From Trametes villosa (Eukaryota > Basidiomycota > Agaricomycetes > Polyporales > Polyporaceae): 64,000 nt of DNA. The notes under the pieces are model-generated. The model ran no database searches and was not told the origin of the DNA. It saw only the letters and a list, made by a program, of their open reading frames with translations. Both the position numbers and the translations under genes were made by a program. Below are positions 1-64,000 of this stretch, piece after piece (position 1 is the stretch's first letter; each line of letters opens with the position of its first letter). Location of the stretch: NCBI GenBank assembly GCA_002964805.2, contig PUDQ02000003.1:310001-374000 (forward strand), read 5' to 3'.

Positions 1-1040
1 TTCGGGGTGGAAGGCAGTCGAGACTCGGGGTGAGGCGTACCTTGCCCTTGCGGTCGTACTCCGGGATGATGCCTTCCATCAGGTTGACCATGCTTCGGAG
101 TTCGTGTTTCAGCGCGAAGGTTCAGAAGGTCGGGGGAGATGGGTGTACCTCTCGAAGATGCTCACGTCGACGGTCTGGCCACCAGGTTGGCCCTGTGCCT
201 CCCTCGTCTTGCGCGCCAGAAGCGCAAGCACCTGCGCGCGCATCTCAGACACGTCGACGAACAAGATCGTTGGGACTTAGACTACGCACAGTTCCGAACG
301 CAGCGTGCAGGCCGGCAACCGAGTCGCCCAAGCTGAGGTTCGGCCTGACTGGGGGTCCGAGCAGCGCACCGGTCGCGGGGTCGGGCGTGCCGTTGATGTA
401 GCGGAAGCCCGACTCGGCCTCGCATACGGCTGCGTACCCGGGGCGAGAGGCCCAGGGCCCCGTCTGCCCGTACCCGCTCACGCGCGTGAAGATGAGCGAG
501 GGGTTAAGCGGGTGGAGGTCGACGGGGCCGAGGTTCCATCGCTCGAGCGCTGTGCACACAGATGGATGGTGAGTGTTCCTTTTCGAGAGGCATAAGGGAT
601 ACGACTGACTGCCTGGTTTGAAGTTCTCGACCATGACGTCGCTCTTGAGCGCGAGCCGCTTGACCAGGCTATGCGGCCTTGGTGATCAGCAGGCTAACTA
701 GGCTATGATGCATATTGGCCAACCTTCGGCCTTCTTCCTTCCGCATGTCGATAGTCACGCTCTTCTTGTTGCGGGCAATGCTTCGCCACCACGGGCTCAC
801 GCCGTCCGTGTCGCGTTCTCTCCAGACGCGCAATGGGTCTCCGGTATTGGGTGGCTCCACCTTGATTACTTCCGCTCCGTAGTGGCTGAAACGTATCGAT
901 CGTGTGAGTGCAAGCTTCACACCTCTCGGCAAACGGAAATACCCTAGTAGTTGTCCACAAAATGGGCCGGCTATGACTTGGCCAACCTCCAGCACTCTAA
1001 TCCCGGCGAGAGGGAGATTCCGCTCGGCATCGGTAGGCAC
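1..1040 (-). CDS. CaiB/BaiF (class III) CoA-transferase, 3' part cut by window start
   Basis: Class III CoA-transferase of the succinate-hydroxymethylglutarate CoA-transferase/formyl-CoA transferase family, which moves CoA between carboxylic acids. Visible in order on the minus strand are LAGIRVLEVGQVIAGPFCGQ (1017-950, N-terminal Rossmann part), YGAEVIKVEPP, NKKSVTIDM, DVMVENFKPG, a SGYGQTGPWASRPGY segment and RPNLSLGDSVAGLHAAFGT. After another intron comes QTVDVSIFE. Joining across short GT..AG introns restores one frame, so the gene looks intact. The reading frame is open upstream of 1040 but no in-frame ATG is found, so a short 5' exon is missing from this call. The 3' end lies left of the window. 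Substrate is not predictable from sequence. Confidence 0.85.
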
Positions 1041-1168
1041 CGGGCCTTGAGTTGTGTAGGACCTGTACCTCAGAGGTTAGCTTGCAATTCAGACGCAGGT
1101 ATGTCGCTGATGTTACCGTTTGAGGGACGATCTGTGGGCCCCGCCGAGCCCCAGTCTCTCGAAGAACC

Positions 1169-1740
1169 TCAGTACCCGCGGCATGACACGCTTCTTCTAC
1201 ACGCAGTCGGCGGGCAATACCTTTCGGTAGACCTCCGAGTGATGACGGTGTATACTAGAGATTCACTGGCCGTACTGGCGTGAGTACTGGAAGTCCTGCA
1301 AGAGGCCCAATTTCGCACGAAGCAGCACCACTCGATCTTCGTGTCGTCCGAGTCGGAGGGCCGCAGCATGCGCCGAGAGAGCGTGTGGCTCGGCCCGAGC
1401 TTCCTCCATTCGGAGCGCCGCCGTGGTCGACACCGCGAGCTTAAAGTCATATGCTTCAGTATAATTGAATGCGAAGGGGTCGAATGACCGGGCCCGGATG
1501 GCCCGAAGCGCGTTGCTCTCGTACGTCGTGTCGCGCACGCCGAGAGGGCGCGCCGGAGCGGACTACAACAACTATCACGAATACCTTGTCTGTATAAAGG
1601 GGTGCTTTGAGTATTCTGATTCGTACGAATTCTCGTCTCCTCCAGGGACCCTGGGTTAGTATGAGGCTCGACGTGGCCGCCGCGGAAGGCGCGACCACCA
1701 AAACAGGCAAGTACGCGGTCACGAGCGCCCGATACACGTC
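1169..1740 (-). other. Unidentified coding-like stretch
   Basis: Two overlapping minus-strand open frames (1740-1456 and 1538-1263) have coding-like composition. The upstream frame carries a hydrophobic run around YRALVTAYLPVLVVA; the downstream one includes the string SFDPFAFNYTEAYDF. They could be exons of one gene upstream of the CoA-transferase, joined across an intron near 1600. No ATG start or family could be fixed, so this is only a flag, not a gene model. Confidence 0.2.
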
Positions 1741-4000
1741 AAGACGCGCTCCGCGTAGAAGCTCGACCGACGACGTTCGACATACGACGAACAGAAGGGT
1801 GGCGTTCTCGCACTGCCTATGGGCTTCGGCATCAAGGAGTCTTCACGTCAATCTCGATTATTCTCCAGTTTCGGACAGGTTCGCTCTCTCTGTCCCTCGC
1901 CCTCTCGCTTTTCTCGATCCTCTCATCTCATCATCTGTCCCCTGCCTACGTAGACACTCGGCAGTCGAAGCCTGCAGCGAAGACGTTGAAATCTCGAAGA
2001 CGGTAGGCAGCTGTGGTCGGAGACGCGACTTCCCGCGGTCGTCTGGTCAGCGACGTGCGTACGTCAAAAGGGACGCGTCGGGCGGAACGATCACGCACCG
2101 AGACATTCCTTCGAGATCGACGCGTCGAGCGGGTGGCTGAGCGCTGAAGCTTGAAGGCCGGGTGTGGTTCTTCTCCTTCACGGACATCTCTTCACGATAC
2201 GGCCCCTTTCTTTCTTTGAATCCTCGTTTATTGCCCTCGAGGGCCGAGCCCTATGGTAGGCGATACAGAACATGTCACTACGAGAACGGGAGCAATGGGG
2301 ATAGGCGGTCGTAAGCAGGGATGGGAGAGAAAGGTGCGACGACATAGCGCCGTCGCGGCACAGTAGTATGAGTGGTAGTGAGACCGAGACCGGGAGCCAG
2401 AGATGAGAGTCCATAGCCTGAAAAAGCGACCGCCATTTGAAGACTGCAAAATGTAAAACTAAGTAAGGGGACACGTCACGCCCACCGCGCCGGCCGCGGA
2501 CGGCAGGGCACCGGGATCTAAACCTCCCGCACTTTCGGTCGGTGCAAGCACTCGCCGGGCCTTTCTGGCTTCTTGCTACGGGAGGGGTACGCTCGCCCGG
2601 CAGACACCGCGACGTCGTCAGAACTCCCCCGGCCCCGCGCGGAGGTTATGGGCGTGACGCCCCAGGCTACCGTAACAAAAGGAAGAGAAAGAGAGAAAAA
2701 GAGGAGAGGGGCCCGCCGCTAAGCGTCGTCGCCGTCGTCTTCGCTGTCGGGGGATACGGCCCCTCCTGAACGACATATAGCTACGAACGAAGCCCGAATG
2801 GCACGGGCGCGAGGCCGCGCAGTCTGTACAAAAGGCGAGGTCCCGCCGACGAATGCGACCCACATTTTGTCCCCCCCCCCCCCACGCGAACCTTTCAGCT
2901 TGACGACGCTTCGCTCTAGTCCGTTTTCACCGCTTCAGCTTCTCGTATTGCCTCACGACAGTCCCTCGCGCTTCATTTAACTCACGGCCGAGACAACCTC
3001 AAACGAACCTTCGGCGTCTCAACCCGACGTCTGCCTCTCTCCCACATCGACTCGGAGTCCGTTGTGCCAGGGGATCCTGGAGAACAAAGGCTATACTACG
3101 TCCCAGAGGTGCGCGGGTCAGGCTCTGACCCCTTGACTCGGCGTTGGAGGCGGGCTGCAAGCTATACTTTAGTACATGCGCAGTTCCCCATGAGAAAGAC
3201 TCACATCGGTGTGTTTCTCTTTACTGCGCCAAAGGCTCCGGTGTGATTCTGCGGCTGCAGTCGTGCAGAGTGGATGATCTGCCTAGTGCTGAGTTATATC
3301 ACCGATTTATGGGGGCTGGGTTCCCAGCTGCATTTGGCTAGTATATAGAGTGGGCGAGGCACGCCGGCAGCAAGGGGAAGGACGTGATCGTGGCCCTGAA
3401 GCACACTGATCGAATGCACTGACAATAGTTGTGAGCACAGCACTTCATTTTCTACCTCTACCGCGCACATCACCTGCACCCACCTTTCATCGACATCTCG
3501 CGGCATGAGGGTATGTATGATTGAGTTGTATCACTGTGCAAGTGAGGTGACTGACAACGCTTGCCAAATATAGACTATCACCCCGCATACAGCCACATGA
3601 TCATCTATTCAGCCGACCGGTCTCTTGACTCCATATTCCCTCATCTCCTCCTCCTCCACCACGACCTCGCCTTCAGGCAGTTCAAGCGCTCCTGAGAGAC
3701 CTAGAAACCACTCGTCGCTCTTTCTTACATCCTCGCGAAACCTCCGAACGACATCCGCCCGTTTCAAGATACTTCCGCAGAGATTACATCATTTGCCTAC
3801 CCCAGGCGACCTGCACGTGTGGGCCGGGAGTCTAACGTGAGTGCCGCACCTCCGAGCTCTGCCTTCCATACGCTGGAACGTCGAGCGTCAGGCCGACATC
3901 GCGACCGTTGCTGGGAAAGAGGCAAGTGCGGCGGACGAGGAGTTGCCGTGGCGGGCGCGGATAAGCAACGGAGGTGCAGAAGGAGTCGCGATCGACGGAA
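1741..4000. other. Intergenic, no supported gene
   Basis: About 2.2 kb between the left cluster and the RhoGEF. It contains a C run (around 2870-2884) and pyrimidine-rich stretches, probably promoter of the RhoGEF at the right end. The open frames here are short, start mostly at non-ATG codons and show no recognisable domain. Confidence 0.5.
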
Positions 4001-7000
4001 ATGAGCTCTTTATCCGAGAACACCACTGCCAGCGAGCCTCGTTCTCGCCGCGTGGGCATCGCAGGCCCACCTGAAGACTTCCGGCTATCCACCACAAGCA
4101 CCGCGTCCACCTCCAGCTCCCAGTACGCCCCCTCTCCTCCACCCACCACGTCCCCACCCATCCCTCCGCGATCACCCCTCCGGCCGACGGCCAAAGCCGC
4201 ATCCGGGCCCATTCCGCCCCCTCTAACTCTCGTCGCTGCCCTCGCCGACGGGCCCGAACTCGACGACATGCTCCTCCTCTCCGCCCGTAGCATGGGCTCG
4301 CTCTCCGATCTGCTTGACAAGCCCCCTTCGGCAGCAACCTCTCGTCGCCCACACACACCGGACAAGCCCTTGCCCTTAACCCCTCAGCCCTCGAACTCAA
4401 TGCCTTTGTCCATCCTCGATCCAGAAGAGGACGACGAGACCCTGGGTCCCTCCGCTTCCGCGCGCTCGTCGGTCACCGCGGTGACCTCGAAGCGCACCCA
4501 TGCCCTTCTCGAGCTGCTCTCCTCCGAACGGGCGTATGCGTCCGACCTCGCGCTCATCCGCGACATCCACATCCCCCTTGCATTAGGTGCGTAGTATAGC
4601 GTTCGGCTCAGCCTCGCATGATCGTCTATTAATGCGTCTCTAGGCCAACCTGCGCCGTTCGCGCATGCGCCCGCAACCCCGCCTAGCTCGTCGGGCTCAT
4701 CATCACGCACGCTCTCGACCGCATCTGATTCGTCGTCCTCGTCGGCGAGCGGTCCGGCCATGAGCGTCGAGGACGCGAAGATCATATTCACAAACGTGGA
4801 AGAGCTCGCCTCCTTCGCGGACGCGTTTTCGGAAGCACTCGAAGACGCCCTCGGAGAGGTGCTCGAGGGTGGTTCCGGGGAGGACAGGGTGGGGAAGCTG
4901 TTCCTCGAAACGGTGCGTGCCCCTTCGTTCATTAATCTCGGGGCTTGTGCGCTGAGCAGACGCCGCGGATGAAGATTCCGAGGCTGGAGCCGCTGTACCG
5001 GACGTACATCACGAAGCACCCCACTGCGCTCGAGCACCTGAGCGGCCTCCCGCAGACGCCTGCGCTGACGGCGTACCTCGCGCAGACGCGGACGCTCGCC
5101 TCGAGCCTGTCGCATGCGTGGGACCTTCCGTCGCTGCTCATCAAGCCCGTGCAGCGCCTGCTCAAGTACCCGCTGCTGCTCGCCACGATCATTGAGGAAA
5201 CGCCGGATTCGCATGGCGACAAGACGAGCCTGCGCCTCGCGCGCGAGAAGATGGAGGAGGTCGCGCGTGGGGTCAATGAGGGCCGGCGGCGGCGTGAAGT
5301 TGTGCGAGAGGTGCTAACAGGCCTCGCGCCGGGTACGCCACTGAAGAACGGGGAGACGAAGCCGAAGAAGAAGGGCCTGAACGTCGGCGTTGCGGCCTCG
5401 GTCAGCCTGGGACGCATGAAGAGCCTTCGCTCGGCGGCGTACAAGGCGAAGGAGGGCGCCGAGGCAAACCAGGAGGCCGAGGCCGTGAAGCGGATGGGCG
5501 AAACCTTGAAGGAGTACGAGCACTTCATGGGCCGCTTCGCCAAGGAGACCGTGAAGTGGGCCGACTCCGTCCGCGCCCTCACGGTTGCGTTGGACGACTG
5601 GGCAAACAGCTTCGGCCGGGTCATCTGGATGGGTTCCGACGTTCGCTCAGAGGCGTTCGACGCCTTTCTCGACCTCATCAGTGACGAGCTCATCCCCGTC
5701 TGCGACATGGCGAAGGAGTGCGTTGTGGAGGAAGTCCTTCCCGGGCTCGACGAGTTTGTGCAGATGACGAATCCCCCTCTCCGCCTCCTGGAGGCGATGC
5801 ACACACTCGAGCCGCTACACTACGGCCTGCTCAACCTCAACTTCGCGAAATCCCGACCCCCACCACAACTCCTCGAAGCGTCTCAGTCGTACGTCGCCTT
5901 GCGCGCACAGCTGTTCGCCGACCTCCCACAGTACCTCAAGCTCCTGGACAAGGGTATCGCCCTGAACATCATGCGTTTCGGCCGTGTGCAGGGACAGTTC
6001 TACGCCAGCATGCGGAACCGGTGGGCGGACCTCTGGGATGCACTGAAGGTGGACGAGGAGGCGAACGCGGGCGCCGTGGAGACGCTCAGGGTGTGGTGGG
6101 AGCGCTTCCGCGAGGTCGAGGTCGCCATCCACGGCCTCAACATCGTCCACGCCCCGGAGAAGCGGTCGCACGCGCAGGACAAGACGCGCCGCAAGTCGGG
6201 CGGGAAGCAGAGCTCGCTGCACGACGGCGAGGCGACGCAGAGCATGGTCGTCTCCTCCGTGCTCTCCGCCCTCGACCCCCTCAACATCCCCGCCTCCACC
6301 CCCTCCGCGTACACGTTCGGCTCGTCGCCGTCAAGCGCGAAGACCCGGAGCGTGAATTCCATCGACCTCGAGAGCCAGCAGATGGCGAGCCGGCGCTCGA
6401 TGGAGAGCCTCCATTCGAAGAAGTCGGGGAAGTCTCGGTCGTCGGCGCGCGGATACAGCATGGGCGGCGGCACCCTCGTCGAGGAAGGCGGCGCCCTCTA
6501 CCCCGTCCCGCAGCTCGCCGCACTGACGCCGGCGCGCACTGACGCGAAGCCGGCGTACTCGCGCACGAAGAGCATGCCGCTCGCCCCAGCCTCGATCCCG
6601 CTCAAGAAGTCGCAGTCGCACAGCCGGCTGCTCGACGTCCCGGACAACGTCAGCCCGAGCAGCAGCAACCCGAGCCTGCACAGCGTCGCGGGCTTGCTGC
6701 AGGAGGATGCGCGCGGGCGCCCGTCGCGGAAGCCGAGCTTCAGGCGGCGGCTTACTGACAGCTTCCGGGCGACGAACGCGTCGAGCTCCGAGTCGCGGCA
6801 TCGCCGCTCGCCTTCCCTCCCTTCCAACGTCTACAGCGCCACCCCCTCGCCCGCACCTTCGCCGAACAAGGCGACGTTCGCGCCGCCGTCCGCGCGCGCC
6901 GCGCGGAAACGCGCGAGCGGCGGGCAGATGCCGCCGCTGTACGAGTGCCGCGTGATCCACCCGTGCGAGCCGCCGCCAGGCGTGTCGTATCGCGACCTGC

Positions 7001-7179
7001 CGTTCTTCACGCTCCGGGTGGACGACGTGTACGACATCCTGAAGGAGGTCGGGCACCCGTCCACACACCGCGACCTCCCGCTGTACGTTGACGACGGCGA
7101 GGATTGCCTGCTGCTCGCGCGCGACGACGCGGGGAACATCGGGTGGGTGCTCGCGAGCTTCCTCTTGCCCGTGGACTAG
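4001..7179 (+). CDS. DH-BAR-SH3 Rho/Cdc42 guanine nucleotide exchange factor
   Basis: Three exons join in frame: 4001-4586, 4644-4912 and 4960-7179. Introns are 57 and 47 nt. The start is ATG 4001; the open frame before it has only GTG. After a Pro/Ser-rich N-terminus the DH (RhoGEF) domain begins at the helix HALLELLSSERAYASDL (about residues 170-190). It runs through PSLLIKPVQRLLKYPLLLA, the diagnostic last DH helix. The next 250-300 residues (FMGRFAKETVKWADSV..., QSYVALRAQLFADLPQYL) look like a BAR-type helical module. A Ser-rich linker follows, then an SH3-like domain near the C-terminus ending GNIGWVLASFLLPVD. This order matches the DNMBP/Tuba and fission yeast Gef1 type of GEF, which activate Cdc42-class GTPases at membranes. 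Start and both introns are well supported; the exact GTPase target is inference. Confidence 0.85.
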
Positions 7180-7712
7180 TATCTTCGCACTTTCTCTTTT
7201 TTCTCCAGTTTGACCGACGCATTTACCGGTGTCTCTATCATCTCTCCTTGCGCATCTTCCCCTCATGTATCATGGTCGTGCCTCCCTCACTTTTTTTCGT
7301 CTTCGTCTTCGCCTTTCTTGCATATCCCATCCGTGGAGGCTCCTGTGTCCTGCTTTCCGGAGGTGTACGTTGAGCCTGCGATGGATTCTATGGAGCGTCT
7401 CGTGCTGTCCGCGTGTCTGCTGTTGTACCGACATATATCCCGCCCATTTAGTTACCCCCTTACTGTCCACTGCTTAGTCCCGCTCGCACATGTAGGTAGA
7501 AATCCCCGCGCACGCAATTGAAACGACTCAATCACGCCCCTGCGCCGCGTCCGCCTGCGTGCGTGCTAGAAGTACGCCTCGCGCGACGCTGCAGGCCAAG
7601 CCAAGAAATGGATAATTGCAGGTGATGATATGCTCCCAGAACGACAACGTATAGATCGACAACACATAGCGTACAACATAGATGGGTCGTGAGAGAAACG
7701 TGTAACGTGTGT
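7180..7712. other. Convergent 3' intergenic region
   Basis: The RhoGEF (plus) and the FAD oxidoreductase (minus) end towards each other here. The first 200 bases are T-rich, as expected for a fungal 3' UTR. No gene seen. Confidence 0.5.
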
Positions 7713-10660
7713 TCAAGGCGAAGGCGAGGGCGGCTCGTTGGAGAGGGGCTCGACGGGGCGGCCCTGCGCGTCCAGCGGCCAGAAGTTGTTCTTGAAGAGG
7801 CCCTGCGGGTCGTACTTGCGCTTCAGCTCCGCGAGGCGCGCCCAGTTCTTGCCGTAGCAGGCCATCGTGCGCGCAGGCGGCTCGTGTCTGCCCAGGAACT
7901 AAATAATACATCGTTAGCGTCCCTGCGCCCCTGCCTCATGCCACTAGTAAAGGCAACATCATTGCTCACCGTCGGAAATGGTCCGCCCACGGCGACCTGC
8001 TTGATGGTGCCCCCCATCCACTGCGGCGCGCACATTGCATCAGCATCCGCGGGAAGGGCCAATGAGGGACAGCGCAGCGCTCACCTGCTCTGCTGTGGTG
8101 ATGCAGCGCGGGTCGTCGACGCCCATGTCCCACTGGTGGAGCGCGGCGACGGTCCACGTCGCCTCGCGCTGCTCCTTCGGGAGGCAGGTGTCCTCGAAGT
8201 CGCCAATCGCGCCACCGGCCAGCTCGAACAGCCACGCTGCGCGCCGTCAGTCAGCCCGGGCTCCCCGGGGAGGCGCAGCGACAGTGGGGGAAGAGGACTC
8301 ACTGCAGCCAATGGGCGTGTCTGCGAACTCGAGCACGGTGCGGTTGATGACCTCGTCCGGGAGGGTCGTGATCAGGGAGGAGCGCAGGAACCACTGCCGT
8401 CCGGCTGCACGCCGATGCATCCAAATCGCATTTAACATCACGCGCGCGACTCGATGGGGTGGAGACACGCACCCTTGCCGCGGAGGACCTGCGCGACGCT
8501 GTCCTGCTGGTTCAGGAAGCTCTTCTCGTTCACCTCGTTCAGCAGGCAGCGCTCGCCGTCCCAGCTCGAGATCGCCTGGAGGTACGGGAGGCCGCCCGCC
8601 TTGGGCCCGACATAGCACATCTGGATGACGACGAGCGAGTCCTTGTCCTTCGGCCCCGCGGTGAGCAGCACGTTCGCGTACAGCTCGCGCGGCGCGCCCT
8701 TGATGCAGTCGCGGAAGTGCTTGATCAGCGAGGGCGCGGTCGCGCGGTGGAAGCGGCTATTTTGCGCAGATGTGAGTGAGCAGGATGGCAGGTAGGGATG
8801 GTAGGGAACGTACTAGACGAGGTTGCCTGCGAAGACGACGGGGACGGGGTATGCGCGCGCCTTGTACCGCGTGGCTATTCCGAACGCTGGGCCAGCTCCG
8901 CGGATAGCCCACCACAGGTCTGTACGTGCAGGTATGAGATGATAGACACGGCCGGCACGTAGTGGCAGTAAATGTCAACTCACCAGGATCCTCCGCTGCG
9001 TTCACCACCACGATCCGGCCGTCAGCCAGGACCATCTCCACCTCGACGACGTTGTCGATACTCAGCCCGTGCATCCTGCTGATGAACCCGAAGCCTGCCA
9101 ACAGCATGATCGAGGACCCGACCGGATGTGCAGACCTGCCGGATTTTTTCTTAAATCGTCGCCATTGTAGGAGGATGAGTGAAGTACGCACATTGGGATA
9201 TGGTACGGCACCGACGCATCCTCCTTGTCGCCCGTGACGGTGTTCGTACCCTCCAGCCGGTGCTCCGAGGTATACGTATCGACGTCCTTCTGCCGCATAC
9301 CCGCGCCGAAGGTCACATACGCATGCGTATGCACCGGCTTGGAGTACTGCATCGTGCCCAGCTGCCCAGTCCTCGCATCCGGGATAGCCCCCGCCCCAAG
9401 GATGGGCGGGAGGCCGAACGCAAGAGGGGGGAACGGTTGGCCAGGGGGCGGGAGGGCAAAGGGGGAGAACGACGAGACCCCGATCCCGATCCCGGAACCG
9501 AGCGCAGGGTTCAGGGCGCCGACCCCGACCCCCGCGAACGGGCCCGCTGGCTGGGGGAGCATCTGCCAGTTCTGGAACGACGCGGCACCTGGGTGCATGG
9601 CCGCGGCGGATCCGCCCGCCCCAGACTGCGAGGACGGCACGCCGAACATCGGGAGGTGCGCGGGCGGGGCCGCGCCAGGGGCCACGTACGCAAAGGGCGC
9701 ACGCGCCTCCGCCTCACTGTGACTGGGCTCGTCGGGCGGGGACGTCGCGGCGGGCGCGCCGGACGTCGAGGACGACGACTGCGAGTCGCGCGAGCCGAAC
9801 CCGAGGGAGGACGGGTGCGAGCTCGCGTCGGACGACGTGGACTCGCCCGAGAGCTGGCGCGTGCTGGCGGCGAGCGGGGGCATCTCCGGCCTGAAGTCCG
9901 CCGTGCTGTCCGGCTCGCGCTCGGGTGAGTGCCGCCGCGGGCGGTTCGTCGGCGGCTGGCGGGGCGACTCGCCTGGCTCGGGCGGGAGGGGCGGGCCCTG
10001 GAGGAAAGCAGCTGTCGCGCGAGACGCGTTGTCGAAGGCGCCGTGGCCGGTGGAGGAGCCCATCTCGTCCGGCCCCGCCGACGGCGAGCGGTCGTCGCGG
10101 CGGCGCTTGCCCGCCCGTGGGGTGCTGCCGTCCACGCGAGTGTTGTCGTAAGGGGCCACGTTGGTAGGCACAATGCGGTCCTTTCCTTTGCTGCCGAGAG
10201 GGGCCATGTCTTTCAGGGGCGTCCAGTCGACGACGGGGCTTTCTTCGTCTTCAGGGACGGTCTTTGGCGGCTCAATGTCGATGTCGGTCATCAGGCTCAT
10301 GTCGATGATCACGTCGCCGGCGACAGACCAGCCAGCAATGCCGTATCCACCTGCGCGGACGGAGGGAGACAAGCCATGCTTGTTGCAGAATTTGACGACG
10401 GCGCTAACGTCGTGCGCATCCAGGGGCGAGACGAGAACTCGGGAGAGGGACTTGAGCTTTCCGTTGAACGTCCTCGAACGTTCGTGGTATCTGAAAACGA
10501 GGATCAGCTCGCGAGCTCACTGGGAAAACCGAGTATAGATGTACTCTGGGCTGCCTGGACGTAAGACAGGTCCTTTGACAGCGGATGCCAGCTCGTCGAA
10601 CAGCTCGTCCGAGAACTCCTGGGCGAGCTTGAGGGTGAGCTGTGGCTTTGGACGATCCAT
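7713..10660 (-). CDS. FAD-binding (PCMH/BBE-type) oxidoreductase with large low-complexity insertion
   Basis: Berberine-bridge-enzyme-like flavoprotein. Exon 1 starts at ATG 10660 (MDRPKPQLTLK). A 48-nt intron joins it to SLSRVLVSPLDAHDVSAVV and the FAD-binding PCMH segment (SPSVRAGGYGIAGWSVAGD). An uninterrupted Pro/Ser/Gly-rich stretch of roughly 250 residues (about 10250-9330) splits the PCMH fold. The fold resumes at HTHAYVTFGAGMRQKDVD and continues to GFGFISRMHGLSIDNVVEV, DLWWAIRGAGPAFGIATRY and the substrate domain. The C-terminal BBE motif YGKNWARLAELKRKYDPQGL ends the protein; stop at 7713-7715. At least six short introns are needed and all tested junctions keep frame. No secretion signal is seen. 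A TATA box lies upstream. Substrate unknown. Confidence 0.85.
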
Positions 10661-10918
10661 CTGGGGACGTCCGAGCTCGGGTGTCCCGCGTATCGGGTAG
10701 AACAGAAAAGAGGGGCGGATCGAGCACGATGCAACTTCACGGTACTGGGTGGCGGTGCCCGGAAAAGGGCGCGGTAAACGCGCGCGTTCGAGTCCGCGTC
10801 CGGGGGGAAAGTTCCGCCGACGGTGCTCGTGCTGACGGAGCTTGTCTAGGTTCACGGTTTAAGCCTCGAGCGAGCACTGGTAAAGGAATGGCAGGTCGCT
10901 TTGGGGAAATCCGGCCAC

Positions 10919-10926
10919 TATTTATA
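10919..10926 (-). promoter_or_regulatory. TATA box (TATAAATA) upstream of the FAD oxidoreductase
   Basis: Perfect TATAAATA on the minus strand, about 260 nt upstream of the ATG at 10660. With the usual spacing, transcription would start near 10890, leaving a 5' UTR of about 230 nt. Assignment to this gene is inference from position. Confidence 0.45.
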
Positions 10927-11566
10927 CGGTCCAGTGGTCCTAGGACGGACGGGAAGAAGGGTGTCAAACGTATCCCTGCCGTAAACTGGAGATCAGAGCT
11001 GCACTGGGCCAGGCACGTGAAAACGCTTGCACCACCTCGCAGCAACACTCGACAATGTCGGCAGCGTATAACTGAGTCAGAACGACGGGCGAAGGTGGAC
11101 GGGAGGAGGAAGCGACGCCGAGCTGTCTCGTCTACCGCGTGCCTCGTGTATCGGCACCGACGCTGGTGCTTAATGCACACAACTTCGGGACTGAAGAACC
11201 CAGAAGGACGCCCAAGGATCAGGACACATGGACACTCACCCTCCGGCGATATACACGGCAGCACGTCGCAGTTAGCGCCATTTCCATACTCGCCACCTTA
11301 GCCTAGTAACAAAGTTTAGTCCATGCGGAGGGAACTTCGCTGTCAAACTGCCGGCTCAGCCGACGCAGGGATACTCCACCATGCGTTTGTCTAGGCCCTG
11401 TAGGAGTCAGAGAGTGCGACAACTGGTAATGTTGTGTACATCTGAACCGGTATGGTTGTATCGATTCAAGGTAGCAGGAACTTGCAAAGGTTGGTTACCG
11501 TGCGATGCGTGCACGTCCTGATGAGACGCTGGCCGTTATATGCAAGCTTGGATGAACAAAAGCAAT
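10927..11566. other. Intergenic, no supported gene
   Basis: Region between the FAD oxidoreductase promoter and tRNA-Ala. Open frames on both strands overlap each other and show no domain or intron pattern. Confidence 0.5.
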
Positions 11567-11660
11567 GGGCGCATGGTGTAGTTGGTTATCACATCCGCTT
11601 AGCACAGCTTCTAGCTCGTCAATATGCGGGGGGTGCTGGGTTCAATTCCCAGTGCGTCCA
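11567..11660 (+). tRNA. tRNA-Ala(AGC) with 20-nt intron
   Basis: The acceptor stem GGGCGCA pairs with TGCGTCC and contains the G3:U70 wobble pair, the identity element of tRNA-Ala. D arm is 11576-11592. The anticodon stem TCCGC (11594-11598) pairs with GCGGG (11626-11630), and the anticodon AGC is at 11601-11603. The T arm CTGGG-TTCAATT-CCCAG follows, then the discriminator A at 11660. The anticodon loop only closes if a 20-nt intron (11605-11624) is removed after position 37, the standard place for nuclear tRNA introns. Confidence 0.9.
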
Positions 11661-11666
11661 CTTTTT
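11661..11666 (+). terminator. RNA polymerase III T-run terminator
   Basis: A CTTTTT run directly follows the tRNA 3' end, the usual Pol III stop signal. Confidence 0.75.
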
Positions 11667-12485
11667 GCTCTTCCCATCCTGCTGCCTGAGGCGGCAAACC
11701 CCAACCATGGAAGTAAGCCAGTGCAGGTACCTCTGCTTGATCTCCTACCATCATCAGAGCTACGTATGCGGGAGTTGTGATGTGTGCCGCTCTTATAACC
11801 CTATGTATGCATTCTTACTGATGCCGAGAAGCACCCTAAGACTGGTACGTGGTCGCTTTCTAGCTATCGAATCTTTCTGCTCTGTGCTGATAAAATCTTC
11901 CTACTGGCTGCAACATGAACAGTCGGATTGTATGCGTGTTTGTCTTGTATGCATGCCGGTTTCAACAAGTGAATAACACAGCAAGACATGGAAGGGAGGC
12001 ACATGCCGCTTCGTACTATCGGTGAGAACGTCACCGGTCTACGCATGCACACTCTTTAGTGCTAGATCGCCTAGGGAAGTTGCATGTCCTCTTCAGGATC
12101 GGGGAAGAAGCTTGCTTTCTATTACTCGCCAGGCGAAGCCTTCGAAGTCGTCATCCGCGCGATTCATGCCTGGGACTGGGGCCGCGGGAAGGCGACCCGG
12201 CATCCTCTTCGCTGCCCCCTTGCATCATCGCGGCTTCGCTATGTGGTCTTGGCCTCTCCCCAAGCACTACCACTTCCTGGCGATGAGCGTTACGTCGTAG
12301 CGCCGCGGTTCTGGCTCCGCTGCACGCACCGCTGTGGAGCTCGCCACGACAACGCAGGGCGGAGAATGCGCTCGTTCTTGCCAAGGCGTCCCAATCTGGG
12401 GGCTGTATTGCGGCTCTACTCAGGATTCTCCTCGTAGTGGCGACTCGAGACCATGGACGGTCTCAGAAGCACGCCAGTGGTCCAG
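11667..12485. other. Intergenic, no supported gene
   Basis: Between tRNA-Ala and the adenylation enzyme. I see no domain or convincing splice pattern. The right end is the promoter of the next gene. Confidence 0.45.
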
Positions 12486-12491
12486 TATAAA
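12486..12491 (+). promoter_or_regulatory. TATA box of the adenylation-domain gene
   Basis: TATAAA about 70 nt upstream of ATG 12555. It sits downstream of another in-frame ATG (12453), which argues that the later ATG is the true start. Confidence 0.55.
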
Positions 12492-12554
12492 GGTGTCGGC
12501 CGCATGAGTCCCGGCTCAGTCACCTTCATCCCATCGAATCGCTTTCACTACGCC

Positions 12555-15178
12555 ATGGTTCCCCATCCCACACCGCAAGGAGTCCACTGCCCGACGTTCA
12601 ACCCTCCCCCTCCCGACCACGGCCTCTCCGTGCCCGGACTCTACGAATACCAGGCGAAGCACAGCCCCGACCACCCGATGTACACTTATGCGCATCCCGA
12701 CGGCGGCAGCATCCACAACATCACGTTTGCAGAGGCTTGGGGCCAGATCCGCATCGTCGCGGACGTCGTCTCACGGCGCTGCTCGAAGCCGAAGACACCC
12801 GCTGGCGATCGCCCTGTCGTTGGCGTGCTCGCCATGTCTGGTACGCTGCCTCGGATACGTCGTGCACAGTCTGTTTAACACGCTCTTGTTGCCTTTGAAG
12901 ATGCGATCAGCTACGTCTACGTCCTGGTCGCGCTCATGAGCCTCGGGTACACCCCGATGCCGATGGCGCCCACCAACAGCGCGGACGCGGTCGTGCACCT
13001 GCTGGAGGCGAAGTCCGCCACCCACCTCTTCGTGAGCGAGGACGAGGATGTACAGGCGACAGTTCAGAAGGCGAAGGCCATGCTGGACGAAAAAGGGGTC
13101 GCGCTGGAACTCTTGCCGATGGTCATACCCGCCGATTATACCGACCGTGCCGCACCCTTGTCAGCGCCGCGGGACATGGTGCGCAACACAATCAATGAGG
13201 CAGCTGCGATTATATTACACTCGAGTGGTAAGGACCTACCCTCGCGCGCACCTACTTCGCTGACGAGGTTCCGTCTATCAGGAAGTACTGGTCTCCCGAA
13301 ACCGATCCCTATGACCGACAGAGCCCTCGTCGACGCGTGCGATATCCCTTGTATGGCTTCAACTTACCCTCTATGTTGTCTTGATTAGTACTGAATCGCT
13401 CTGGGGTGCGTCAGATTTCGGAGACATCGACCTCGCGGGCAAGTGCATCGCAACACACACCAACCCTCCCTGTCGTAAGTGGCAAGCGCACCTGGTCTCA
13501 TACCCGATTTGCTGAATATCGCCCGTAGATGTTAGTGGTTTATTCGCGATGACGGTTCGTCGCACGTGTACCTCATAGTAGGCCCCGGCTGACGTTATGA
13601 TGATCTCCGATATCATGTACAGTGGCCGGTGAGTAGCCCCCGCAATCGTGCAACTGATGCCTCGAACTGAAGCGTCCTCCGTAGCTGGCGTGCGGCGTAA
13701 TATGCGCTCTCTACCCGCCCGTCCAACCGCTCATCGTCCCCACCGCCGCGAACTTCCTCGCTGCGTGGCAGGCGTGCAAGTGCGACATCGTCATGTGTAT
13801 GCCAGTGTTCATTGAGGTGCGTCACATCAATCTTTATGCATCGATTTTACACCCTGAGGACCCCTAACGCAGGCATTGGCACGCGACCCGGCGAACTTGC
13901 CGGCGCTGAAGGCGCTCGAGTTTGTCGTACGTGTCTACGCTATGACCACCACCTCATGTACACGTCTCTCATACCGAGTACAAGGTCTACATGGGGGCTT
14001 CCATGACCAAGAGCGTCGGAGATAGGCTCGTGGAGGAGGGTGTGCGGCTGCTGTCTCTGTGGGGAAGGTACGCGGGGTTTTCCTGCTTCCACTGTGCAAC
14101 TTGTTCGCACCCTTTGTTATCATGCAGCACTGAAGTGGGCGCTGCGACCAAAGCGCTGCCGCAAGAGCCCATGCCCAAGGAAGACTGGGAGTACTTCGAG
14201 TTCGCGCCGAACGTCAAGTTCTACATGAAGCCCCAGGACGGCGCCGAGCGCGTCTTCGAACCTATCAAGCCCGTAAGTCCCCCTTTGTTACGATTTGTAC
14301 TCTTTGAACGTCGCGTCTGATAGTGTGGGAATTGAAGGTCACGGAGACGTCGTACCCGAACATCACGAACACGGAGCTGGACGGGCGGCCGGCGTGGGCG
14401 ATGGGCGACCTCCTGGAGCAGCACCCTGAGATACCGACGCGCTGGAAGGTCCTCGGCCGGCAGGACGACCAGCTCGTCTTCTCCACTGGGGAGATGGTGA
14501 GCTCACTCATCTTCAGCATGCAGTATATATAAAAACCGTGACTGAACGACCCCTGTGTTTCCGTGCACAGCTGAACCCGGTGCCCATCGGTCGGTGCCCC
14601 CCCCCTCCCCCCGGTGTGACGCCGCGCGCTGACGGATGCGCATCCCAGAGGACATGCTAGCGCAGGACGCGCACGTCGGGTCCGCGCTCATCTTTGGGGA
14701 CGGCCACGTCGAGCCCGGCCTCCTCGTCGAGCCGTCCGACGAGCACCGCGACGGCCTGTCCGGGGGCGACAAGCGGCGGGTCGAGGAGTACAAAGACTTG
14801 ATATGGTGAGCGGCCTCCTCTCTTCTTCGTCATGAGCACTGGCGTTCAGCTCTCAAACCTCACCCGGGCCCGCAGGCCGGCGGTGGAGAAGGCGAACGCG
14901 AAGATACAGGAGTACCAGATCAGACGCGAAGTAAGCACTCCCCCCCCTCCCCCCGGTCTCCTCGATTGCTTCGTCGAACTCTGGGCGATGCTCACGCACC
15001 TCTGCGCCTCGCCCAGATGATCCTCATCGCGTCCCCCGAGAAGCCGTTCCAGCACACGCCGAAGGGCACGACCCGGCGCGGCGTGTGCCTCAAGCTGTAC
15101 GGCGAGGAGATCGACGAGCTGTACGCGGCGAAGTCCGACGAGTCCCCGGAGAAGCGGGAGTTCCGCGGGCGCATGTAG
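12555..15178 (+). CDS. Adenylate-forming (AMP-binding) enzyme, stand-alone A domain
   Basis: AMP-binding enzyme related to the A domain of fungal NRPS-like and aminoadipate-reductase-type proteins, which activate a carboxylic acid with ATP. Starts MVPHPTPQGVHCPTF. Motifs in order across many short introns are YVYVLVALMSLGYTPMPMAP, the phosphate loop LHSSG|STGLPKP (split by an intron near 13233), FHVSGLFAMTV-like CHVSGLFAMTV, GASMTKSVGD, STEVGA, then AWAMGDLLEQHP and WKVLGRQDDQLVFSTGEM (A7/A8 region). It ends KREFRGRM at TAG 15176-15178, with no carrier (T) or reductase (R) domain in the window after it. All junctions I tested restore frame, so it does not look broken inside. ATG 12453 is a less likely start. 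The product is unknown. Confidence 0.8.
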
Positions 15179-15655
15179 CTCTGCTGCGGCGCCAGATTGG
15201 CTGTATGAGTCTAGCCCAAGACAGGGATGTTGTAGCCGCGTATGTAGGAGTACTAGTGGAGTTCATCTTGCTCGCGCAATCTGTAGGTGCTGTAACCTAG
15301 GATGTGTCGTGTGAGTTCTGTTGGCTTTTGTGTTCGTGAATGGTAAGGCGCGGATTCGCTGCTGTAGAGATGAATCGATGAACTACGGCTACGTCATCGC
15401 CGGTGCTAGTGGTTGTACCAGTGTAGTTTCCTCTACGTTTAGTTTGAGCTAGATGGTTGCCGCGTGAGGGTGTGTCGGCTAACGTCCGTCTTAGAGGCCA
15501 TGGTCCTAGCCAAGGATTACCATCCAGCCCGTTCAAGTCTAGTGAGGGTCTTGGCGAAAGCACCATCGGTACTCCGACATGAGAAAGGAGTCACGGCATG
15601 GGTCATTTGGGGGGTCGTCAACATGACATTACGCATCGTCTCTGCCCGTCGGGTC
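15179..15655. other. Convergent 3' intergenic region
   Basis: Lies between the ends of the adenylation gene (plus) and the next gene (minus). No gene seen. Confidence 0.5.
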
Positions 15656-17289
15656 CTATAAAACCTCTGTGTAATCATGGTCAGCCTCAGACACCCATAG
15701 GCGGTCTAGGAACACCTTACAAGCATCATCCTCTCCTTCAACAATCTCGACGACAAACCGCGCATCCGGCTCCGCGCCAGCCTGTGCCATCGTGTCGTTC
15801 CGGTTGCACACCGAGCGGTACACGTTCGGCTCCCCGCCGTCGTCGCCCTCGACCTCAACCAGGAGGACAAGTCGCGCGCTACGTGGAAAGCCAGTCCTGT
15901 CAGTGACTGTCCCGCACGATAGCTTAGGCCAGGGGAGGTACGGACCTGTTGTAGTACTCCTCGAGGCCAAACGTGCGGCAGGCCTGCATCAGCACTTTGC
16001 TCACCATGTGCCGCCCGCGCGTCTTGAACAGCGAGCGGCTCTCCGGGTCGTCGTTGTACTCGATCATGATCACGAAGCTCTCGTCGGTCTTGCCCTGCGA
16101 CTGCGACTGGGACTGGCTCGGGGTCGTAGCTACATGCGTGAGTGGGCGCTATCAGCGATTGAAAACGCTTGCAAGGCCAATTCTATTACCTTGAGAGGGA
16201 GGAGCGGGCCTGGCCAGCCCCTTCTCCACCTTGATCTGGGGCGACGGCTCGCGCTCGGGGACCCGACTAACTGAGGGCATCGCATCGAGCTGTACAAGCG
16301 GCCTGACTCCGCTGCGGGAAGACGAGCCCGATTTCACAGGCGGCACCTCCCGTGCCTTGGAGGCCACTGGCGTCTTCGCAATGGGTGGCGCGGCGCTGAT
16401 GTACTCGGCATCCTCGAGCTCGTCGTACTCTTCCTCCTCCTCCTCTTCTGTCAAGGTGGCAGGCTTGGGCGCCTCCTCTTCAGATTGCGCTTCGGGCTCC
16501 TCGAGGCCGTAGTCGGAGAGGACGCGCGGCCGGTTGACGCGTTTCTTCGTCGGGGAGGGGATGCGGATCTCCTCTTCGTCCTCGTCCGTCCACGTGGGCG
16601 CTTCCTCCGCGTACGCAGGCGGTTTTGCGGGCGCATGGGACGCCGCAGTCGGAGCGGGAACCTTGGGCAGAGGAGGGCGTTGTATCGTGAACGGCCCGGG
16701 CGGCGACAAGGCTGCCTTGGACGTAGATGCTTTGGGCTCCTTTCCGGCAGCGCTGATAGAGCCACTGGTCGAGGGGCCACTTCGGCTCTTGGCCACTACA
16801 GACGGAGTCTTCTTTGCGGAGGGCGACTGGCGCTCCCGAGCGGAAGAGCTAGCTGCTACACTGGGGACGCGGTTGGAATAGACGCTGGGGCCTGCTACTT
16901 GTTTGGAGGCGGGGAGACGGCGAGCGGAGCCGCTCGCGGCCTCCGGGGCCTTGGATTCGGCCCCTTGGGATTCGCTGAGAACGACTTCGACAGAATGCAG
17001 AACCGGGCTGATGCCCTCCCAGGAGGTACTGTGGATGCGGACGGGTGTACCCTCGGAACCGCGAAGGCCTGTGGTCTCAAAGTCGACCTCGTCCGCAAGG
17101 TTGAACACGTCCCTTGCGAGCTGTTGCGCATCCTACGACGCGTCATTAGTTGAAAGCTTTAATTGTCGACAGTTGACATACCTCGTAGGTCTTCGGCAGA
17201 GGTACTAGGACGCGTTTTTGCTCGTGGCAAAGCACGATCAGGTCTTCAGTGGACGTGATGCCTTCGTGTATGATGGAACGAAATAACAT
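15656..17289 (-). CDS. Hypothetical protein with acidic/Ser-rich middle and conserved ends
   Basis: Exon 1 begins at ATG 17289 (MLFRSIIHEGITSTEDLIVL). A roughly 50-nt intron ending in TAG joins it to DAQQLARDVFNLADEVDFE. The middle (about residues 80-330) is Ser/Pro/Ala-rich with a Glu/Asp tract (LTEEEEEEEYDELED) and basic SPTKKRVNRPR, a look common in nuclear proteins. After two more introns the C-terminal folded part appears: SFVIMIEYNDDPESRSLFKT, GRHMVSKVLMQACRTFGLEE, then RLVLLVEVEGDDGGEPNVY and a final DARFVVEIVEGEDDACKVFL. Stop TAG is at 15656-15658. I do not recognise the family; the terminal beta-rich segment could be ubiquitin-like, but this is a guess. Confidence 0.65.
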
Positions 17290-17810
17290 CTTGGCCACTG
17301 TCAAATACGGGCTGACCGTTCACTGTACCAGTAACGCGACGAGTGTGGTGGTGGAGGTGTGGGTGTAAGGGTCAAGTTGGTGGTTCGCGTACAAGAGTAC
17401 TATTGTTCAAGTGGCTAGCGCTGGCGCGCGTTCATGCAGCAATTACAAGCGCCCGTGGCTTGAATCTGCGCACTGTCCCGAGAGCTCCACCTCGCAAACG
17501 ATACCCAAGGGAACCTACGCGTGAGTATAGCCCCATATGAGACGGTTCATAACTGTACCAGTTGTCGGTGAGCCGAGAGTGTCAAGCATACCGTTGATTC
17601 TTACCAAGAGTGCGCACCGGGTACCAAGTTGCCAATAGTATATAGTCTTGCCCACGTAAACACTAGTGCAGGAAGTCAAAAAGCCTCATCACTCATCATA
17701 GGACACGAGCAGCAGAGACACAATAATGATACAGCTACAGATATTCCGCAATATAATGCATGTCCCAGGAATAATACAACACACTCCTCTCCCCCCAACC
17801 CGGGCCAGGG
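17290..17810. other. Intergenic: promoter of the gene at left, 3' end of Spt7 at right
   Basis: No coding pattern. The right 150 bases are A/T-rich (ATAATGATACAG...) and fit the Spt7 3' UTR and polyadenylation region. Confidence 0.45.
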
Positions 17811-20800
17811 CTACGCGCTCGCCATGACCACCGGCGGGAACGCGTCCGCGACCTTCGCCTTCTTCTTGCTCGGCGTGCCAGCCCCCTTGCCCTTCTTGCC
17901 GCCCTCGCCCGTGCCGCTGCTCGAGCGCACCATCGGCGGCGGAAGCGGCGCGCCCAGCAAGTCCGACTTCGCCTCGCCCGTGTCCGGAGCGCCGAAGGGC
18001 GGCGGGGGCGGCGGTCCCGGTGTGGGCGCGGCGGGCTTCGCCTTGCTCTTCTTCTTCGCGGCGCTCGCGGCGGGGGTCGCCTTGTTGACAGTCCCGAGCG
18101 GCCCGATCTTCGCATGTGAGGGGCTTGGGGGGTCGTCGGGCAGGATGACGGTGGGGGCGTCGGCTGGGGGCGGAGCCAAGGAGGGGCCAGGTATTGGATG
18201 AGGGAGAGGACCACCCAGGCTTGGTGGGGGTAGATTGGCGGGAGGCGCAGGGGGTGGCATGATGACGGAGGCGGATATCTCGGATATACGGGACTGGTAG
18301 AAGGATTTGAGGAGGCCGATCTGGTTGTCGACCGTGGTGGAATCGAGGGGTATAAATGCTGGCGGCGGGGGGAAGGGCGGTGGAGGTTCCATAGGTTTCG
18401 CACTGTACGATGATTGGATTAGTACGCGAACGGATGACGCCCGAGGCGAGTGATGACATACGCAGAAGGATCCTCTTTGACGCCCTTGCCCCTGCCCTTG
18501 AGCAGTCGTTTGGGTATAGAGAGGCTCGCAAGACCGAACTCGTCGGCGATGCCGAGCTCTTTGAGACCGAGGAAGTCTTCGCCGAATGACTCCGCAAAGT
18601 TGCCCCTGCAGCAACGTCAGCGACTTGTTGAACACCTGGGGGAATAAACACGTACGTGACAAACTCTCCGTCCTCTTCCTCGTTCTCCATGCGGAAGAGC
18701 GCATCGTCGTCCCAGGCCTCTTCGGTAGTCTACGCAAACATGAGACACATTATACCTTCCAACGCGCATGTGACTTACCGCTTCCCGGTAGACGTTCGCC
18801 AGTTTCTTCTCGATATCAGCGAGTCGCCCACCGTATCGCACGACGTCGTCTTTGATATACCGTTCGAGGTCCTTGACGTGTGTGATACCGCTCTCGAACA
18901 GGGTATGAAGGATGATTTCCTGTAGGCAGATGAGCTAGTGCAGGCTAACCCGACGGCACCAGCACATACCTCTGCGGTCATCTTGTTCCCGTACTTGTCG
19001 CACAGAAACCGGATTGTCCGACCGACGTTGAGCAGGTATTCAGATGTCACGCTCGCGAGCACGTCCAAAGCCATCTTCGACGCCCCTGCACTACAGTCAG
19101 CCAACAATATGCACCACGCAGAGATGCGCCTCACCTTGGAACCCGGAATGCTCCAGAACCTTACTGCCCATCCAATGCAAACAGTCGTCCGCGTTCTCCG
19201 CCCCAAGCTCCAGCCCGCCCCCCGGCGGCTTCCACGGCCGCTCGTCAAGCACATCATCCAGCTCCTCCGCGATATCGTTCACCGGCGGGACCGCGAACCC
19301 GCCGTTGTCCTCCGCGCTCTGGATGAGCGACGAGTACTTCGCGTGCGTCGTGCGCACGCGCCGCAGCGTGCGGATGTTGTTGTTCATGTGGAACAGCAGC
19401 GTGTTCGCCGGGTTCGCCTGCTTCTTCTTCCGCCGCCGCGCCGCGCGCCGGGCGGAGTCGGTGATCTGGGAGGGCGGTTCGGAGGAGGGCATGTTGGAGG
19501 AGGAGTGGGTGAGGGTGGGCAGGCCGTTGCCTAGCATCTCGTCGGAGCGCATGGCGTCCCACCAGAGCTCGACGACGTCGCGGTCGACGGGGCTTTGCGT
19601 CCGTGGTCGCTTGCGCGGGCGGTCGTCCGTATAGCCATTCCTGTTGTGGTGTTAGCCATAGCAAAGTATTCTGCAGGGATGCACATACAGCTTGCGTTTA
19701 GCGCCTAGCTCGCCGTCAATGGTACTTAGGGACCCTCCGGTGCTCAACGACGATCCCGCCGCGTCGTCGTCAATGACCGCGAGTTGGAGCAAGCGTCGCT
19801 TCAAATCCGCATCCTGGGGTGGTTGTGACCCGTTCACCAATTGCTGGGACAGGAACGCGTCGACAGCGCTATCCAACTGCGCAAATGCCGCCATTGTGGC
19901 CGGTGAGCGGACGACCGCCGCGGATTCTGGGAACGTCGTATCTCGCAGGATCTTCCGGGATTGGCCAGGTAGAGGTGCAGCCTGCTTTGTCGGACTAGGC
20001 GACCGGAAAGACAGACCGGAAGGGATACGCGCATGGCCGTTGAGCGAGACCCCGTTGACCCGAGGGGTGATTCCTCGGACGCGGACCTCCCCAGGAATAA
20101 CCGGGTCGGCGCGCTCCTTGAGGTCGGTGATGTTCTTGAGTAGCCGCTCAGCCTTGACCTTGAGCCGACTCGCGCACTGACGGAGCGGGTGATCCTAGGA
20201 TGCGGTAATATGAGCAAGGAGGTTCGGGCAGTTGTCGTACTGGTACGGGACGGTGGTGCAAGGATAACACGCGGCAAAACGAAGAATAAGGAGGTAGGTT
20301 GTCCGACGCCGCGTCCTCAGGGTGTGTTCACTCCGAAACCGAGCGGTGACTGTCGGCAAGATGTTACGCACCAGCGACTCATCCTCCGCCTTCCTCTGAG
20401 GCTGCCGCGAGATATGGGTGTCCGGTCCCGGCCGGCGCGACGAAGGATGGTCCACCCCGCCGCGTTGTGCATTCCAACGATGGGGCCGAGAACTTGTGCC
20501 GCGGGAGGTGGCCGCATTCACGGCCGTGGTATCCTCGGACACGGTACTCACCTCCGTCGCGTTGTACGTGAAGCAGTTGGACCAGATGAGATCCAGGTCG
20601 TCCTTGAACTCCTTCTTGGACTTGTACTGTCTCTGCTTCACCTTCTTGAGCATCGTCTGGAGGTCCATCGGAGTGGAGATGACTGCCATGGTATGAGACG
20701 GGAACTGATGGTCGGACGCGATAGAAGTACGCACTGTCATAATAATCCGGCACCTCCGTCTTGGACACGGGCTTCAGGAAAGCCTCCGCGTCGCGGTTAT

Positions 20801-21143
20801 CCTGAGCGGAAGTGAGTGCACGTGCGGGCGTTCCGGTGGCTGAACCCGCACCATTGTAACCATCCGGAGGTCGACGAGGAGGCCCTCGAGGGAGTCGTAG
20901 AACGCGTCGGCGAGCTTTCCGGCATCGCTCGTGGCCCGCTACTTGCGTGTGAGGACAAGTGCGGGGTCATCTCGTGCTAAACACTCACCCGGGTCTCCTT
21001 TACGGCGCTTAAGAGTAACTTGAGCTCGGATTCCGGCAAGGAGGACTTGACCTGGCTCGCGGTGAGAGTCCTGAGCAGGTTCTGTATGTCGGCGACGTTA
21101 GCGACTGAATTCGAGGCTGGATGGCTCGCGGACGTACGTTCAT
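17811..21143 (-). CDS. SPT7: Spt7-like SAGA subunit (bromodomain + histone fold)
   Basis: Core scaffold subunit of the SAGA transcription co-activator. The best start is a 6-nt first exon, ATGAAC (21143-21138), spliced to [20 protein letters not shown], giving a MNNLLRTLT start. A bromodomain follows: DYYDVI-like segment, [20 protein letters not shown] and [15 protein letters not shown] (about 20760-20550). Then come a linker with [15 protein letters not shown], a nuclear-type [11 protein letters not shown] and [20 protein letters not shown]. The histone-fold Bromo_TP domain contains [20 protein letters not shown] (about 19080-18990). A Pro-rich tail with basic [11 protein letters not shown] and [11 protein letters not shown] ends at TAG 17811-17813. 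Many short introns are needed; the microexon is the least certain point. Domain order matches Spt7. Confidence 0.85.
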
Positions 21144-21434
21144 GGTCGGTCCATCCGGTGGCGGGCGGTGGGCCGGTGAGTGTTGCGGAACAAGGTGGGA
21201 TTTGTAACTCCGACCGGCCTCACCCAATCGCCTGGGCGGCTGACCCCTTGCGGAGTGGCACCACCCTTGTCGGACACTGAAGCGGAGTGGCGGGGCCACA
21301 AACGCGACGCGCGAGTCGCGACGGTCAGCAGCGTCGCCACTGCTTTAACTTGTTCCTCGACCACCACTCGTTCATGCTAGCTTTCGCTTGATCTCTTCGA
21401 CGCTTTCCACTATCCAACCCAGCGACGCAACGAC
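21144..21434. promoter_or_regulatory. Shared promoter of SPT7 and CDH1
   Basis: Only 291 bp separate the two ATGs, which point away from each other. A bidirectional promoter is likely from geometry alone; no specific element is assigned. Confidence 0.5.
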
Positions 21435-23653
21435 ATGGCAGGCCTGAAGAACTCGCCGTTTGGCAAACGCCTCCGGGGCACAGACGAAGACTCGCCGCGC
21501 AAGAACCGTTCGCGGTTCACCCCCGCGTTCGGTGTCGCGCCCGGCTCGACGCCGTCGCTTGACTCGCGCCACACCACCAGCGAGGGCGCGACTCCAGAGT
21601 CGCCCGAGCGCGCGCATCGCGACTACGGCGATCGCTTCGTCCCGACGCGCGACGCGGGGGACATGCGCACAACCTACAACCTCATGGACGGAGCCACACC
21701 GTCGACGCCGTCGAAGAACCGCATGATCCCCACCGAGTCGGACGCGCTCAAGGAACAAGCCAACGCGATCTTCAACTCCATCCTCCATACGGAGGTCACC
21801 CCGACTTCGCCACAGCGCTCCGGATCGCCCGTACGACAGCCCGCCGCATCTACCTCTACGCTCCCCACGACACCGACGCGTCGACGACTCTTCGCCTTCA
21901 ACTCGCCCTCTCGGTCGAACCCTGCCACTCCCTCGCGGCGTCTAGACGTGCCTACCGACGAAGCATACTCGATGAGCCCCGTACGGGCGGAGAGCCGGCA
22001 CCTGCTGGAAAGCCCTCGACGACAACTACGCAGCGTCTGCAAGACGCCATACCGTGTCCTGGACGCGCCGGAGCTTGCGGACGACTTCTACTTGAACTTG
22101 GTTGACTGGTCGAGCACAAACGTGCTCGGGGTTGGACTTGGGGCCTGCGTATACCTCTGGACGGCCCACACCGCGCAGGTCTCCAAGCTCTGCGACCTTG
22201 GCAATGTCCACGACACCATCAGCTCTGTATCCTGGGTACAGAAGGTAGGCACATTCCTTTGCTCGTGGACAGTTCGAGATATCAGACGGGGCAGTTCGAC
22301 CATGATGTACGCATTTGGCGGACAATGGGCAGGTAGCCAATTGTCAATCCTGGGAACTGTTTGACTGTAACATGCTGGTGTACCGTTCGCTCAACACAAG
22401 ATCCAGCAATGCCCGTCGAACTGCGCACACGAGCGATGGCCACAGCATGTTACACCCAAGCACGGAAGAGCAGGACTGGCATTTGGCCGCTGAGAAGCTA
22501 CGATCTGCGCGACATTCAATATGACGGCAAGGCTATCTGCAGCTGTCCCTGCTGTCTAGCCACATTAGGCGCGGGTCGTGCATGTTTATTGTTCGAGTGC
22601 GATCAATAGCCGTCTCAGATCCAGATGCGCAGGATCTCAGGCAATCGCCGTCAATCTCCTGGATCTCGTTCCATGTCTACATTTTTATTGCGCAGTTGCT
22701 GAACTTGCATCATAGGGCACATCGCTAGCAGTGGGGACGCTGTCCGGCCGCCTACACATCTACGACGCCAACACGCTACAACTCACCAGGACCTACGAAC
22801 GCGCGCACACGCAGCGAATAGGTGCCCTCTCGTGGAACTCGCACATCCTCTCCTCCGGGTCTCGCGACCGCATGGTCCACCACCGAGACGTCCGAGAGCC
22901 CAGCACGCGACCATTCAAGAAATGCCAGGGACACAAGCAGGAAGTGTGCGGACTACGGTGGAGCGGCGATGGCGGGCCACAGGCGGCGACACTTGCGAGT
23001 GGCGGCAACGACAACAAGGTCTGCATCTGGGACCTCCGTGGGTCCAAGAGGCCTGGCGGACTCGGGACTCCTGGGCGCGTAGGGAACGTGCCCGGGAGCT
23101 CGAGCGCTGCGGGTGGTGCGGACGACGGGGATGTCCCTCTCTGGAAGTTCCATGAGCACACTGCCGCGGTCAAGGCGCTCGCGTGGGACCCCCATGTGTC
23201 TGGCGTCTTGGCCACCGGCGGCGGCACGGCGGACAAGCACATACGGTTCTGGAACGTCCAGAACGGGACGATGCTGCACGAATTGGACACGGGCAGTCAG
23301 GTAAGCTCGACGCCTCGTCCTTCTCCGAGTGCACACGTGCTCACTCAGTTGAATCGCAGGTATGCAATCTCACCTGGTCTCTCACCTCGCACGAGATCGT
23401 GTCCACGCACGGTTTCTCGTCCACCACCGCGCAGAACCAGATATGCATCTGGAAGTACCCTTCGCTGGACATGGTCGCCTCTCTGACGGGCCACACGCAC
23501 CGCGTGCTCTACCTCGCGATGAGCCCGGACGGGGAGACGATCGTGACCGGCGCGGGCGACGAGACGCTCCGCTTCTGGAACGCCTTCCCGAAGAAAGAGA
23601 ATCACGAAGCGCGGCGGGAGAGTAGGCTCGACTACGGCCGGCTCATCCGCTGA
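21435..23653 (+). CDS. CDH1: Cdh1/Fizzy-related APC/C activator (WD40)
   Basis: Activates the anaphase-promoting complex in late mitosis/G1 and recruits KEN- and D-box substrates. Exons 21435-22244, 22716-23300 and 23360-23653 give 562 residues, all in frame. The C-box DRFVPTR (about residues 64-70) binds the APC/C. PRRQLRSVCKTPYRVLDAPE and LADDFYLNLVDWSSTNVLGV mark the linker and first blade typical of Cdh1/Cdc20. WD repeats follow (GRLHIYD, SWNSHILSSGSRDRMVHHRD, ASGGNDNKVCIWD, DKHIRFWNV, DETLRFWNAF). The protein ends in Ile-Arg (the IR tail that docks on APC/C TPR subunits). Ser/Thr-Pro sites in the N-terminus (TPSTPSK, TPTSPQ) fit CDK control. The first intron is unusually long (471 nt). 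Confidence 0.92.
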
Positions 23654-24452
23654 TCCTCTCACCTCCCCTCTCTCCCTCTGTCGGTGGACCTCCCTATCAT
23701 TATTGCGTTATTGTGTAGCGCTGCGCCTCAACGCGCGTCCGTCTGTCGGCTGCGCCGCTCCAGTCCTTCGCTGCCCCTCCCTCGCTGTCCTTGCTCCCCG
23801 TCGCCGCACCGCTGCGCGCGCGGCACTCGGGCTGTCGTCCGCTTTACTGTATCATCTTGTAGTGTTTTTGGCTTCCGCCGCCGCCGGTCGTTCTCCCAAG
23901 TCCAGGTCCAGGTCCGCTGCTCGTGTTTAGTAGATTACGCTGCCATCTAGTTGCTCACGGACGCTCTCTCATACCACTTCCACGTCCTATCCCGCCCTGC
24001 ATCTCGCACGCCTGTCTTCCGAACTGCCCCACTACCCGCACATACTACCCCAAAAGCCGTAATATCCCATCCCATTGCTCTGTCTGCCATGTATCGGAAC
24101 TGTCCAAGCCCTCCACTGTCCAATGTCCATCGCGCCTCGTCTTCCATCTACCAATATCCCGCGTCCCGTATCCAATCTCTCTACCCCCATACCTCCGTTT
24201 CTTGCTATGCCATATTATCGTCGATTGGGTGTTGTCTCACCATATACGGTCCACATCGTCCCGGGTCTCCCTTCCGTTCCCAGCTTCCCCTCGAGCCCTG
24301 CCTCCATCCCGCTTGCTCTTGTAGGGCCGCTCGATCGCGACTCGTCCTCCCGCCGCATGCCTTCTGTTTTGTTTTCCCCGGTTCTGTACATATGTTTCTC
24401 TACGTACCTACGCACGCGCATACGCATACGCACACAGCCCACCCACTGCTTC
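23654..24452. other. Intergenic, CDH1 3' side
   Basis: Pyrimidine-rich 3' flank, then C/T-rich sequence with a short imperfect repeat of ACGCATACGCA type near 24410-24435. No gene pattern. It marks the left edge of the module array. Confidence 0.5.
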
Positions 24453-25130
24453 CTACATATGTTGCACAATATACAGGCGTCTAGAATACTCCGCTTCTGC
24501 GCACAGCTGCGCTGGAACTTGCAGAAACCGGCGTGCAGGCAGTGTCAGAGGCAGTTCAACAGCGTGCATGTTCAAACATGCCCGGCTTCCGAGCCCACGC
24601 CTCGTGCTTGAGGCAGGGTGCCCGCGAAAGTCTCCATCAGTTGGGTTCACGCTTCCTCTTTCGGGCTTCCCGCCCATGTGTTTCGCGCACGCAGACTGCC
24701 GGGGATGCTGTTTGGGAGTGCCGTGGCTGCACGCTAAGCGGGACGCTTGGTCGAAGACATTCACGATCGCGATCCTCACCGTAATTGCCACAGGTAGGGC
24801 GCACATCCAGGCGTTCAAACTCAGGGCATTAGCTGCAAGTGACAACCCTGGGTTCTTCTCTAGCGATGGCATAGCGCAAATCCGGGAGCGTGATATATAT
24901 CCTGGTGAACATCAATGCACGTCTCGTCAACGCAATCGGGGGACTCGTCTCACCGAGTCCGAAGGGAGGTCTACAGAGGTCAATAAACTAGGCACTCAAG
25001 AGGCATATGTAACAGTATACAAGACCGAAAGCAGCACAGCGACCTGTCAGCGTAGTGATAGCACGATGGTAATGGTGATATAGATCGCGTCTACGAGCTC
25101 GAGAGAAGATGAGTCGCCGGGCGCATCAGG
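24453..25130 (-). pseudogene. T1: degenerate copy of the T family after K1
   Basis: Aligned by eye to T2 and T3 directly downstream of a kinase stop. The stretch around 25040-24960 matches T2 exon 1 at DNA level (LLSVLYTVTYAS versus LLSVVYTATSVP), including the splice donor GGACTCG|GTGAG. However, the matching frame has a TGA in the middle and another TGA before it, and no ATG fits. A separate open frame (24872-24453, PSLEKNPGLSLAANALSLNA) may hold later exons. Treat as decayed unless transcript data show otherwise. Confidence 0.35.
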
Positions 25131-25163
25131 AGACGCAGGCGTACTGACCGATGAAGACGCCGA

Positions 25164-26496
25164 CTACCCGACGAACTTCTTGAGACGGTACACCCCCTCC
25201 CGGGCGACCGCGACCGTGTTGTTCACTACTCGTTCGAGCGCGGGTTCGTCCCTCGGGCTTAGTCTCCAACGAGTAAGCGACTCGTTGATCGTCGCGCGCG
25301 TCCGCTCCCACTCGCGCTGTACTTGATCCGCCGTTGGCCTGAGTTCAGGCTGGCATCGCGTCATAGGCTCGATCAGCGGGAGAAGAAAGCCCATGCTGCT
25401 GTATTTCTATGTTGGTGTCAGCAGAATAGCTCCGACACAACGATGCAGTCATACCTGCTCGAACTGTTTGGAGTATAGATTGCCTAGTGCGAAGATATCA
25501 ACTTTGAACGCGTCGTATGGGACGGTGTCGGATAGCTCGGGGACGTCCGCATCGCGTCCGAAGTCTCCAAGGACTAACGGCGAAGATCCAGGGTTGAAGC
25601 GCGAGGACAAGCCGAAGTCAATGTAGTAGTAGCGAACGCCGCGGCCAGCTCTAGGCAAAGCAGTTACCGGGTGCAGTGTGTCGACGCTGTAGCCTATCCG
25701 CACTGGGTGGTGTCCGTACGGGTAGAGGCGCTTCGCGTCCATCATGATGTTGTCAACTGCCACGTCGCTGCATTGGTCATGTTCCGGGTGACTGTCGACG
25801 TCGGATGATGGGCTGCCTTACCGATGGGCGACGTTATGTTTGTGCATGAAGACCAGTCCCTGATGACCGCGTTGAGCAGCGGCACACCCAAGTCTACTTT
25901 CAGACTAACCTCGATGGTTTGGTCCACGAACTCAACGACATCGCCTATGGTAGCGAAATCTGGGTCGTTGCAAGGCCTGAGGTAAGGCATGACCATCAGG
26001 GCGCGCTGAGGGTCGAGCGGGTCGGATAGGATCTCGTAAACCTTGACGCAGTGGTTCTGAGAGTCCTGGATGGACGACAGAAACTGGGCGATGTGCATTT
26101 GGTCGCCCTGCTTCAAGAAAGACTTGATGGCTACGAGTTCATTGTTCGCAAGTCGCGTAGCGTCCATGACTTGGTAATCCTATGTGCAAAGCGAATGAGC
26201 GTCATTGCACCAGATATTGAAAAAAGGTACCATACGAGCAACAAGATAGAATCTTCGCAGAAATTAGGATCGAGGTTTGTGCCCGTCCAGGACGGCTTCC
26301 ATCCCGGTGCGTATCGCGCCCTCAGGAGGTAGCCGCGATCACTGAGGAAGCGGTAACGGTCTCGCCAGAAGAGTTCTTTGGGTGCTAATGAGTAGAATCC
26401 CTCTTGAGTGAGTTTCACATGCCGCTGTACAGACTCCTCGTCCAGGTATGCGTGATTGGGCAATCCCCTCCGCTGGTCACCATGATATCCAGGCAT
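25164..26496 (-). CDS. K1: array protein kinase
   Basis: Kinase of subfamily A, five exons. Exon 1 is 26496-26236 (87 codons, ATG start, MPGYHGDQRRGLPNHAYLDE) and exon 2 is 26179-25910. The β3 lysine is in LVAIKSF and the αC-like glutamine-rich helix in GDQMHIAQFLSS. An intron splits the Arg codon of HRD (HRDVAVDNIMMDA) and YYIDFGLSSRF carries DFG. The αF aspartate is in YDAFKVDIFALGNLY. The long insert before DFG runs from HHPVRIGY to LPRAGRGV. TAG stop is at 25164-25166. It pairs head-to-head with P1. Catalytic residues are complete, so activity is expected. Confidence 0.85.
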
Positions 26497-27018
26497 AGCT
26501 CCGTGGCAGTGTAGGGAAAGGCAAGTGCGTCAAGCGCGTGTCCGTTGCGGTTACTGCCTAGATCTTGGGCTAACCGTGGGGACAACCTGTTCCGCCCAAA
26601 CCGGTAACTATCAGGTAACTAGGGTTGTCCAGTCAGTGCCACCTCCGATGCCGCGTCTTCCTGACATTCACCGTGAGCACACAGTTCGAACACTCGGTGG
26701 TATATTTGGGTTTCATGACGTGTGAAGCACTGCGGACCTTGGGTTTTCGGCCATTCTCCATGGTTGATAGGCTTTCACAGCTTCTCAGCAACAGCGATGC
26801 ACGCATAGTCTGGCACGTTCCAAATACATCGGCGTCACTCTACGACTTCGGGAGCGATACTGGGCTTACTTAAATCATGATACGAGGGAGAAAAGCAGGG
26901 AAGAGTCTCCTCGACTCTCTGCTGCCCTGCACCCACGCCGGCCGCCCAGTATCCCGCATCGCAAACACGCGCCAAGTTCTTCGCTACTCACCTCTGCCCG
27001 TCTGACAGCTTGACTCGG
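26497..27018. promoter_or_regulatory. BP1: divergent promoter K1/P1
   Basis: 522 bp between the two ATGs. A copy of the shared array motif is at 26571-26608 (TAACCGTGGGGACAACCTGT, then TCCGCCC and GGTAAC), 75 nt before the K1 start. It is the most diverged of the readable copies. A GGCAAGTGCGTCA element lies at 26519-26531, as in BP2-BP4. Confidence 0.5.
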
Positions 27019-28280
27019 ATGTCCGATCTTGGTTGGGATATCTGGGGGGTTTTTGCTGCCCTTCTGGGGCTTCTCATCCCGTTGGGCGTGGCTTGGTTCA
27101 TCGCTAGCCTCCCCAGCGCCCGACTGCCCCCTCTACTCAGCCTTATGCAAGAGACGCAGGATCTCCTCGCCACCGCGCTCCGTGAAGGCCTCATTACCGA
27201 CGAGAAGGAACTTTGCGAGTTCAACGTCAACTTATGGGCGTGAGTCGACGCCCAGGGTTTTGTAACGCTGCAGTACTCTGACAGGAGGCGCGATATAGGG
27301 CAAGCATACGAGTAGACGAGGTTCGCGCGAAGATCTACGCCACGCAGTCGGTACGAGAGAACATGGCGAATTGGTGGCATGGTCTTTCGAGGAAGATCTC
27401 CCTGATCTATGTCGACGTTAATCGCACGCGCGTGAAGCTCATCGTGAGTGAGCTCCCGTAACCCGTCGCAGCCTACGTTCTTAGCTTGTTGCACAGAACA
27501 GGCACTCTAACGAACGCAAGAAACTCGCTTCCCAGGGGTATCCCACTGATCTTCCCGTTCCGGAGACCCGCCAAGGTAGTATCCCTCCACTGATGCTGTG
27601 GCTGTCTCGCAAGGCGTTGCTGATCGCCGCCTAGGCTCACATTCTACGCTGCCCCGTCCCCCCTCGTTCCGTCAACGTGAAACACCTACCCCGCCCGCGT
27701 GTTCTGCGCCTGCCTCTACACACATAGCTGCTCCTGCCAGTTGCCTCGCTGGTTGCGAACACTGCCCACCTCCTATCGGCACTCCACATAAAGTTCGTGA
27801 GTATCATACCCCAGCAGAGCATGTCATTTCAATGAGCTCAACATTGCCTCGCTGGCTGTCGAAGACATGGAGCCGACATGCTCTCATGACGATCGGCATC
27901 CATCTACCCCTCGCCCCACCCACCACCTGGTATCGGATACAGACCTACGAGGCGTATTATCCCTCCCACTCTCTCGTCCTCCTGCGCGTGAGCGAGAGCA
28001 ATATCGCAGCGCTACGCGACACAATATATTGTTAGTCGACCTGCACCAGGAGACGGACCTATACGGGGCGGCTCGTATCCCTGCGCTCACCGCGGCGCAT
28101 GCCAAACGTGTCAAGCGCACTCGTTTCAAGGCGCTCACCCGCCGGGTCCAGGGTACCTATGGCGTTCGGTTGCTCAGCCTCGGTGGTGCGGAAGATCACG
28201 CTGGCCTTGATCCCGAGTCACTTCTGGTTCCGCGGGCTGGGCGCAATGACTGTGATGACGAGGAGTGGGAGACAGAATAG
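27019..28280 (+). CDS. P1: small membrane protein paired with K1
   Basis: Five exons join in frame: 27019-27239, 27299-27443, 27497-27575, 27614-27796 and 27865-28280, about 347 residues. It starts MSDLGWDIWG; the earlier in-frame codon is TTG, so ATG 27019 is used. One hydrophobic span (about residues 8-30) is followed by the helix LLSLMQETQDLLATALREGL. Exon 2 has VRAKIYA and the NWWHGLS Trp pair. The last exon carries LVSDTDLRGVL, the basic VKRTRFKALTRRVQGTYGVR, LDPESLL and the acidic end EEWETE. The intron at 27797-27864 appears specific to this copy. Function unknown; presumed partner of K1. Confidence 0.75.
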
Positions 28281-28789
28281 AGGTACAACTCTTTGTCCTA
28301 TTCATCACCGTGGCCCTCGTCCCGATCTGGTGTGTATTGTCGGCCATCTCCCCTCTCGAGTTCTTGTACCTATGCATCTGTGCCGCTGTCCATCGCCGTT
28401 ATCCTCTCCCTGGTATATGTTTTCCAATCCCGCATCTGATCCCGCATGCATCCGTGTTTGTTACGTCTATCGTCCGCTAACGTGTATGGCCAGTGCCGTC
28501 GTCATGTATATTGTCCCGCGTCATACTATTTACTGCTCTTGCCATTCTGGCACATGTGCAGCTACTGCAATTTCTCCCTGCGTCCTAAATCATGTATTCT
28601 CGCGCTTGGGCGACGTCAAATATCGCGCTCTCAACGGCGGATCCAACGAAGAGCGCCTCTCCCGCACTCCGCAAGGGACACGAATATTGCTCAGACTTGC
28701 AAGCGTGAGGGGTCGGACCAGATCGAAAGATACATAACAGACAAGAGCGAACCGCGATCCGACCAGAGGATGCAATGCACGCGCGGCAC
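28281..28789. other. Convergent gap P1/T2
   Basis: C/T-rich sequence forming the 3' flanks of P1 and T2. No gene seen. Confidence 0.45.
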
Positions 28790-29932
28790 CTAGGGCTTGC
28801 GCGCGCGTCCTCGCGCGTCCGGCACCAGTGCGAGCTGGCCCTGCTCAAAACCCTGCTCGGAATTCCGTCTTTGCGCGTGCGCACCAGCATCAGACGTGCA
28901 GCAGCGAAGGGCCACTCAGAAGGATGTCCATCCTCCCATGGGCGGTGCAGCTTGAGAACGCTCGAACTGCACGTCCATGGAGCATTTGCCGACAGCTCGG
29001 GCGACTTGCGGACACAGCCCACTGCATGCAGACGACAAACACGTAGCGGCCACTATATCGCTGCCTGCGTTCAATTGAAGGCGGAGGATGCGGTTCGCGC
29101 GCGCAATGAAGGCGCGAATGAGAGCACTCACGGAAGGCACGAGGTTAATGTTAGCCTTTAGGCGCGTCCAGACGGCGATATCCGGTGTTGCGCAAGTCGT
29201 GGTGATCATGCTGCGAAGCAGGTATGGGCGCTCTACCTGTTGGTGCAGAACGCATGGGCTGGGCGGTGAAACCACTGAGCTCAGCGAGGCCAACGGGCAG
29301 AAGACGCATAGTTCACTCACGATGGACGACAGCGAGGGCGGCTGTTTTCGCGTTCGCGAGCTCGGTACTCTTCGGGATTGCCGTGCCTCGATGGAGACAA
29401 TGTGCGTGGATAGCCCAGCTATGCGCGGCCATTACAGTGCTGGCATACGTCCGGTGCGCACGCAAATGGGCGGAAGGAAGCCAGGGGCGCCTAGTCATAG
29501 GCGAGCAAGAACGCGATATTGCTTCATTTTGCTCAGCCGCTCTCGAAGCCTGTGCTTGTCATTTAGTCTTCTGAAGGCTGCGTCGCCCTCTGCAAGAGAC
29601 ATACCTAAGCGTCGCTGCTGACTACGTGGTGCGATCTGAGCGATAGCTTCACAGAACGCCTTCACGCGCTCGGATACGATGTCCTCGATGGAACCTCGAC
29701 ATCTATATGGGCGATTTATTGAATAGCAATACAACCCCTGCAACTGGTAAGAAAACATCGATGCTTCAATATCGAGGCCGCTCACCGAGTCCAGAACCGT
29801 CCCTGTAGGGAGCAATAAGTCAAGCACTAAAGGGACAGATGTAGCAGTATACACGACGGAAAGCAGCGGGAAAGCGCAGAACAGCGTAGCGATAGCAGGA
29901 TATTGGTATAGGGGTGGAGCTACAGAATCCAT
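28790..29932 (-). CDS. T2: candidate small membrane protein downstream of K2
   Basis: Starts at ATG 29932, 69 nt after the K2 stop. Exon 1 (29932-29786, 49 codons, phase 0) is hydrophobic (YPAIATLFCAFPLLSVVYTA), like a signal anchor. Later coding pieces are found by comparison with T3 and T4: SIEDIVSERVKAFCEAIAQ, PKSTELANAKTAALAVV, VERPYLLRSMITTTCATPD and SDIVAATCLSSACSGLCP. The last exon, with acceptor GAGCAG, ends LVPDARGRARKP at TAG 28790-28792. Introns are inferred only from GT..AG and frame. No known family. Exon 1 and the last exon are the better supported parts. Confidence 0.4.
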
Positions 29933-30000
29933 GAGACGCCTGAGCAATATGAGCGTACCGAAGCGCTGCAGTAAGGGTGCGCACTCACGAACTCAGGAGG

Positions 30001-31325
30001 TCACTGCTTGACTAGCTTCTTCAAGCGGTACACGCCCTCCCATGCGACAGCGACGGTGTCGTTCACCACGCGCTCGATTGCAGGCTCGTTCTTCGGGCCC
30101 AGTCGCCATCGGAAGAGACTCTCGTTTATCGTCGCACGTGTGTTCTGCCACTCTCGTCGGACTTGCTCGGCGGTTGGTCGGAGCTCTGGTCGTCGTTGCG
30201 TCATGGAGGTCGTGAGGTCGTGCAGGAATTCCATGTTGTTATATTTCTACGCCGACGTCAGCAGCGCAAGTCGTAGAATGCGGGAAAAGCGCTCACCTTC
30301 TCGAACTCCTTGGAGAATAAGTGTCCCAGTGAGAAGATGTCGAGCTTGAACGCGTCATACGGGACGGTGTCGGACAGCTCTGGGACTTCCGCGTTGCGCC
30401 CAACGTCTCCGATGACGAGCGTAGAAGCGCCGGGAGGGAACCGCGAGGAAAGCCCGAAGTCGATGTAGAAGTAACGGATGTTACGACCAGCGCGGGGCAA
30501 TGGGGATACGGGGTACAGCACGTCAGGGCTGAACCTGATGTGGACAGGATGGTGTCCCGTCGGGTAGAGAGCTCTCGCATCCATCATGATGTTCGCGACT
30601 GCCACGTCTCTGTATTCGTTACTTTGTGATGTTCAATTGACGGGGGATGTCTTACCGATGCGCTACGTTGTGTCTGTGCATGAAGGCAAGTCCCTGGAGG
30701 CCGTATAAGCTAAGCGCCGGGATCACTATGTCTGCCAGCTCACATCAATTGTTTGATCTACGAATTCAACGACGTCCCCTACAGTGGCGAATTCGGGATC
30801 GTTGCAGGGCCTCAGGTATGGCATAACCATCAAGGCTAGATGGGACTCGTATGGGTCGGATAGGATCTCGTAGACCGGGACGCAGTGGTTCATGGGATCG
30901 ACGATAGAAGCGAAGAACTGCGCGATATGCAGCTCCTGTCCCTGCCTGTAGAAGGACTTGATGGCGACTAGCTCGCGGTTCGAAAGCCGCGTCGCGTCCA
31001 TGACTTGATAATCCTGTGTTACACGAAGCGAGTGAGTGCACAGCCGTCTCAGGGGAGACAGACAGCCTACCATCAAAAGAATAGAGTCTTCGCAGAACGT
31101 GGGGTCGAGATTTGTTCCTGTCCAAGACGGTTTCCAGTTCGGCCAATATCGCGGCCTCAACATATAGCCATGGTCCTTCAGGAAGCGGTAGCGCGCTTGC
31201 CAGAATAGTTCTTTCGGAGAGAGGCTGTAGATACCATCCCGCGTTAATTGGGCATAGGTCTCCACGGAGGCATCGTCTAGAACAGCGTGATTTGGTAGTC
31301 TTCTCTGCTTGACCGGTGTAGACAT
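30001..31325 (-). CDS. K2: array protein kinase (reference copy)
   Basis: Five exons, all junctions in phase: 31325-31071, 31013-30744, 30693-30656, 30609-30297 and 30246-30001. Together they give 373 residues. An N-terminal domain of about 85 residues (LPNHAVLDDASVETYAQLTR, then RPRYWPNWKPSWTGTNLDP and CEDSILLM) precedes the kinase fold. Kinase parts are β3 VAIKSFYRQG, VMPYLRPCNDPEF (hinge), HRDVAVANIMMDA (catalytic loop with D and N), YFYIDFGLSSRF (DFG) and VPELSDTVPYDAFKLDIF (APE-like element and αF Asp). No GxGxxG loop is visible before VAIK. About 35 residues (YPTGHHPVHIRFSP...) lie between the catalytic loop and DFG, longer than in classical kinases. The C-lobe ends RLKKLVKQ. Cytosolic; no signal or membrane span. 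Confidence 0.88.
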
Positions 31326-31781
31326 AGGTTCCGCGCGCAGATGGAAGAGGGCAAGTGCATCACAGCATGTAGCCGCTCACGGCAAACGTGGAGAAAACGT
31401 GTTCTTCCCGAAAAGGGTAAGTACGTTCGAGCCCTGCGGTACGCGCTCACATCCGCCTGGCCATATCGCGATTTGTTCACGACCTACAAGCACCGACGCA
31501 CATATTCTGCAGCATCTGAGATGCTCACATGCGTTCGTGATGAAATGTAGCTGCATCGCCGCTCTCCCACCCGGAATTCTCTTAGACCTCGCATCGATGG
31601 CAAGCACACGCCGCACACGTTCCAAGTACGCGGCTGTTCCCATGGGCTTCCGAAGACGATGCAGCAGAGTATAAGGTGCGTATGCGGTGAGCCCCCGTCA
31701 AACCCCCGAATCCTTCCTGCTCTTTACTTGACGCCACCTCCCCGCAAACCCTCCTTCACGAGCGCTCATTCGAGCTTCACT
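31326..31781. promoter_or_regulatory. BP2: divergent promoter K2/P2
   Basis: 456 bp. The shared motif is at 31384-31430: AAACGTGGAGAAAACGTGTT, then CTTCCCG, then GGGTAAGTACGTTCGAG. It starts 59 nt from the K2 ATG. GGCAAGTGCATCA is at 31350-31362. The distance to the P2 ATG is about 350 nt, so the motif could act on both genes or lie in the kinase 5' UTR. Confidence 0.6.
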
Positions 31782-33102
31782 ATGTCAGACCTAGGCTGGA
31801 ATCTCTGGGGCGCTGTCGCGGGCGTCATTGGGACTTTGCTCGCCGTGCTACCCTTTCTTAGTGTCTGGCTCTACAAGCGGCTACCGTATTGGAAGCTGCC
31901 GGGCCTTGTCGCTCTCATGGAGGAGACGCAAGAATACCTCGCTACTGCTATCCGTGAAGAATTGATAACCAACGAGAGCGATCTCACTCAGTTCAAGGTC
32001 AGGCTTCTGGGGTAAGTCGCAGTTAAATTTTGCTATTCGTGGTGAATTGCTGACGTCGTATTGGCTTTCCGTGGGTTCAGGGCGACCGTACGCGTCGAGA
32101 GGGTTCGCGCCAAGATCTACGCCGAAAATTCCTTCACAGACAACGTCAAAAACTGGTGGAGTGGTCTGTCCGGAGGAATGTACTCCCTGGAGGTGGAGCT
32201 ACAGTCGCTTCGCATGAAACTAGCAGTGAGTCCGCCTTCAGACCATGCCGTATCTTCAGGCCGCGATGTGCCAACGCCACAATCGATCAGGAGCGAAACT
32301 CGAAAGAACGCGCTCAACGAGCAGCTCGGGGCTTGACGCTCGGAATTTTGTCTCTGCCAGTGGCAAACGGCCCAGGTCCGATCCTTCCGTATTCCTTGTG
32401 GCGTCATCTCATACCGGATTTTGTAGGAGCCAGTCAGTCTGAAGAGTTCGGGTATGCGCCGACAGCGCCCTTGCTTCGAGACACTATGTCCTGGTCGCCT
32501 CAGCAAACCTGGCGTAGCCCGGCGCCGGCTCCGGACAATACTCCGTGGCGAGATCGAACCCCCATCTATAGCGCCTCTCCTGCTTCCTATTCTGCTGTCG
32601 GTGTAGCAGGCAGCGAGGCAGATGTGTACAACGCTGCATCTCCCCCTCTGCTGCCCGCAGTGGCGTACCTCGTTACCAGAGGTCCCCCGTCTTACCCCCT
32701 CAATCTGGCCGCCGTCCCACCCACCATGTCGTATCCGACATGGATATGCAGAGCCTGCTCTTCCTTGCCCTGTCCCCGGGTCCCAATCCCGATCATCGAA
32801 CGTCCGAGGACGAGCACGAGCGGGCGGCGCGAGGAGAGGCCTTGCTTCATCTTCGCAGGCAGCTGCATGGCCTCGATGCCCTTCCGACCATAGGCGGTAG
32901 CGCGAAGTTCCCGAAACGAGGTGCCAGACGGGGCACCCGTTTCAAGTCGCTCAGGCGTCTTCTGCGCCGCACCTATGGCCTTCGTCTGGCGGATGTCGGT
33001 GGAGACGCTTATGCGCCCCTCATCGACCCGGAGTCGCTTCTCTCCCAGCGTGCTGAAGAGAGCAGCCGTCATGACGAGGACGACGAGTGGAATGACGAAT
33101 AA
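31782..33102 (+). CDS. P2: small membrane protein paired with K2
   Basis: ATG 31782. Exon 1 31782-32011 (230 nt) holds MSDLGWNLWG, the span GVIGTLLAVLPFLSVWLY and LVALMEETQEYLATAIREEL. Exon 2 32081-32225 (145 nt) holds VRAKIYA and NVKNWWSGLS. Exon 3 starts at 32291 (ERNSKERAQRAARG). The last exon, in another frame, has HHVVSDMDMQSLLFLALSPG, the basic RRGTRFKSLRRLLRRTYGLR, IDPESLL and the end DEDDEWNDE, stop 33100-33102. The junction between exon 3 and the last exon is not settled: one option is an intron from 32452 to about 32606, longer than usual. Otherwise intact. Confidence 0.72.
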
Positions 33103-33593
33103 AGGTACGCCCGCTCAACCCCGTCCTCACGGTCCAAGGCCTCCGTCGTCCCAATCCTGTGAATATTGTCATCGATACTGTCTCCTCTACGCCCCCGAGT
33201 TCCAGACAACAGTCTACCCCCGACCTCATCCCTTATTTCCCTGCTACTATGCTTTCCCCTACGTATGCTGTGCTCGCCGCCCGTCCTCTTTCCCATGTTT
33301 TGGTGCACCTCTTTGTCCGCTGTCCGAACCATGAAGCCTGTTTGCTATTGTCGCACCAGTCCTCCCATGCTATCCTAACTTCTGCTACGAGCATCCTGGT
33401 GGTGTCCAACTAAGCGTTCGACGCAATGTCTGTCTGTACTTGCTACTCTTGTATCAATGTCAAAGTCACACGAACCGTACCCCGCGTCAGCGCAGGTCGC
33501 TGGCACTCTAGGACACAGAGTATCTTCACCGCTACTCCACGGACGACCCCGCCTCCCGCCTCGACATGCAAGCGGCGCTAGAGTTGCAGCGCT

Positions 33594-34810
33594 TCAATGA
33601 TGAAGAGATAGAAGTGCGAATCGGCCCGCAATCCGTGCACCGCCCATACGCACGGCTGATCTTGGGCTGACGCGTCCTCGCACGTCCGGCACCAATTCAT
33701 GCTTCTCAAACGCCGCCCGGAATTCCGCCTTTGCCTGCTGGAGGGCGCGTGCACACCAGCATCAAAGTCAGTCTTGCGAAGGGCGACTTTTGCCCACAAA
33801 GGAAGGCTGACCTCGAGGCTCCCGAGAGGTGTCATCGCGTCGGCTCTCCCCGTAGGCGATGCAGCTTGAGAGAGGACAAGCTGCACGTCCATGGGGCATT
33901 CTGCCGGCGGGTCGGACACAGCCTAGTGCCGGGAGATGAATCACAAGGAGCAGTCACTGTATTGCCGCCGCCTGCGCTGGATGAAGTGCGAGTGGTAGGG
34001 CGGAGGCAAGCGGTGCGTGCAGCTTAATCTGGTGGTGTATCGATACGTTCAAACGACGGTATCATACCGAGCGCGTCAAGAGTGTGCGCGAGGACGGTAC
34101 CAAACGCATAGGCCGCACACCTGATGCGATGAGCTTAGTGAAGCTAACGGAAGAACGACGAAGTCTTCACGCACAATGAGGGTGGCGACGTTGGCATCCG
34201 CGAGCTCGGTCCTCTTCGGAGCCGTCATGCAGGCTGGCCAAGAGCGATGCGGAAGGACAGCCCAGCTAGGCGCGTCGATTCGAGCGCCAAGATACGCTCG
34301 ATGCACAGATTGCGGCAGAGGCAAGCCAAAGGGAGCCGCGCTGTACGCGAGCGTGCATGCGACTCCGTATATGACCCAGCCGCCATTGAGGCCTATAGAT
34401 ATGGGCCCGGTCAGATGCTGAAGACCGGATCGCCGGGCTGTGCGAGAGGCATACCTGAGTGCAGCGAATGCCTGCGCGATGTGACCTCTCCGACAGCCGC
34501 ACGGCTCTCTTGACGCGCGCAAGGCACGCAGGATATCCTCCTTGAAAGGCTGTCATCTATATGGACAATATCTTCGAAGGGCAGTACAAAGCTGCAACTC
34601 GTGAGAGCGCTACGACCTGTAGAAGGCGAAGTTGCTCACCGGATCCTGAGCTGCCCCTTGGGGGAGCAATAAGCCATGCACTAAAGGGACAGGCGTAGAC
34701 GTAGCAGTATAGATAGTGTAAAGCGGCAAGAGAGCACAGAGCAGCGTAGCGATAGCAAGATATTGGTATAGGGGATACGCTACCGCGTCACTAAAACATC
34801 GAGACGGCAT
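33594..34810 (-). CDS. T3: candidate small membrane protein downstream of K3
   Basis: ATG 34810 is 49 nt after the K3 stop. Exon 1 (34810-34640, 57 codons, phase 0) contains YQYLAIATLLCALLPLYTIY, the same hydrophobic core as T2, and ends at the same donor context. Next pieces are FKEDILRALRASREP, PKRTELADANVATLI and GNTVTAPCDSSPGTRLCP. The last exon after CTCCAG reads AKAEFRAAFEKHELVPDVRG and stops at 33594-33596. Fits T4 and T2 in order and spacing. Internal introns are provisional. Confidence 0.4.
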
Positions 34811-34858
34811 GAGGGCCCCAAGGTCTTGCAGCGAAAATGAGCACTTACTGAGGAGCGA

Positions 34859-36203
34859 TCACTGCTTGACGAGCTTCTTCAAGCGGTATACGCCCTCCCA
34901 TGCGACGGCGACGGTGTCGTTGACTACCCGCTCGAGCGCGGGTTCGTTTTTCGGGCTAAGCCGCCAGCGAAAGAGGGACTCATTGATCGTCGCCCGCGTC
35001 TTCTCCCACTCTCGAAGGACTTGCTCGGCGGTAGGCCGCAGGTGTGGTTGTCGTTGCATCATGGGTTCGATCAACGACAAGAGGAACTCCATGTTCTTGT
35101 ACTTCTGCGCAGAAACGGTAAGCAGACAAGCACGAAACCGAGGTCGGAGGACTAGCCTGTTCGAACTCGCTGGAGTATAGATCGCCTAGCGCGTATATGT
35201 CGACCTTGAAGGCGTCGTATGGAACGGGATCGGACAGCTCTGGAACGTACGCCCTCCCGACGTCTCCGACCACGAATGGGGAGGACCCGGGCTGAAACCG
35301 TGTCGATAGTCCGAAGTCGATGTAGTAGTAGCGGATGCGACGGCCGGTTCGGGGCAAAGGCGAAACAGGATACAGGGCGTCGGGAGTGTAGCCTAATCGT
35401 ACGGGATGGTGACCATTCGGATACAATGGTCTAGCGTCCATCATGATATTCGTCGCTGATATGTCACTGTATGAGACAAACAATTTCGTGAGCGAATCGT
35501 ACCACGAGAGAGTGTGCGTTGTCTTACCGATGAGCTACGTTGTGTTTGTGCATGAAGACGAGCCCCTAGAGGCCACATGAGATGAACAGGATTTTGATCG
35601 CATCCCGTCACATACCTCTATGGTTTGGTCAACGAATTCAACGACATCACCGATGGTAGAGAACTCCGGGTTGTTGCATGGCCGAAGGTAGGGCATCACC
35701 ATTAAGGCGAGCTGAGGGTCGTGCGGATCGGGGAGGATCTCGTGAACGGTAACGCAGTGGTTCTGGGGGTCATGGATAGACGAAAACATCTGCGCAATGT
35801 GCATCTCTTGGCCCTGTCTCGCGAAGGATTTAATGGCAACCTGCTCGCGAGTCGACAGTCGGATCGCGTCCATGACTTGGTAGTCCTATGCACCATGTCG
35901 TTAGTACCTATTCAAACGCCTATAGAAGAAGACCGTTGAATATCGTACGAGTAGTAGTATTGAGTCTTCGCAAAACGTAGGGTCGAGGTTGGTGTTTTCC
36001 CATGATGGTCTCCAGTTCGGAGCGTACCGCGGACGCAAGAGGTAGCCGTGATCCTTCAGGTAGCGGTGTCGTGCTTGCCAGAACAGTTCCGTCGGCATGA
36101 GATTGTAAATTCCATCACGAGTGAGCTTCGCGAAGCGTTCCGCGGAGCTGTCGTCAAGGACAGCATGGTTCGGCAGCTTTTGCTGCCTCCTTGGTGTAGA
36201 CAT
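34859..36203 (-). CDS. K3: array protein kinase
   Basis: Subfamily A. Starts MSTPRRQQKLPNHAVLDDSS at ATG 36203; stop 34859-34861. Distinguishing points are QVAIKSFARQGQEMHIAQMF, VTVHEILPDPHDPQLALMVM, HRDISATNIMMDARPLYPNG, YYYIDFGLSTRF and, after DFG, a GDVGRAYVPELSDPVPYDAF segment one or two residues shorter than in K1 and K2. SWENTNLDPTFCEDS replaces SWTGTNLDP. HRD, N and DFG are intact. Paired with P3. Confidence 0.86.
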
Positions 36204-36704
36204 GGGTTATGAGCAAGCACGGAGGAAGGCAAGCGCATCAAGCGCGCCCGTGCCTGTAGCCGCTCAGAATTCAAAACCAACGTGGGGAAAACGTGTTTCC
36301 CCCCAAAATGGTAAGTACGTTCAGTTTGCCCGGATTGTCGCCTCTGCTCCTCCCACGACAAAGCACTGGTCGCTCTGGAACACGACCCCCTTGCAGCTGA
36401 GATGGAAAATACGTATTCTGGGTTGATTGAACCTGTGCTCTCCACACCATGCGTTTTCTGGCACGATTGCTGCCGTGAACAGCACGCGTCGCCCGCGTTC
36501 CTCATCTTCCGGCTCCCCGACCAGGCTGCCACTTCCGGTGGCGAGTGATATAAGTCTATCAGGGCGGTGAGCACTCAAGCGACTCTTCTCCGTCTCCCCC
36601 ACCGAGAAACCTGTATCTGCCACTTTCCCCCGTGCTTATCCCGCTTTGCGACTTACGCCCAGCATCCGCCAGTAGTGATACTGACTGCAGCCTCAGCTCC
36701 TCCG
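36204..36704. promoter_or_regulatory. BP3: divergent promoter K3/P3 with near-palindromic element
   Basis: 501 bp. The shared motif at 36279-36324 is the cleanest copy: GGGGAAAACGTGTTTCCCC (36284-36302) reads almost the same on both strands and is followed by AATGGTAAGTACGTTCAG. GGCAAGCGCATCA is at 36228-36240. Confidence 0.6.
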
Positions 36705-37841
36705 ATGTCAGACCTGGGGTGGAATATTTGGGGTGCCATCGCGGGTGTCGCCGGCACCGTACTGGCCATAGTGCCCTTCCTTGCAATCTGGATCTCTGCC
36801 CGATTGCCTACGACGAAGCTGCCCGCTCTGCTTAGCCTCACGGAGGAGGCTCAGAAACTCTACGCCACCGCTCTCCGGGAGCGACTCTTCGCTGATGAAG
36901 GCGACCTCAATCGACTCAAAAACCAGATGATATCGTGAGTACCCTCGTCGCTTATACTCAGACACATGAGCCGACATCTTCCTTGTGGCGTAGTACGACA
37001 GTCCGCGTGGAAGAGGTGGCCGCTCTCGTCTACGCCACCAGGACCCGCAAAGAGAACGTGAAGAACTGGTGGCGCGGTGTCACCGGGCGAATCCTCTCCC
37101 TCCACGAAGAAGTGGTTGCGTTGAGGGCCAAACTGGCCGTGAGTGATATTCGCAACAGTCGGATAACGCGCGCCACATCCGTTGACATTGCTGCGCGTAG
37201 ACACGAAACTCTAAAGAACGAAAGAGACGGGTATCTCAAGGCCTTCCCATCGATATGTCGTCCTTGAGCGTCGAAGGTTCGTTCGCTCGATTTGCGCTTC
37301 CAAATCACTCATTGACCTTGACGGTACAGAACATGACGCGCTTTCTGCGTCTAGCTTCATCGTCTCGGCTCCCGTGATCTGCGAAGAGCCCGAGAAGATG
37401 TCTTCCGAAGAGGAAGACCTTGGGTCTTGCTCGACGAACCTCTTCTCCGATCACCGAGACCCAGCGACGTTCGCATCTCCCCGCCACAATCTATCCGACA
37501 CGGACCTGCGTCACCTTCTCTCTCTCGCCCTTTCGAATTCCCTCGTGCTTGACGGCGGAAGGACGAGCCCCCGAGCTTCGCGTACAGATCTGTTACTCCA
37601 TCTCAGCCGGCAGCTCTACGGGTCCGGACATCCCTGCGTCTGCGGACATGGGGATCGTGGCGCGCCAACAAAACGGCGTGCTAAACGCAGTCGCTTCACG
37701 ACACTCGCGCGTTCTGTGCGACGAACGTATGGCGGGGGGTTGCTCGGCGGGAGCAGGGAGACCAGCCTGGACCCTGAGTCACTGCTGCCGCTGCGTACTG
37801 AGTACGGCTGCTGCAACGAAGAAGAGTGGAGCGACGAGTAA
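36705..37841 (+). CDS. P3: small membrane protein paired with K3
   Basis: ATG 36705, exon 1 36705-36934 (230 nt) with MSDLGWNIWGAIAG and the span GTVLAIVPFLAIWI, then LLSLTEEAQKLYATALRERL. Exon 2 carries VRVEEVAALVYA and ENVKNWWRGVTGRILSL. Exon 3 has ETLKNERDGYLKA. The last exon starts by 37374 and shows NLSDTDLRHLLSLAL, the basic AKRSRFTTLARSVRRTYGGG, LDPESLL and the end NEEEWSDE. Stop TAA 37839-37841. The exon 3/exon 4 boundary is not fixed. Confidence 0.73.
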
Positions 37842-38292
37842 CGGAGCCAGTCTCTGTCTTCACTGCCGCCCGCATATGGTCTCTCCGTCCCAGGTTCCTA
37901 TGCGTCGTCGTCAATGTCCTCGACCCTCCTTGCCCGCGAGAAGTCGACTTCGCTATCGATCAATATGCACCTTTCCTCATGCTTATCGCTATGCACTGCC
38001 TTGCTTTTGCTCTCGCCGCTGCTCGTCTCGCCTGCTTTACGTATCGTTTGTGCTTGAGATTGCTGTATCACCTATGTTCTGCCCCCATACGTGCACCGTT
38101 TATTCGTACAGCTCCCCGTGTCACACCTCTTCTTAGACAAGCTATCCTTCAGGTGGGCAGTGGTCGACTAGTAGGTCTCCGTCTGCACTGGCCTCAGCCG
38201 GAATCGTGCCAAAATGCCAACACCGCGAGCGAAGCAGTAGCACGCCTCAGACTGTGATCACAAGTGCGACGATGGATTCCGACCGAGCGCCC

Positions 38293-39365
38293 CTACCCGG
38301 GCCGATAGCCATGAGAGCGTGATGCAGCGAGGAGTCCGCTGTATACCGGGCTGACGCGTCCCCGCGCCTCCGGCACCAATACACGCTTCTCAAACGCCGC
38401 CCGGAATTCCGCCTTTGCCTGCTGGAGGGCGCGTGCGCACCAGAATCAAAGCCAGTCCCGCGCAGGGCGGCTCCTGCCTTCAAAGGAAGGCCGACCTCGA
38501 GGCTCCTGAGAGGCGTCATCGCGTCGGCTCTCCCATGGGCGGTGCAGCTTGAGAACGCTCGAGCTGCACGTCTATGGGGCATTCTGCCGACCGCTTGGAC
38601 GGCGCAAGTACACAGCCATTTGCCCGGAGATGAGCTACACGAAATTATTGCTGTACCGCCGTCGTCCGTGCAGGATGGATCGTGGTGGGGCGGAAATAGC
38701 AGCATGTCGAGGGCGAACGTGAGGATGCACCCAGGACGTGCGCGCAATCTGGGCTCGTATGAAAAAGAAACGTCATACACGGAATGCGATGCAGCCTGAG
38801 AAGGGTTCTGGCAGAAGAACGTACTCATCGAAAATCGCGTCCAACATCTGGACGATGAGATTGTCCAGAGCGCGGCAGAATATTCTGCCACGATCATCTC
38901 CCACATCGGGAGGGTTGACGGTCACCGCCGACCAGCCCATGATGGAAGATGTTCCGCCACGCGGCGTGGTGCTGAGGGACTCTCGCAGATATTCGCCTGA
39001 GCGAGAGGACGAGAACGCAGGCTAGTAGTGTCAGCACGGAGGACAGGCGATCGCGGAGTAGATGGTGCTGCTTACCAGGTCATCCGCACTCCCCGATCAG
39101 CAGATCTATGTTGATATGTATACCAACCAAATGTAAACGAAGCAAAAGACAGAGCGTCCGATGAGAGATAGCAAGTGCATGACCTGCGACGCATAAGTTT
39201 CCGGAAGCTCTCGGACGGGTAGGCTACTCACAAGTCTAGGAATAGTCCTGAAGGAGATGATAAGTTATCCATTAAAGCACGATACAAATCCAGGATAGCA
39301 CGGAGACAGCGAATGGACAGCATAGTACTGGGAACAGTGCGAATGACATGAGCGGTGGTAGCCAT
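38293..39365 (-). CDS. T4: candidate small protein downstream of K4
   Basis: ATG 39365 lies 33 nt after the K4 stop. Exon 1 ends ALMDNLSSPSGLFLDL, matching PLVLDLLLPTGTVLDS of T2, but its donor is one base shifted, so the phase differs from T2 and T3. A Cys exon reads TAIISCSSSPGKWLCTC. The last exon reads AKAEFRAAFEKRVLVPEARG and stops at 38293-38295. DNA from 38345 to 38610 is very close to 33661-33925. Either this copy compensates the shift in a later exon or it is starting to decay. Confidence 0.35.
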
Positions 39366-39397
39366 GAAGTGAAGGACTCACTCACCGACGTAAAGGG

Positions 39398-40737
39398 TCA
39401 CGGCTTGACAAACTTCTTCAGCCGATAGACCCCCTCCCATGCGACCGCGACGGTATCGTTCACGACCCGCTCGAACGCGGGTTCGTTCTTCGGTCCCAGT
39501 CGCCAGCGCAAGTGCGTTTCGGTGAACGTCGCCCGCGTCTTCTCCCACTCTCGGAGTACTTGCTCTGCCGTCGGCCGGAGTTCTGGTCGCTGTTGCGTCA
39601 TGGGTCCGATGAGCGAGTGAAGGAAGTCCATGCTGTTGTATTTCTACACAGCAGAGTCAGACACGTAACAGCAAGTGTTGGCGAAGGCGCTCACCTGCTC
39701 GAACTCTTGGGAGTACAGTTCCCCTAACGCGTAGATGTCGACTTTGAAGGCGTCGTATGGTACGGTGTCTGACAGTTCTGGCACTTCTGCTCGCCCGACG
39801 TCTCCGATGACGAGTGTTGAAGTACCCGGAGCAAACCGCGAAGATAAGCCGAAGTCGATATAGAAGTAGCGTATGTTTCGGCCGGCGCGGGGCAGGGGTG
39901 TGACAGACGTCTGCACGTCCGGGCTGGCGTCAAGTCGTACTGGATGATGGCCCATTGGATAGAGGGCCTTGGCGTCCATCAAGATGTTTGCGACTGCTAT
40001 ATCTCTATGCCGACCACTTTTCAAAGACGCGCCCAGGTTATGAGAGGAACAGGCTTACCGGTGAGCGACGTTGTGTCCGTGCATGAATACTAGTCCCTAA
40101 AACGCTGTTAGTTAGAACGAGATTCAACTGGACTAGAGAAGCTACCTCGATCGTCTGATCGACGAATTCCACAATGTCGCCGACAGTGGCAAATTCTGGG
40201 TTGTTGCAGGGCCTTAGGTAGGGCATGATCATCAACTCTCGTTGCGGGTCGTACGGGTCGGAGAGGATCTCGTATATTGGGACGCAATGGTTGCGGGAGT
40301 CGTGGATTGACGTGAAGAATTGAGCAATGTGCTGCTCTTGCCCCTGTTTGAGGAAGGATTTGATAGCGACCACTTCGTTACGGGAGACTCGCGTTGCGTC
40401 TATAACCTGGTAGTGCTATAGTACGTTCACGTGCAGGCATATTGGTCAGTTAGCAACGTGAGTGTCCTGAACGGCAAAAAAAACATACGAGCAAGCCGAT
40501 GGAGTCCTCGCAGTACATCGGATGATGGTGGGTACCCGCCCATGATGGCTTCCAACCTGGAGTGTAGCGCGCCCTCAAGAGGTAGCCATGGTCGAGTAGG
40601 AAACGGTGACGGGCTTGCCAGCCTTCTTCCGCAGGCGTGAGATTGAAAATACCCTCGCGCGTTGCTTTCGCGTATCGTTCTACGGAGTCTGGATGCAGTG
40701 TCCGTGGCCGGTTTTTCGGCCTTGATGCTGTCGACAT
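39398..40737 (-). CDS. K4: array protein kinase
   Basis: Subfamily A. Starts MSTASRPKNRPRTLHPDSVE at 40737; the LPNHAVLD string of K2 and K3 is replaced. Other points are SWAGTHHHPMYCEDSIGLL, EVVAIKSFLKQGQEQHIAQF, HRDIAVANILMDAKALYPMG, YFYIDFGLSSRF and YDAFKVDIYALGELY. The tail ends RLKKFVKP at TGA 39398-39400. The catalytic set is complete. Paired with P4. Confidence 0.86.
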
Positions 40738-41185
40738 AGCCTTTGTGTGAGTATGGGCGGAGGCAAGTGCATCTCAGATCAGCAGGCGTGTCCGCTGCCG
40801 CTCGAGAACGTGGTATCAACGTGCCTGACCGGATTTGGTTAAGTAGGTTGACTCCTGAGGTTCCTTGGGCGTCTACCGCACGACTCACCGCCTTCCTCGC
40901 TCCTGATATTCTACGCGGCAGCATTTCGTCGGATCTTAGATGGTATGTGCACGAATATTCGCACTGGCTGTACCAGCCGTGCTTCTTGACCTGCATCGAT
41001 GTGCACGTTGGCCACGTTCCGCGCGTACGGGGATCTTTCCGCTGACCATGTGAATCGCGGCCGCCACCGAGGCAGCATACAAGTGCAGAACTCGCTCCCA
41101 TGGTTCCCTCCGCCCCCTCTCTCTGCTCTCGGCGAACTTGCGTTGACTTTGAGCTCGCCTACCTCCTTCATCGCCTCCATCCCCC
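40738..41185. promoter_or_regulatory. BP4: divergent promoter K4/P4
   Basis: 448 bp. Motif copy at 40807-40850: AACGTGGTATCAACGTGCCT, then GACCGGATTTGG and TTAAGTAGGTTGA, 70 nt before the K4 ATG. GGCAAGTGCATC is present nearer to K4. Confidence 0.5.
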
Positions 41186-42372
41186 ATGTCAGACCTGGCT
41201 TGGAACATCTGGGGCGCCATTGCGGCTGTCGCCGGCACCCTCCTAGCTGTGGTTCCCCTAATTTCTGTTTGGCTTCACGCTCGATTACCGTCGACAAAAC
41301 TACCCGGCTTAATCTCGCTCTTGGAAGAGACCAAGGAGGTCTTCGCCACCGCACTCCGAGAAGGACTCATCACCGACGAGAAAGAGATTATACAGATCAA
41401 TTTTAGCGTCACGAAGTATGTCCACGCACGCCCTCGTGGTCGATGTGGCGTCAGGTCATTGACCACATACAGTGCATCTATACACGTCGATGACTACCGC
41501 GAGATTGTTTACTCCGCCCCGTCATACCCGCAAAACGTTAGGAATTGGTGGAACGGCATCTCGAATGAGATCGCAAGTTTACACAAAGCGCTGAACGTCG
41601 TTCGCGTACAGCTCGTTGTCAGTGCATGTCCGTCCGGCTCACCTTTTTTCCGCTGACTCTCTCCTGCACAGAAAAGGAGCTCTCTGGAAAGGAAGCTGCG
41701 GATGTCTAAGGACTTTGACGCTGATTTCTCATCGCGTTCATTCAACTTGGGTATGTCAACCTCATATCATGCGCGTTCGAAACTGACGTTCGTATCGCAG
41801 AACTGCCGTCCTCATTTCTTCAGCAGTATCCATCCGGGGCACACCGCGCGCAATCCCTGCTTGTGCAACCAGCTGGGTGCTCTACTCTACGCGCCGCTGC
41901 CTTCGTGCCGCACGATCCCCGTCTTGTACCGCTTGTCGGATGTCAGGCTGGGGCCCCGGCAGAGCCTCAGCACGGCGTCAAATCCTCCCTGAATCACTGT
42001 GACGCCCATCGTGCGCTGTCAGATTCCGACATACACTCCCTCCTATCTCTCGCTGCCTCGCACCATCTTCTCGAGAAGGAGGAACGCAAACGTCAACGCG
42101 CGATACGAAACGAGGTCTTGCTCTATCTCGGCAGGCAGCTTCAGAACTCGGGTCATCATGTCGTCGGCGGGGACTTCTTGCTCCCCAAACGGCGAACCAA
42201 ACGCTCTCGGTTCAAGACGCTTGCGCGTCTTCTCCGGCGTACCTATGGAGTCCGACATACCGGCGCCGTCGGTGGCCTCGATGAGGGGTACCATGATCCT
42301 GAATCGCTTCTGTCCCACGACACAAAGCACGGGGACGGCGAGGGATCTGATGATGAATGGGATGACGAGTGA
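41186..42372 (+). CDS. P4: small membrane protein paired with K4
   Basis: Exon 1 41186-41415 (230 nt): MSDLAWNIWGAIAA, span VAGTLLAVVPLISVWL, LISLLEETKEVFATALREGL. Exon 2 41473-41617 (145 nt): DYREIVYSAPSYPQNVRNWW, then EIASLHKALNVVRVQLV. Exon 3: SSLERKLRMSKDFDADFSSR. Last exon from about 41800: ALSDSDIHSLLSLAASHHLL, EERKRQRAIRNEVLLYLGRQ, the basic TKRSRFKTLARLLRRTYGVR, HDPESLL and the end DDEWDDE, stop 42370-42372. The clearest, most complete P gene in the window. Confidence 0.8.
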
Positions 42373-43047
42373 AGGTACGCTGTGCCAACCTTGTCACCAC
42401 TATACCTTCATCTCGATACGGCCTGTGTTGTCCTACTATGATCACTGTACGCCCTTGTTCTCTATGCTCTCGAATGCCTTGTAGTCTTCTTCCCATCTTT
42501 TACGCACCGTCGTCCTTTGTATCCTTTGCTATCTGACCTCCTCCATGTCTCCGGATATGTCATTCATCACGTTGTTGCGTATCCAGTCTAGCATGCGTGC
42601 GTGCCGGCCTGGCATTACCTATATGTAGCATGCGTTCGGTTTAGATATACTGCTCCCTATGCTTTCTGCTTTCCACTTCGCGCTATCTACTGTTGTGGTG
42701 AACCAGCTGCTGGTCTCTGGTTATCGACTGCGAACGTGATGACTTTCCACAACGGGTAGAGGACGTTGAGACTCGCGGGCGGCTCAAAGTCATCGCCTTC
42801 CTCACAGCTGATGTTCTGCACCGCAGTGATTCGCTGATGAACAGACGATGCCAGCTTGGCGAACAGCTTTCGCGTCGTGCGCGCTTGCGCCACGGCCTGC
42901 AAGTCACTCTGCGACCATCAGCACTCGCTCTCTCGCCGACTTTCTCCACCTGCCCAGGCTCCGTCGAAATCGCGACGCTCGCCTTCTTCCTAATCTCCAC
43001 ATTCAACCCCGCGCAGAGACTTTCGACGCTATATTCTCGTGTCTAAG
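42373..43047. other. Gap between P4 and P5 with an isolated minus-strand exon
   Basis: No kinase or T sequence is found where the module order predicts one. On the minus strand, 42896-42684 reads as one open exon after a TTGCAG acceptor: AVAQARTTRKLFAKLASSVH, then LNVLYPLWKVITFAVDN, ending at a TAG. I do not recognise it and find no upstream exon or ATG. It may be a remnant, or the end of an unrelated small gene facing P5. Confidence 0.3.
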
Positions 43048-44214
43048 ATGTCAGATCTCGCTTGGAACATCTGGGGTGCGATCGCCGGCGTTGTCGGGAC
43101 TATTCTAGCTGTGGCTCCGCTGTTCGCCGTCTGGTTGCACGCCCGCGTGCCGTCCAAGAAGCTTCCCGGGCTACTAGCGCTCTTGGAGGAGACGAGTGGG
43201 CTATTCGAAACCGCGCTTCGCGAAGGCCACATTGCGGATGAGGAGGAGATACAGCAAATCAACTTCAGCATTGCGACGTGTGTCTTTGCCATCCTCTTTC
43301 ATGGGGGCGCGCGACGCTAACAGGGATCTTATGTAGAGCATCCGCAGACGTCGATGACTTCCGCGCCACGGTCTATGCAGCAGGTTCATATCCACAAGAC
43401 GTGAAGAACTGGTGGAACGGCGTCTCGTGCAGGATGGCGGACCTGTCCGAAGCGCTGAACGCCATTCGCGTGAGGCTAGTCGTGAGTAAACACCTGCGTT
43501 CTTCTCTCCGATATTTAACTGACTTCCCTCCGCAGACCAGAAGCTGTCTCGAGCGCAAGGTAGGCATATCCAAGCAGTACTTCGGTGCTCTGAGCCTAGG
43601 TACGCCGACCGCGAGAGTCGGACTTGTAGCCAGGAGACTGACTTTGCGCTGCAGAACACGCGTCATCCCCGCCTCCTCAGTACACCTCCGCGCCCCCTAG
43701 TACACTCTCCTCACTACTGCAACCCCCGACTGCGGCTGAGGGTCAGGGCTTGGTCGGCGCTGTTACGCGAGCACCTGAGGCTGGGGCTCCTCCTATCTAC
43801 GAGGCCTCGACGCCGGGAGAGGCGCAGCGGGTAACACTGCCGGCCCAGTCTTATGTGCACCCTGCCTCGGACGAACATCCCACACCTCGCATGGTATCCG
43901 ATGCGGACCTGCAATCCCTTCTTACCCTCCTGCGGAAAGAAGAGCGCAATCGTCTGCGAGCGATCCGGAACGAAGTCCTGGTCCTTCTCGGGAGACAGTT
44001 CCACGGGCCCGGTGGCGTCAGCGCATCGACGGACGACGGAGGCCCCTCACACACGAAACGACGTACGAAACGCGCGCGCTTGAAGCCCTTCAGGCGCCTT
44101 CTACGACAGTGCGCGTCCGACGCCGGATCGGTCCACGTCGATCCGGAGTCGCTGCTGCTGCAGTCTTATGGCATAGACGGCGCTTGTGACGACGGGGGGT
44201 GGTGCGATGAGTGA
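43048..44214 (+). CDS. P5: P-family membrane protein without a kinase partner
   Basis: Exon 1 43048-43277 (230 nt): MSDLAWNIWGAIAG, span VVGTILAVAPLFAVWL, LLALLEETSGLFETALREGH. Exon 2: DFRATVYAAGSYPQDVKNWW, EALNAIRVRLV. Exon 3: SCLERKVGISKQYFG. Last exon: MVSDADLQSLLTLLRKEERN, LRAIRNEVLVLLGRQF, basic TKRRTKRARLKPFRRLLRQ, VDPESLL and the end DDGGWCDE. It lacks the TYGVR string after the basic segment and its C-terminal acidic cluster is weaker. Closest to P4, so probably a local duplicate whose kinase was lost. Confidence 0.75.
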
Positions 44215-44349
44215 TAACGTGCTTCGACGATGTGCTTCCCACTTTGTCGATGCGACCGCGGCCTTAATTCGATCTCGAATGTCGCTCGCCCTCCATTCAC
44301 CGACACCGCCTCTTCTTCTCCTATACATCCGGCGACGCGCCGATGTTGT

Positions 44350-45287
44350 TCAACGAATACTGTCTGCTATGCCTTCGCGTGTCCGACTGTGACGCAGGCC
44401 TGAATGACAATGACCTCGACGCAGGTCTGCGCTTCGCCGGTACCTCATCCAAGCGTGCCAATGATCCGATTTGCATAAAGCCCTCGACGATATGAATAGG
44501 CGCCGCGGTCCGAATTCAGCTCGAGGGCGTACCTCCAGGCACCTGTGACCGAGCTCCCAGCCCAGGCCAATGACTCGTTGAGCTTCGTTATGCCACCCGG
44601 ACTTCCGCCTCGCCGTCCTGTCGAAGGGCACATGAACCGCACCATCAGAGTTGCGAAGGGTGATCCTCGCCTACACGCGCAGGTGGAATGCAATAATTAC
44701 GGCCATGCGTACCCACAGGCGATGCACCTTGCGAACGACGGTCCGACTACACGTCTGTCGGGCAGGGTCGCTGTAGCCGCGCATACCGCAGCACGCTCCC
44801 CGCATTCAATGAACACCAGTACCGCTGAGCAGATATGTCACTGCATTGGCTGATTGGCGTGCAGAGAATGCACGAGTGCACAGCAGTACAAGCCTCAAGG
44901 CGACTTCGTGCGGGCACATGTCCCGAAGTTGGGCCGCTGGAGAGTACGCACCCACGCGCGGGCCGTCGCATCGCGGTTTGCCTATCGATATCGCGAGTAG
45001 CTGATCACACACATATCGGCGGATCCTCGAAGTCCAGAGACCGCCAACGAGTTCGCCCACAGGATTTCGCGGACACATAGTCGGGGGAAGGGCCGTCTCT
45101 CGGCGTCGAGTACCAGTGCGCGTCACGGATCGCGGCTTACAGGGATGCAACGCGCTCTGCGCGTTTCGAATAAATACTACCCTAAGAATGTACGGATACA
45201 GTGGAAAACAAGGATAACATCGAAGACGTCAGTGAGCCTAGAGGGTGACGAAAGACGAGAGCTGGTGCTGAAGTTGGGAACAATCAT
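44350..45287 (-). CDS. T5: candidate T-family gene downstream of K5
   Basis: Position fits: ATG 45287 (MIVPNFSTSSRLSSPSRLTD) is 74 nt after the K5 stop. Sequence similarity to T2-T4 is weak. The best piece is near 44540-44500, with AEF followed by basic residues (EVRPRAEFGPRRLFISSRAL), like AKAEFRAAFEK of T3 and T4. Exons are not resolved. It could be a diverged T gene or noncoding. Confidence 0.22.
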
Positions 45288-45360
45288 GGCTGCAGTATAC
45301 AAAGGCGTCAGACAGGGGTGCGAGAATGGATATGTAGGACTCACAGGCACGGCGCGACGG

Positions 45361-46702
45361 CTATAGGACGAGCTTCTTCAAGTTGCTGATGCTATCCCAA
45401 GCAACTGCGACGGTGTCGTTGATCAACCTCCCAAGCGCGGGTTGCCCTTTGGAAGAGATCCGCCAACGGCGCATCGACTTGTCCAGAGAGTCCCGGATAC
45501 TATGCCAATGAGCGAGCGCCTCCTCGGCGGTAGGTCGCATTTCTGGTTGTAGTTGCGTCATAGGCTCGATCAGAGGGAGCAAGAACTGCAAGCCGGTATA
45601 CTTCTGCACGCTCGCGTGAGCACGCGTAGCCCTGCTAAGCTGCACCATGCTCACCTGTACCAGGTCCTTCGCGTAGAGGTTTCCCAACGCGAAGATGTCG
45701 ACCTTGAAGGTGTCGTACGGAATGGTAGAGGAGAGTTCGGGTACGTCGGTATCCCGGCCGACGTCGCCGACCATCAGCGGAGATGCGCCAGGAAAGATCT
45801 GGCAGGCTAATCCGAAGTCAATGTAGAAGTAGTGCACGTCGTGGTATTCCCGAGGGAGAGGAGAGATGGGATAGACGGCGTCAGGAGAGTGATTGAGCCG
45901 GACAGGGTGGTGACCATTCGGATAGAGCGTCTTCGCATCCATCATGATGTTCTCGACAGCTATGTCACTGCCGGATAAATTAGAAAGGGATCCAGCACAT
46001 TAAAAAAGACGTGGACGTACCGGTGAACGACGTTATGCCGGTGCATGAAAGCCAGACCCTTGAACGAGCTCAGATCACTCCGCCCTCGATTCGAAGACGC
46101 TTGGGAGATCAACGACTTACCTCGAGAGTTTCGTCAACAAAGGTGATCACGTCCCCGACCATGATGAACTCGGGGTTGTTGCACGGCCGGAAGTAAGGCA
46201 TGACCATCAAGGATATCTGAGAGTCGAAGGGGTCGTCGAATACTTCCAACACAGGGGCGGTGTGATTGTGAGGATCTTCTATCGACGAGAGGTATCGCGC
46301 GACTTGCACTTCCTGACTGTCCCTGCGGAACATCTTTATAGCGACTAGTTCGTGGTCACTGCTGCGTTTGGCGTCAATGATTTGGTAGTCCTGTCCATCG
46401 AGTGAGCGAGGTGTGATGTCGGGGATCGGGATCTCGGAGTCCCCTACCGTCTGCATTACTGAGTCCTCGCAGAAGAATGGGTGTCGGTTCGTCCCTAGCC
46501 ATGACGGTTCCCAGCCGGGCCAGTATCGCGGCCTCAAGACGTATCCAGCCTCGCATAAGAACGGCTGGCGCTCTCTCCAGAATTCCTCGGGCGCCAAAAG
46601 GCCATAATTGCCCTTCAGCGTCGATTGCTTGTAAAGCTCGACGTTCCGTTCATCCAAGTAGGCGTAGCGAGGGAGGCGTTTCTGTTCGGCGGGCTCAGGC
46701 AT
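45361..46702 (-). CDS. K5: array protein kinase
   Basis: The open frame reaches 46738 only with a GTG; ATG 46702 (MPEPAEQKRLPRYAYLDERN) is used. Stop TAG 45361-45363. The sequence is more diverged: ELVAIKMFRRDSQEVQVARY, DDPFDSQISLMVMPYFRPCN, FVDETLE, HRDIAVENIMMDAKTLYPNG, YFYIDFGLACQIF and YDTFKVDIFALGNLYAKDLV. The DFG-following segment lacks the usual SSRF. The tail reads DTVAVAWDSISNLKKLVL. HRD, N, DFG and VAIK are kept. Paired with P6. Confidence 0.84.
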
Positions 46703-47186
46703 AGGTCGGGTGGAGGAGGGCAACGGAGTGAAGCTCACCTCGCAAGTCCGACGGCAGGAAGGAAAGCTCGGCGCTCACCGCAGACTTCGAAAGAGCGTGG
46801 TGCAAACGTGTCGGTCCCGATTTGGCAAGTATGTTCGAGCGACTTGGACCGTTCCCTCCTGCGCCCACAAAGCCTCCTCCAACCTCTTCCTTGCGCTCAT
46901 CTGCGCCGAGGGCTGCTGTCATGCGTTCTAAAGTTATGGCGCGCTATTCATCGATGTCCTCTTCTGTTTGCGTAGGTGATGCACGCAGTCTCCACGTTCC
47001 CCAGCTCACCCTCGAGTCAAACTCGGACTCAGCAGGCTGCCATCCGCACCTTTAATGGCGCAGCATAGGATCGCGTGAGAGGAGACCATCGTGCCTCCAA
47101 TTAACTCCCTCATCTCTCGAGCTCACCCAGAAGAAGGAACACGATCGACTCCAGCCCAAGTCCCCTTCTCGGGGATATATCTGCTC
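46703..47186. promoter_or_regulatory. BP5: divergent promoter K5/P6
   Basis: 484 bp. Motif copy at 46804-46840: AAACGTGTCGGTCCCGATTT, then GGCAAGTATGTTCGAG, 102 nt from the K5 ATG. The first half of the long motif is missing. Confidence 0.45.
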
Positions 47187-48471
47187 ATGTCCGAAGTCGG
47201 CTACAATGTTTGGGGAGCTGTCACTGGCGCGTTCGGCATCGCCGCTTTGGTCATCCCCATTGCCAACTACATTATTAGTCGGTACCCCAGCAGAATGCTA
47301 CCGTCTCTCCACGAACACCTGCGCCAAACTCAGCTCGACTATGACGTTGCCATCAACGACGGTCTCCTTCACCAGGGTAATGGCCGCGCATGGCTCAAGG
47401 AGAGGCTCTCTGCGTACGTATCGAAGCATGTTTTGATCCTTACAATGACTAAGCTAAAACGCTGTATAGGCTGCGACATCGCTCGGAAGACCTTCGCGCT
47501 CAAGTGTACGACGCCCAAGGCTCATGGCGCCAGCGGCTGAGATGTTGGCGGAGTGGAACATCCAGTGCGATCTCCGTCCTGTGCGAAGATCTCACCAGAT
47601 TACAAGCGACACTCGTGGTAAGTCGCATCCTCAGACAGTCTGTGTTATGTTTGCATTCTCATCTGACGGCGGCTGCAGAAAACCAGCTCTCGAGAGCGCG
47701 AAGCGTTGGCGTCGTCGGATTATCCGTCCCACCTGGACGCTTGGTCCGCTCTTCGAGGTCAGTACTCGTCGCAGCTGACGCCTATCCCTCTTGGTGTTAA
47801 CATTGCCTTCGTAAGACGGTCTGCTTAGTGCGCTCCCGCACTCCAACGGCTGCGAGGCATCGCGATTTGACCCTTCGCTCGCGTTGCCTGACACGTCGGC
47901 TACGCGTGAGGCTGGACACAGTGCCGCACTGGCACTCACCGGTACCGGGATCGTTCCGCCGGGACTCCATGGCGGCCCAACTGCGGCTAATACACACCTC
48001 GGTCTCCTTCCCTTCCCCGGCGCCCAGCCCCGCCTGCCACCCTCTGGCAACGTACCTCACGATATCGCTCCGCGCCACATTCTTTCCGCCATGGATATCA
48101 GCCAAGCTGAGAGGGAGCCCTACCGCGTGTCCAACAAGGCCCTGCAGGATCTCCTCTCCTACGCTGCCGAAAATCCGCCCCGCGACCGCGAGGACGAACG
48201 CTCCGGCAAGCGGAACCAGCGCGCGCTGCGCCGGGAGCTCCTTCTGCGCTTTGGGAAGGAGGTCTTCAGCCCCGAAGGCTCGACGCCGGTGGGTTTGCCC
48301 AGGCGGCGCGCAAATCACACCCGCTTCAAGGCGGCCCGACAGCTCATGCGACGCACGCTCGGAGTGCGTCCGCAGACCGCTGCCGACAAGGTCCACCCGG
48401 ACCCGGAGTCGTTCGCGCCCCAGCGTGCTGGGGGCGGCGACTGCGAGGAGGACGAGTGGTGCGACGCGTGA
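47187..48471 (+). CDS. P6: membrane protein paired with K5
   Basis: ATG 47187. Exon 1 47187-47413: MSEVGYNVWGAVTG, span FGIAALVIPIANYII, LHEHLRQTQLDYDVAINDGL. Exon 2: LRHRSEDLRAQVYDAQGSWR, with a single Trp where others have WW. Exon 3: TSSREREALASSDYPSHLDA. Last exon starts at about 47829 and includes ATREAGHSAALALTGTG, KALQDLLSYAAENPPRDRED, basic RRRANHTRFKAARQLMRRTL, PDPESF and the end CEEDEWCDA. Stop 48469-48471. Domain order is kept although sequence is far from P1-P5, in step with its kinase K5. Confidence 0.72.
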
Positions 48472-48935
48472 GGTTGCCCGCTGTGCCCGCACCTCCGATT
48501 CGCACCACGCGTATCCACCTCTTCTCGCGCGAGATACCTGGCCGCTCTCCCTCCCAGGCATCCTCGCGTAGGAGATCACCTGCTCTCACACTCTCCGTCT
48601 TCTCCTCTTCTCCTCTTATCGTCTCATCCCTCCCTCTTTCTGCCGCTCACACATCGAAAACCCACAAAGTATTCTCACCGTCACCTCCCAGCGAGCGCGG
48701 TATCTGCGAGCCGGGTGCCGCGATCGCATGCCCGCAGCGCGAGCGCCATACCGCCCTTACTCTCATTAACGTCTCGTCCGTATGCCTTATGCTTTCCTCC
48801 CCTCTCTCCGATCGTATGCCCCTTTCCACTCCTTGTCCATCTCCCTTGTCCCATCGCTGCTCCGTCGTCCTCACTGGTATCAGGGGCGGAGTCGAGCACC
48901 GTATCGAGTAAAACCACACATTACTTTCGCGTCGT
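48472..48935. other. Convergent gap P6/T6
   Basis: C/T-rich sequence; probably 3' flanks. No gene seen. Confidence 0.4.
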
Positions 48936-49401
48936 TTACAGCAAATTGAACATTGTGTCTTCCGCCATACCGTGGGATAACTTGACGTCCGCTGGCTTCT
49001 TCGATCGGTCGTCGATACGCCCATTCAAAGGACAGTACTCACCAGCGACGTGCGCATGCCGGCCCGGAGCTGGGTATGCGCGAACCCAAGAGCTGCGACA
49101 TTGGCCCTGCAAGCGACGCGAGATAGGCCTAGGCAAGAGGTTGCCCGTCTGCGCAGACCGCTCAGCGTAACACCACCCTGGCGGTACTGCATTCCTAGAT
49201 GTTGCGGCTTGCGCGCCATGCACTGTACGAAGCGACATCAACATACGAGGTCCCTTAAAGAGGGGCCCAAATAAGTACTCACCGTTTGACGTACAATGGT
49301 GGTCCCGGACATTAGAGATGCGATATGGTACAACATATGGTACAAGCAGTATACATATTCATCACAGCAAATGCGCACAGCAATAACAAGATCTTTACCA
49401 T
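48936..49401 (-). CDS. T6: candidate T-family gene downstream of K6
   Basis: ATG 49401 begins MVKILLLLCAFAVMNMYTAC, a strongly hydrophobic start like a signal anchor, 90 nt after the K6 stop. DNA around 49370-49270 matches T2 exon 1 (TGTATACTGCT and the GTGAGTAC donor). An inner piece reads GVTLSGLRRRATSCLGLSRV and LGFAHTQLRAGMRTSL. The frame of exon 1 relative to later exons is unresolved. Some similarity to T2, no known family. Confidence 0.28.
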
Positions 49402-49490
49402 TGACGAACGCTGTAACGCTATCGGGCCTGTGAGCGCCGAAGGTACTCCGAAGACAGTACCACGTACCTGCGTCGTCGCGGAAGAAACGT

Positions 49491-50854
49491 CTATCCTACC
49501 AACTTCCTCAAGCGATACACCCCCTCCCAGGCGACGGCGGCGGTATCGTTGAACATCCGCTGGATCGCCGGCTCGGACTTGGGGCCTAGCCGCCATCGGT
49601 AGAGCGACTCGCTGAGATCCGCGCGGATGCTCTCCCACTCCCGGAGAACCTCGTCCGCGGTCGGACGCGTCTCGGGCTGTCTCCGCTTCATCGGCTCAAT
49701 CAGGCGGAGGAGGAACTCCATGCTGTTGTACCGCTGTGCGCGCGTAAGCGATCTCGGCAATAACAGATGGTAGATGGGCGTCGGCATGCGACGTACCTGC
49801 TCGAAGTGCTTGGAGAACATGTTGCCGAGGGCGTAGATGTCGACCTTGAAGGCCTCGTAGGGAACGTCCGCCGAAAGTTCCGGTACCTCTGTGTCTCGCC
49901 CGACGTCCCCGACAACGTAAGTCGATGCGCCCTCCGGGAACATGACGGAGAGGCCGAAATCGATGTAGTAGTAGCGGATCTTGTGACCCGTTCGTGGTAG
50001 AGGAGCGACTTCGTACAAGGCGTCTGCGCTAGACTGCAGTCGGACTGGATGATGACCGTCTGGGTAGAGAGGCCTTGCGTCCATCATGATGTTGACGAGC
50101 GCGATGTCTCTGGGCAGAGCACTTCGTTAGGCCGCGTAATGGAGGTGCTATGCACCGCAAGAAGTCGCGCACCGGTGCGCTATGCGATGCTTGTGCAGGA
50201 AGACAAGGCCCTGTTGCAACGCATGAGCTCAGTGTGACCGTATGTGTTCCCATAGAACGTGTTGTACCTCCACTATCTGATTGATAAATTCAATCACCTC
50301 CCCTATAGTACCGAACGGTGGATCGTTGCAAGGTCGCAGGTAAGGCATAACCATGAGCGCCAGCCGGTCGTCCAAGGGGTCCGGAAGGACGGCAAGAACA
50401 GGCACCGCGTGGTTCGTCTTGTGCTGAATGGCGGAGAGAAACTGGGCAATGTGTAGCTCTTGGCTGTCCTTTGCGAACGTTTTGATGGCAACGAGCTTTT
50501 TGTCTTTCAGACGGGTAGCGTCGATGACCTGGTAGTTCTGCGCCGTACTATCAGCTTGAATAATACGGCGTGTTGTTACTGGGCGCTAGAAACACTTACC
50601 ATGAGCATGATCGAGTCCTCGCAGTACAAAGGATGTATACTGGTACCGGTCCATGACGGCCTCCAATCCGGGTCGTAGCGTGGTCGTAAGAGATACCCGG
50701 CCCCCTCTAGGTGTCGGTAACGTTCACTCCAGAAGACTTCCGAGGGTATGCGGCCGTAGTGGCCCAACCGGGTGGACGTTGCGATGCGTTCGACGCCTTC
50801 GGGATCTAGAACAGCGTAGCGAGGTATCCGTTTTTGCTTGTCCTGTGCAGACAT
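49491..50854 (-). CDS. K6: array protein kinase
   Basis: ATG 50854 (MSAQDKQKRIPRYAVLDPEG), stop TAG 49491-49493. Specific features are LVAIKTFAKDSQELHIAQFL, VMPYLRPCDPPFGTIGEVIE (one residue shorter than the other copies), HRDIALVNIMMDARPLYPDG, YYYIDFGLSVMF and YEAFKVDIYALGNMFSKHFE. The N-terminus (PRYAVLD) resembles K5 more than K1-K4. The catalytic residues are all there. Paired with P7. Confidence 0.85.
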
Positions 50855-51343
50855 CGGCTTGCGGAGAACGCGGAGGAGGATCCGGTGTGAAGAACATCAA
50901 CGCGTGCACGAGCAGATGAGGGATCTCAACGTGGTAGAAACGTGTTTCCCGAAGTGGCATGGGTGTGGTTCGGAGCGCCCACGCTCAGCGCTTGGCGCTC
51001 AGCTCCCTTTCAGCGACCACGACATGGGCGCAACCCCGCAAATGACCCCGAAGGCGCTGCGTGCGACACTTGAAGCTCAAGGGCCATTCCTTCCGGATAT
51101 GCGAGTTTCTCTGACATCTAGATGGCCATTACTTCACATCGACCCAGCACGCCCCCGCCACATTCCGAGCACACACCCGCTGGCGACTGGCATGCGGCGG
51201 CAGTCACCGCCTCCTTATATTCGCAGCGCATGCGCGAGAGATCCCCCCGGTTTGCCCGCCAGACCTTCACCGCGCGCGAACGAATCGCCCTCTTTACCCT
51301 TCCGGTTCCACCTTCGCTCTAGTAGAGTGGCGCCAAGCTATCC
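50855..51343. promoter_or_regulatory. BP6: divergent promoter K6/P7
   Basis: 489 bp. Motif copy at 50928-50975: AACGTGGTAGAAACGTGTTT, then CCCGAAGTGGCATGGG and GTGGTTCGGA, 74 nt from the K6 ATG. The GTAAGTACGTT end of BP2 and BP3 is absent. Confidence 0.5.
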
Positions 51344-52613
51344 ATGTCAGACCTTGGCTACAATGTCTACGGCGTCATAGCCGGCACTCTCGGCCTACTG
51401 GCCATCCTTCCTCTCACCTGGCTCATCACCCATTTCCCTTCTCGGCAGATGCGCATACTAGAGAGCCTACTTAAAGACACAGAGGACCTGTTCCGCAAAG
51501 GACTCGAAGATGGGCTCCTCACTCGTGAAACAGAACTCCATCAGTTTCACTCCGGCATCTGGGCGTAAGTAGACGACTTCCCAGCTGAGGCATTTCAATG
51601 CACCTACTAACATCCTCCGCCTATGTGCAGCATCAACCTTCGTATCGACGACATACGCCCGGTTGTCAGTTCCCTGAGATCATCTTGGGCCGAGTTCAAG
51701 GCATGGTGGGGCGGTCTATCACGCATGATACTCCGGCTCCAGGGGGACGTAGGAGAACTTCGTGCTAAAATCGTAGTAAGTAGCCTGACGATTCATCATG
51801 GTGTTCACCTCTGTCCTAGCCTAACCTCCTGGTACCTAGGCAAGCAGCTCCAGAGACCGGAAAGAACTCGCTGCGCAAGGGTACGCAAGTGCGCTTGCTA
51901 GACTATCCGGGGCGCGGACTCAAGGTAAGGGTGCATGTCGCTCGACTCTTGCTGCGGCTGAAGCAGAGCCTGTGTTGCTAGAACGTCGTGCGAGTGTGTT
52001 CATGCACGCTATTCCTCCGGTGCCGCGCCACAGCTGCCCAGCTCCGTTCATACGTCGGGACAGCGCCACCCTGACGCCGTTCGATGAGGAGTGCTACCCA
52101 GCCATGCCCCGCACAGACTCTCCATCGCGCATTCCCTACGACGGTAGTGATGACGGCGACGGCGACGGCGATGGCGACGACACGGATCTTCCACCAAGTC
52201 GATCGCCCTACCGTCCACCTACTCCTCTCTGCGACAATGGTGGTCGCCTCGACATCTCCGACGCCGATCTTCCGTACCTGCCCGGAGCCGTTCTGGTTGC
52301 CTCTCAGGCACGCACGCGCGACAAACATCGCGAACGGCACTCGGCGCGTCAAGACATGTTGCGTCGCTTCTCCAGGCAGCTCTCCACTTCTTCGATGTCA
52401 CATCGGTACCCCCGAGATCGTCCTTCCACCCAACGAGGTTACTCGCGCAACCGTTCCAAGACACTCTCCGAGCTGCTTCCAACGCACCGTCACGTCGATG
52501 ATGCGTGCATGCAGGGCGGTGGCGTCGTACAGCCCGGCGTTCCCCCGCTCTCCGCACGGTACAACCTGGCTTGCAACGAGGCTTACGATGGGGATGACGA
52601 GAGTGACGCCTAA
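51344..52613 (+). CDS. P7: membrane protein paired with K6
   Basis: Exon 1 51344-51564 (221 nt): MSDLGYNVYGVIAG, span LGLLAILPLTWLITHF, ILESLLKDTEDLFRKGLEDG. Exon 2 (after a CAG at 51630): INLRIDDIRPVVSSLRSSWA, FKAWWGGLSRMILRLQGDVG. The last exon has an Asp/Gly run encoded by GACGGCGAC repeats (DGSDDGDGDGDGDDTD), DISDADLPYLPGAVLVASQA, the weaker basic patch GYSRNRSKTLSELL and the end DDESDA. DPESLL is missing. Stop TAA 52611-52613. Same gene order and phases as the others, with a diverged C-terminus. Confidence 0.7.
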
Positions 52614-53773
52614 CAGCCGGCGCTTCTACCACGGTCTCAAGGTACCATTCCGCTTGTCACCTCTCGACGTTGTTGAACGTTTTTGTACGGTTTTGCTGTC
52701 GTTCCCCCATACATCACGCCTGCCCAGATCCGAGTCCGCTGAACGTCTACCTCTCACTATGTATTCGTGCATTGCGCATCAATCTAGCCTTCGTACCGAC
52801 TGAATACGGCGAGAGGGATTCTGAATGATCTGCGTGCTAGTCCAACCGCGTCTTCGGCGCGCGCGAAGTCCCTTGCATTTAGCGCCCGTCAGGGACTTTG
52901 TGGCGCAAGGCGCATCCGCCTCGTCTCACTCTCCTTCCACCACCGTCCGCTCATACGGCGTCGTGACCTCTCCTCGAAATCCCCGAATTTTTGGACGGCC
53001 AACCAACGCGTCCCTTACGCGTACTCTGCGAGATGACGCGTCCCAATGCCGCCGACGGCGGAGTACAAGGTGCGCATCGCCTCCTTCAGCTGCAGCTCAG
53101 GCTTCTCGTGATCATCGATGCGCCCGTGGTATTTGGGTGGCACACGAGGCTTGCTTCGTCGGCCCCAATCCAGAACAACATGTCTGATTTTCTACGCCAC
53201 GCCCTCGCTCGGGCGTATTTCTCATGATACGAGAGGCGGTGGCGGCCGGCCGGCGCGGAACACGCCCCTTCCGTCCCTCGCCCTTGTGCTATCGCGACAT
53301 AGCTGGAATGTCCTCGTCTCCATTTCCGTATAAGAGGGTGCACAAGAAGGTCTCTCGAGTCAGGGCCTACGCCACGCCCATCCGGATGGTATGTTCTGCG
53401 CGTTCCGCGCTCGCATGAGCGTGCTTGATCCCGGTAGGCTTCCATTTCAACGACCCACTGTGCGCGCACTGACATACCATCTACAGTCTAATTTGTCGCT
53501 GAGATGCTGCCCTGCGACGATGTTGCGGCGTTCGTCCGCCTTCGCCACGCACACTGAAGGCAAGCGAGCGGGCTGACCTGACCCTCCCGTGGATATCGCG
53601 ACGATGTGCGCCGTGGATTACGTCCGACCCACACCCCTCCCCCTCGAGGGCGATATAAGCACAGCCTCTTTGGGAACGGAGTCGTCGTGTTCCCTCATCC
53701 TCTCTTCCTCTCGCCGCCAACCCATCTGGCAGCGTCCAAGTGTTCACTCTCCGCAACCATCCCGACCGAGACC
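52614..53773. other. Gap between P7 and P8
   Basis: No kinase or T sequence found on the minus strand. Short open frames only. A TATA-like GATATAAG lies at 53652-53659, about 115 nt before the P8 ATG. Confidence 0.45.
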
Positions 53774-54468
53774 ATGTGTACCGACCTGATCAGCCCCGTT
53801 CTCATCCTTCCTCTCAGAATCGTCGCCATCTTCGGGGTGCTCGCTGCATACCTGCTCTTCCTGTGCCGATGGAGCGTCAGGAGGCTCTCTGCGTGCACTC
53901 AGGCTGCGCGCGCTGCAGAGGCTCAATTCGACACTCTTGTCGAAGAAGGCCGCATGCACAACAAAGCCTCGATGGAGCTCTCCGCTTGCATGGACGAGTA
54001 CGTAGCGCCGTGTCGTCGATGCTCACGCTTGCTTACCTCTTGGGTTTTCCCGTTGCCAGCATCCAGGCTCGCATCGAGGGCCTGGAGCTCGTGAGCAACA
54101 GGCTGGCCTACTTCAAGGGGCTGGCCCTCGCCTTGGATCTTCGCCACCAATACGAACTATACAGCGTATCTCGAGATTTGGCCAAGGTTCAAGCAGCCCT
54201 TCGGGTGAGTCCGCGTCCACTCACCGAGACCAGCGGCCTTCAACGTGACTGATGGGTCGCTTCCAGAGTTTTGCTCCGTGAGCAGGGTCTCACTGCGTTG
54301 ACGCATACTGTGGCGTATGCAACCTGCGCGCCGCACGCTTGTCTCTACGGATGCCCAGGGTTCGATAGGCGCCGCCTGCGAACCTTCCGCGTTACCGTAT
54401 GCGTCAACTTAAGCCCTACGGCTGGACTGGCTTCTCCCTTCTCTGCGACGTTCCCTCCCTTGACTTGA
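53774..54468 (+). CDS. P8: short, diverged P-family gene, no kinase partner
   Basis: ATG 53774: MCTDLISPVLILPLRIVAIF, span VLAAYLLFLC, then RAAEAQFDTLVEEGRMHN as the post-membrane helix. A second exon after CAG reads RIEGLELVSNRLAYFKGLAL and YSVSRDLAKVQAALR, matching the heptad part of exon 2 in other P genes without the Trp pair. The rest (LLREQGLTALTHTVAYA...) ends at 54468 without the basic, DPESLL or acidic motifs. Either a truncated member or one whose last exon is lost. Membrane topology should be as for the others. Confidence 0.5.
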
Positions 54469-55279
54469 TTTGACTCTGCTCTATCTCGCTTTGTACATAT
54501 ACAGTTCTCCCCCTTGCAGTGTACTTTTAGTGTTCAGACTACAGTCCTCGTCGCCGTATGGCACCGCTCCATCGGTTGTTTGTATACGATGTAATTATCT
54601 TCGCGTCCGCTCGATATTACGGCTTGAGTGCCACGCTGTCTCTGAAAGCTCGTCGGAACAGAGGTGCTGCTCCTGCATGCAACGAACTCACTTGCCAAAT
54701 CCGGAACCGCTCTTGAACTCTTCATCCGGCATGCCGGCGAGGTGCCACTGTGCCAGCGCGGGTCCCGAGCGCCCTTGTACTCGTGCCGCCTTGTCCGACG
54801 AATCTCCTGACCATCGCCCACTCACTCGCTCGTCGTACCCTCACACACCAAGAAATCGTGGATTGCGTCCGTGAACAGCCTCGCATTGCCTCCGCTAGAT
54901 TTCGTGCTCAGCCAGGGCTTCCCGCGAGCTGCCGGCAAAGATCAAGAGACCCAGGTATCGGAGTCGCGCCTCGTGCAGCAGTGAGAGAGCTCCTTCAGAC
55001 ACCGAGGTTCTCACACAGCCCTCTCTCTAATATTCCGCTTCCTTCCATCTGATATCCGACTATCGATGCACGCAAGGAGCACGAGGTACTGAATGTGCGC
55101 CCATGGGGTTCGGACGACGACGCACCGGCTCCGTATATGAGGCGGGAGTCGCAGCGCCACCAACAGTCTGCACAGTCCCTGCTCGCCTTCCTGCAGTCGT
55201 CTTAAGATCCAGCCAGAACGCACCAGGGTCCAGCTCACAGCTCCTCGCAGCGTACATCTCTTTGCAATCACTAGACGCT
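54469..55279. other. Gap between P8 and P9
   Basis: T-rich 3' flank of P8 on the left, P9 promoter on the right. No gene pattern seen in between. Confidence 0.4.
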
Positions 55280-56019
55280 ATGGGTATCATTTCTTGGATC
55301 GTACTGGGGTTCCTTCTCTTCGTTCTGCTCCGCCAGCTCCCATCTCACAAGTTGTATGTACTCGTGCGAGACTTACGGGAGGCGCAGACGCTATTCGCGT
55401 CTAGCGTCGAAGAGGGCTTGATTTACGACTCTTACGTCGACGGCTACCGTGAGAAGCTAAACAAGTATGTCCGCGAATCCTTCCGTATCTTCTACCTTTC
55501 GAAGAGACTAACGGTAATTGCGGTACGCGCAGACTTCAGGCCGAGACAGATAAACTGTCTGCCATGATGAACAGCGTGTTGCCGTTCTCTCCCAGCGACT
55601 TCATGTTCATGCTCAGCGGCGTAACGCGCCAGTGCTACAAGCTTCGCGACGACGTCGAAAAGGTCCACAACGATATCTCCGTACGTCCACGCTCCCCATC
55701 GCGGTGTAAGTTACTGTCGCTCACGATCATTGTTCCGCCCGCACAGAGGACGAGCGCCCACGAAAGGCTTCGCAGGCCGATAGGTCTCGCGACGTCTCCG
55801 CAGGTTTATGGTGAATCCCCGCCCCGGCCGTCCATCAGTCGCTAGTCTCTAACTCATAGAGCAGATTACAACTTCGAAGCATCGACATCCACTTCTACGC
55901 CTCTTCTCCCCATCTCTTCACCAACCGACTCCTCCCCTTCTCCGGTTCATCACTCGGCGTATTATCGTGCCCTCGGGGCCACCTTCACGCCTCCAGTTCA
56001 TACCGCCCGTTCACTCTAA
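55280..56019 (+). CDS. P9: short P-family gene, no kinase partner
   Basis: Exons 55280-55464 and 55533-55680 are in phase (+2, then 0) exactly as in other P genes. The start is MGIISWIVLGFLLFVLLRQL, with the span almost at the N-terminus. LVRDLREAQTLFASSVEEGL follows, and exon 2 has LQAETDKLSAMMNSVL and LRDDVEKVHNDIS. Exon 3 begins RTSAHERLRRPIG. A last exon reads DYNFEASTSTSTPLLPISSP and stops after FTPPVHTARSL at 56017-56019. The basic segment, DPESLL and acidic Trp tail are absent, so the cytosolic tail is much shorter. The exon 3 donor (GTCTCG) is weak. Confidence 0.5.
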
Positions 56020-56458
56020 CTACCCCTCATCAGGGGCGCGCACTACTTCATAGAATGCTCCTCGTCGACCCCACAGTACTGTAAGATCGATATCACGCGT
56101 GCTCAGATACCCGTACATGGCTTTCGCTTTGCATGATTCCTTTCACTCGCCCGTCCCCTCCACCCTCGTTCGTGATATAGATTAGGGTTTCTGCTGTGGT
56201 TGTATCGCTATCGTCGCTATACTCGTTCGCTATCAGCTTCCATGTTTCCGCCCAATACATATGCCTATGTTCATCCGTCACTTGCCAACGCAACGTTTCT
56301 GCGAAACGCGCCGCAGACGTTACTGCACAGGCCGCACAAGAATGGCGTGCGCTGCGGCTGGGTGATATGCGACGCACCGGCATCGCTCGATGGGGGATAG
56401 TGCGCGCAGATGCCGTGCCCCACGCACGAACGCCTGCGGGTCTAGGGCAACCCGGAGC
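56020..56458. other. Gap between P9 and T7
   Basis: 3' flanks; no gene seen. Confidence 0.4.
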
Positions 56459-57003
56459 CTACACGTCTCGACAACCCGACGTCCCGAAGCCACGGAACGT
56501 GCGAAGCACATCCACTCCTGCCTGGAGAGGGTGTGGGAGACTGGGCAGGTGTAGTAGATCACCGCGCAGTGAGCGAGCGCCGCTGTGCTGTATGACGCGG
56601 GACGACGTCTCGCCTGTCTTGTTGTACGCACTGTGAGGTTGATGATGAGATAAATGAAGTAAGGACGTCGTAAAGGTACTCGCCTGGTGTACCATTACGA
56701 TGGAAGTCGGCTGGAGAGCTCCGGAGAAGCCTGGACGACGGTTTCGAGCCTCTTGAAAGCGAGACGATCGCATCCCAGGTTGAGGCGTGATAGGTAGAAC
56801 ACTCCACTCCAGATCCTCGTTGATTGAGATGTAGTTGATACAGCGTATACAGCGTGGTGCCGGAGCCGGCCCGGGAATTCGAGAGCGAGACAGCAAGGTC
56901 GATAGATGGGGAAGGATACATGGCCAAGGATACCTACACACGCGAGATCAGACGATGACGCCGTCGCAGTGGAGGAAAGTACTGACAATGGGGCTGGGTT
57001 CAT
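56459..57003 (-). CDS. T7: candidate T-family gene overlapping the K7 stop
   Basis: An open frame starts at ATG 57003, which overlaps the K7 TGA as ATGA. It reads MNPAPLSVLSSTATASSSDL and runs to 56695. Other frames downstream are open too (56941-56459). DNA near 56850-56740 matches the region after K8 (ACGAGGATCTAGAGT type, then CACGCCTCAAC), so the sequence is conserved between two modules, but no frame is clearly favoured. Protein coding is unproven. Confidence 0.25.
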
Positions 57004-58319
57004 CCAACAAACCGTCTAATTCCGTCTCGTGCAGCAGCGATGGTGTCGTTGAGCATGCGCTCGGGTACAGACTCGGACCGCGGGCTCAGTCGCCAGCGCG
57101 ACTTCGAGGGGTTCTCGAGCTTGCAGAGTTGTTGGAACATGCCGATGAGCTGGTTCGCCGGTGGTCTGAGCTCCGGCTGGCGTTGCTTCATGCAGTCTAT
57201 GAGGGGCTTCAGGAAGTCCGTGTCGTGGTATTTCTGTAAGTCTGTCGGTTTAGCCACATGCGTTGGAGGCGGTGCGAGACTAGATCTTACCTGCACGAAC
57301 GCTTTGTAGAATAGATTGCCGAGTGCGTGTATGTCTGCTTTGTATGCGTCGTATGGTACCGTCCAGGATAGCTCCGGCACTTCGGCATCGCGCCCAACGT
57401 CGCCAATGACCATGGAAGGGGCCCCTGGGGGAAATCGGACCGAGAGGCCGAAGTCGACATAGAAGTACTTGATCTTGACGTCCATACGCCTCAGAGGCGT
57501 GAGCTGAACAACGGCGTCGGGAGTGCTGTCCAGCCTCACTGGATGATGTCCTTGGGGATAGAGTTGTCGGCCGTCCATCATGACGTTCAATGCGGCTATG
57601 TCCCTAGCGTTATGGTAAGCAGCGTTTTAAAACGATATAGATTCAACAATAACGAAATTACCTATGAGCTATTGAGTGTGAATGAAGGAAAGCGAGGCCC
57701 TAGAGAGCGTGAAGTGTCTGACTGAACGAGATGTCAATAGGAAGCGCACCTCTAACATCTGGCGGACGAACTCGATGACCTCACCGACCAATTCGAACTC
57801 CGGGTTGTCGAAAGGGCGCAGATACGGCATGACCATGAAGTGCCAAGTTGGATCGGCCGGGTCGATGAAAACATCCTTAACGGGTACGCAGTGGTTGTGT
57901 GGGTGCTTCAAAGAAGTGAGGTATTGCGCGATCTCGATCTCCTGGCCTTTGTTCTGGAGGCGTTTGATAGCGACGAGCTCCCCGTCGGGTCCTGTGGCAT
58001 CAATTACATACATTCTCTGTACATGTCATAGTCGTCAGCCTATGACATCACGAGGAAACGCAGTGCAGCTCACCATCGACTCGATAGAGTCTTCACAGTA
58101 GAACGGGTCGATGCTTGTATTCGTCCATGAAGGTTGCCAGTCCGGCGAGTATCGGGGCCGTAGCGTGTACCCGCGTGTAAGTAGGTGCCGTTGCTTGCTG
58201 CTCCACATTTTTTCGAGTGGTGTGAGGCCGTAAGTACCCCGGCGGGTCATCTCGACTTGTCTCTGCATCGCTTCCGGTGACAGATATGCATAGCTGGGCA
58301 ATCTGTTCCGATCTTGCAT
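57000..58319 (-). CDS. K7: array protein kinase, subfamily B
   Basis: ATG 58319 (MQDRNRLPSYAYLSPEAMQR), stop 57000-57002. Subfamily B marks are GELVAIKRLQNKGQEIEIAQ, DPADPTWHFMVMPYLRPFDN, EVIEFVRQMLE, HRDIAALNVMMDGRQLYPQG, YFYVDFGLSVRF, YDAYKADIHALGNLFYKAFV, and a C-lobe with LRPPANQLIGMFQQLCKLEN replacing the TAEQVLREWEKTRAT stretch of K1-K4. The tail is short (RRFVG). The HRD Arg codon is again split by an intron, here as AG|G. Paired with P10. Confidence 0.86.
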
Positions 58320-59157
58320 CTGTAGAGAGCGTAAGCACTGGAAAGAAACTTGGGGACATTAGCAGACAAACCGGTGCGGCTACAGCTGACACTGCGTCGG
58401 TGAATAGTACAGAGTAAGGTAAGTCTGCCAAGCGCGATCTTAGAAACACCTGCCATAAAGAGATGTATTGATTATGTAATGAAGCAGGGGCGCTCAGCGC
58501 TGTTGGTGCCGACATTGTGCCGATCCCTCCTGCTTCAAGACCACCATGTCCCCTGCAATCATTTACGAATATCGCTGCTTAAGAAGTTTATATGTGACTG
58601 CGGTGGCCAAAACCAAAGAAGGTGCGACTAGGGTCCAGCGCTGAGGATGGCTAGGTAAAACTAGGTAAGTAGCTGGGAATTATTAGGCCTCGGGACTCGG
58701 ATCGCTATTACAAAACTCGTGGAACTGACCAGTCTTCTCCCGCAGCCAAATTTCCATGGATAGCGCTCATTGAGGTCTCGTTGCTCTGTCGGAGACAACA
58801 TTCCCTTTACGCCTCACTATGTCGCAAGCATCACGCCCCCGTTATCAGTAGACCCTGCCTTATAACCCGCTTATAATGCCCTTGCCGAGGCATATGAAGC
58901 GCGTATAAGCGGACTATGAGGCGGGCGTCCGCTTGTGATTCAATGATACACTGGGGGCGGAACTTGCGACATAGCGCTGAGATAGTTTCGGTGTCTATAG
59001 TCACAGATCGATGCACCCCTTCGCCATGAGGTGCCCTCGCCGCTGATGCATCTTCAGCTCCCGCATTAATACCGCGTCCCAGCTTCAAGGTGTGTTCCCG
59101 TTCACCAGTCCACACCCCTCCATTCGCCACCGTGTGTACTACTGCGGCGGTCTCGAC
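58320..59157. promoter_or_regulatory. BP7: divergent promoter K7/P10
   Basis: 838 bp, the longest of the set. I do not find the AACGTG..ACGTGTT motif of BP1-BP6 here, in line with K7 being of another subfamily. No gene in between. Confidence 0.4.
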
Positions 59158-60265
59158 ATGCTCGACTTCTTCAATGTCTGGGACGTTGTCATAGGCATCT
59201 TCAGTCTAGGCGGCGCGTGGCTGTTACACTACCTCTACCGCCAGCTGCCGTCGAAGAAGGTGGATGTTTTGCTCGCCCTCCTCGACAAGACTGCGGCGTT
59301 TTTGGCGTCTTGCACCGAGGAAGGGTTATTGGATGCAGTTTCTATCGGCGAATTCACACGCCAGATTGGCAGGTACGCCACCAACGGCAGAATCATTTGT
59401 GGTGGCGGCGATACTCATTCCAATTTCCCGTCCACAGGGTACGGGACAAAACGAAGGATTTGCAGTTGGCAGCGATTAGTGCCAAGGATTGGACTGAGGA
59501 CGTTGCAAATCTGTTCAAAGGTCTTACCTGGAAAATCAACCAGGCATGTCGTGATTTACACGAGCTCGCTGTAGGCATATCGGTAAGTCAGGTCACGGTT
59601 CACAACATTAATCAACATAACACCCGGCGCAGACTGCCAGTCTGCGCGAGCGCGAACGACTCGAGGCCGAAAGACGTGCCTCCGCAAACGCCACACTCGG
59701 AGGCGCTCTGGGTGCGTGACCCCCTTCCGTGCCATTCGCTGTGCTGTGTGATGACATCAAGTCCATAGCATCTACTCCCTCACCCAATAGCGCCACGGAG
59801 CCCCCCGCGAATCAAACACCTGTGGAACCCTTGCCGGGGGAACCTCTCGGCGCGGTGGCGTCGAGCGCCCCGTCCTCCTACGATGCTCCCCCAGTCTCTT
59901 CCAGTGCAGGCGACGCGGAGAACGACTCCTCTCTACCTCTACCTGCCTCCCAGCAACAGCACCAACAGCGTTCTTTTAAACAGCCACCGGTCGACGCGGA
60001 TTCCTCGATGTTGGCGTGCGCCACGCCCCAGCCTACACCGCCACATCGCACCAGCACGCAAGATTCGTGCGGCACCCAGGCCAGTGCCGCAAGCACCCGC
60101 ACCCCTCCTCGCAGGAAACATAGTACGCCCGGATCTCGGGGGCGCGCCTACACTCGCATCCGCTATGCTCGCCACCGCTATTCGGTGCAGTCCCAGGCGT
60201 CTGATGTCGTCGGTCTACTGGACCTATCGTCTATTGAGCTTGTTGACGAGCCGGACGACGAATAA
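59158..60265 (+). CDS. P10: membrane protein paired with K7
   Basis: Exon 1 59158-59372 (phase +2): MLDFFNVWDVVIGIFSLGG, span continuing AWLLHYLY, then VLLALLDKTAAFLASCTEEG. Exon 2 after ACAG: RVRDKTKDLQLAAISAKDWT, DVANLFKGLTWKINQACRDL. Exon 3: SLRERERLEAERRASANATL. The last exon is Ser/Pro/Gln-rich (SQQQHQQRSF), then basic SRGRAYTRIRYARHRYSVQS, LLDLSSIEL and the acidic end VDEPDDE, stop 60263-60265. DPESLL and the C-terminal Trp are missing. Same skeleton, own sequence, matching the separate subfamily of K7. Confidence 0.68.
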
Positions 60266-61163
60266 GAGGACCTCCCTAGTGACGGTCGGATAGTGCTGGC
60301 TGTGGCGTAGAGTTGCGCCCTGCCCCGCCGACTTCTACACGGTACCCTCACATGGGCTGCGCCACCTTGCCGTGCATCCACCCACTTACTCTGGTTGCCT
60401 TCTTTGCTGCTCGCTCTTACACAGACGTCGTTTTCCCGGACTCGTACGTTGTCTATGCGCACTTTCCATCTATCCTGCTATCCATATGCCCCGCCCGCTT
60501 ACTTGCTCATACAACCTTCCGCCGCTAGTCGTCATCATCCGCTGTCTCGCAATCAAGCATCTGTTACGACTCCTCGCCCCGCATCTGTCTATATCTCGCT
60601 CTAACACACCATGTGTGCAGCGCTGAGTCCGGAAGATCTAGACAGCTTCGATTGGGTGTCCGTGGTATCACTGTCTCGGCGCGGCCAGTGCGCAAAGCCG
60701 CCTACCGAAACATACGCTTGAAGCTGTTCAGCCCTTCGCAAGCGGCAGCGGCTGGGTTGTCGCGCAACTTCTCATACGGTCGCTCGGACGACTCGGGACG
60801 AGAGCACGCAACTGCTGGGACATCGTAACCAGCGCGTCAAGGGGTGGTACCAAGAGGTCGGGCTCCTGATGGAGGAGCTGCCGCACAATTAAAACGATGC
60901 AATACCCGTGGGCAAGGCCGAGACGATCGCATTGCCAGTTGAAGCGTGATAGACTGGGGAGTACTCGACTCTAGATCCTCGTAGATTCGAGTGTAGCAAG
61001 ATAATGCAGCGTATTCTGTGCGAATTCACAAACGACCTCCGGATATGAACATAGCAAGGTCAACAGATTGGGGGCGATACCGTCACATAGTCGGGGATAC
61101 CTACATAGGTGGGTAAGACAACGTCGTCGCAGCGAAAAATGATACCAACAGTGAGACTGGGGT
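60266..61163 (-). other. T8: tail region after K8, no clear frame
   Basis: DNA from about 61110 to 60910 resembles the region after K7 (TATGTAG|GTATCC junction and the ACGAGGATCTAGAGT stretch). No ATG-started frame of useful length follows the K8 stop. Probably a decayed or noncoding T tail plus the P10 3' flank. Confidence 0.25.
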
Positions 61164-62495
61164 TCAGCCGACGAACTGCCTAAGATTGCTTAATCCGTCC
61201 CGCGCAGCGGCGATAGTGTCATAGAGCACGCGTTCAGGAATCGTCTCGCCGGACCGCGGGCTCAGTCGCCAGCGCAACTTCGAGGGGTTCTCGAGTTTGC
61301 AGAGCTGTTGGAACATGCTAACGAGCTCGCTTGCCGGAGGCCTGGTTTCTGGTTGACGCTCCTTCATGCGTTCTACGAGGGGCTTCAGGAAGTCCGTGTG
61401 GTGGTATTCCTGAATATTTTTGGTTCAGACATACGCGTCGGATGCTTTACGAGATGAGGAGTTACCTTTACGAACGTTTTGTAGAAAAGGTTGCCGAGCG
61501 CGTGTATGTCTGCCTTGTATGCATCGTACGGCACCTCCCAGGACAGTTCAGGCACTTCGGCGTCACGTCCAACATCGCCGATAACCATCGAGGGAGCTCC
61601 TGGGGGAAATCGCACCGAGAGGCCGAAGTCGACATAGAAGTACTGCATCTGAGCGTTCACGCGGCGTAGTGGCGTCAGTTCCGTTATACCGTCGGCAGCG
61701 CAGTGCACCCGGGCAGGATGGTGTCCTTCAGGATAGAGTGGTCGACCGTCCATCATCACGTTCATCGCAGCTATGTCCCTAGCCATGTGAGTCAGCATCA
61801 TGCACGTAGTACGATCGCGATTGGAAGAATACCTGTGAGCTATCGAATGTGAATGGAGAAAGACGAGGCCCTGGAGAGCGTGAAGCGCCTGGATTGGCAG
61901 GTGATGTCAGCGGGGAGCGCACCTCTAGCATCTGACGGGCAAACTCGATGACTTCGCCGACTGATTCAAACGCAGGATTGTCGAACGGTCGCAGGTAAGG
62001 CATGACCATGAAATACCAGGTCGGGTCGGTGGGGTCAGGAAAGATATCCTCCACGGTGACGCAGTGATTGTGGGGATGTTTAAGAGAAGTGAGGTATCGC
62101 GCGATCTCTATCTCTTGGCCCTTGTTCTTGAGGCGTTTGATCGCCACAAGCTTTCCATCGGAAGCTCTAGCATCGATGACGTTCAGTCTCTGTGGCGGTT
62201 TGGCATAGCGTTAGCTCACATTCACGCAGACGATTAGATGGAAACTTACCCTCGACACGATCGAGTCTTCACAGTACATTGGGTCTAAATTCGTACCCGC
62301 CCACGAAGGCCTCCAATCCGGCGAGTAGCGTGGACGAAGCGAGTATCCCCGTCGAATGAGATGCGGCTGCTTGCCCATCCACATTCTTTCGAATAGTGTG
62401 AGAGAATATGTGCCTTGTCGGGTCATCTCTTCCTGCCTCTGCGTCGCCTCGGGTGACAGGTATGCATACCAGGGTAGCTTGCTTTGATTGTGCAT
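61164..62495 (-). CDS. K8: array protein kinase, subfamily B, without a P partner
   Basis: ATG 62495 (MHNQSKLPWYAYLSPEATQR), stop 61164-61166. Close to K7: KLVAIKRLKNKGQEIEIARY, EVIEFARQMLE, HRDIAAMNVMMDGRPLYPEG, YFYVDFGLSVRF, RPPASELVSMFQQLCKLENP. The tail is longer than in K7 (AARDGLSNLRQFVG) and matches K9. No plus-strand P gene is found between it and K9, so its divergent partner seems lost or never copied. Confidence 0.86.
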
Positions 62496-63492
62496 CTGTA
62501 TGATATCTATTAAGTATCGCAGCCCACATCATAACAACCATTTGGAATGTCGGACAAACCGGTGTAACTGAGAATGCGCCGGTGAGCAGTGCCTCGGCGT
62601 GTGGCAACTCTGTGAAGGCGGGTTTATCGTATTGGCAAAAGTGATGGGCAAAAGCTGACTCTTCTCCGCTACTCAGATTTTCCTCTGTGCGCAGTGAGCG
62701 CGCTGACGAGCGCCCGAGAAGCCTCGGTGGCAATACTAAGAGCTGGTTTGCGCTGCTTCATGGAATCGATGGGAAGGCGGCAGAACCAGAGCTGTGAGCC
62801 TCTCTGCTCACTCCGGATTCACAAATCCGGCGCCGGCTGTATGACGTATGTGCGGATCGCCCTGGCGAGTCAGATCTGTGGCGGCCATTCAAAGACACCC
62901 GGTGCAATCACCGGACGACATGCGACACTCTCCGCATCCTCGCTCGATCCGTAGCAACGAGACCCGGAGCAGATGCCATGCCGCGCCGCGAAATAGTGCC
63001 TGTTCGGTTACGCAGAAGCCACGCACATCCAACCCCCGTAGAGGGAGGCGTGTGCGATGGGATATGGGGAGTGAAATCTCGGAGACAGGAGACACGGTGC
63101 GCGCTGCTATGTGCGGGCCTAGCGGTCTTCGCTCGGAGTCTTTGAGCAAAGGCCTGAAGCTGTAGGCGTACAGTATGAAGATGCTGCAGCCATACTCACC
63201 TGGCACATCATCCAAGCGGAACACTACGCAGGGCCTATGCAGGGTTATCAGCCCAAGTGGACATCGGGAGCACGGACGTGATGGTTCCGTCTCAGGTCGG
63301 AGTGCGACATCAGTGTGTACCCACAGCATGCCTATGAATCGAGATGAGCTGATGTACAGTACGAATAAATTCTGTGATACGGGAGCAACCTAGCAGGGTC
63401 GACAGATAGACGGTGTATGGTTACCTACGAACCCAAGGTCAGCTGATGGTAGCATGACGAGGAGCGTACTCACAGCAGGGGTAATGTTCACC
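62496..63492 (-). other. T9: region between K8 start and K9 stop
   Basis: Holds the K8 promoter and the expected T position after K9. A minus-strand open frame at 63329-62889 (LRIERGCGECRMSSGDCTGC) is Cys-rich but starts at a non-ATG codon and shows no match to T2-T4. No P gene on the plus strand. Confidence 0.25.
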
Positions 63493-64000
63493 TCAACTAA
63501 CGAACTGCTTGAGATTGCTAAGCCCGTTCCGCGCAGCCGCGATAGTGTCGTTGAGCATGCGCTCGGAGGCGGACTCCGACCGCGGGCTTAGTCGCCAGCG
63601 CAACTTGGAGGGATGCCCGAGCCTGCACAGCAGCTTGAACATGTTGACGAGCTCGCCTGCTGGCGGCCGTAGGTCTGGTTGTCGCTGCTTCATGCAAACC
63701 ACGAGGGGTTCCAGAAACTCCGTATGGCGGTATTTCTGTGTCTGTAGTATCAGCTGTACGCCATCACTCGACGACGATGATCTGATGACCTCACCTGTTG
63801 GATCTCCTGGTAGAAGAGGTTGCCGAGAGCGTATATGTCCGCCTTGTAGGCATCGTACGGTACTGTCCGCGATAGCTCGGGAACCTCGGCGTCGCGGCCT
63901 ACATTCCCGACGACGTACGAAGACGCCCCTGGTGTGAACCTCACGGAGAGGCCGAAGTCGATGTAGAAGTATTTGATATCGTGGTCGATGCGTCGCAGCG
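63493..64000 (-). CDS. K9: array protein kinase, subfamily B, 5' part outside the window
   Basis: Only the C-lobe is inside. From the right edge: DHDIKYFYIDFGLSVRFTPG (DFG), GRDAEVPELSRTVPYDAYKA, DIYALGNLFYQEIQQ, an intron, then LRPPAGELVNMFKLLCRLGH and the end GLSNLKQFVS, stop 63493-63495. The catalytic loop and N-terminus lie beyond position 64000. Nearest to K8. Confidence 0.85.
   Translation of the reverse strand, partial: AATHRPRYQILLHRLRPLREVHTRGVFVRRRECRPRRRGSRAIADSTVRCLQGGHIRSRQPLLPGDPTGEVIRSSSSSDGVQLILQTQKYRHTEFLEPLVVCMKQRQPDLRPPAGELVNMFKLLCRLGHPSKLRWRLSPRSESASERMLNDTIAAARNGLSNLKQFVS

What the first reader, a model, noticed from the sequence alone, without database searches (positions are those of the whole stretch)
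24453..64000. Tandem array of kinase / membrane-protein / T modules, possibly an undescribed system
Nine kinases (minus) alternate with ten P-type membrane protein genes (plus) in a fixed head-to-head layout. A third candidate gene follows each kinase. The same layout in at least seven units, with conserved exon lengths and phases, means the module, not single genes, is duplicated. Rapidly diverging tandem pairs of a kinase and a single-span membrane protein resemble recognition, defence or allorecognition loci. That function is inference; I know no published match.
Basis: partly seen in the sequence, partly recalled or inferred. Interest (0 to 1): 0.92.

Follow-up and report, generated by a model that had tools for sequence, protein, structure and literature searches.

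The report
Tandem kinase and membrane-protein gene pairs
A fungal chromosome carries a row of eleven intact kinase genes, nine of them lying head to head with a gene for an undescribed membrane-anchored protein; the pairs were copied together long ago and kept, which suggests, but does not show, that the two proteins work as partners.

Summary
The kinase/membrane-protein array is real and larger than the window. Eleven intact kinases (nine in the window, K9 cut by its end) share one exon structure; nine face a P gene head to head (seven pairs in the window, two beyond). P has one N-terminal membrane helix, a helical region, a variable linker and, in P1-P6, a conserved tail; no Pfam family or solved fold matched. 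K and P distances across the nine pairs correlate strongly (Mantel r 0.94), as expected if pairs duplicated together; this does not show interaction. Charges suggest, weakly, that P faces the cytosol. The pairing is not obligatory: K8 and K9 lack P, P5 and P8b lack K, other clusters of this kinase family show no P in the parts read, and 15 P-superfamily matches lie on contigs without a match to these kinases. Best reading: an old, retained two-gene signalling module. Boldest open reading: a kinase-based reader/writer locus for basidiomycete self/non-self recognition, untested here.

The parts
25164..26496 (-). K1 kinase; start inferred from an in-frame ATG, first exon uncertain in the model
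   Evidence: spliced alignment, no frameshift or stop; ATG from ORF text
27019..28277 (+). P1, head-to-head with K1
30001..31325 (-). K2 kinase
31782..33099 (+). P2, head-to-head with K2 (exons 3 onward uncertain: models needed one frameshift in the variable linker)
34859..36203 (-). K3 kinase (one GC-AG intron in the model)
36705..37838 (+). P3, head-to-head with K3
39398..40737 (-). K4 kinase
41186..42369 (+). P4, head-to-head with K4; N-terminal region folded
43048..44211 (+). P5, closest to P4, without a kinase
45361..46702 (-). K5 kinase
47187..48465 (+). P6, head-to-head with K5
49491..50854 (-). K6 kinase
51344..52610 (+). P7, head-to-head with K6 (3' part approximate)
53774..54091 (+). 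P8a, doubtful P-like ORF with hydrophobic N-terminus
   Evidence: (E 0.18)
55280..55680 (+). P8b, weak P-like gene, exons 1-2, unpaired
57000..58319 (-). K7 kinase
59158..60262 (+). P9, head-to-head with K7 (3' part approximate)
61164..62495 (-). K8 kinase, no P found
63493..64000 (-). K9 kinase, 3' part; continues about 0.8 kb beyond the window, no P found
28804..29069 (.). T repeat copy 1
33664..33976 (.). T repeat copy 2, no sign of coding
38348..38617 (.). T repeat copy 3, 87% identical to copy 2 over 254 nt, no sign of coding

Best explanation
The locus is an old, selectively retained tandem array of a two-gene signalling module. Each full unit makes a small kinase with the core catalytic motifs (K) and, divergently from it, a membrane-anchored protein (P) whose helical region, variable linker and tail probably lie in the cytosol, on the kinase's side of the membrane. 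I propose that P recruits its cognate K to a membrane, as adaptor or substrate, through its helical region and tail, and that pairs diverged to stay private. Shown: intact K genes, conserved gene structure, paired duplication, P more diverged than K. Inferred: topology, kinase activity, shared regulation, physical K-P interaction, any output.
For: Eleven of eleven kinases intact with the catalytic motifs although synonymous sites are near saturation: 40 of 55 K pairs had pS 0.58-0.75 (the other 15 were higher and not listed), with dN/dS 0.09-0.24 in the 34 where it could be computed. Nine of eleven kinases have a head-to-head P, gaps 448-838 bp. K and P distances correlate (r 0.945, p 1.5e-4; partial 0.925), mean amino-acid distance 0.43 for K and 0.69 for P (P over exons 1-2 only). 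In P1-P6 the C-terminal part keeps DPES and a late Trp in 6 of 6, while the linker falls to 17-24% identity against 33-42% in the tail and about 50% at the N-terminus (5 full-length P). P4 N-terminal model: helix 3-33 and further helices.
Against: Correlated distances follow from joint duplication alone. K8 and K9 have no P; P5 and P8b have no K. In the parts read, clusters of the same kinase family on C1 and C77 show no P, and P-superfamily genes lie away from it. No shared promoter motif above shuffles in nine intergenic regions. Charge evidence for topology is weak: the 20 residues after the helix are net positive in 6 of 11. The structure model is weak (pLDDT 72, pTM 0.33). The tail was aligned for P1-P6 only. 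Saturated dS makes the dN/dS values rough.
Confidence: 0.42

Rival explanations
1. K and P are neighbours by history only: a segment holding one kinase and one unrelated membrane-protein gene was duplicated repeatedly, and both families persist for separate reasons.
For: Both families exist without the other in this genome as far as searched; unpaired K8, K9, P5 and P8b; no shared promoter motif; the Mantel result is also expected under this reading.
Against: Nine of eleven kinases still have a head-to-head P after near-saturating synonymous divergence, and P1-P6 keep a constrained tail.
Confidence: 0.4
2. The array is a kinase-based reader/writer locus for self/non-self recognition: K modifies (writes on) its own P or a common target, P reads the state at a membrane and signals or executes cell death when it meets an unmodified target after hyphal fusion.
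For: A published model assumes a locus encoding linked reader and writer genes in basidiomycetes, drawn from Podospora het-V, a methyltransferase gene with an MLKL-Tudor gene (PMC8229728). The array has a linked modifying enzyme and a more diverged membrane partner in many pairs.
Against: No polymorphism, expression or phenotype data. No Pfam family reached its cut-off for P. Structure searches gave nothing usable.
Confidence: 0.12
3. A decaying kinase expansion, mostly pseudogenes.
For: Kinase expansion in mushroom fungi is known for the FslK lineage (PMC3937382), and such copies could be decaying.
Against: 11 of 11 kinases have open spliced frames and catalytic motifs; nonsynonymous change is far below synonymous.
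Confidence: 0.03

Closest known systems
Podospora anserina het-V (PaMt1 methyltransferase writer, PaMt2 MLKL-Tudor reader/executor), as described in passages of PMC8229728
   Same: A modifying enzyme together with a second gene that reads the modification
   Different: Here a kinase instead of a methyltransferase, P with no recognised MLKL or reader domain, and a tandem array; no phenotype known
FslK, fungi-specific kinases related to tyrosine kinases, expanded in Agaricomycetes (PMC3937382, abstract and passages)
   Same: Mostly the kinase domain alone (16 of 241 have extra domains), expansion in mushroom fungi, conserved catalytic residues
   Different: Membership not testable here (no sequences held); the word 'tandem' does not occur in its main text and no linked membrane gene appears in the passages seen
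FunK1 / Pfam Pkinase_fungal PF17667
   Same: Large fungal kinase family; K5 gives a faint match
   Different: 12.1 bits against a cut-off of 24.1: not a member by that test
RIPK3-MLKL (recalled, no call)
   Same: A kinase paired with a helical, membrane-acting partner would work alike
   Different: No sequence or fold similarity found for P; the analogy rests on recall only

Membership tests
Protein kinase superfamily | Pkinase profile over cut-off and catalytic Lys, HRD Asp, DFG | tested here: met
   K5: PF00069 53.1 bits, cut-off 31.7 (only K5 scanned); VAIK, HRD and DFG in 11 of 11
Canonical Ser/Thr kinases | Lys in the catalytic loop (HRDxKxxN) | tested here: not met
   HRDx[AS]xxN in 11 of 11 K; the meaning of the Lys is recalled knowledge
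FunK1 (PF17667) | Profile score above the curated cut-off | tested here: not met
   12.1 bits, cut-off 24.1, K5 only
FslK | Place inside the FslK clade of the kinase tree | not testable with these tools
   FslK sequences are in a supplement that could not be read here
HeLo / MLKL-type death executors | Recognisable profile | tested here: inconclusive
   No Pfam family at its cut-off for 8 P N-terminal regions or full-length P4 and P5; distant members could be missed
HeLo / MLKL-type death executors | Fold match to a four-helix bundle | tested here: inconclusive
Single-span receptor with ectodomain | Large domain on the outside of the membrane | tested here: inconclusive
   Only 4-11 residues precede the helix; N-side charge -2 to 0, C-side net positive in 6 of 11; prediction only
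Reader/writer incompatibility locus | Linked enzyme and reader genes with high allelic diversity and cell death on mixing | not testable with these tools
   One genome, no strains, no phenotype; only linkage of an enzyme gene with a second gene is seen

The most novel reading that the evidence does not exclude
A kinase-based reader/writer system of basidiomycetes: each K/P pair is a private phosphorylation mark and its membrane-bound reader or executor, and the set of pairs carried by a strain defines self.
Probability: 0.12. Interest if true: 0.88.

Novelty: new variant of a known kind. Interest (0 to 1): 0.5.

Why it matters
Mushroom-forming fungi carry kinase expansions whose exact functions are unknown (stated for FslK in PMC3937382). 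A co-duplicated membrane partner gives a concrete handle: it says what to pull down with each kinase, where in the cell to look, and which pairs to swap. It is also a plausible candidate for the linked reader/writer loci that a 2021 model assumes for basidiomycete incompatibility (PMC8229728); the passages I read name no basidiomycete gene for that role.

Tried and rejected
T as a third gene: rejected. Open frames of 11 intergenic regions compared all against all: 34 cross-region matches at E<=0.01 among 497 ORFs, 30 of them among the three regions that hold the DNA repeat, in several frames and both strands; the other 4 are short (E 8e-5 to 0.009). A minus-strand ORF just downstream of K2 and K3 (29498-29992, 34613-34858; 52% identity over 75 aa, E 3.6e-15) was the best candidate; its mismatches by codon position are flat (39/29/31), and one search shows no equivalent of that length elsewhere. 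My first thought that T was a GINS Psf3 fragment was not confirmed (no Pfam match for three T pieces) and is dropped.

A second partner family in the C1 kinase cluster: I first read two head-to-head ORFs there (L060 2566 and 7952) as related; tblastn finds each only as itself there, so no family is claimed.

Shared promoter motifs: none above shuffles. Known fold for P: nothing usable; a family not listed is not excluded. PPxY motifs: only P5 among five full-length P checked. P profile against solved structures: best E 0.0096, mostly coiled-coil proteins.

Not in print: no such module seen in searches (listings only, except PMC3937382: abstract and passages; PMC8229728: passages and section 12). 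The library is limited by licence.

Full report
What is there. The window is G000:C3:310001-374000 of an unnamed 46.7 Mb genome. Gene structure and kinase family look basidiomycete; that is inference, no taxon was established. A spliced-alignment script gave nine kinase genes on the minus strand in the window (K9 cut by its end) and two more in the 10 kb after it, so the array spans about 25.2 to 74 kb in window coordinates. All eleven models have exons of closely matching length, with a 38-nt exon, no frameshift and no in-frame stop. The script allows only GT or GC donors and AG acceptors, so splice sites are canonical by construction; one donor, in K3, is GC. K1's first exon is uncertain (an in-frame ATG at 26496 serves), as are the starts of K9 and K10.

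The P genes. Eight P genes in the window are supported, with exon 1 of 215-230 nt ending in phase 2 and exon 2 of 145 nt, 148 in P6 (for P9 and P10 the end of exon 2 varied with the query). P8b (55280) is weak and P8a (53774) doubtful. P10 and P11 lie beyond the window, opposite K10 and K11. P2's later exons are uncertain, since both models needed one frameshift in the linker. Nine kinases face a P across 448-838 bp (K10's gap rests on an assumed start); for K8 and K9 neither the profile nor a hydrophobicity scan found one, and P5 and P8b have no kinase.

Is the pair a unit? Over nine pairs, K and P amino-acid distances correlate at r 0.945 (p 1.5e-4, 20,000 permutations), and at 0.925 after removing position along the array; mean distance is 0.43 for K and 0.69 for P, P being measured over exons 1-2 only. 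All array kinases form one clade (98/98) against four kinases of the C1 cluster and one long-branched one of C77; the P tree has a single well-supported fork (P4-P5) and weaker ones that group P1-P5 with P7 and then P6. This says that pairs were duplicated together. It does not say that the proteins interact, because shared history alone gives the same correlation. Synonymous sites are near saturation: 40 of 55 K pairs had pS below 0.75 and were listed, 34 of them with a computable dN/dS of 0.09-0.24; of 53 P pairs listed, 31 gave 0.10-0.66. The copies are old and K is constrained; the P values are rough.

What the proteins look like. K5 matches Pkinase over its cut-off and Pkinase_fungal below it. 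All eleven have VAIK, HRD and DFG, but the catalytic loop reads HRDx[AS]xxN, without the Lys usual in Ser/Thr kinases (the comparison is recalled). The best solved relatives of K5 are weak matches to ordinary kinases (E 1.1e-5 at best). In 11 P checked (10 of the array and the C101 gene) the best hydrophobic segment lies within residues 5-30, the 4-11 residues before it carry charge -2 to 0, and the 20 after it are net positive in 6, neutral in 2, negative in 3. I read this as weak evidence for a cytosolic C-terminal part. A model of the P4 N-terminal region gives helices 3-33, 39-58, 65-80, 101-108 and 114-146 (pLDDT 72, pTM 0.33; it includes an in-frame intron as a low-confidence insert), without a usable fold match or Pfam family. 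In P1-P6 the C-terminal part keeps DPES and a late Trp in 6 of 6; in five full-length P the linker has 17-24% identity, the tail 33-42%, the N-terminus about 50%. The tails of P7 and P9-P11 were not aligned.

Elsewhere in the genome. A P3 query (E up to 10) finds 16 exon matches, 15 in the array (8 loci) and one on C101 at E 0.10. The C101 gene is better supported by the profile (E 4.2e-7 and 1.6e-8 for its two exons) and has exon 1 of 212-224 nt and, with the P7 query, exon 2 of 145 nt; 14 kb around it show no kinase by tblastn with two kinase queries. A query from a more distant relative finds 20 matches; 16 have E<1e-3, one of them P10 and 15 outside the array: C115 (7, the query's own place included), C50 (5), C64, C89 and C83. 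C50 and C115 may partly be the same genes, so the number of distinct genes may be lower. Profile comparison supports kinship with P over 74 columns (probability 94.9, E 4.6e-8, 18% identity), with the caution that a membrane helix makes up much of the match; three examples score 81-97 in spliced alignment to the C101 protein against at most 59 in 44 unrelated pieces, and end exon 1 in phase 2. None of these five contigs matched the K family. The general kinase search scored 123 of 308 candidates, so other kinases near them are not excluded; on C83 one lies about 1.1 kb from a P-like match. The K family has about eleven members on C1 and at least seven on C77 (my count of core matches); the parts read with the P profile (L056, L058-L061) show no P.

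The third gene. The repeat called T was found in three places in the genome, all in this array (a search that may miss common words). Copies 2 and 3 are 87% identical over 254 nt, yet mismatches fall evenly on the three codon positions (9/13/13), against 55/21/13 in a K exon of the same two units, and indels between copies are not all multiples of three. It is not a gene by these tests. Why it is better conserved than its surroundings is unexplained.

How it most likely works. I favour a cognate pair: P holds K at a membrane and is its substrate or scaffold. The head-to-head layout, retention of nine pairs and the constrained tail speak for it; the independent occurrence of both families, the unpaired members and the lack of a shared promoter motif speak for the rival that the neighbourhood is historical. 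I give these 0.42 and 0.40. The recognition reading is the most interesting one. PMC8229728 (passages and section 12 read) assumes for basidiomycetes a locus with linked reader and writer genes drawn from het-V; the word kinase does not occur in it. The array fits the linkage part of that idea and nothing else has been tested, hence 0.12.

Limits. Statements about other fungi come from the two papers named or from recall.

Noticed in passing
G000 C115 and C50 (L069, L070, L071): A P-superfamily branch (MASxYDxxG...SLLAF...) in many copies on two small contigs; C50:48910 and C115:20180 give identical match scores, so the contigs may be two haplotypes or a duplication.
   Followed up: partly
33664-33917 and 38348-38600: Repeat without sign of coding, 87% identical between units whose kinases are about 70% identical in DNA; gene conversion or a constrained element.
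   Followed up: partly
G000 C1:8587-8630 kb and C77:209-337 kb: Two further kinase groups of the same family; the 38-nt exon recurs in the four C1 members modelled in full. No P in the parts read.
   Followed up: partly
L060:2566 and L060:7952: ORFs of about 90 residues head to head with two C1 kinases, about 0.9 kb away; unrelated to each other by tblastn.
   Followed up: partly
L068 (C101:24236): Partial second P-like copy about 6 kb from the C101 P gene, with a similar downstream reading frame.
   Followed up: no
G000 C83:455980-457910: A general kinase match about 1.1 kb upstream of a P-superfamily match on the same strand.
   Followed up: no
K1-K11: Catalytic loop HRDx[AS]xxN lacks the usual Ser/Thr-kinase Lys in 11 of 11 array kinases.
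   Followed up: partly
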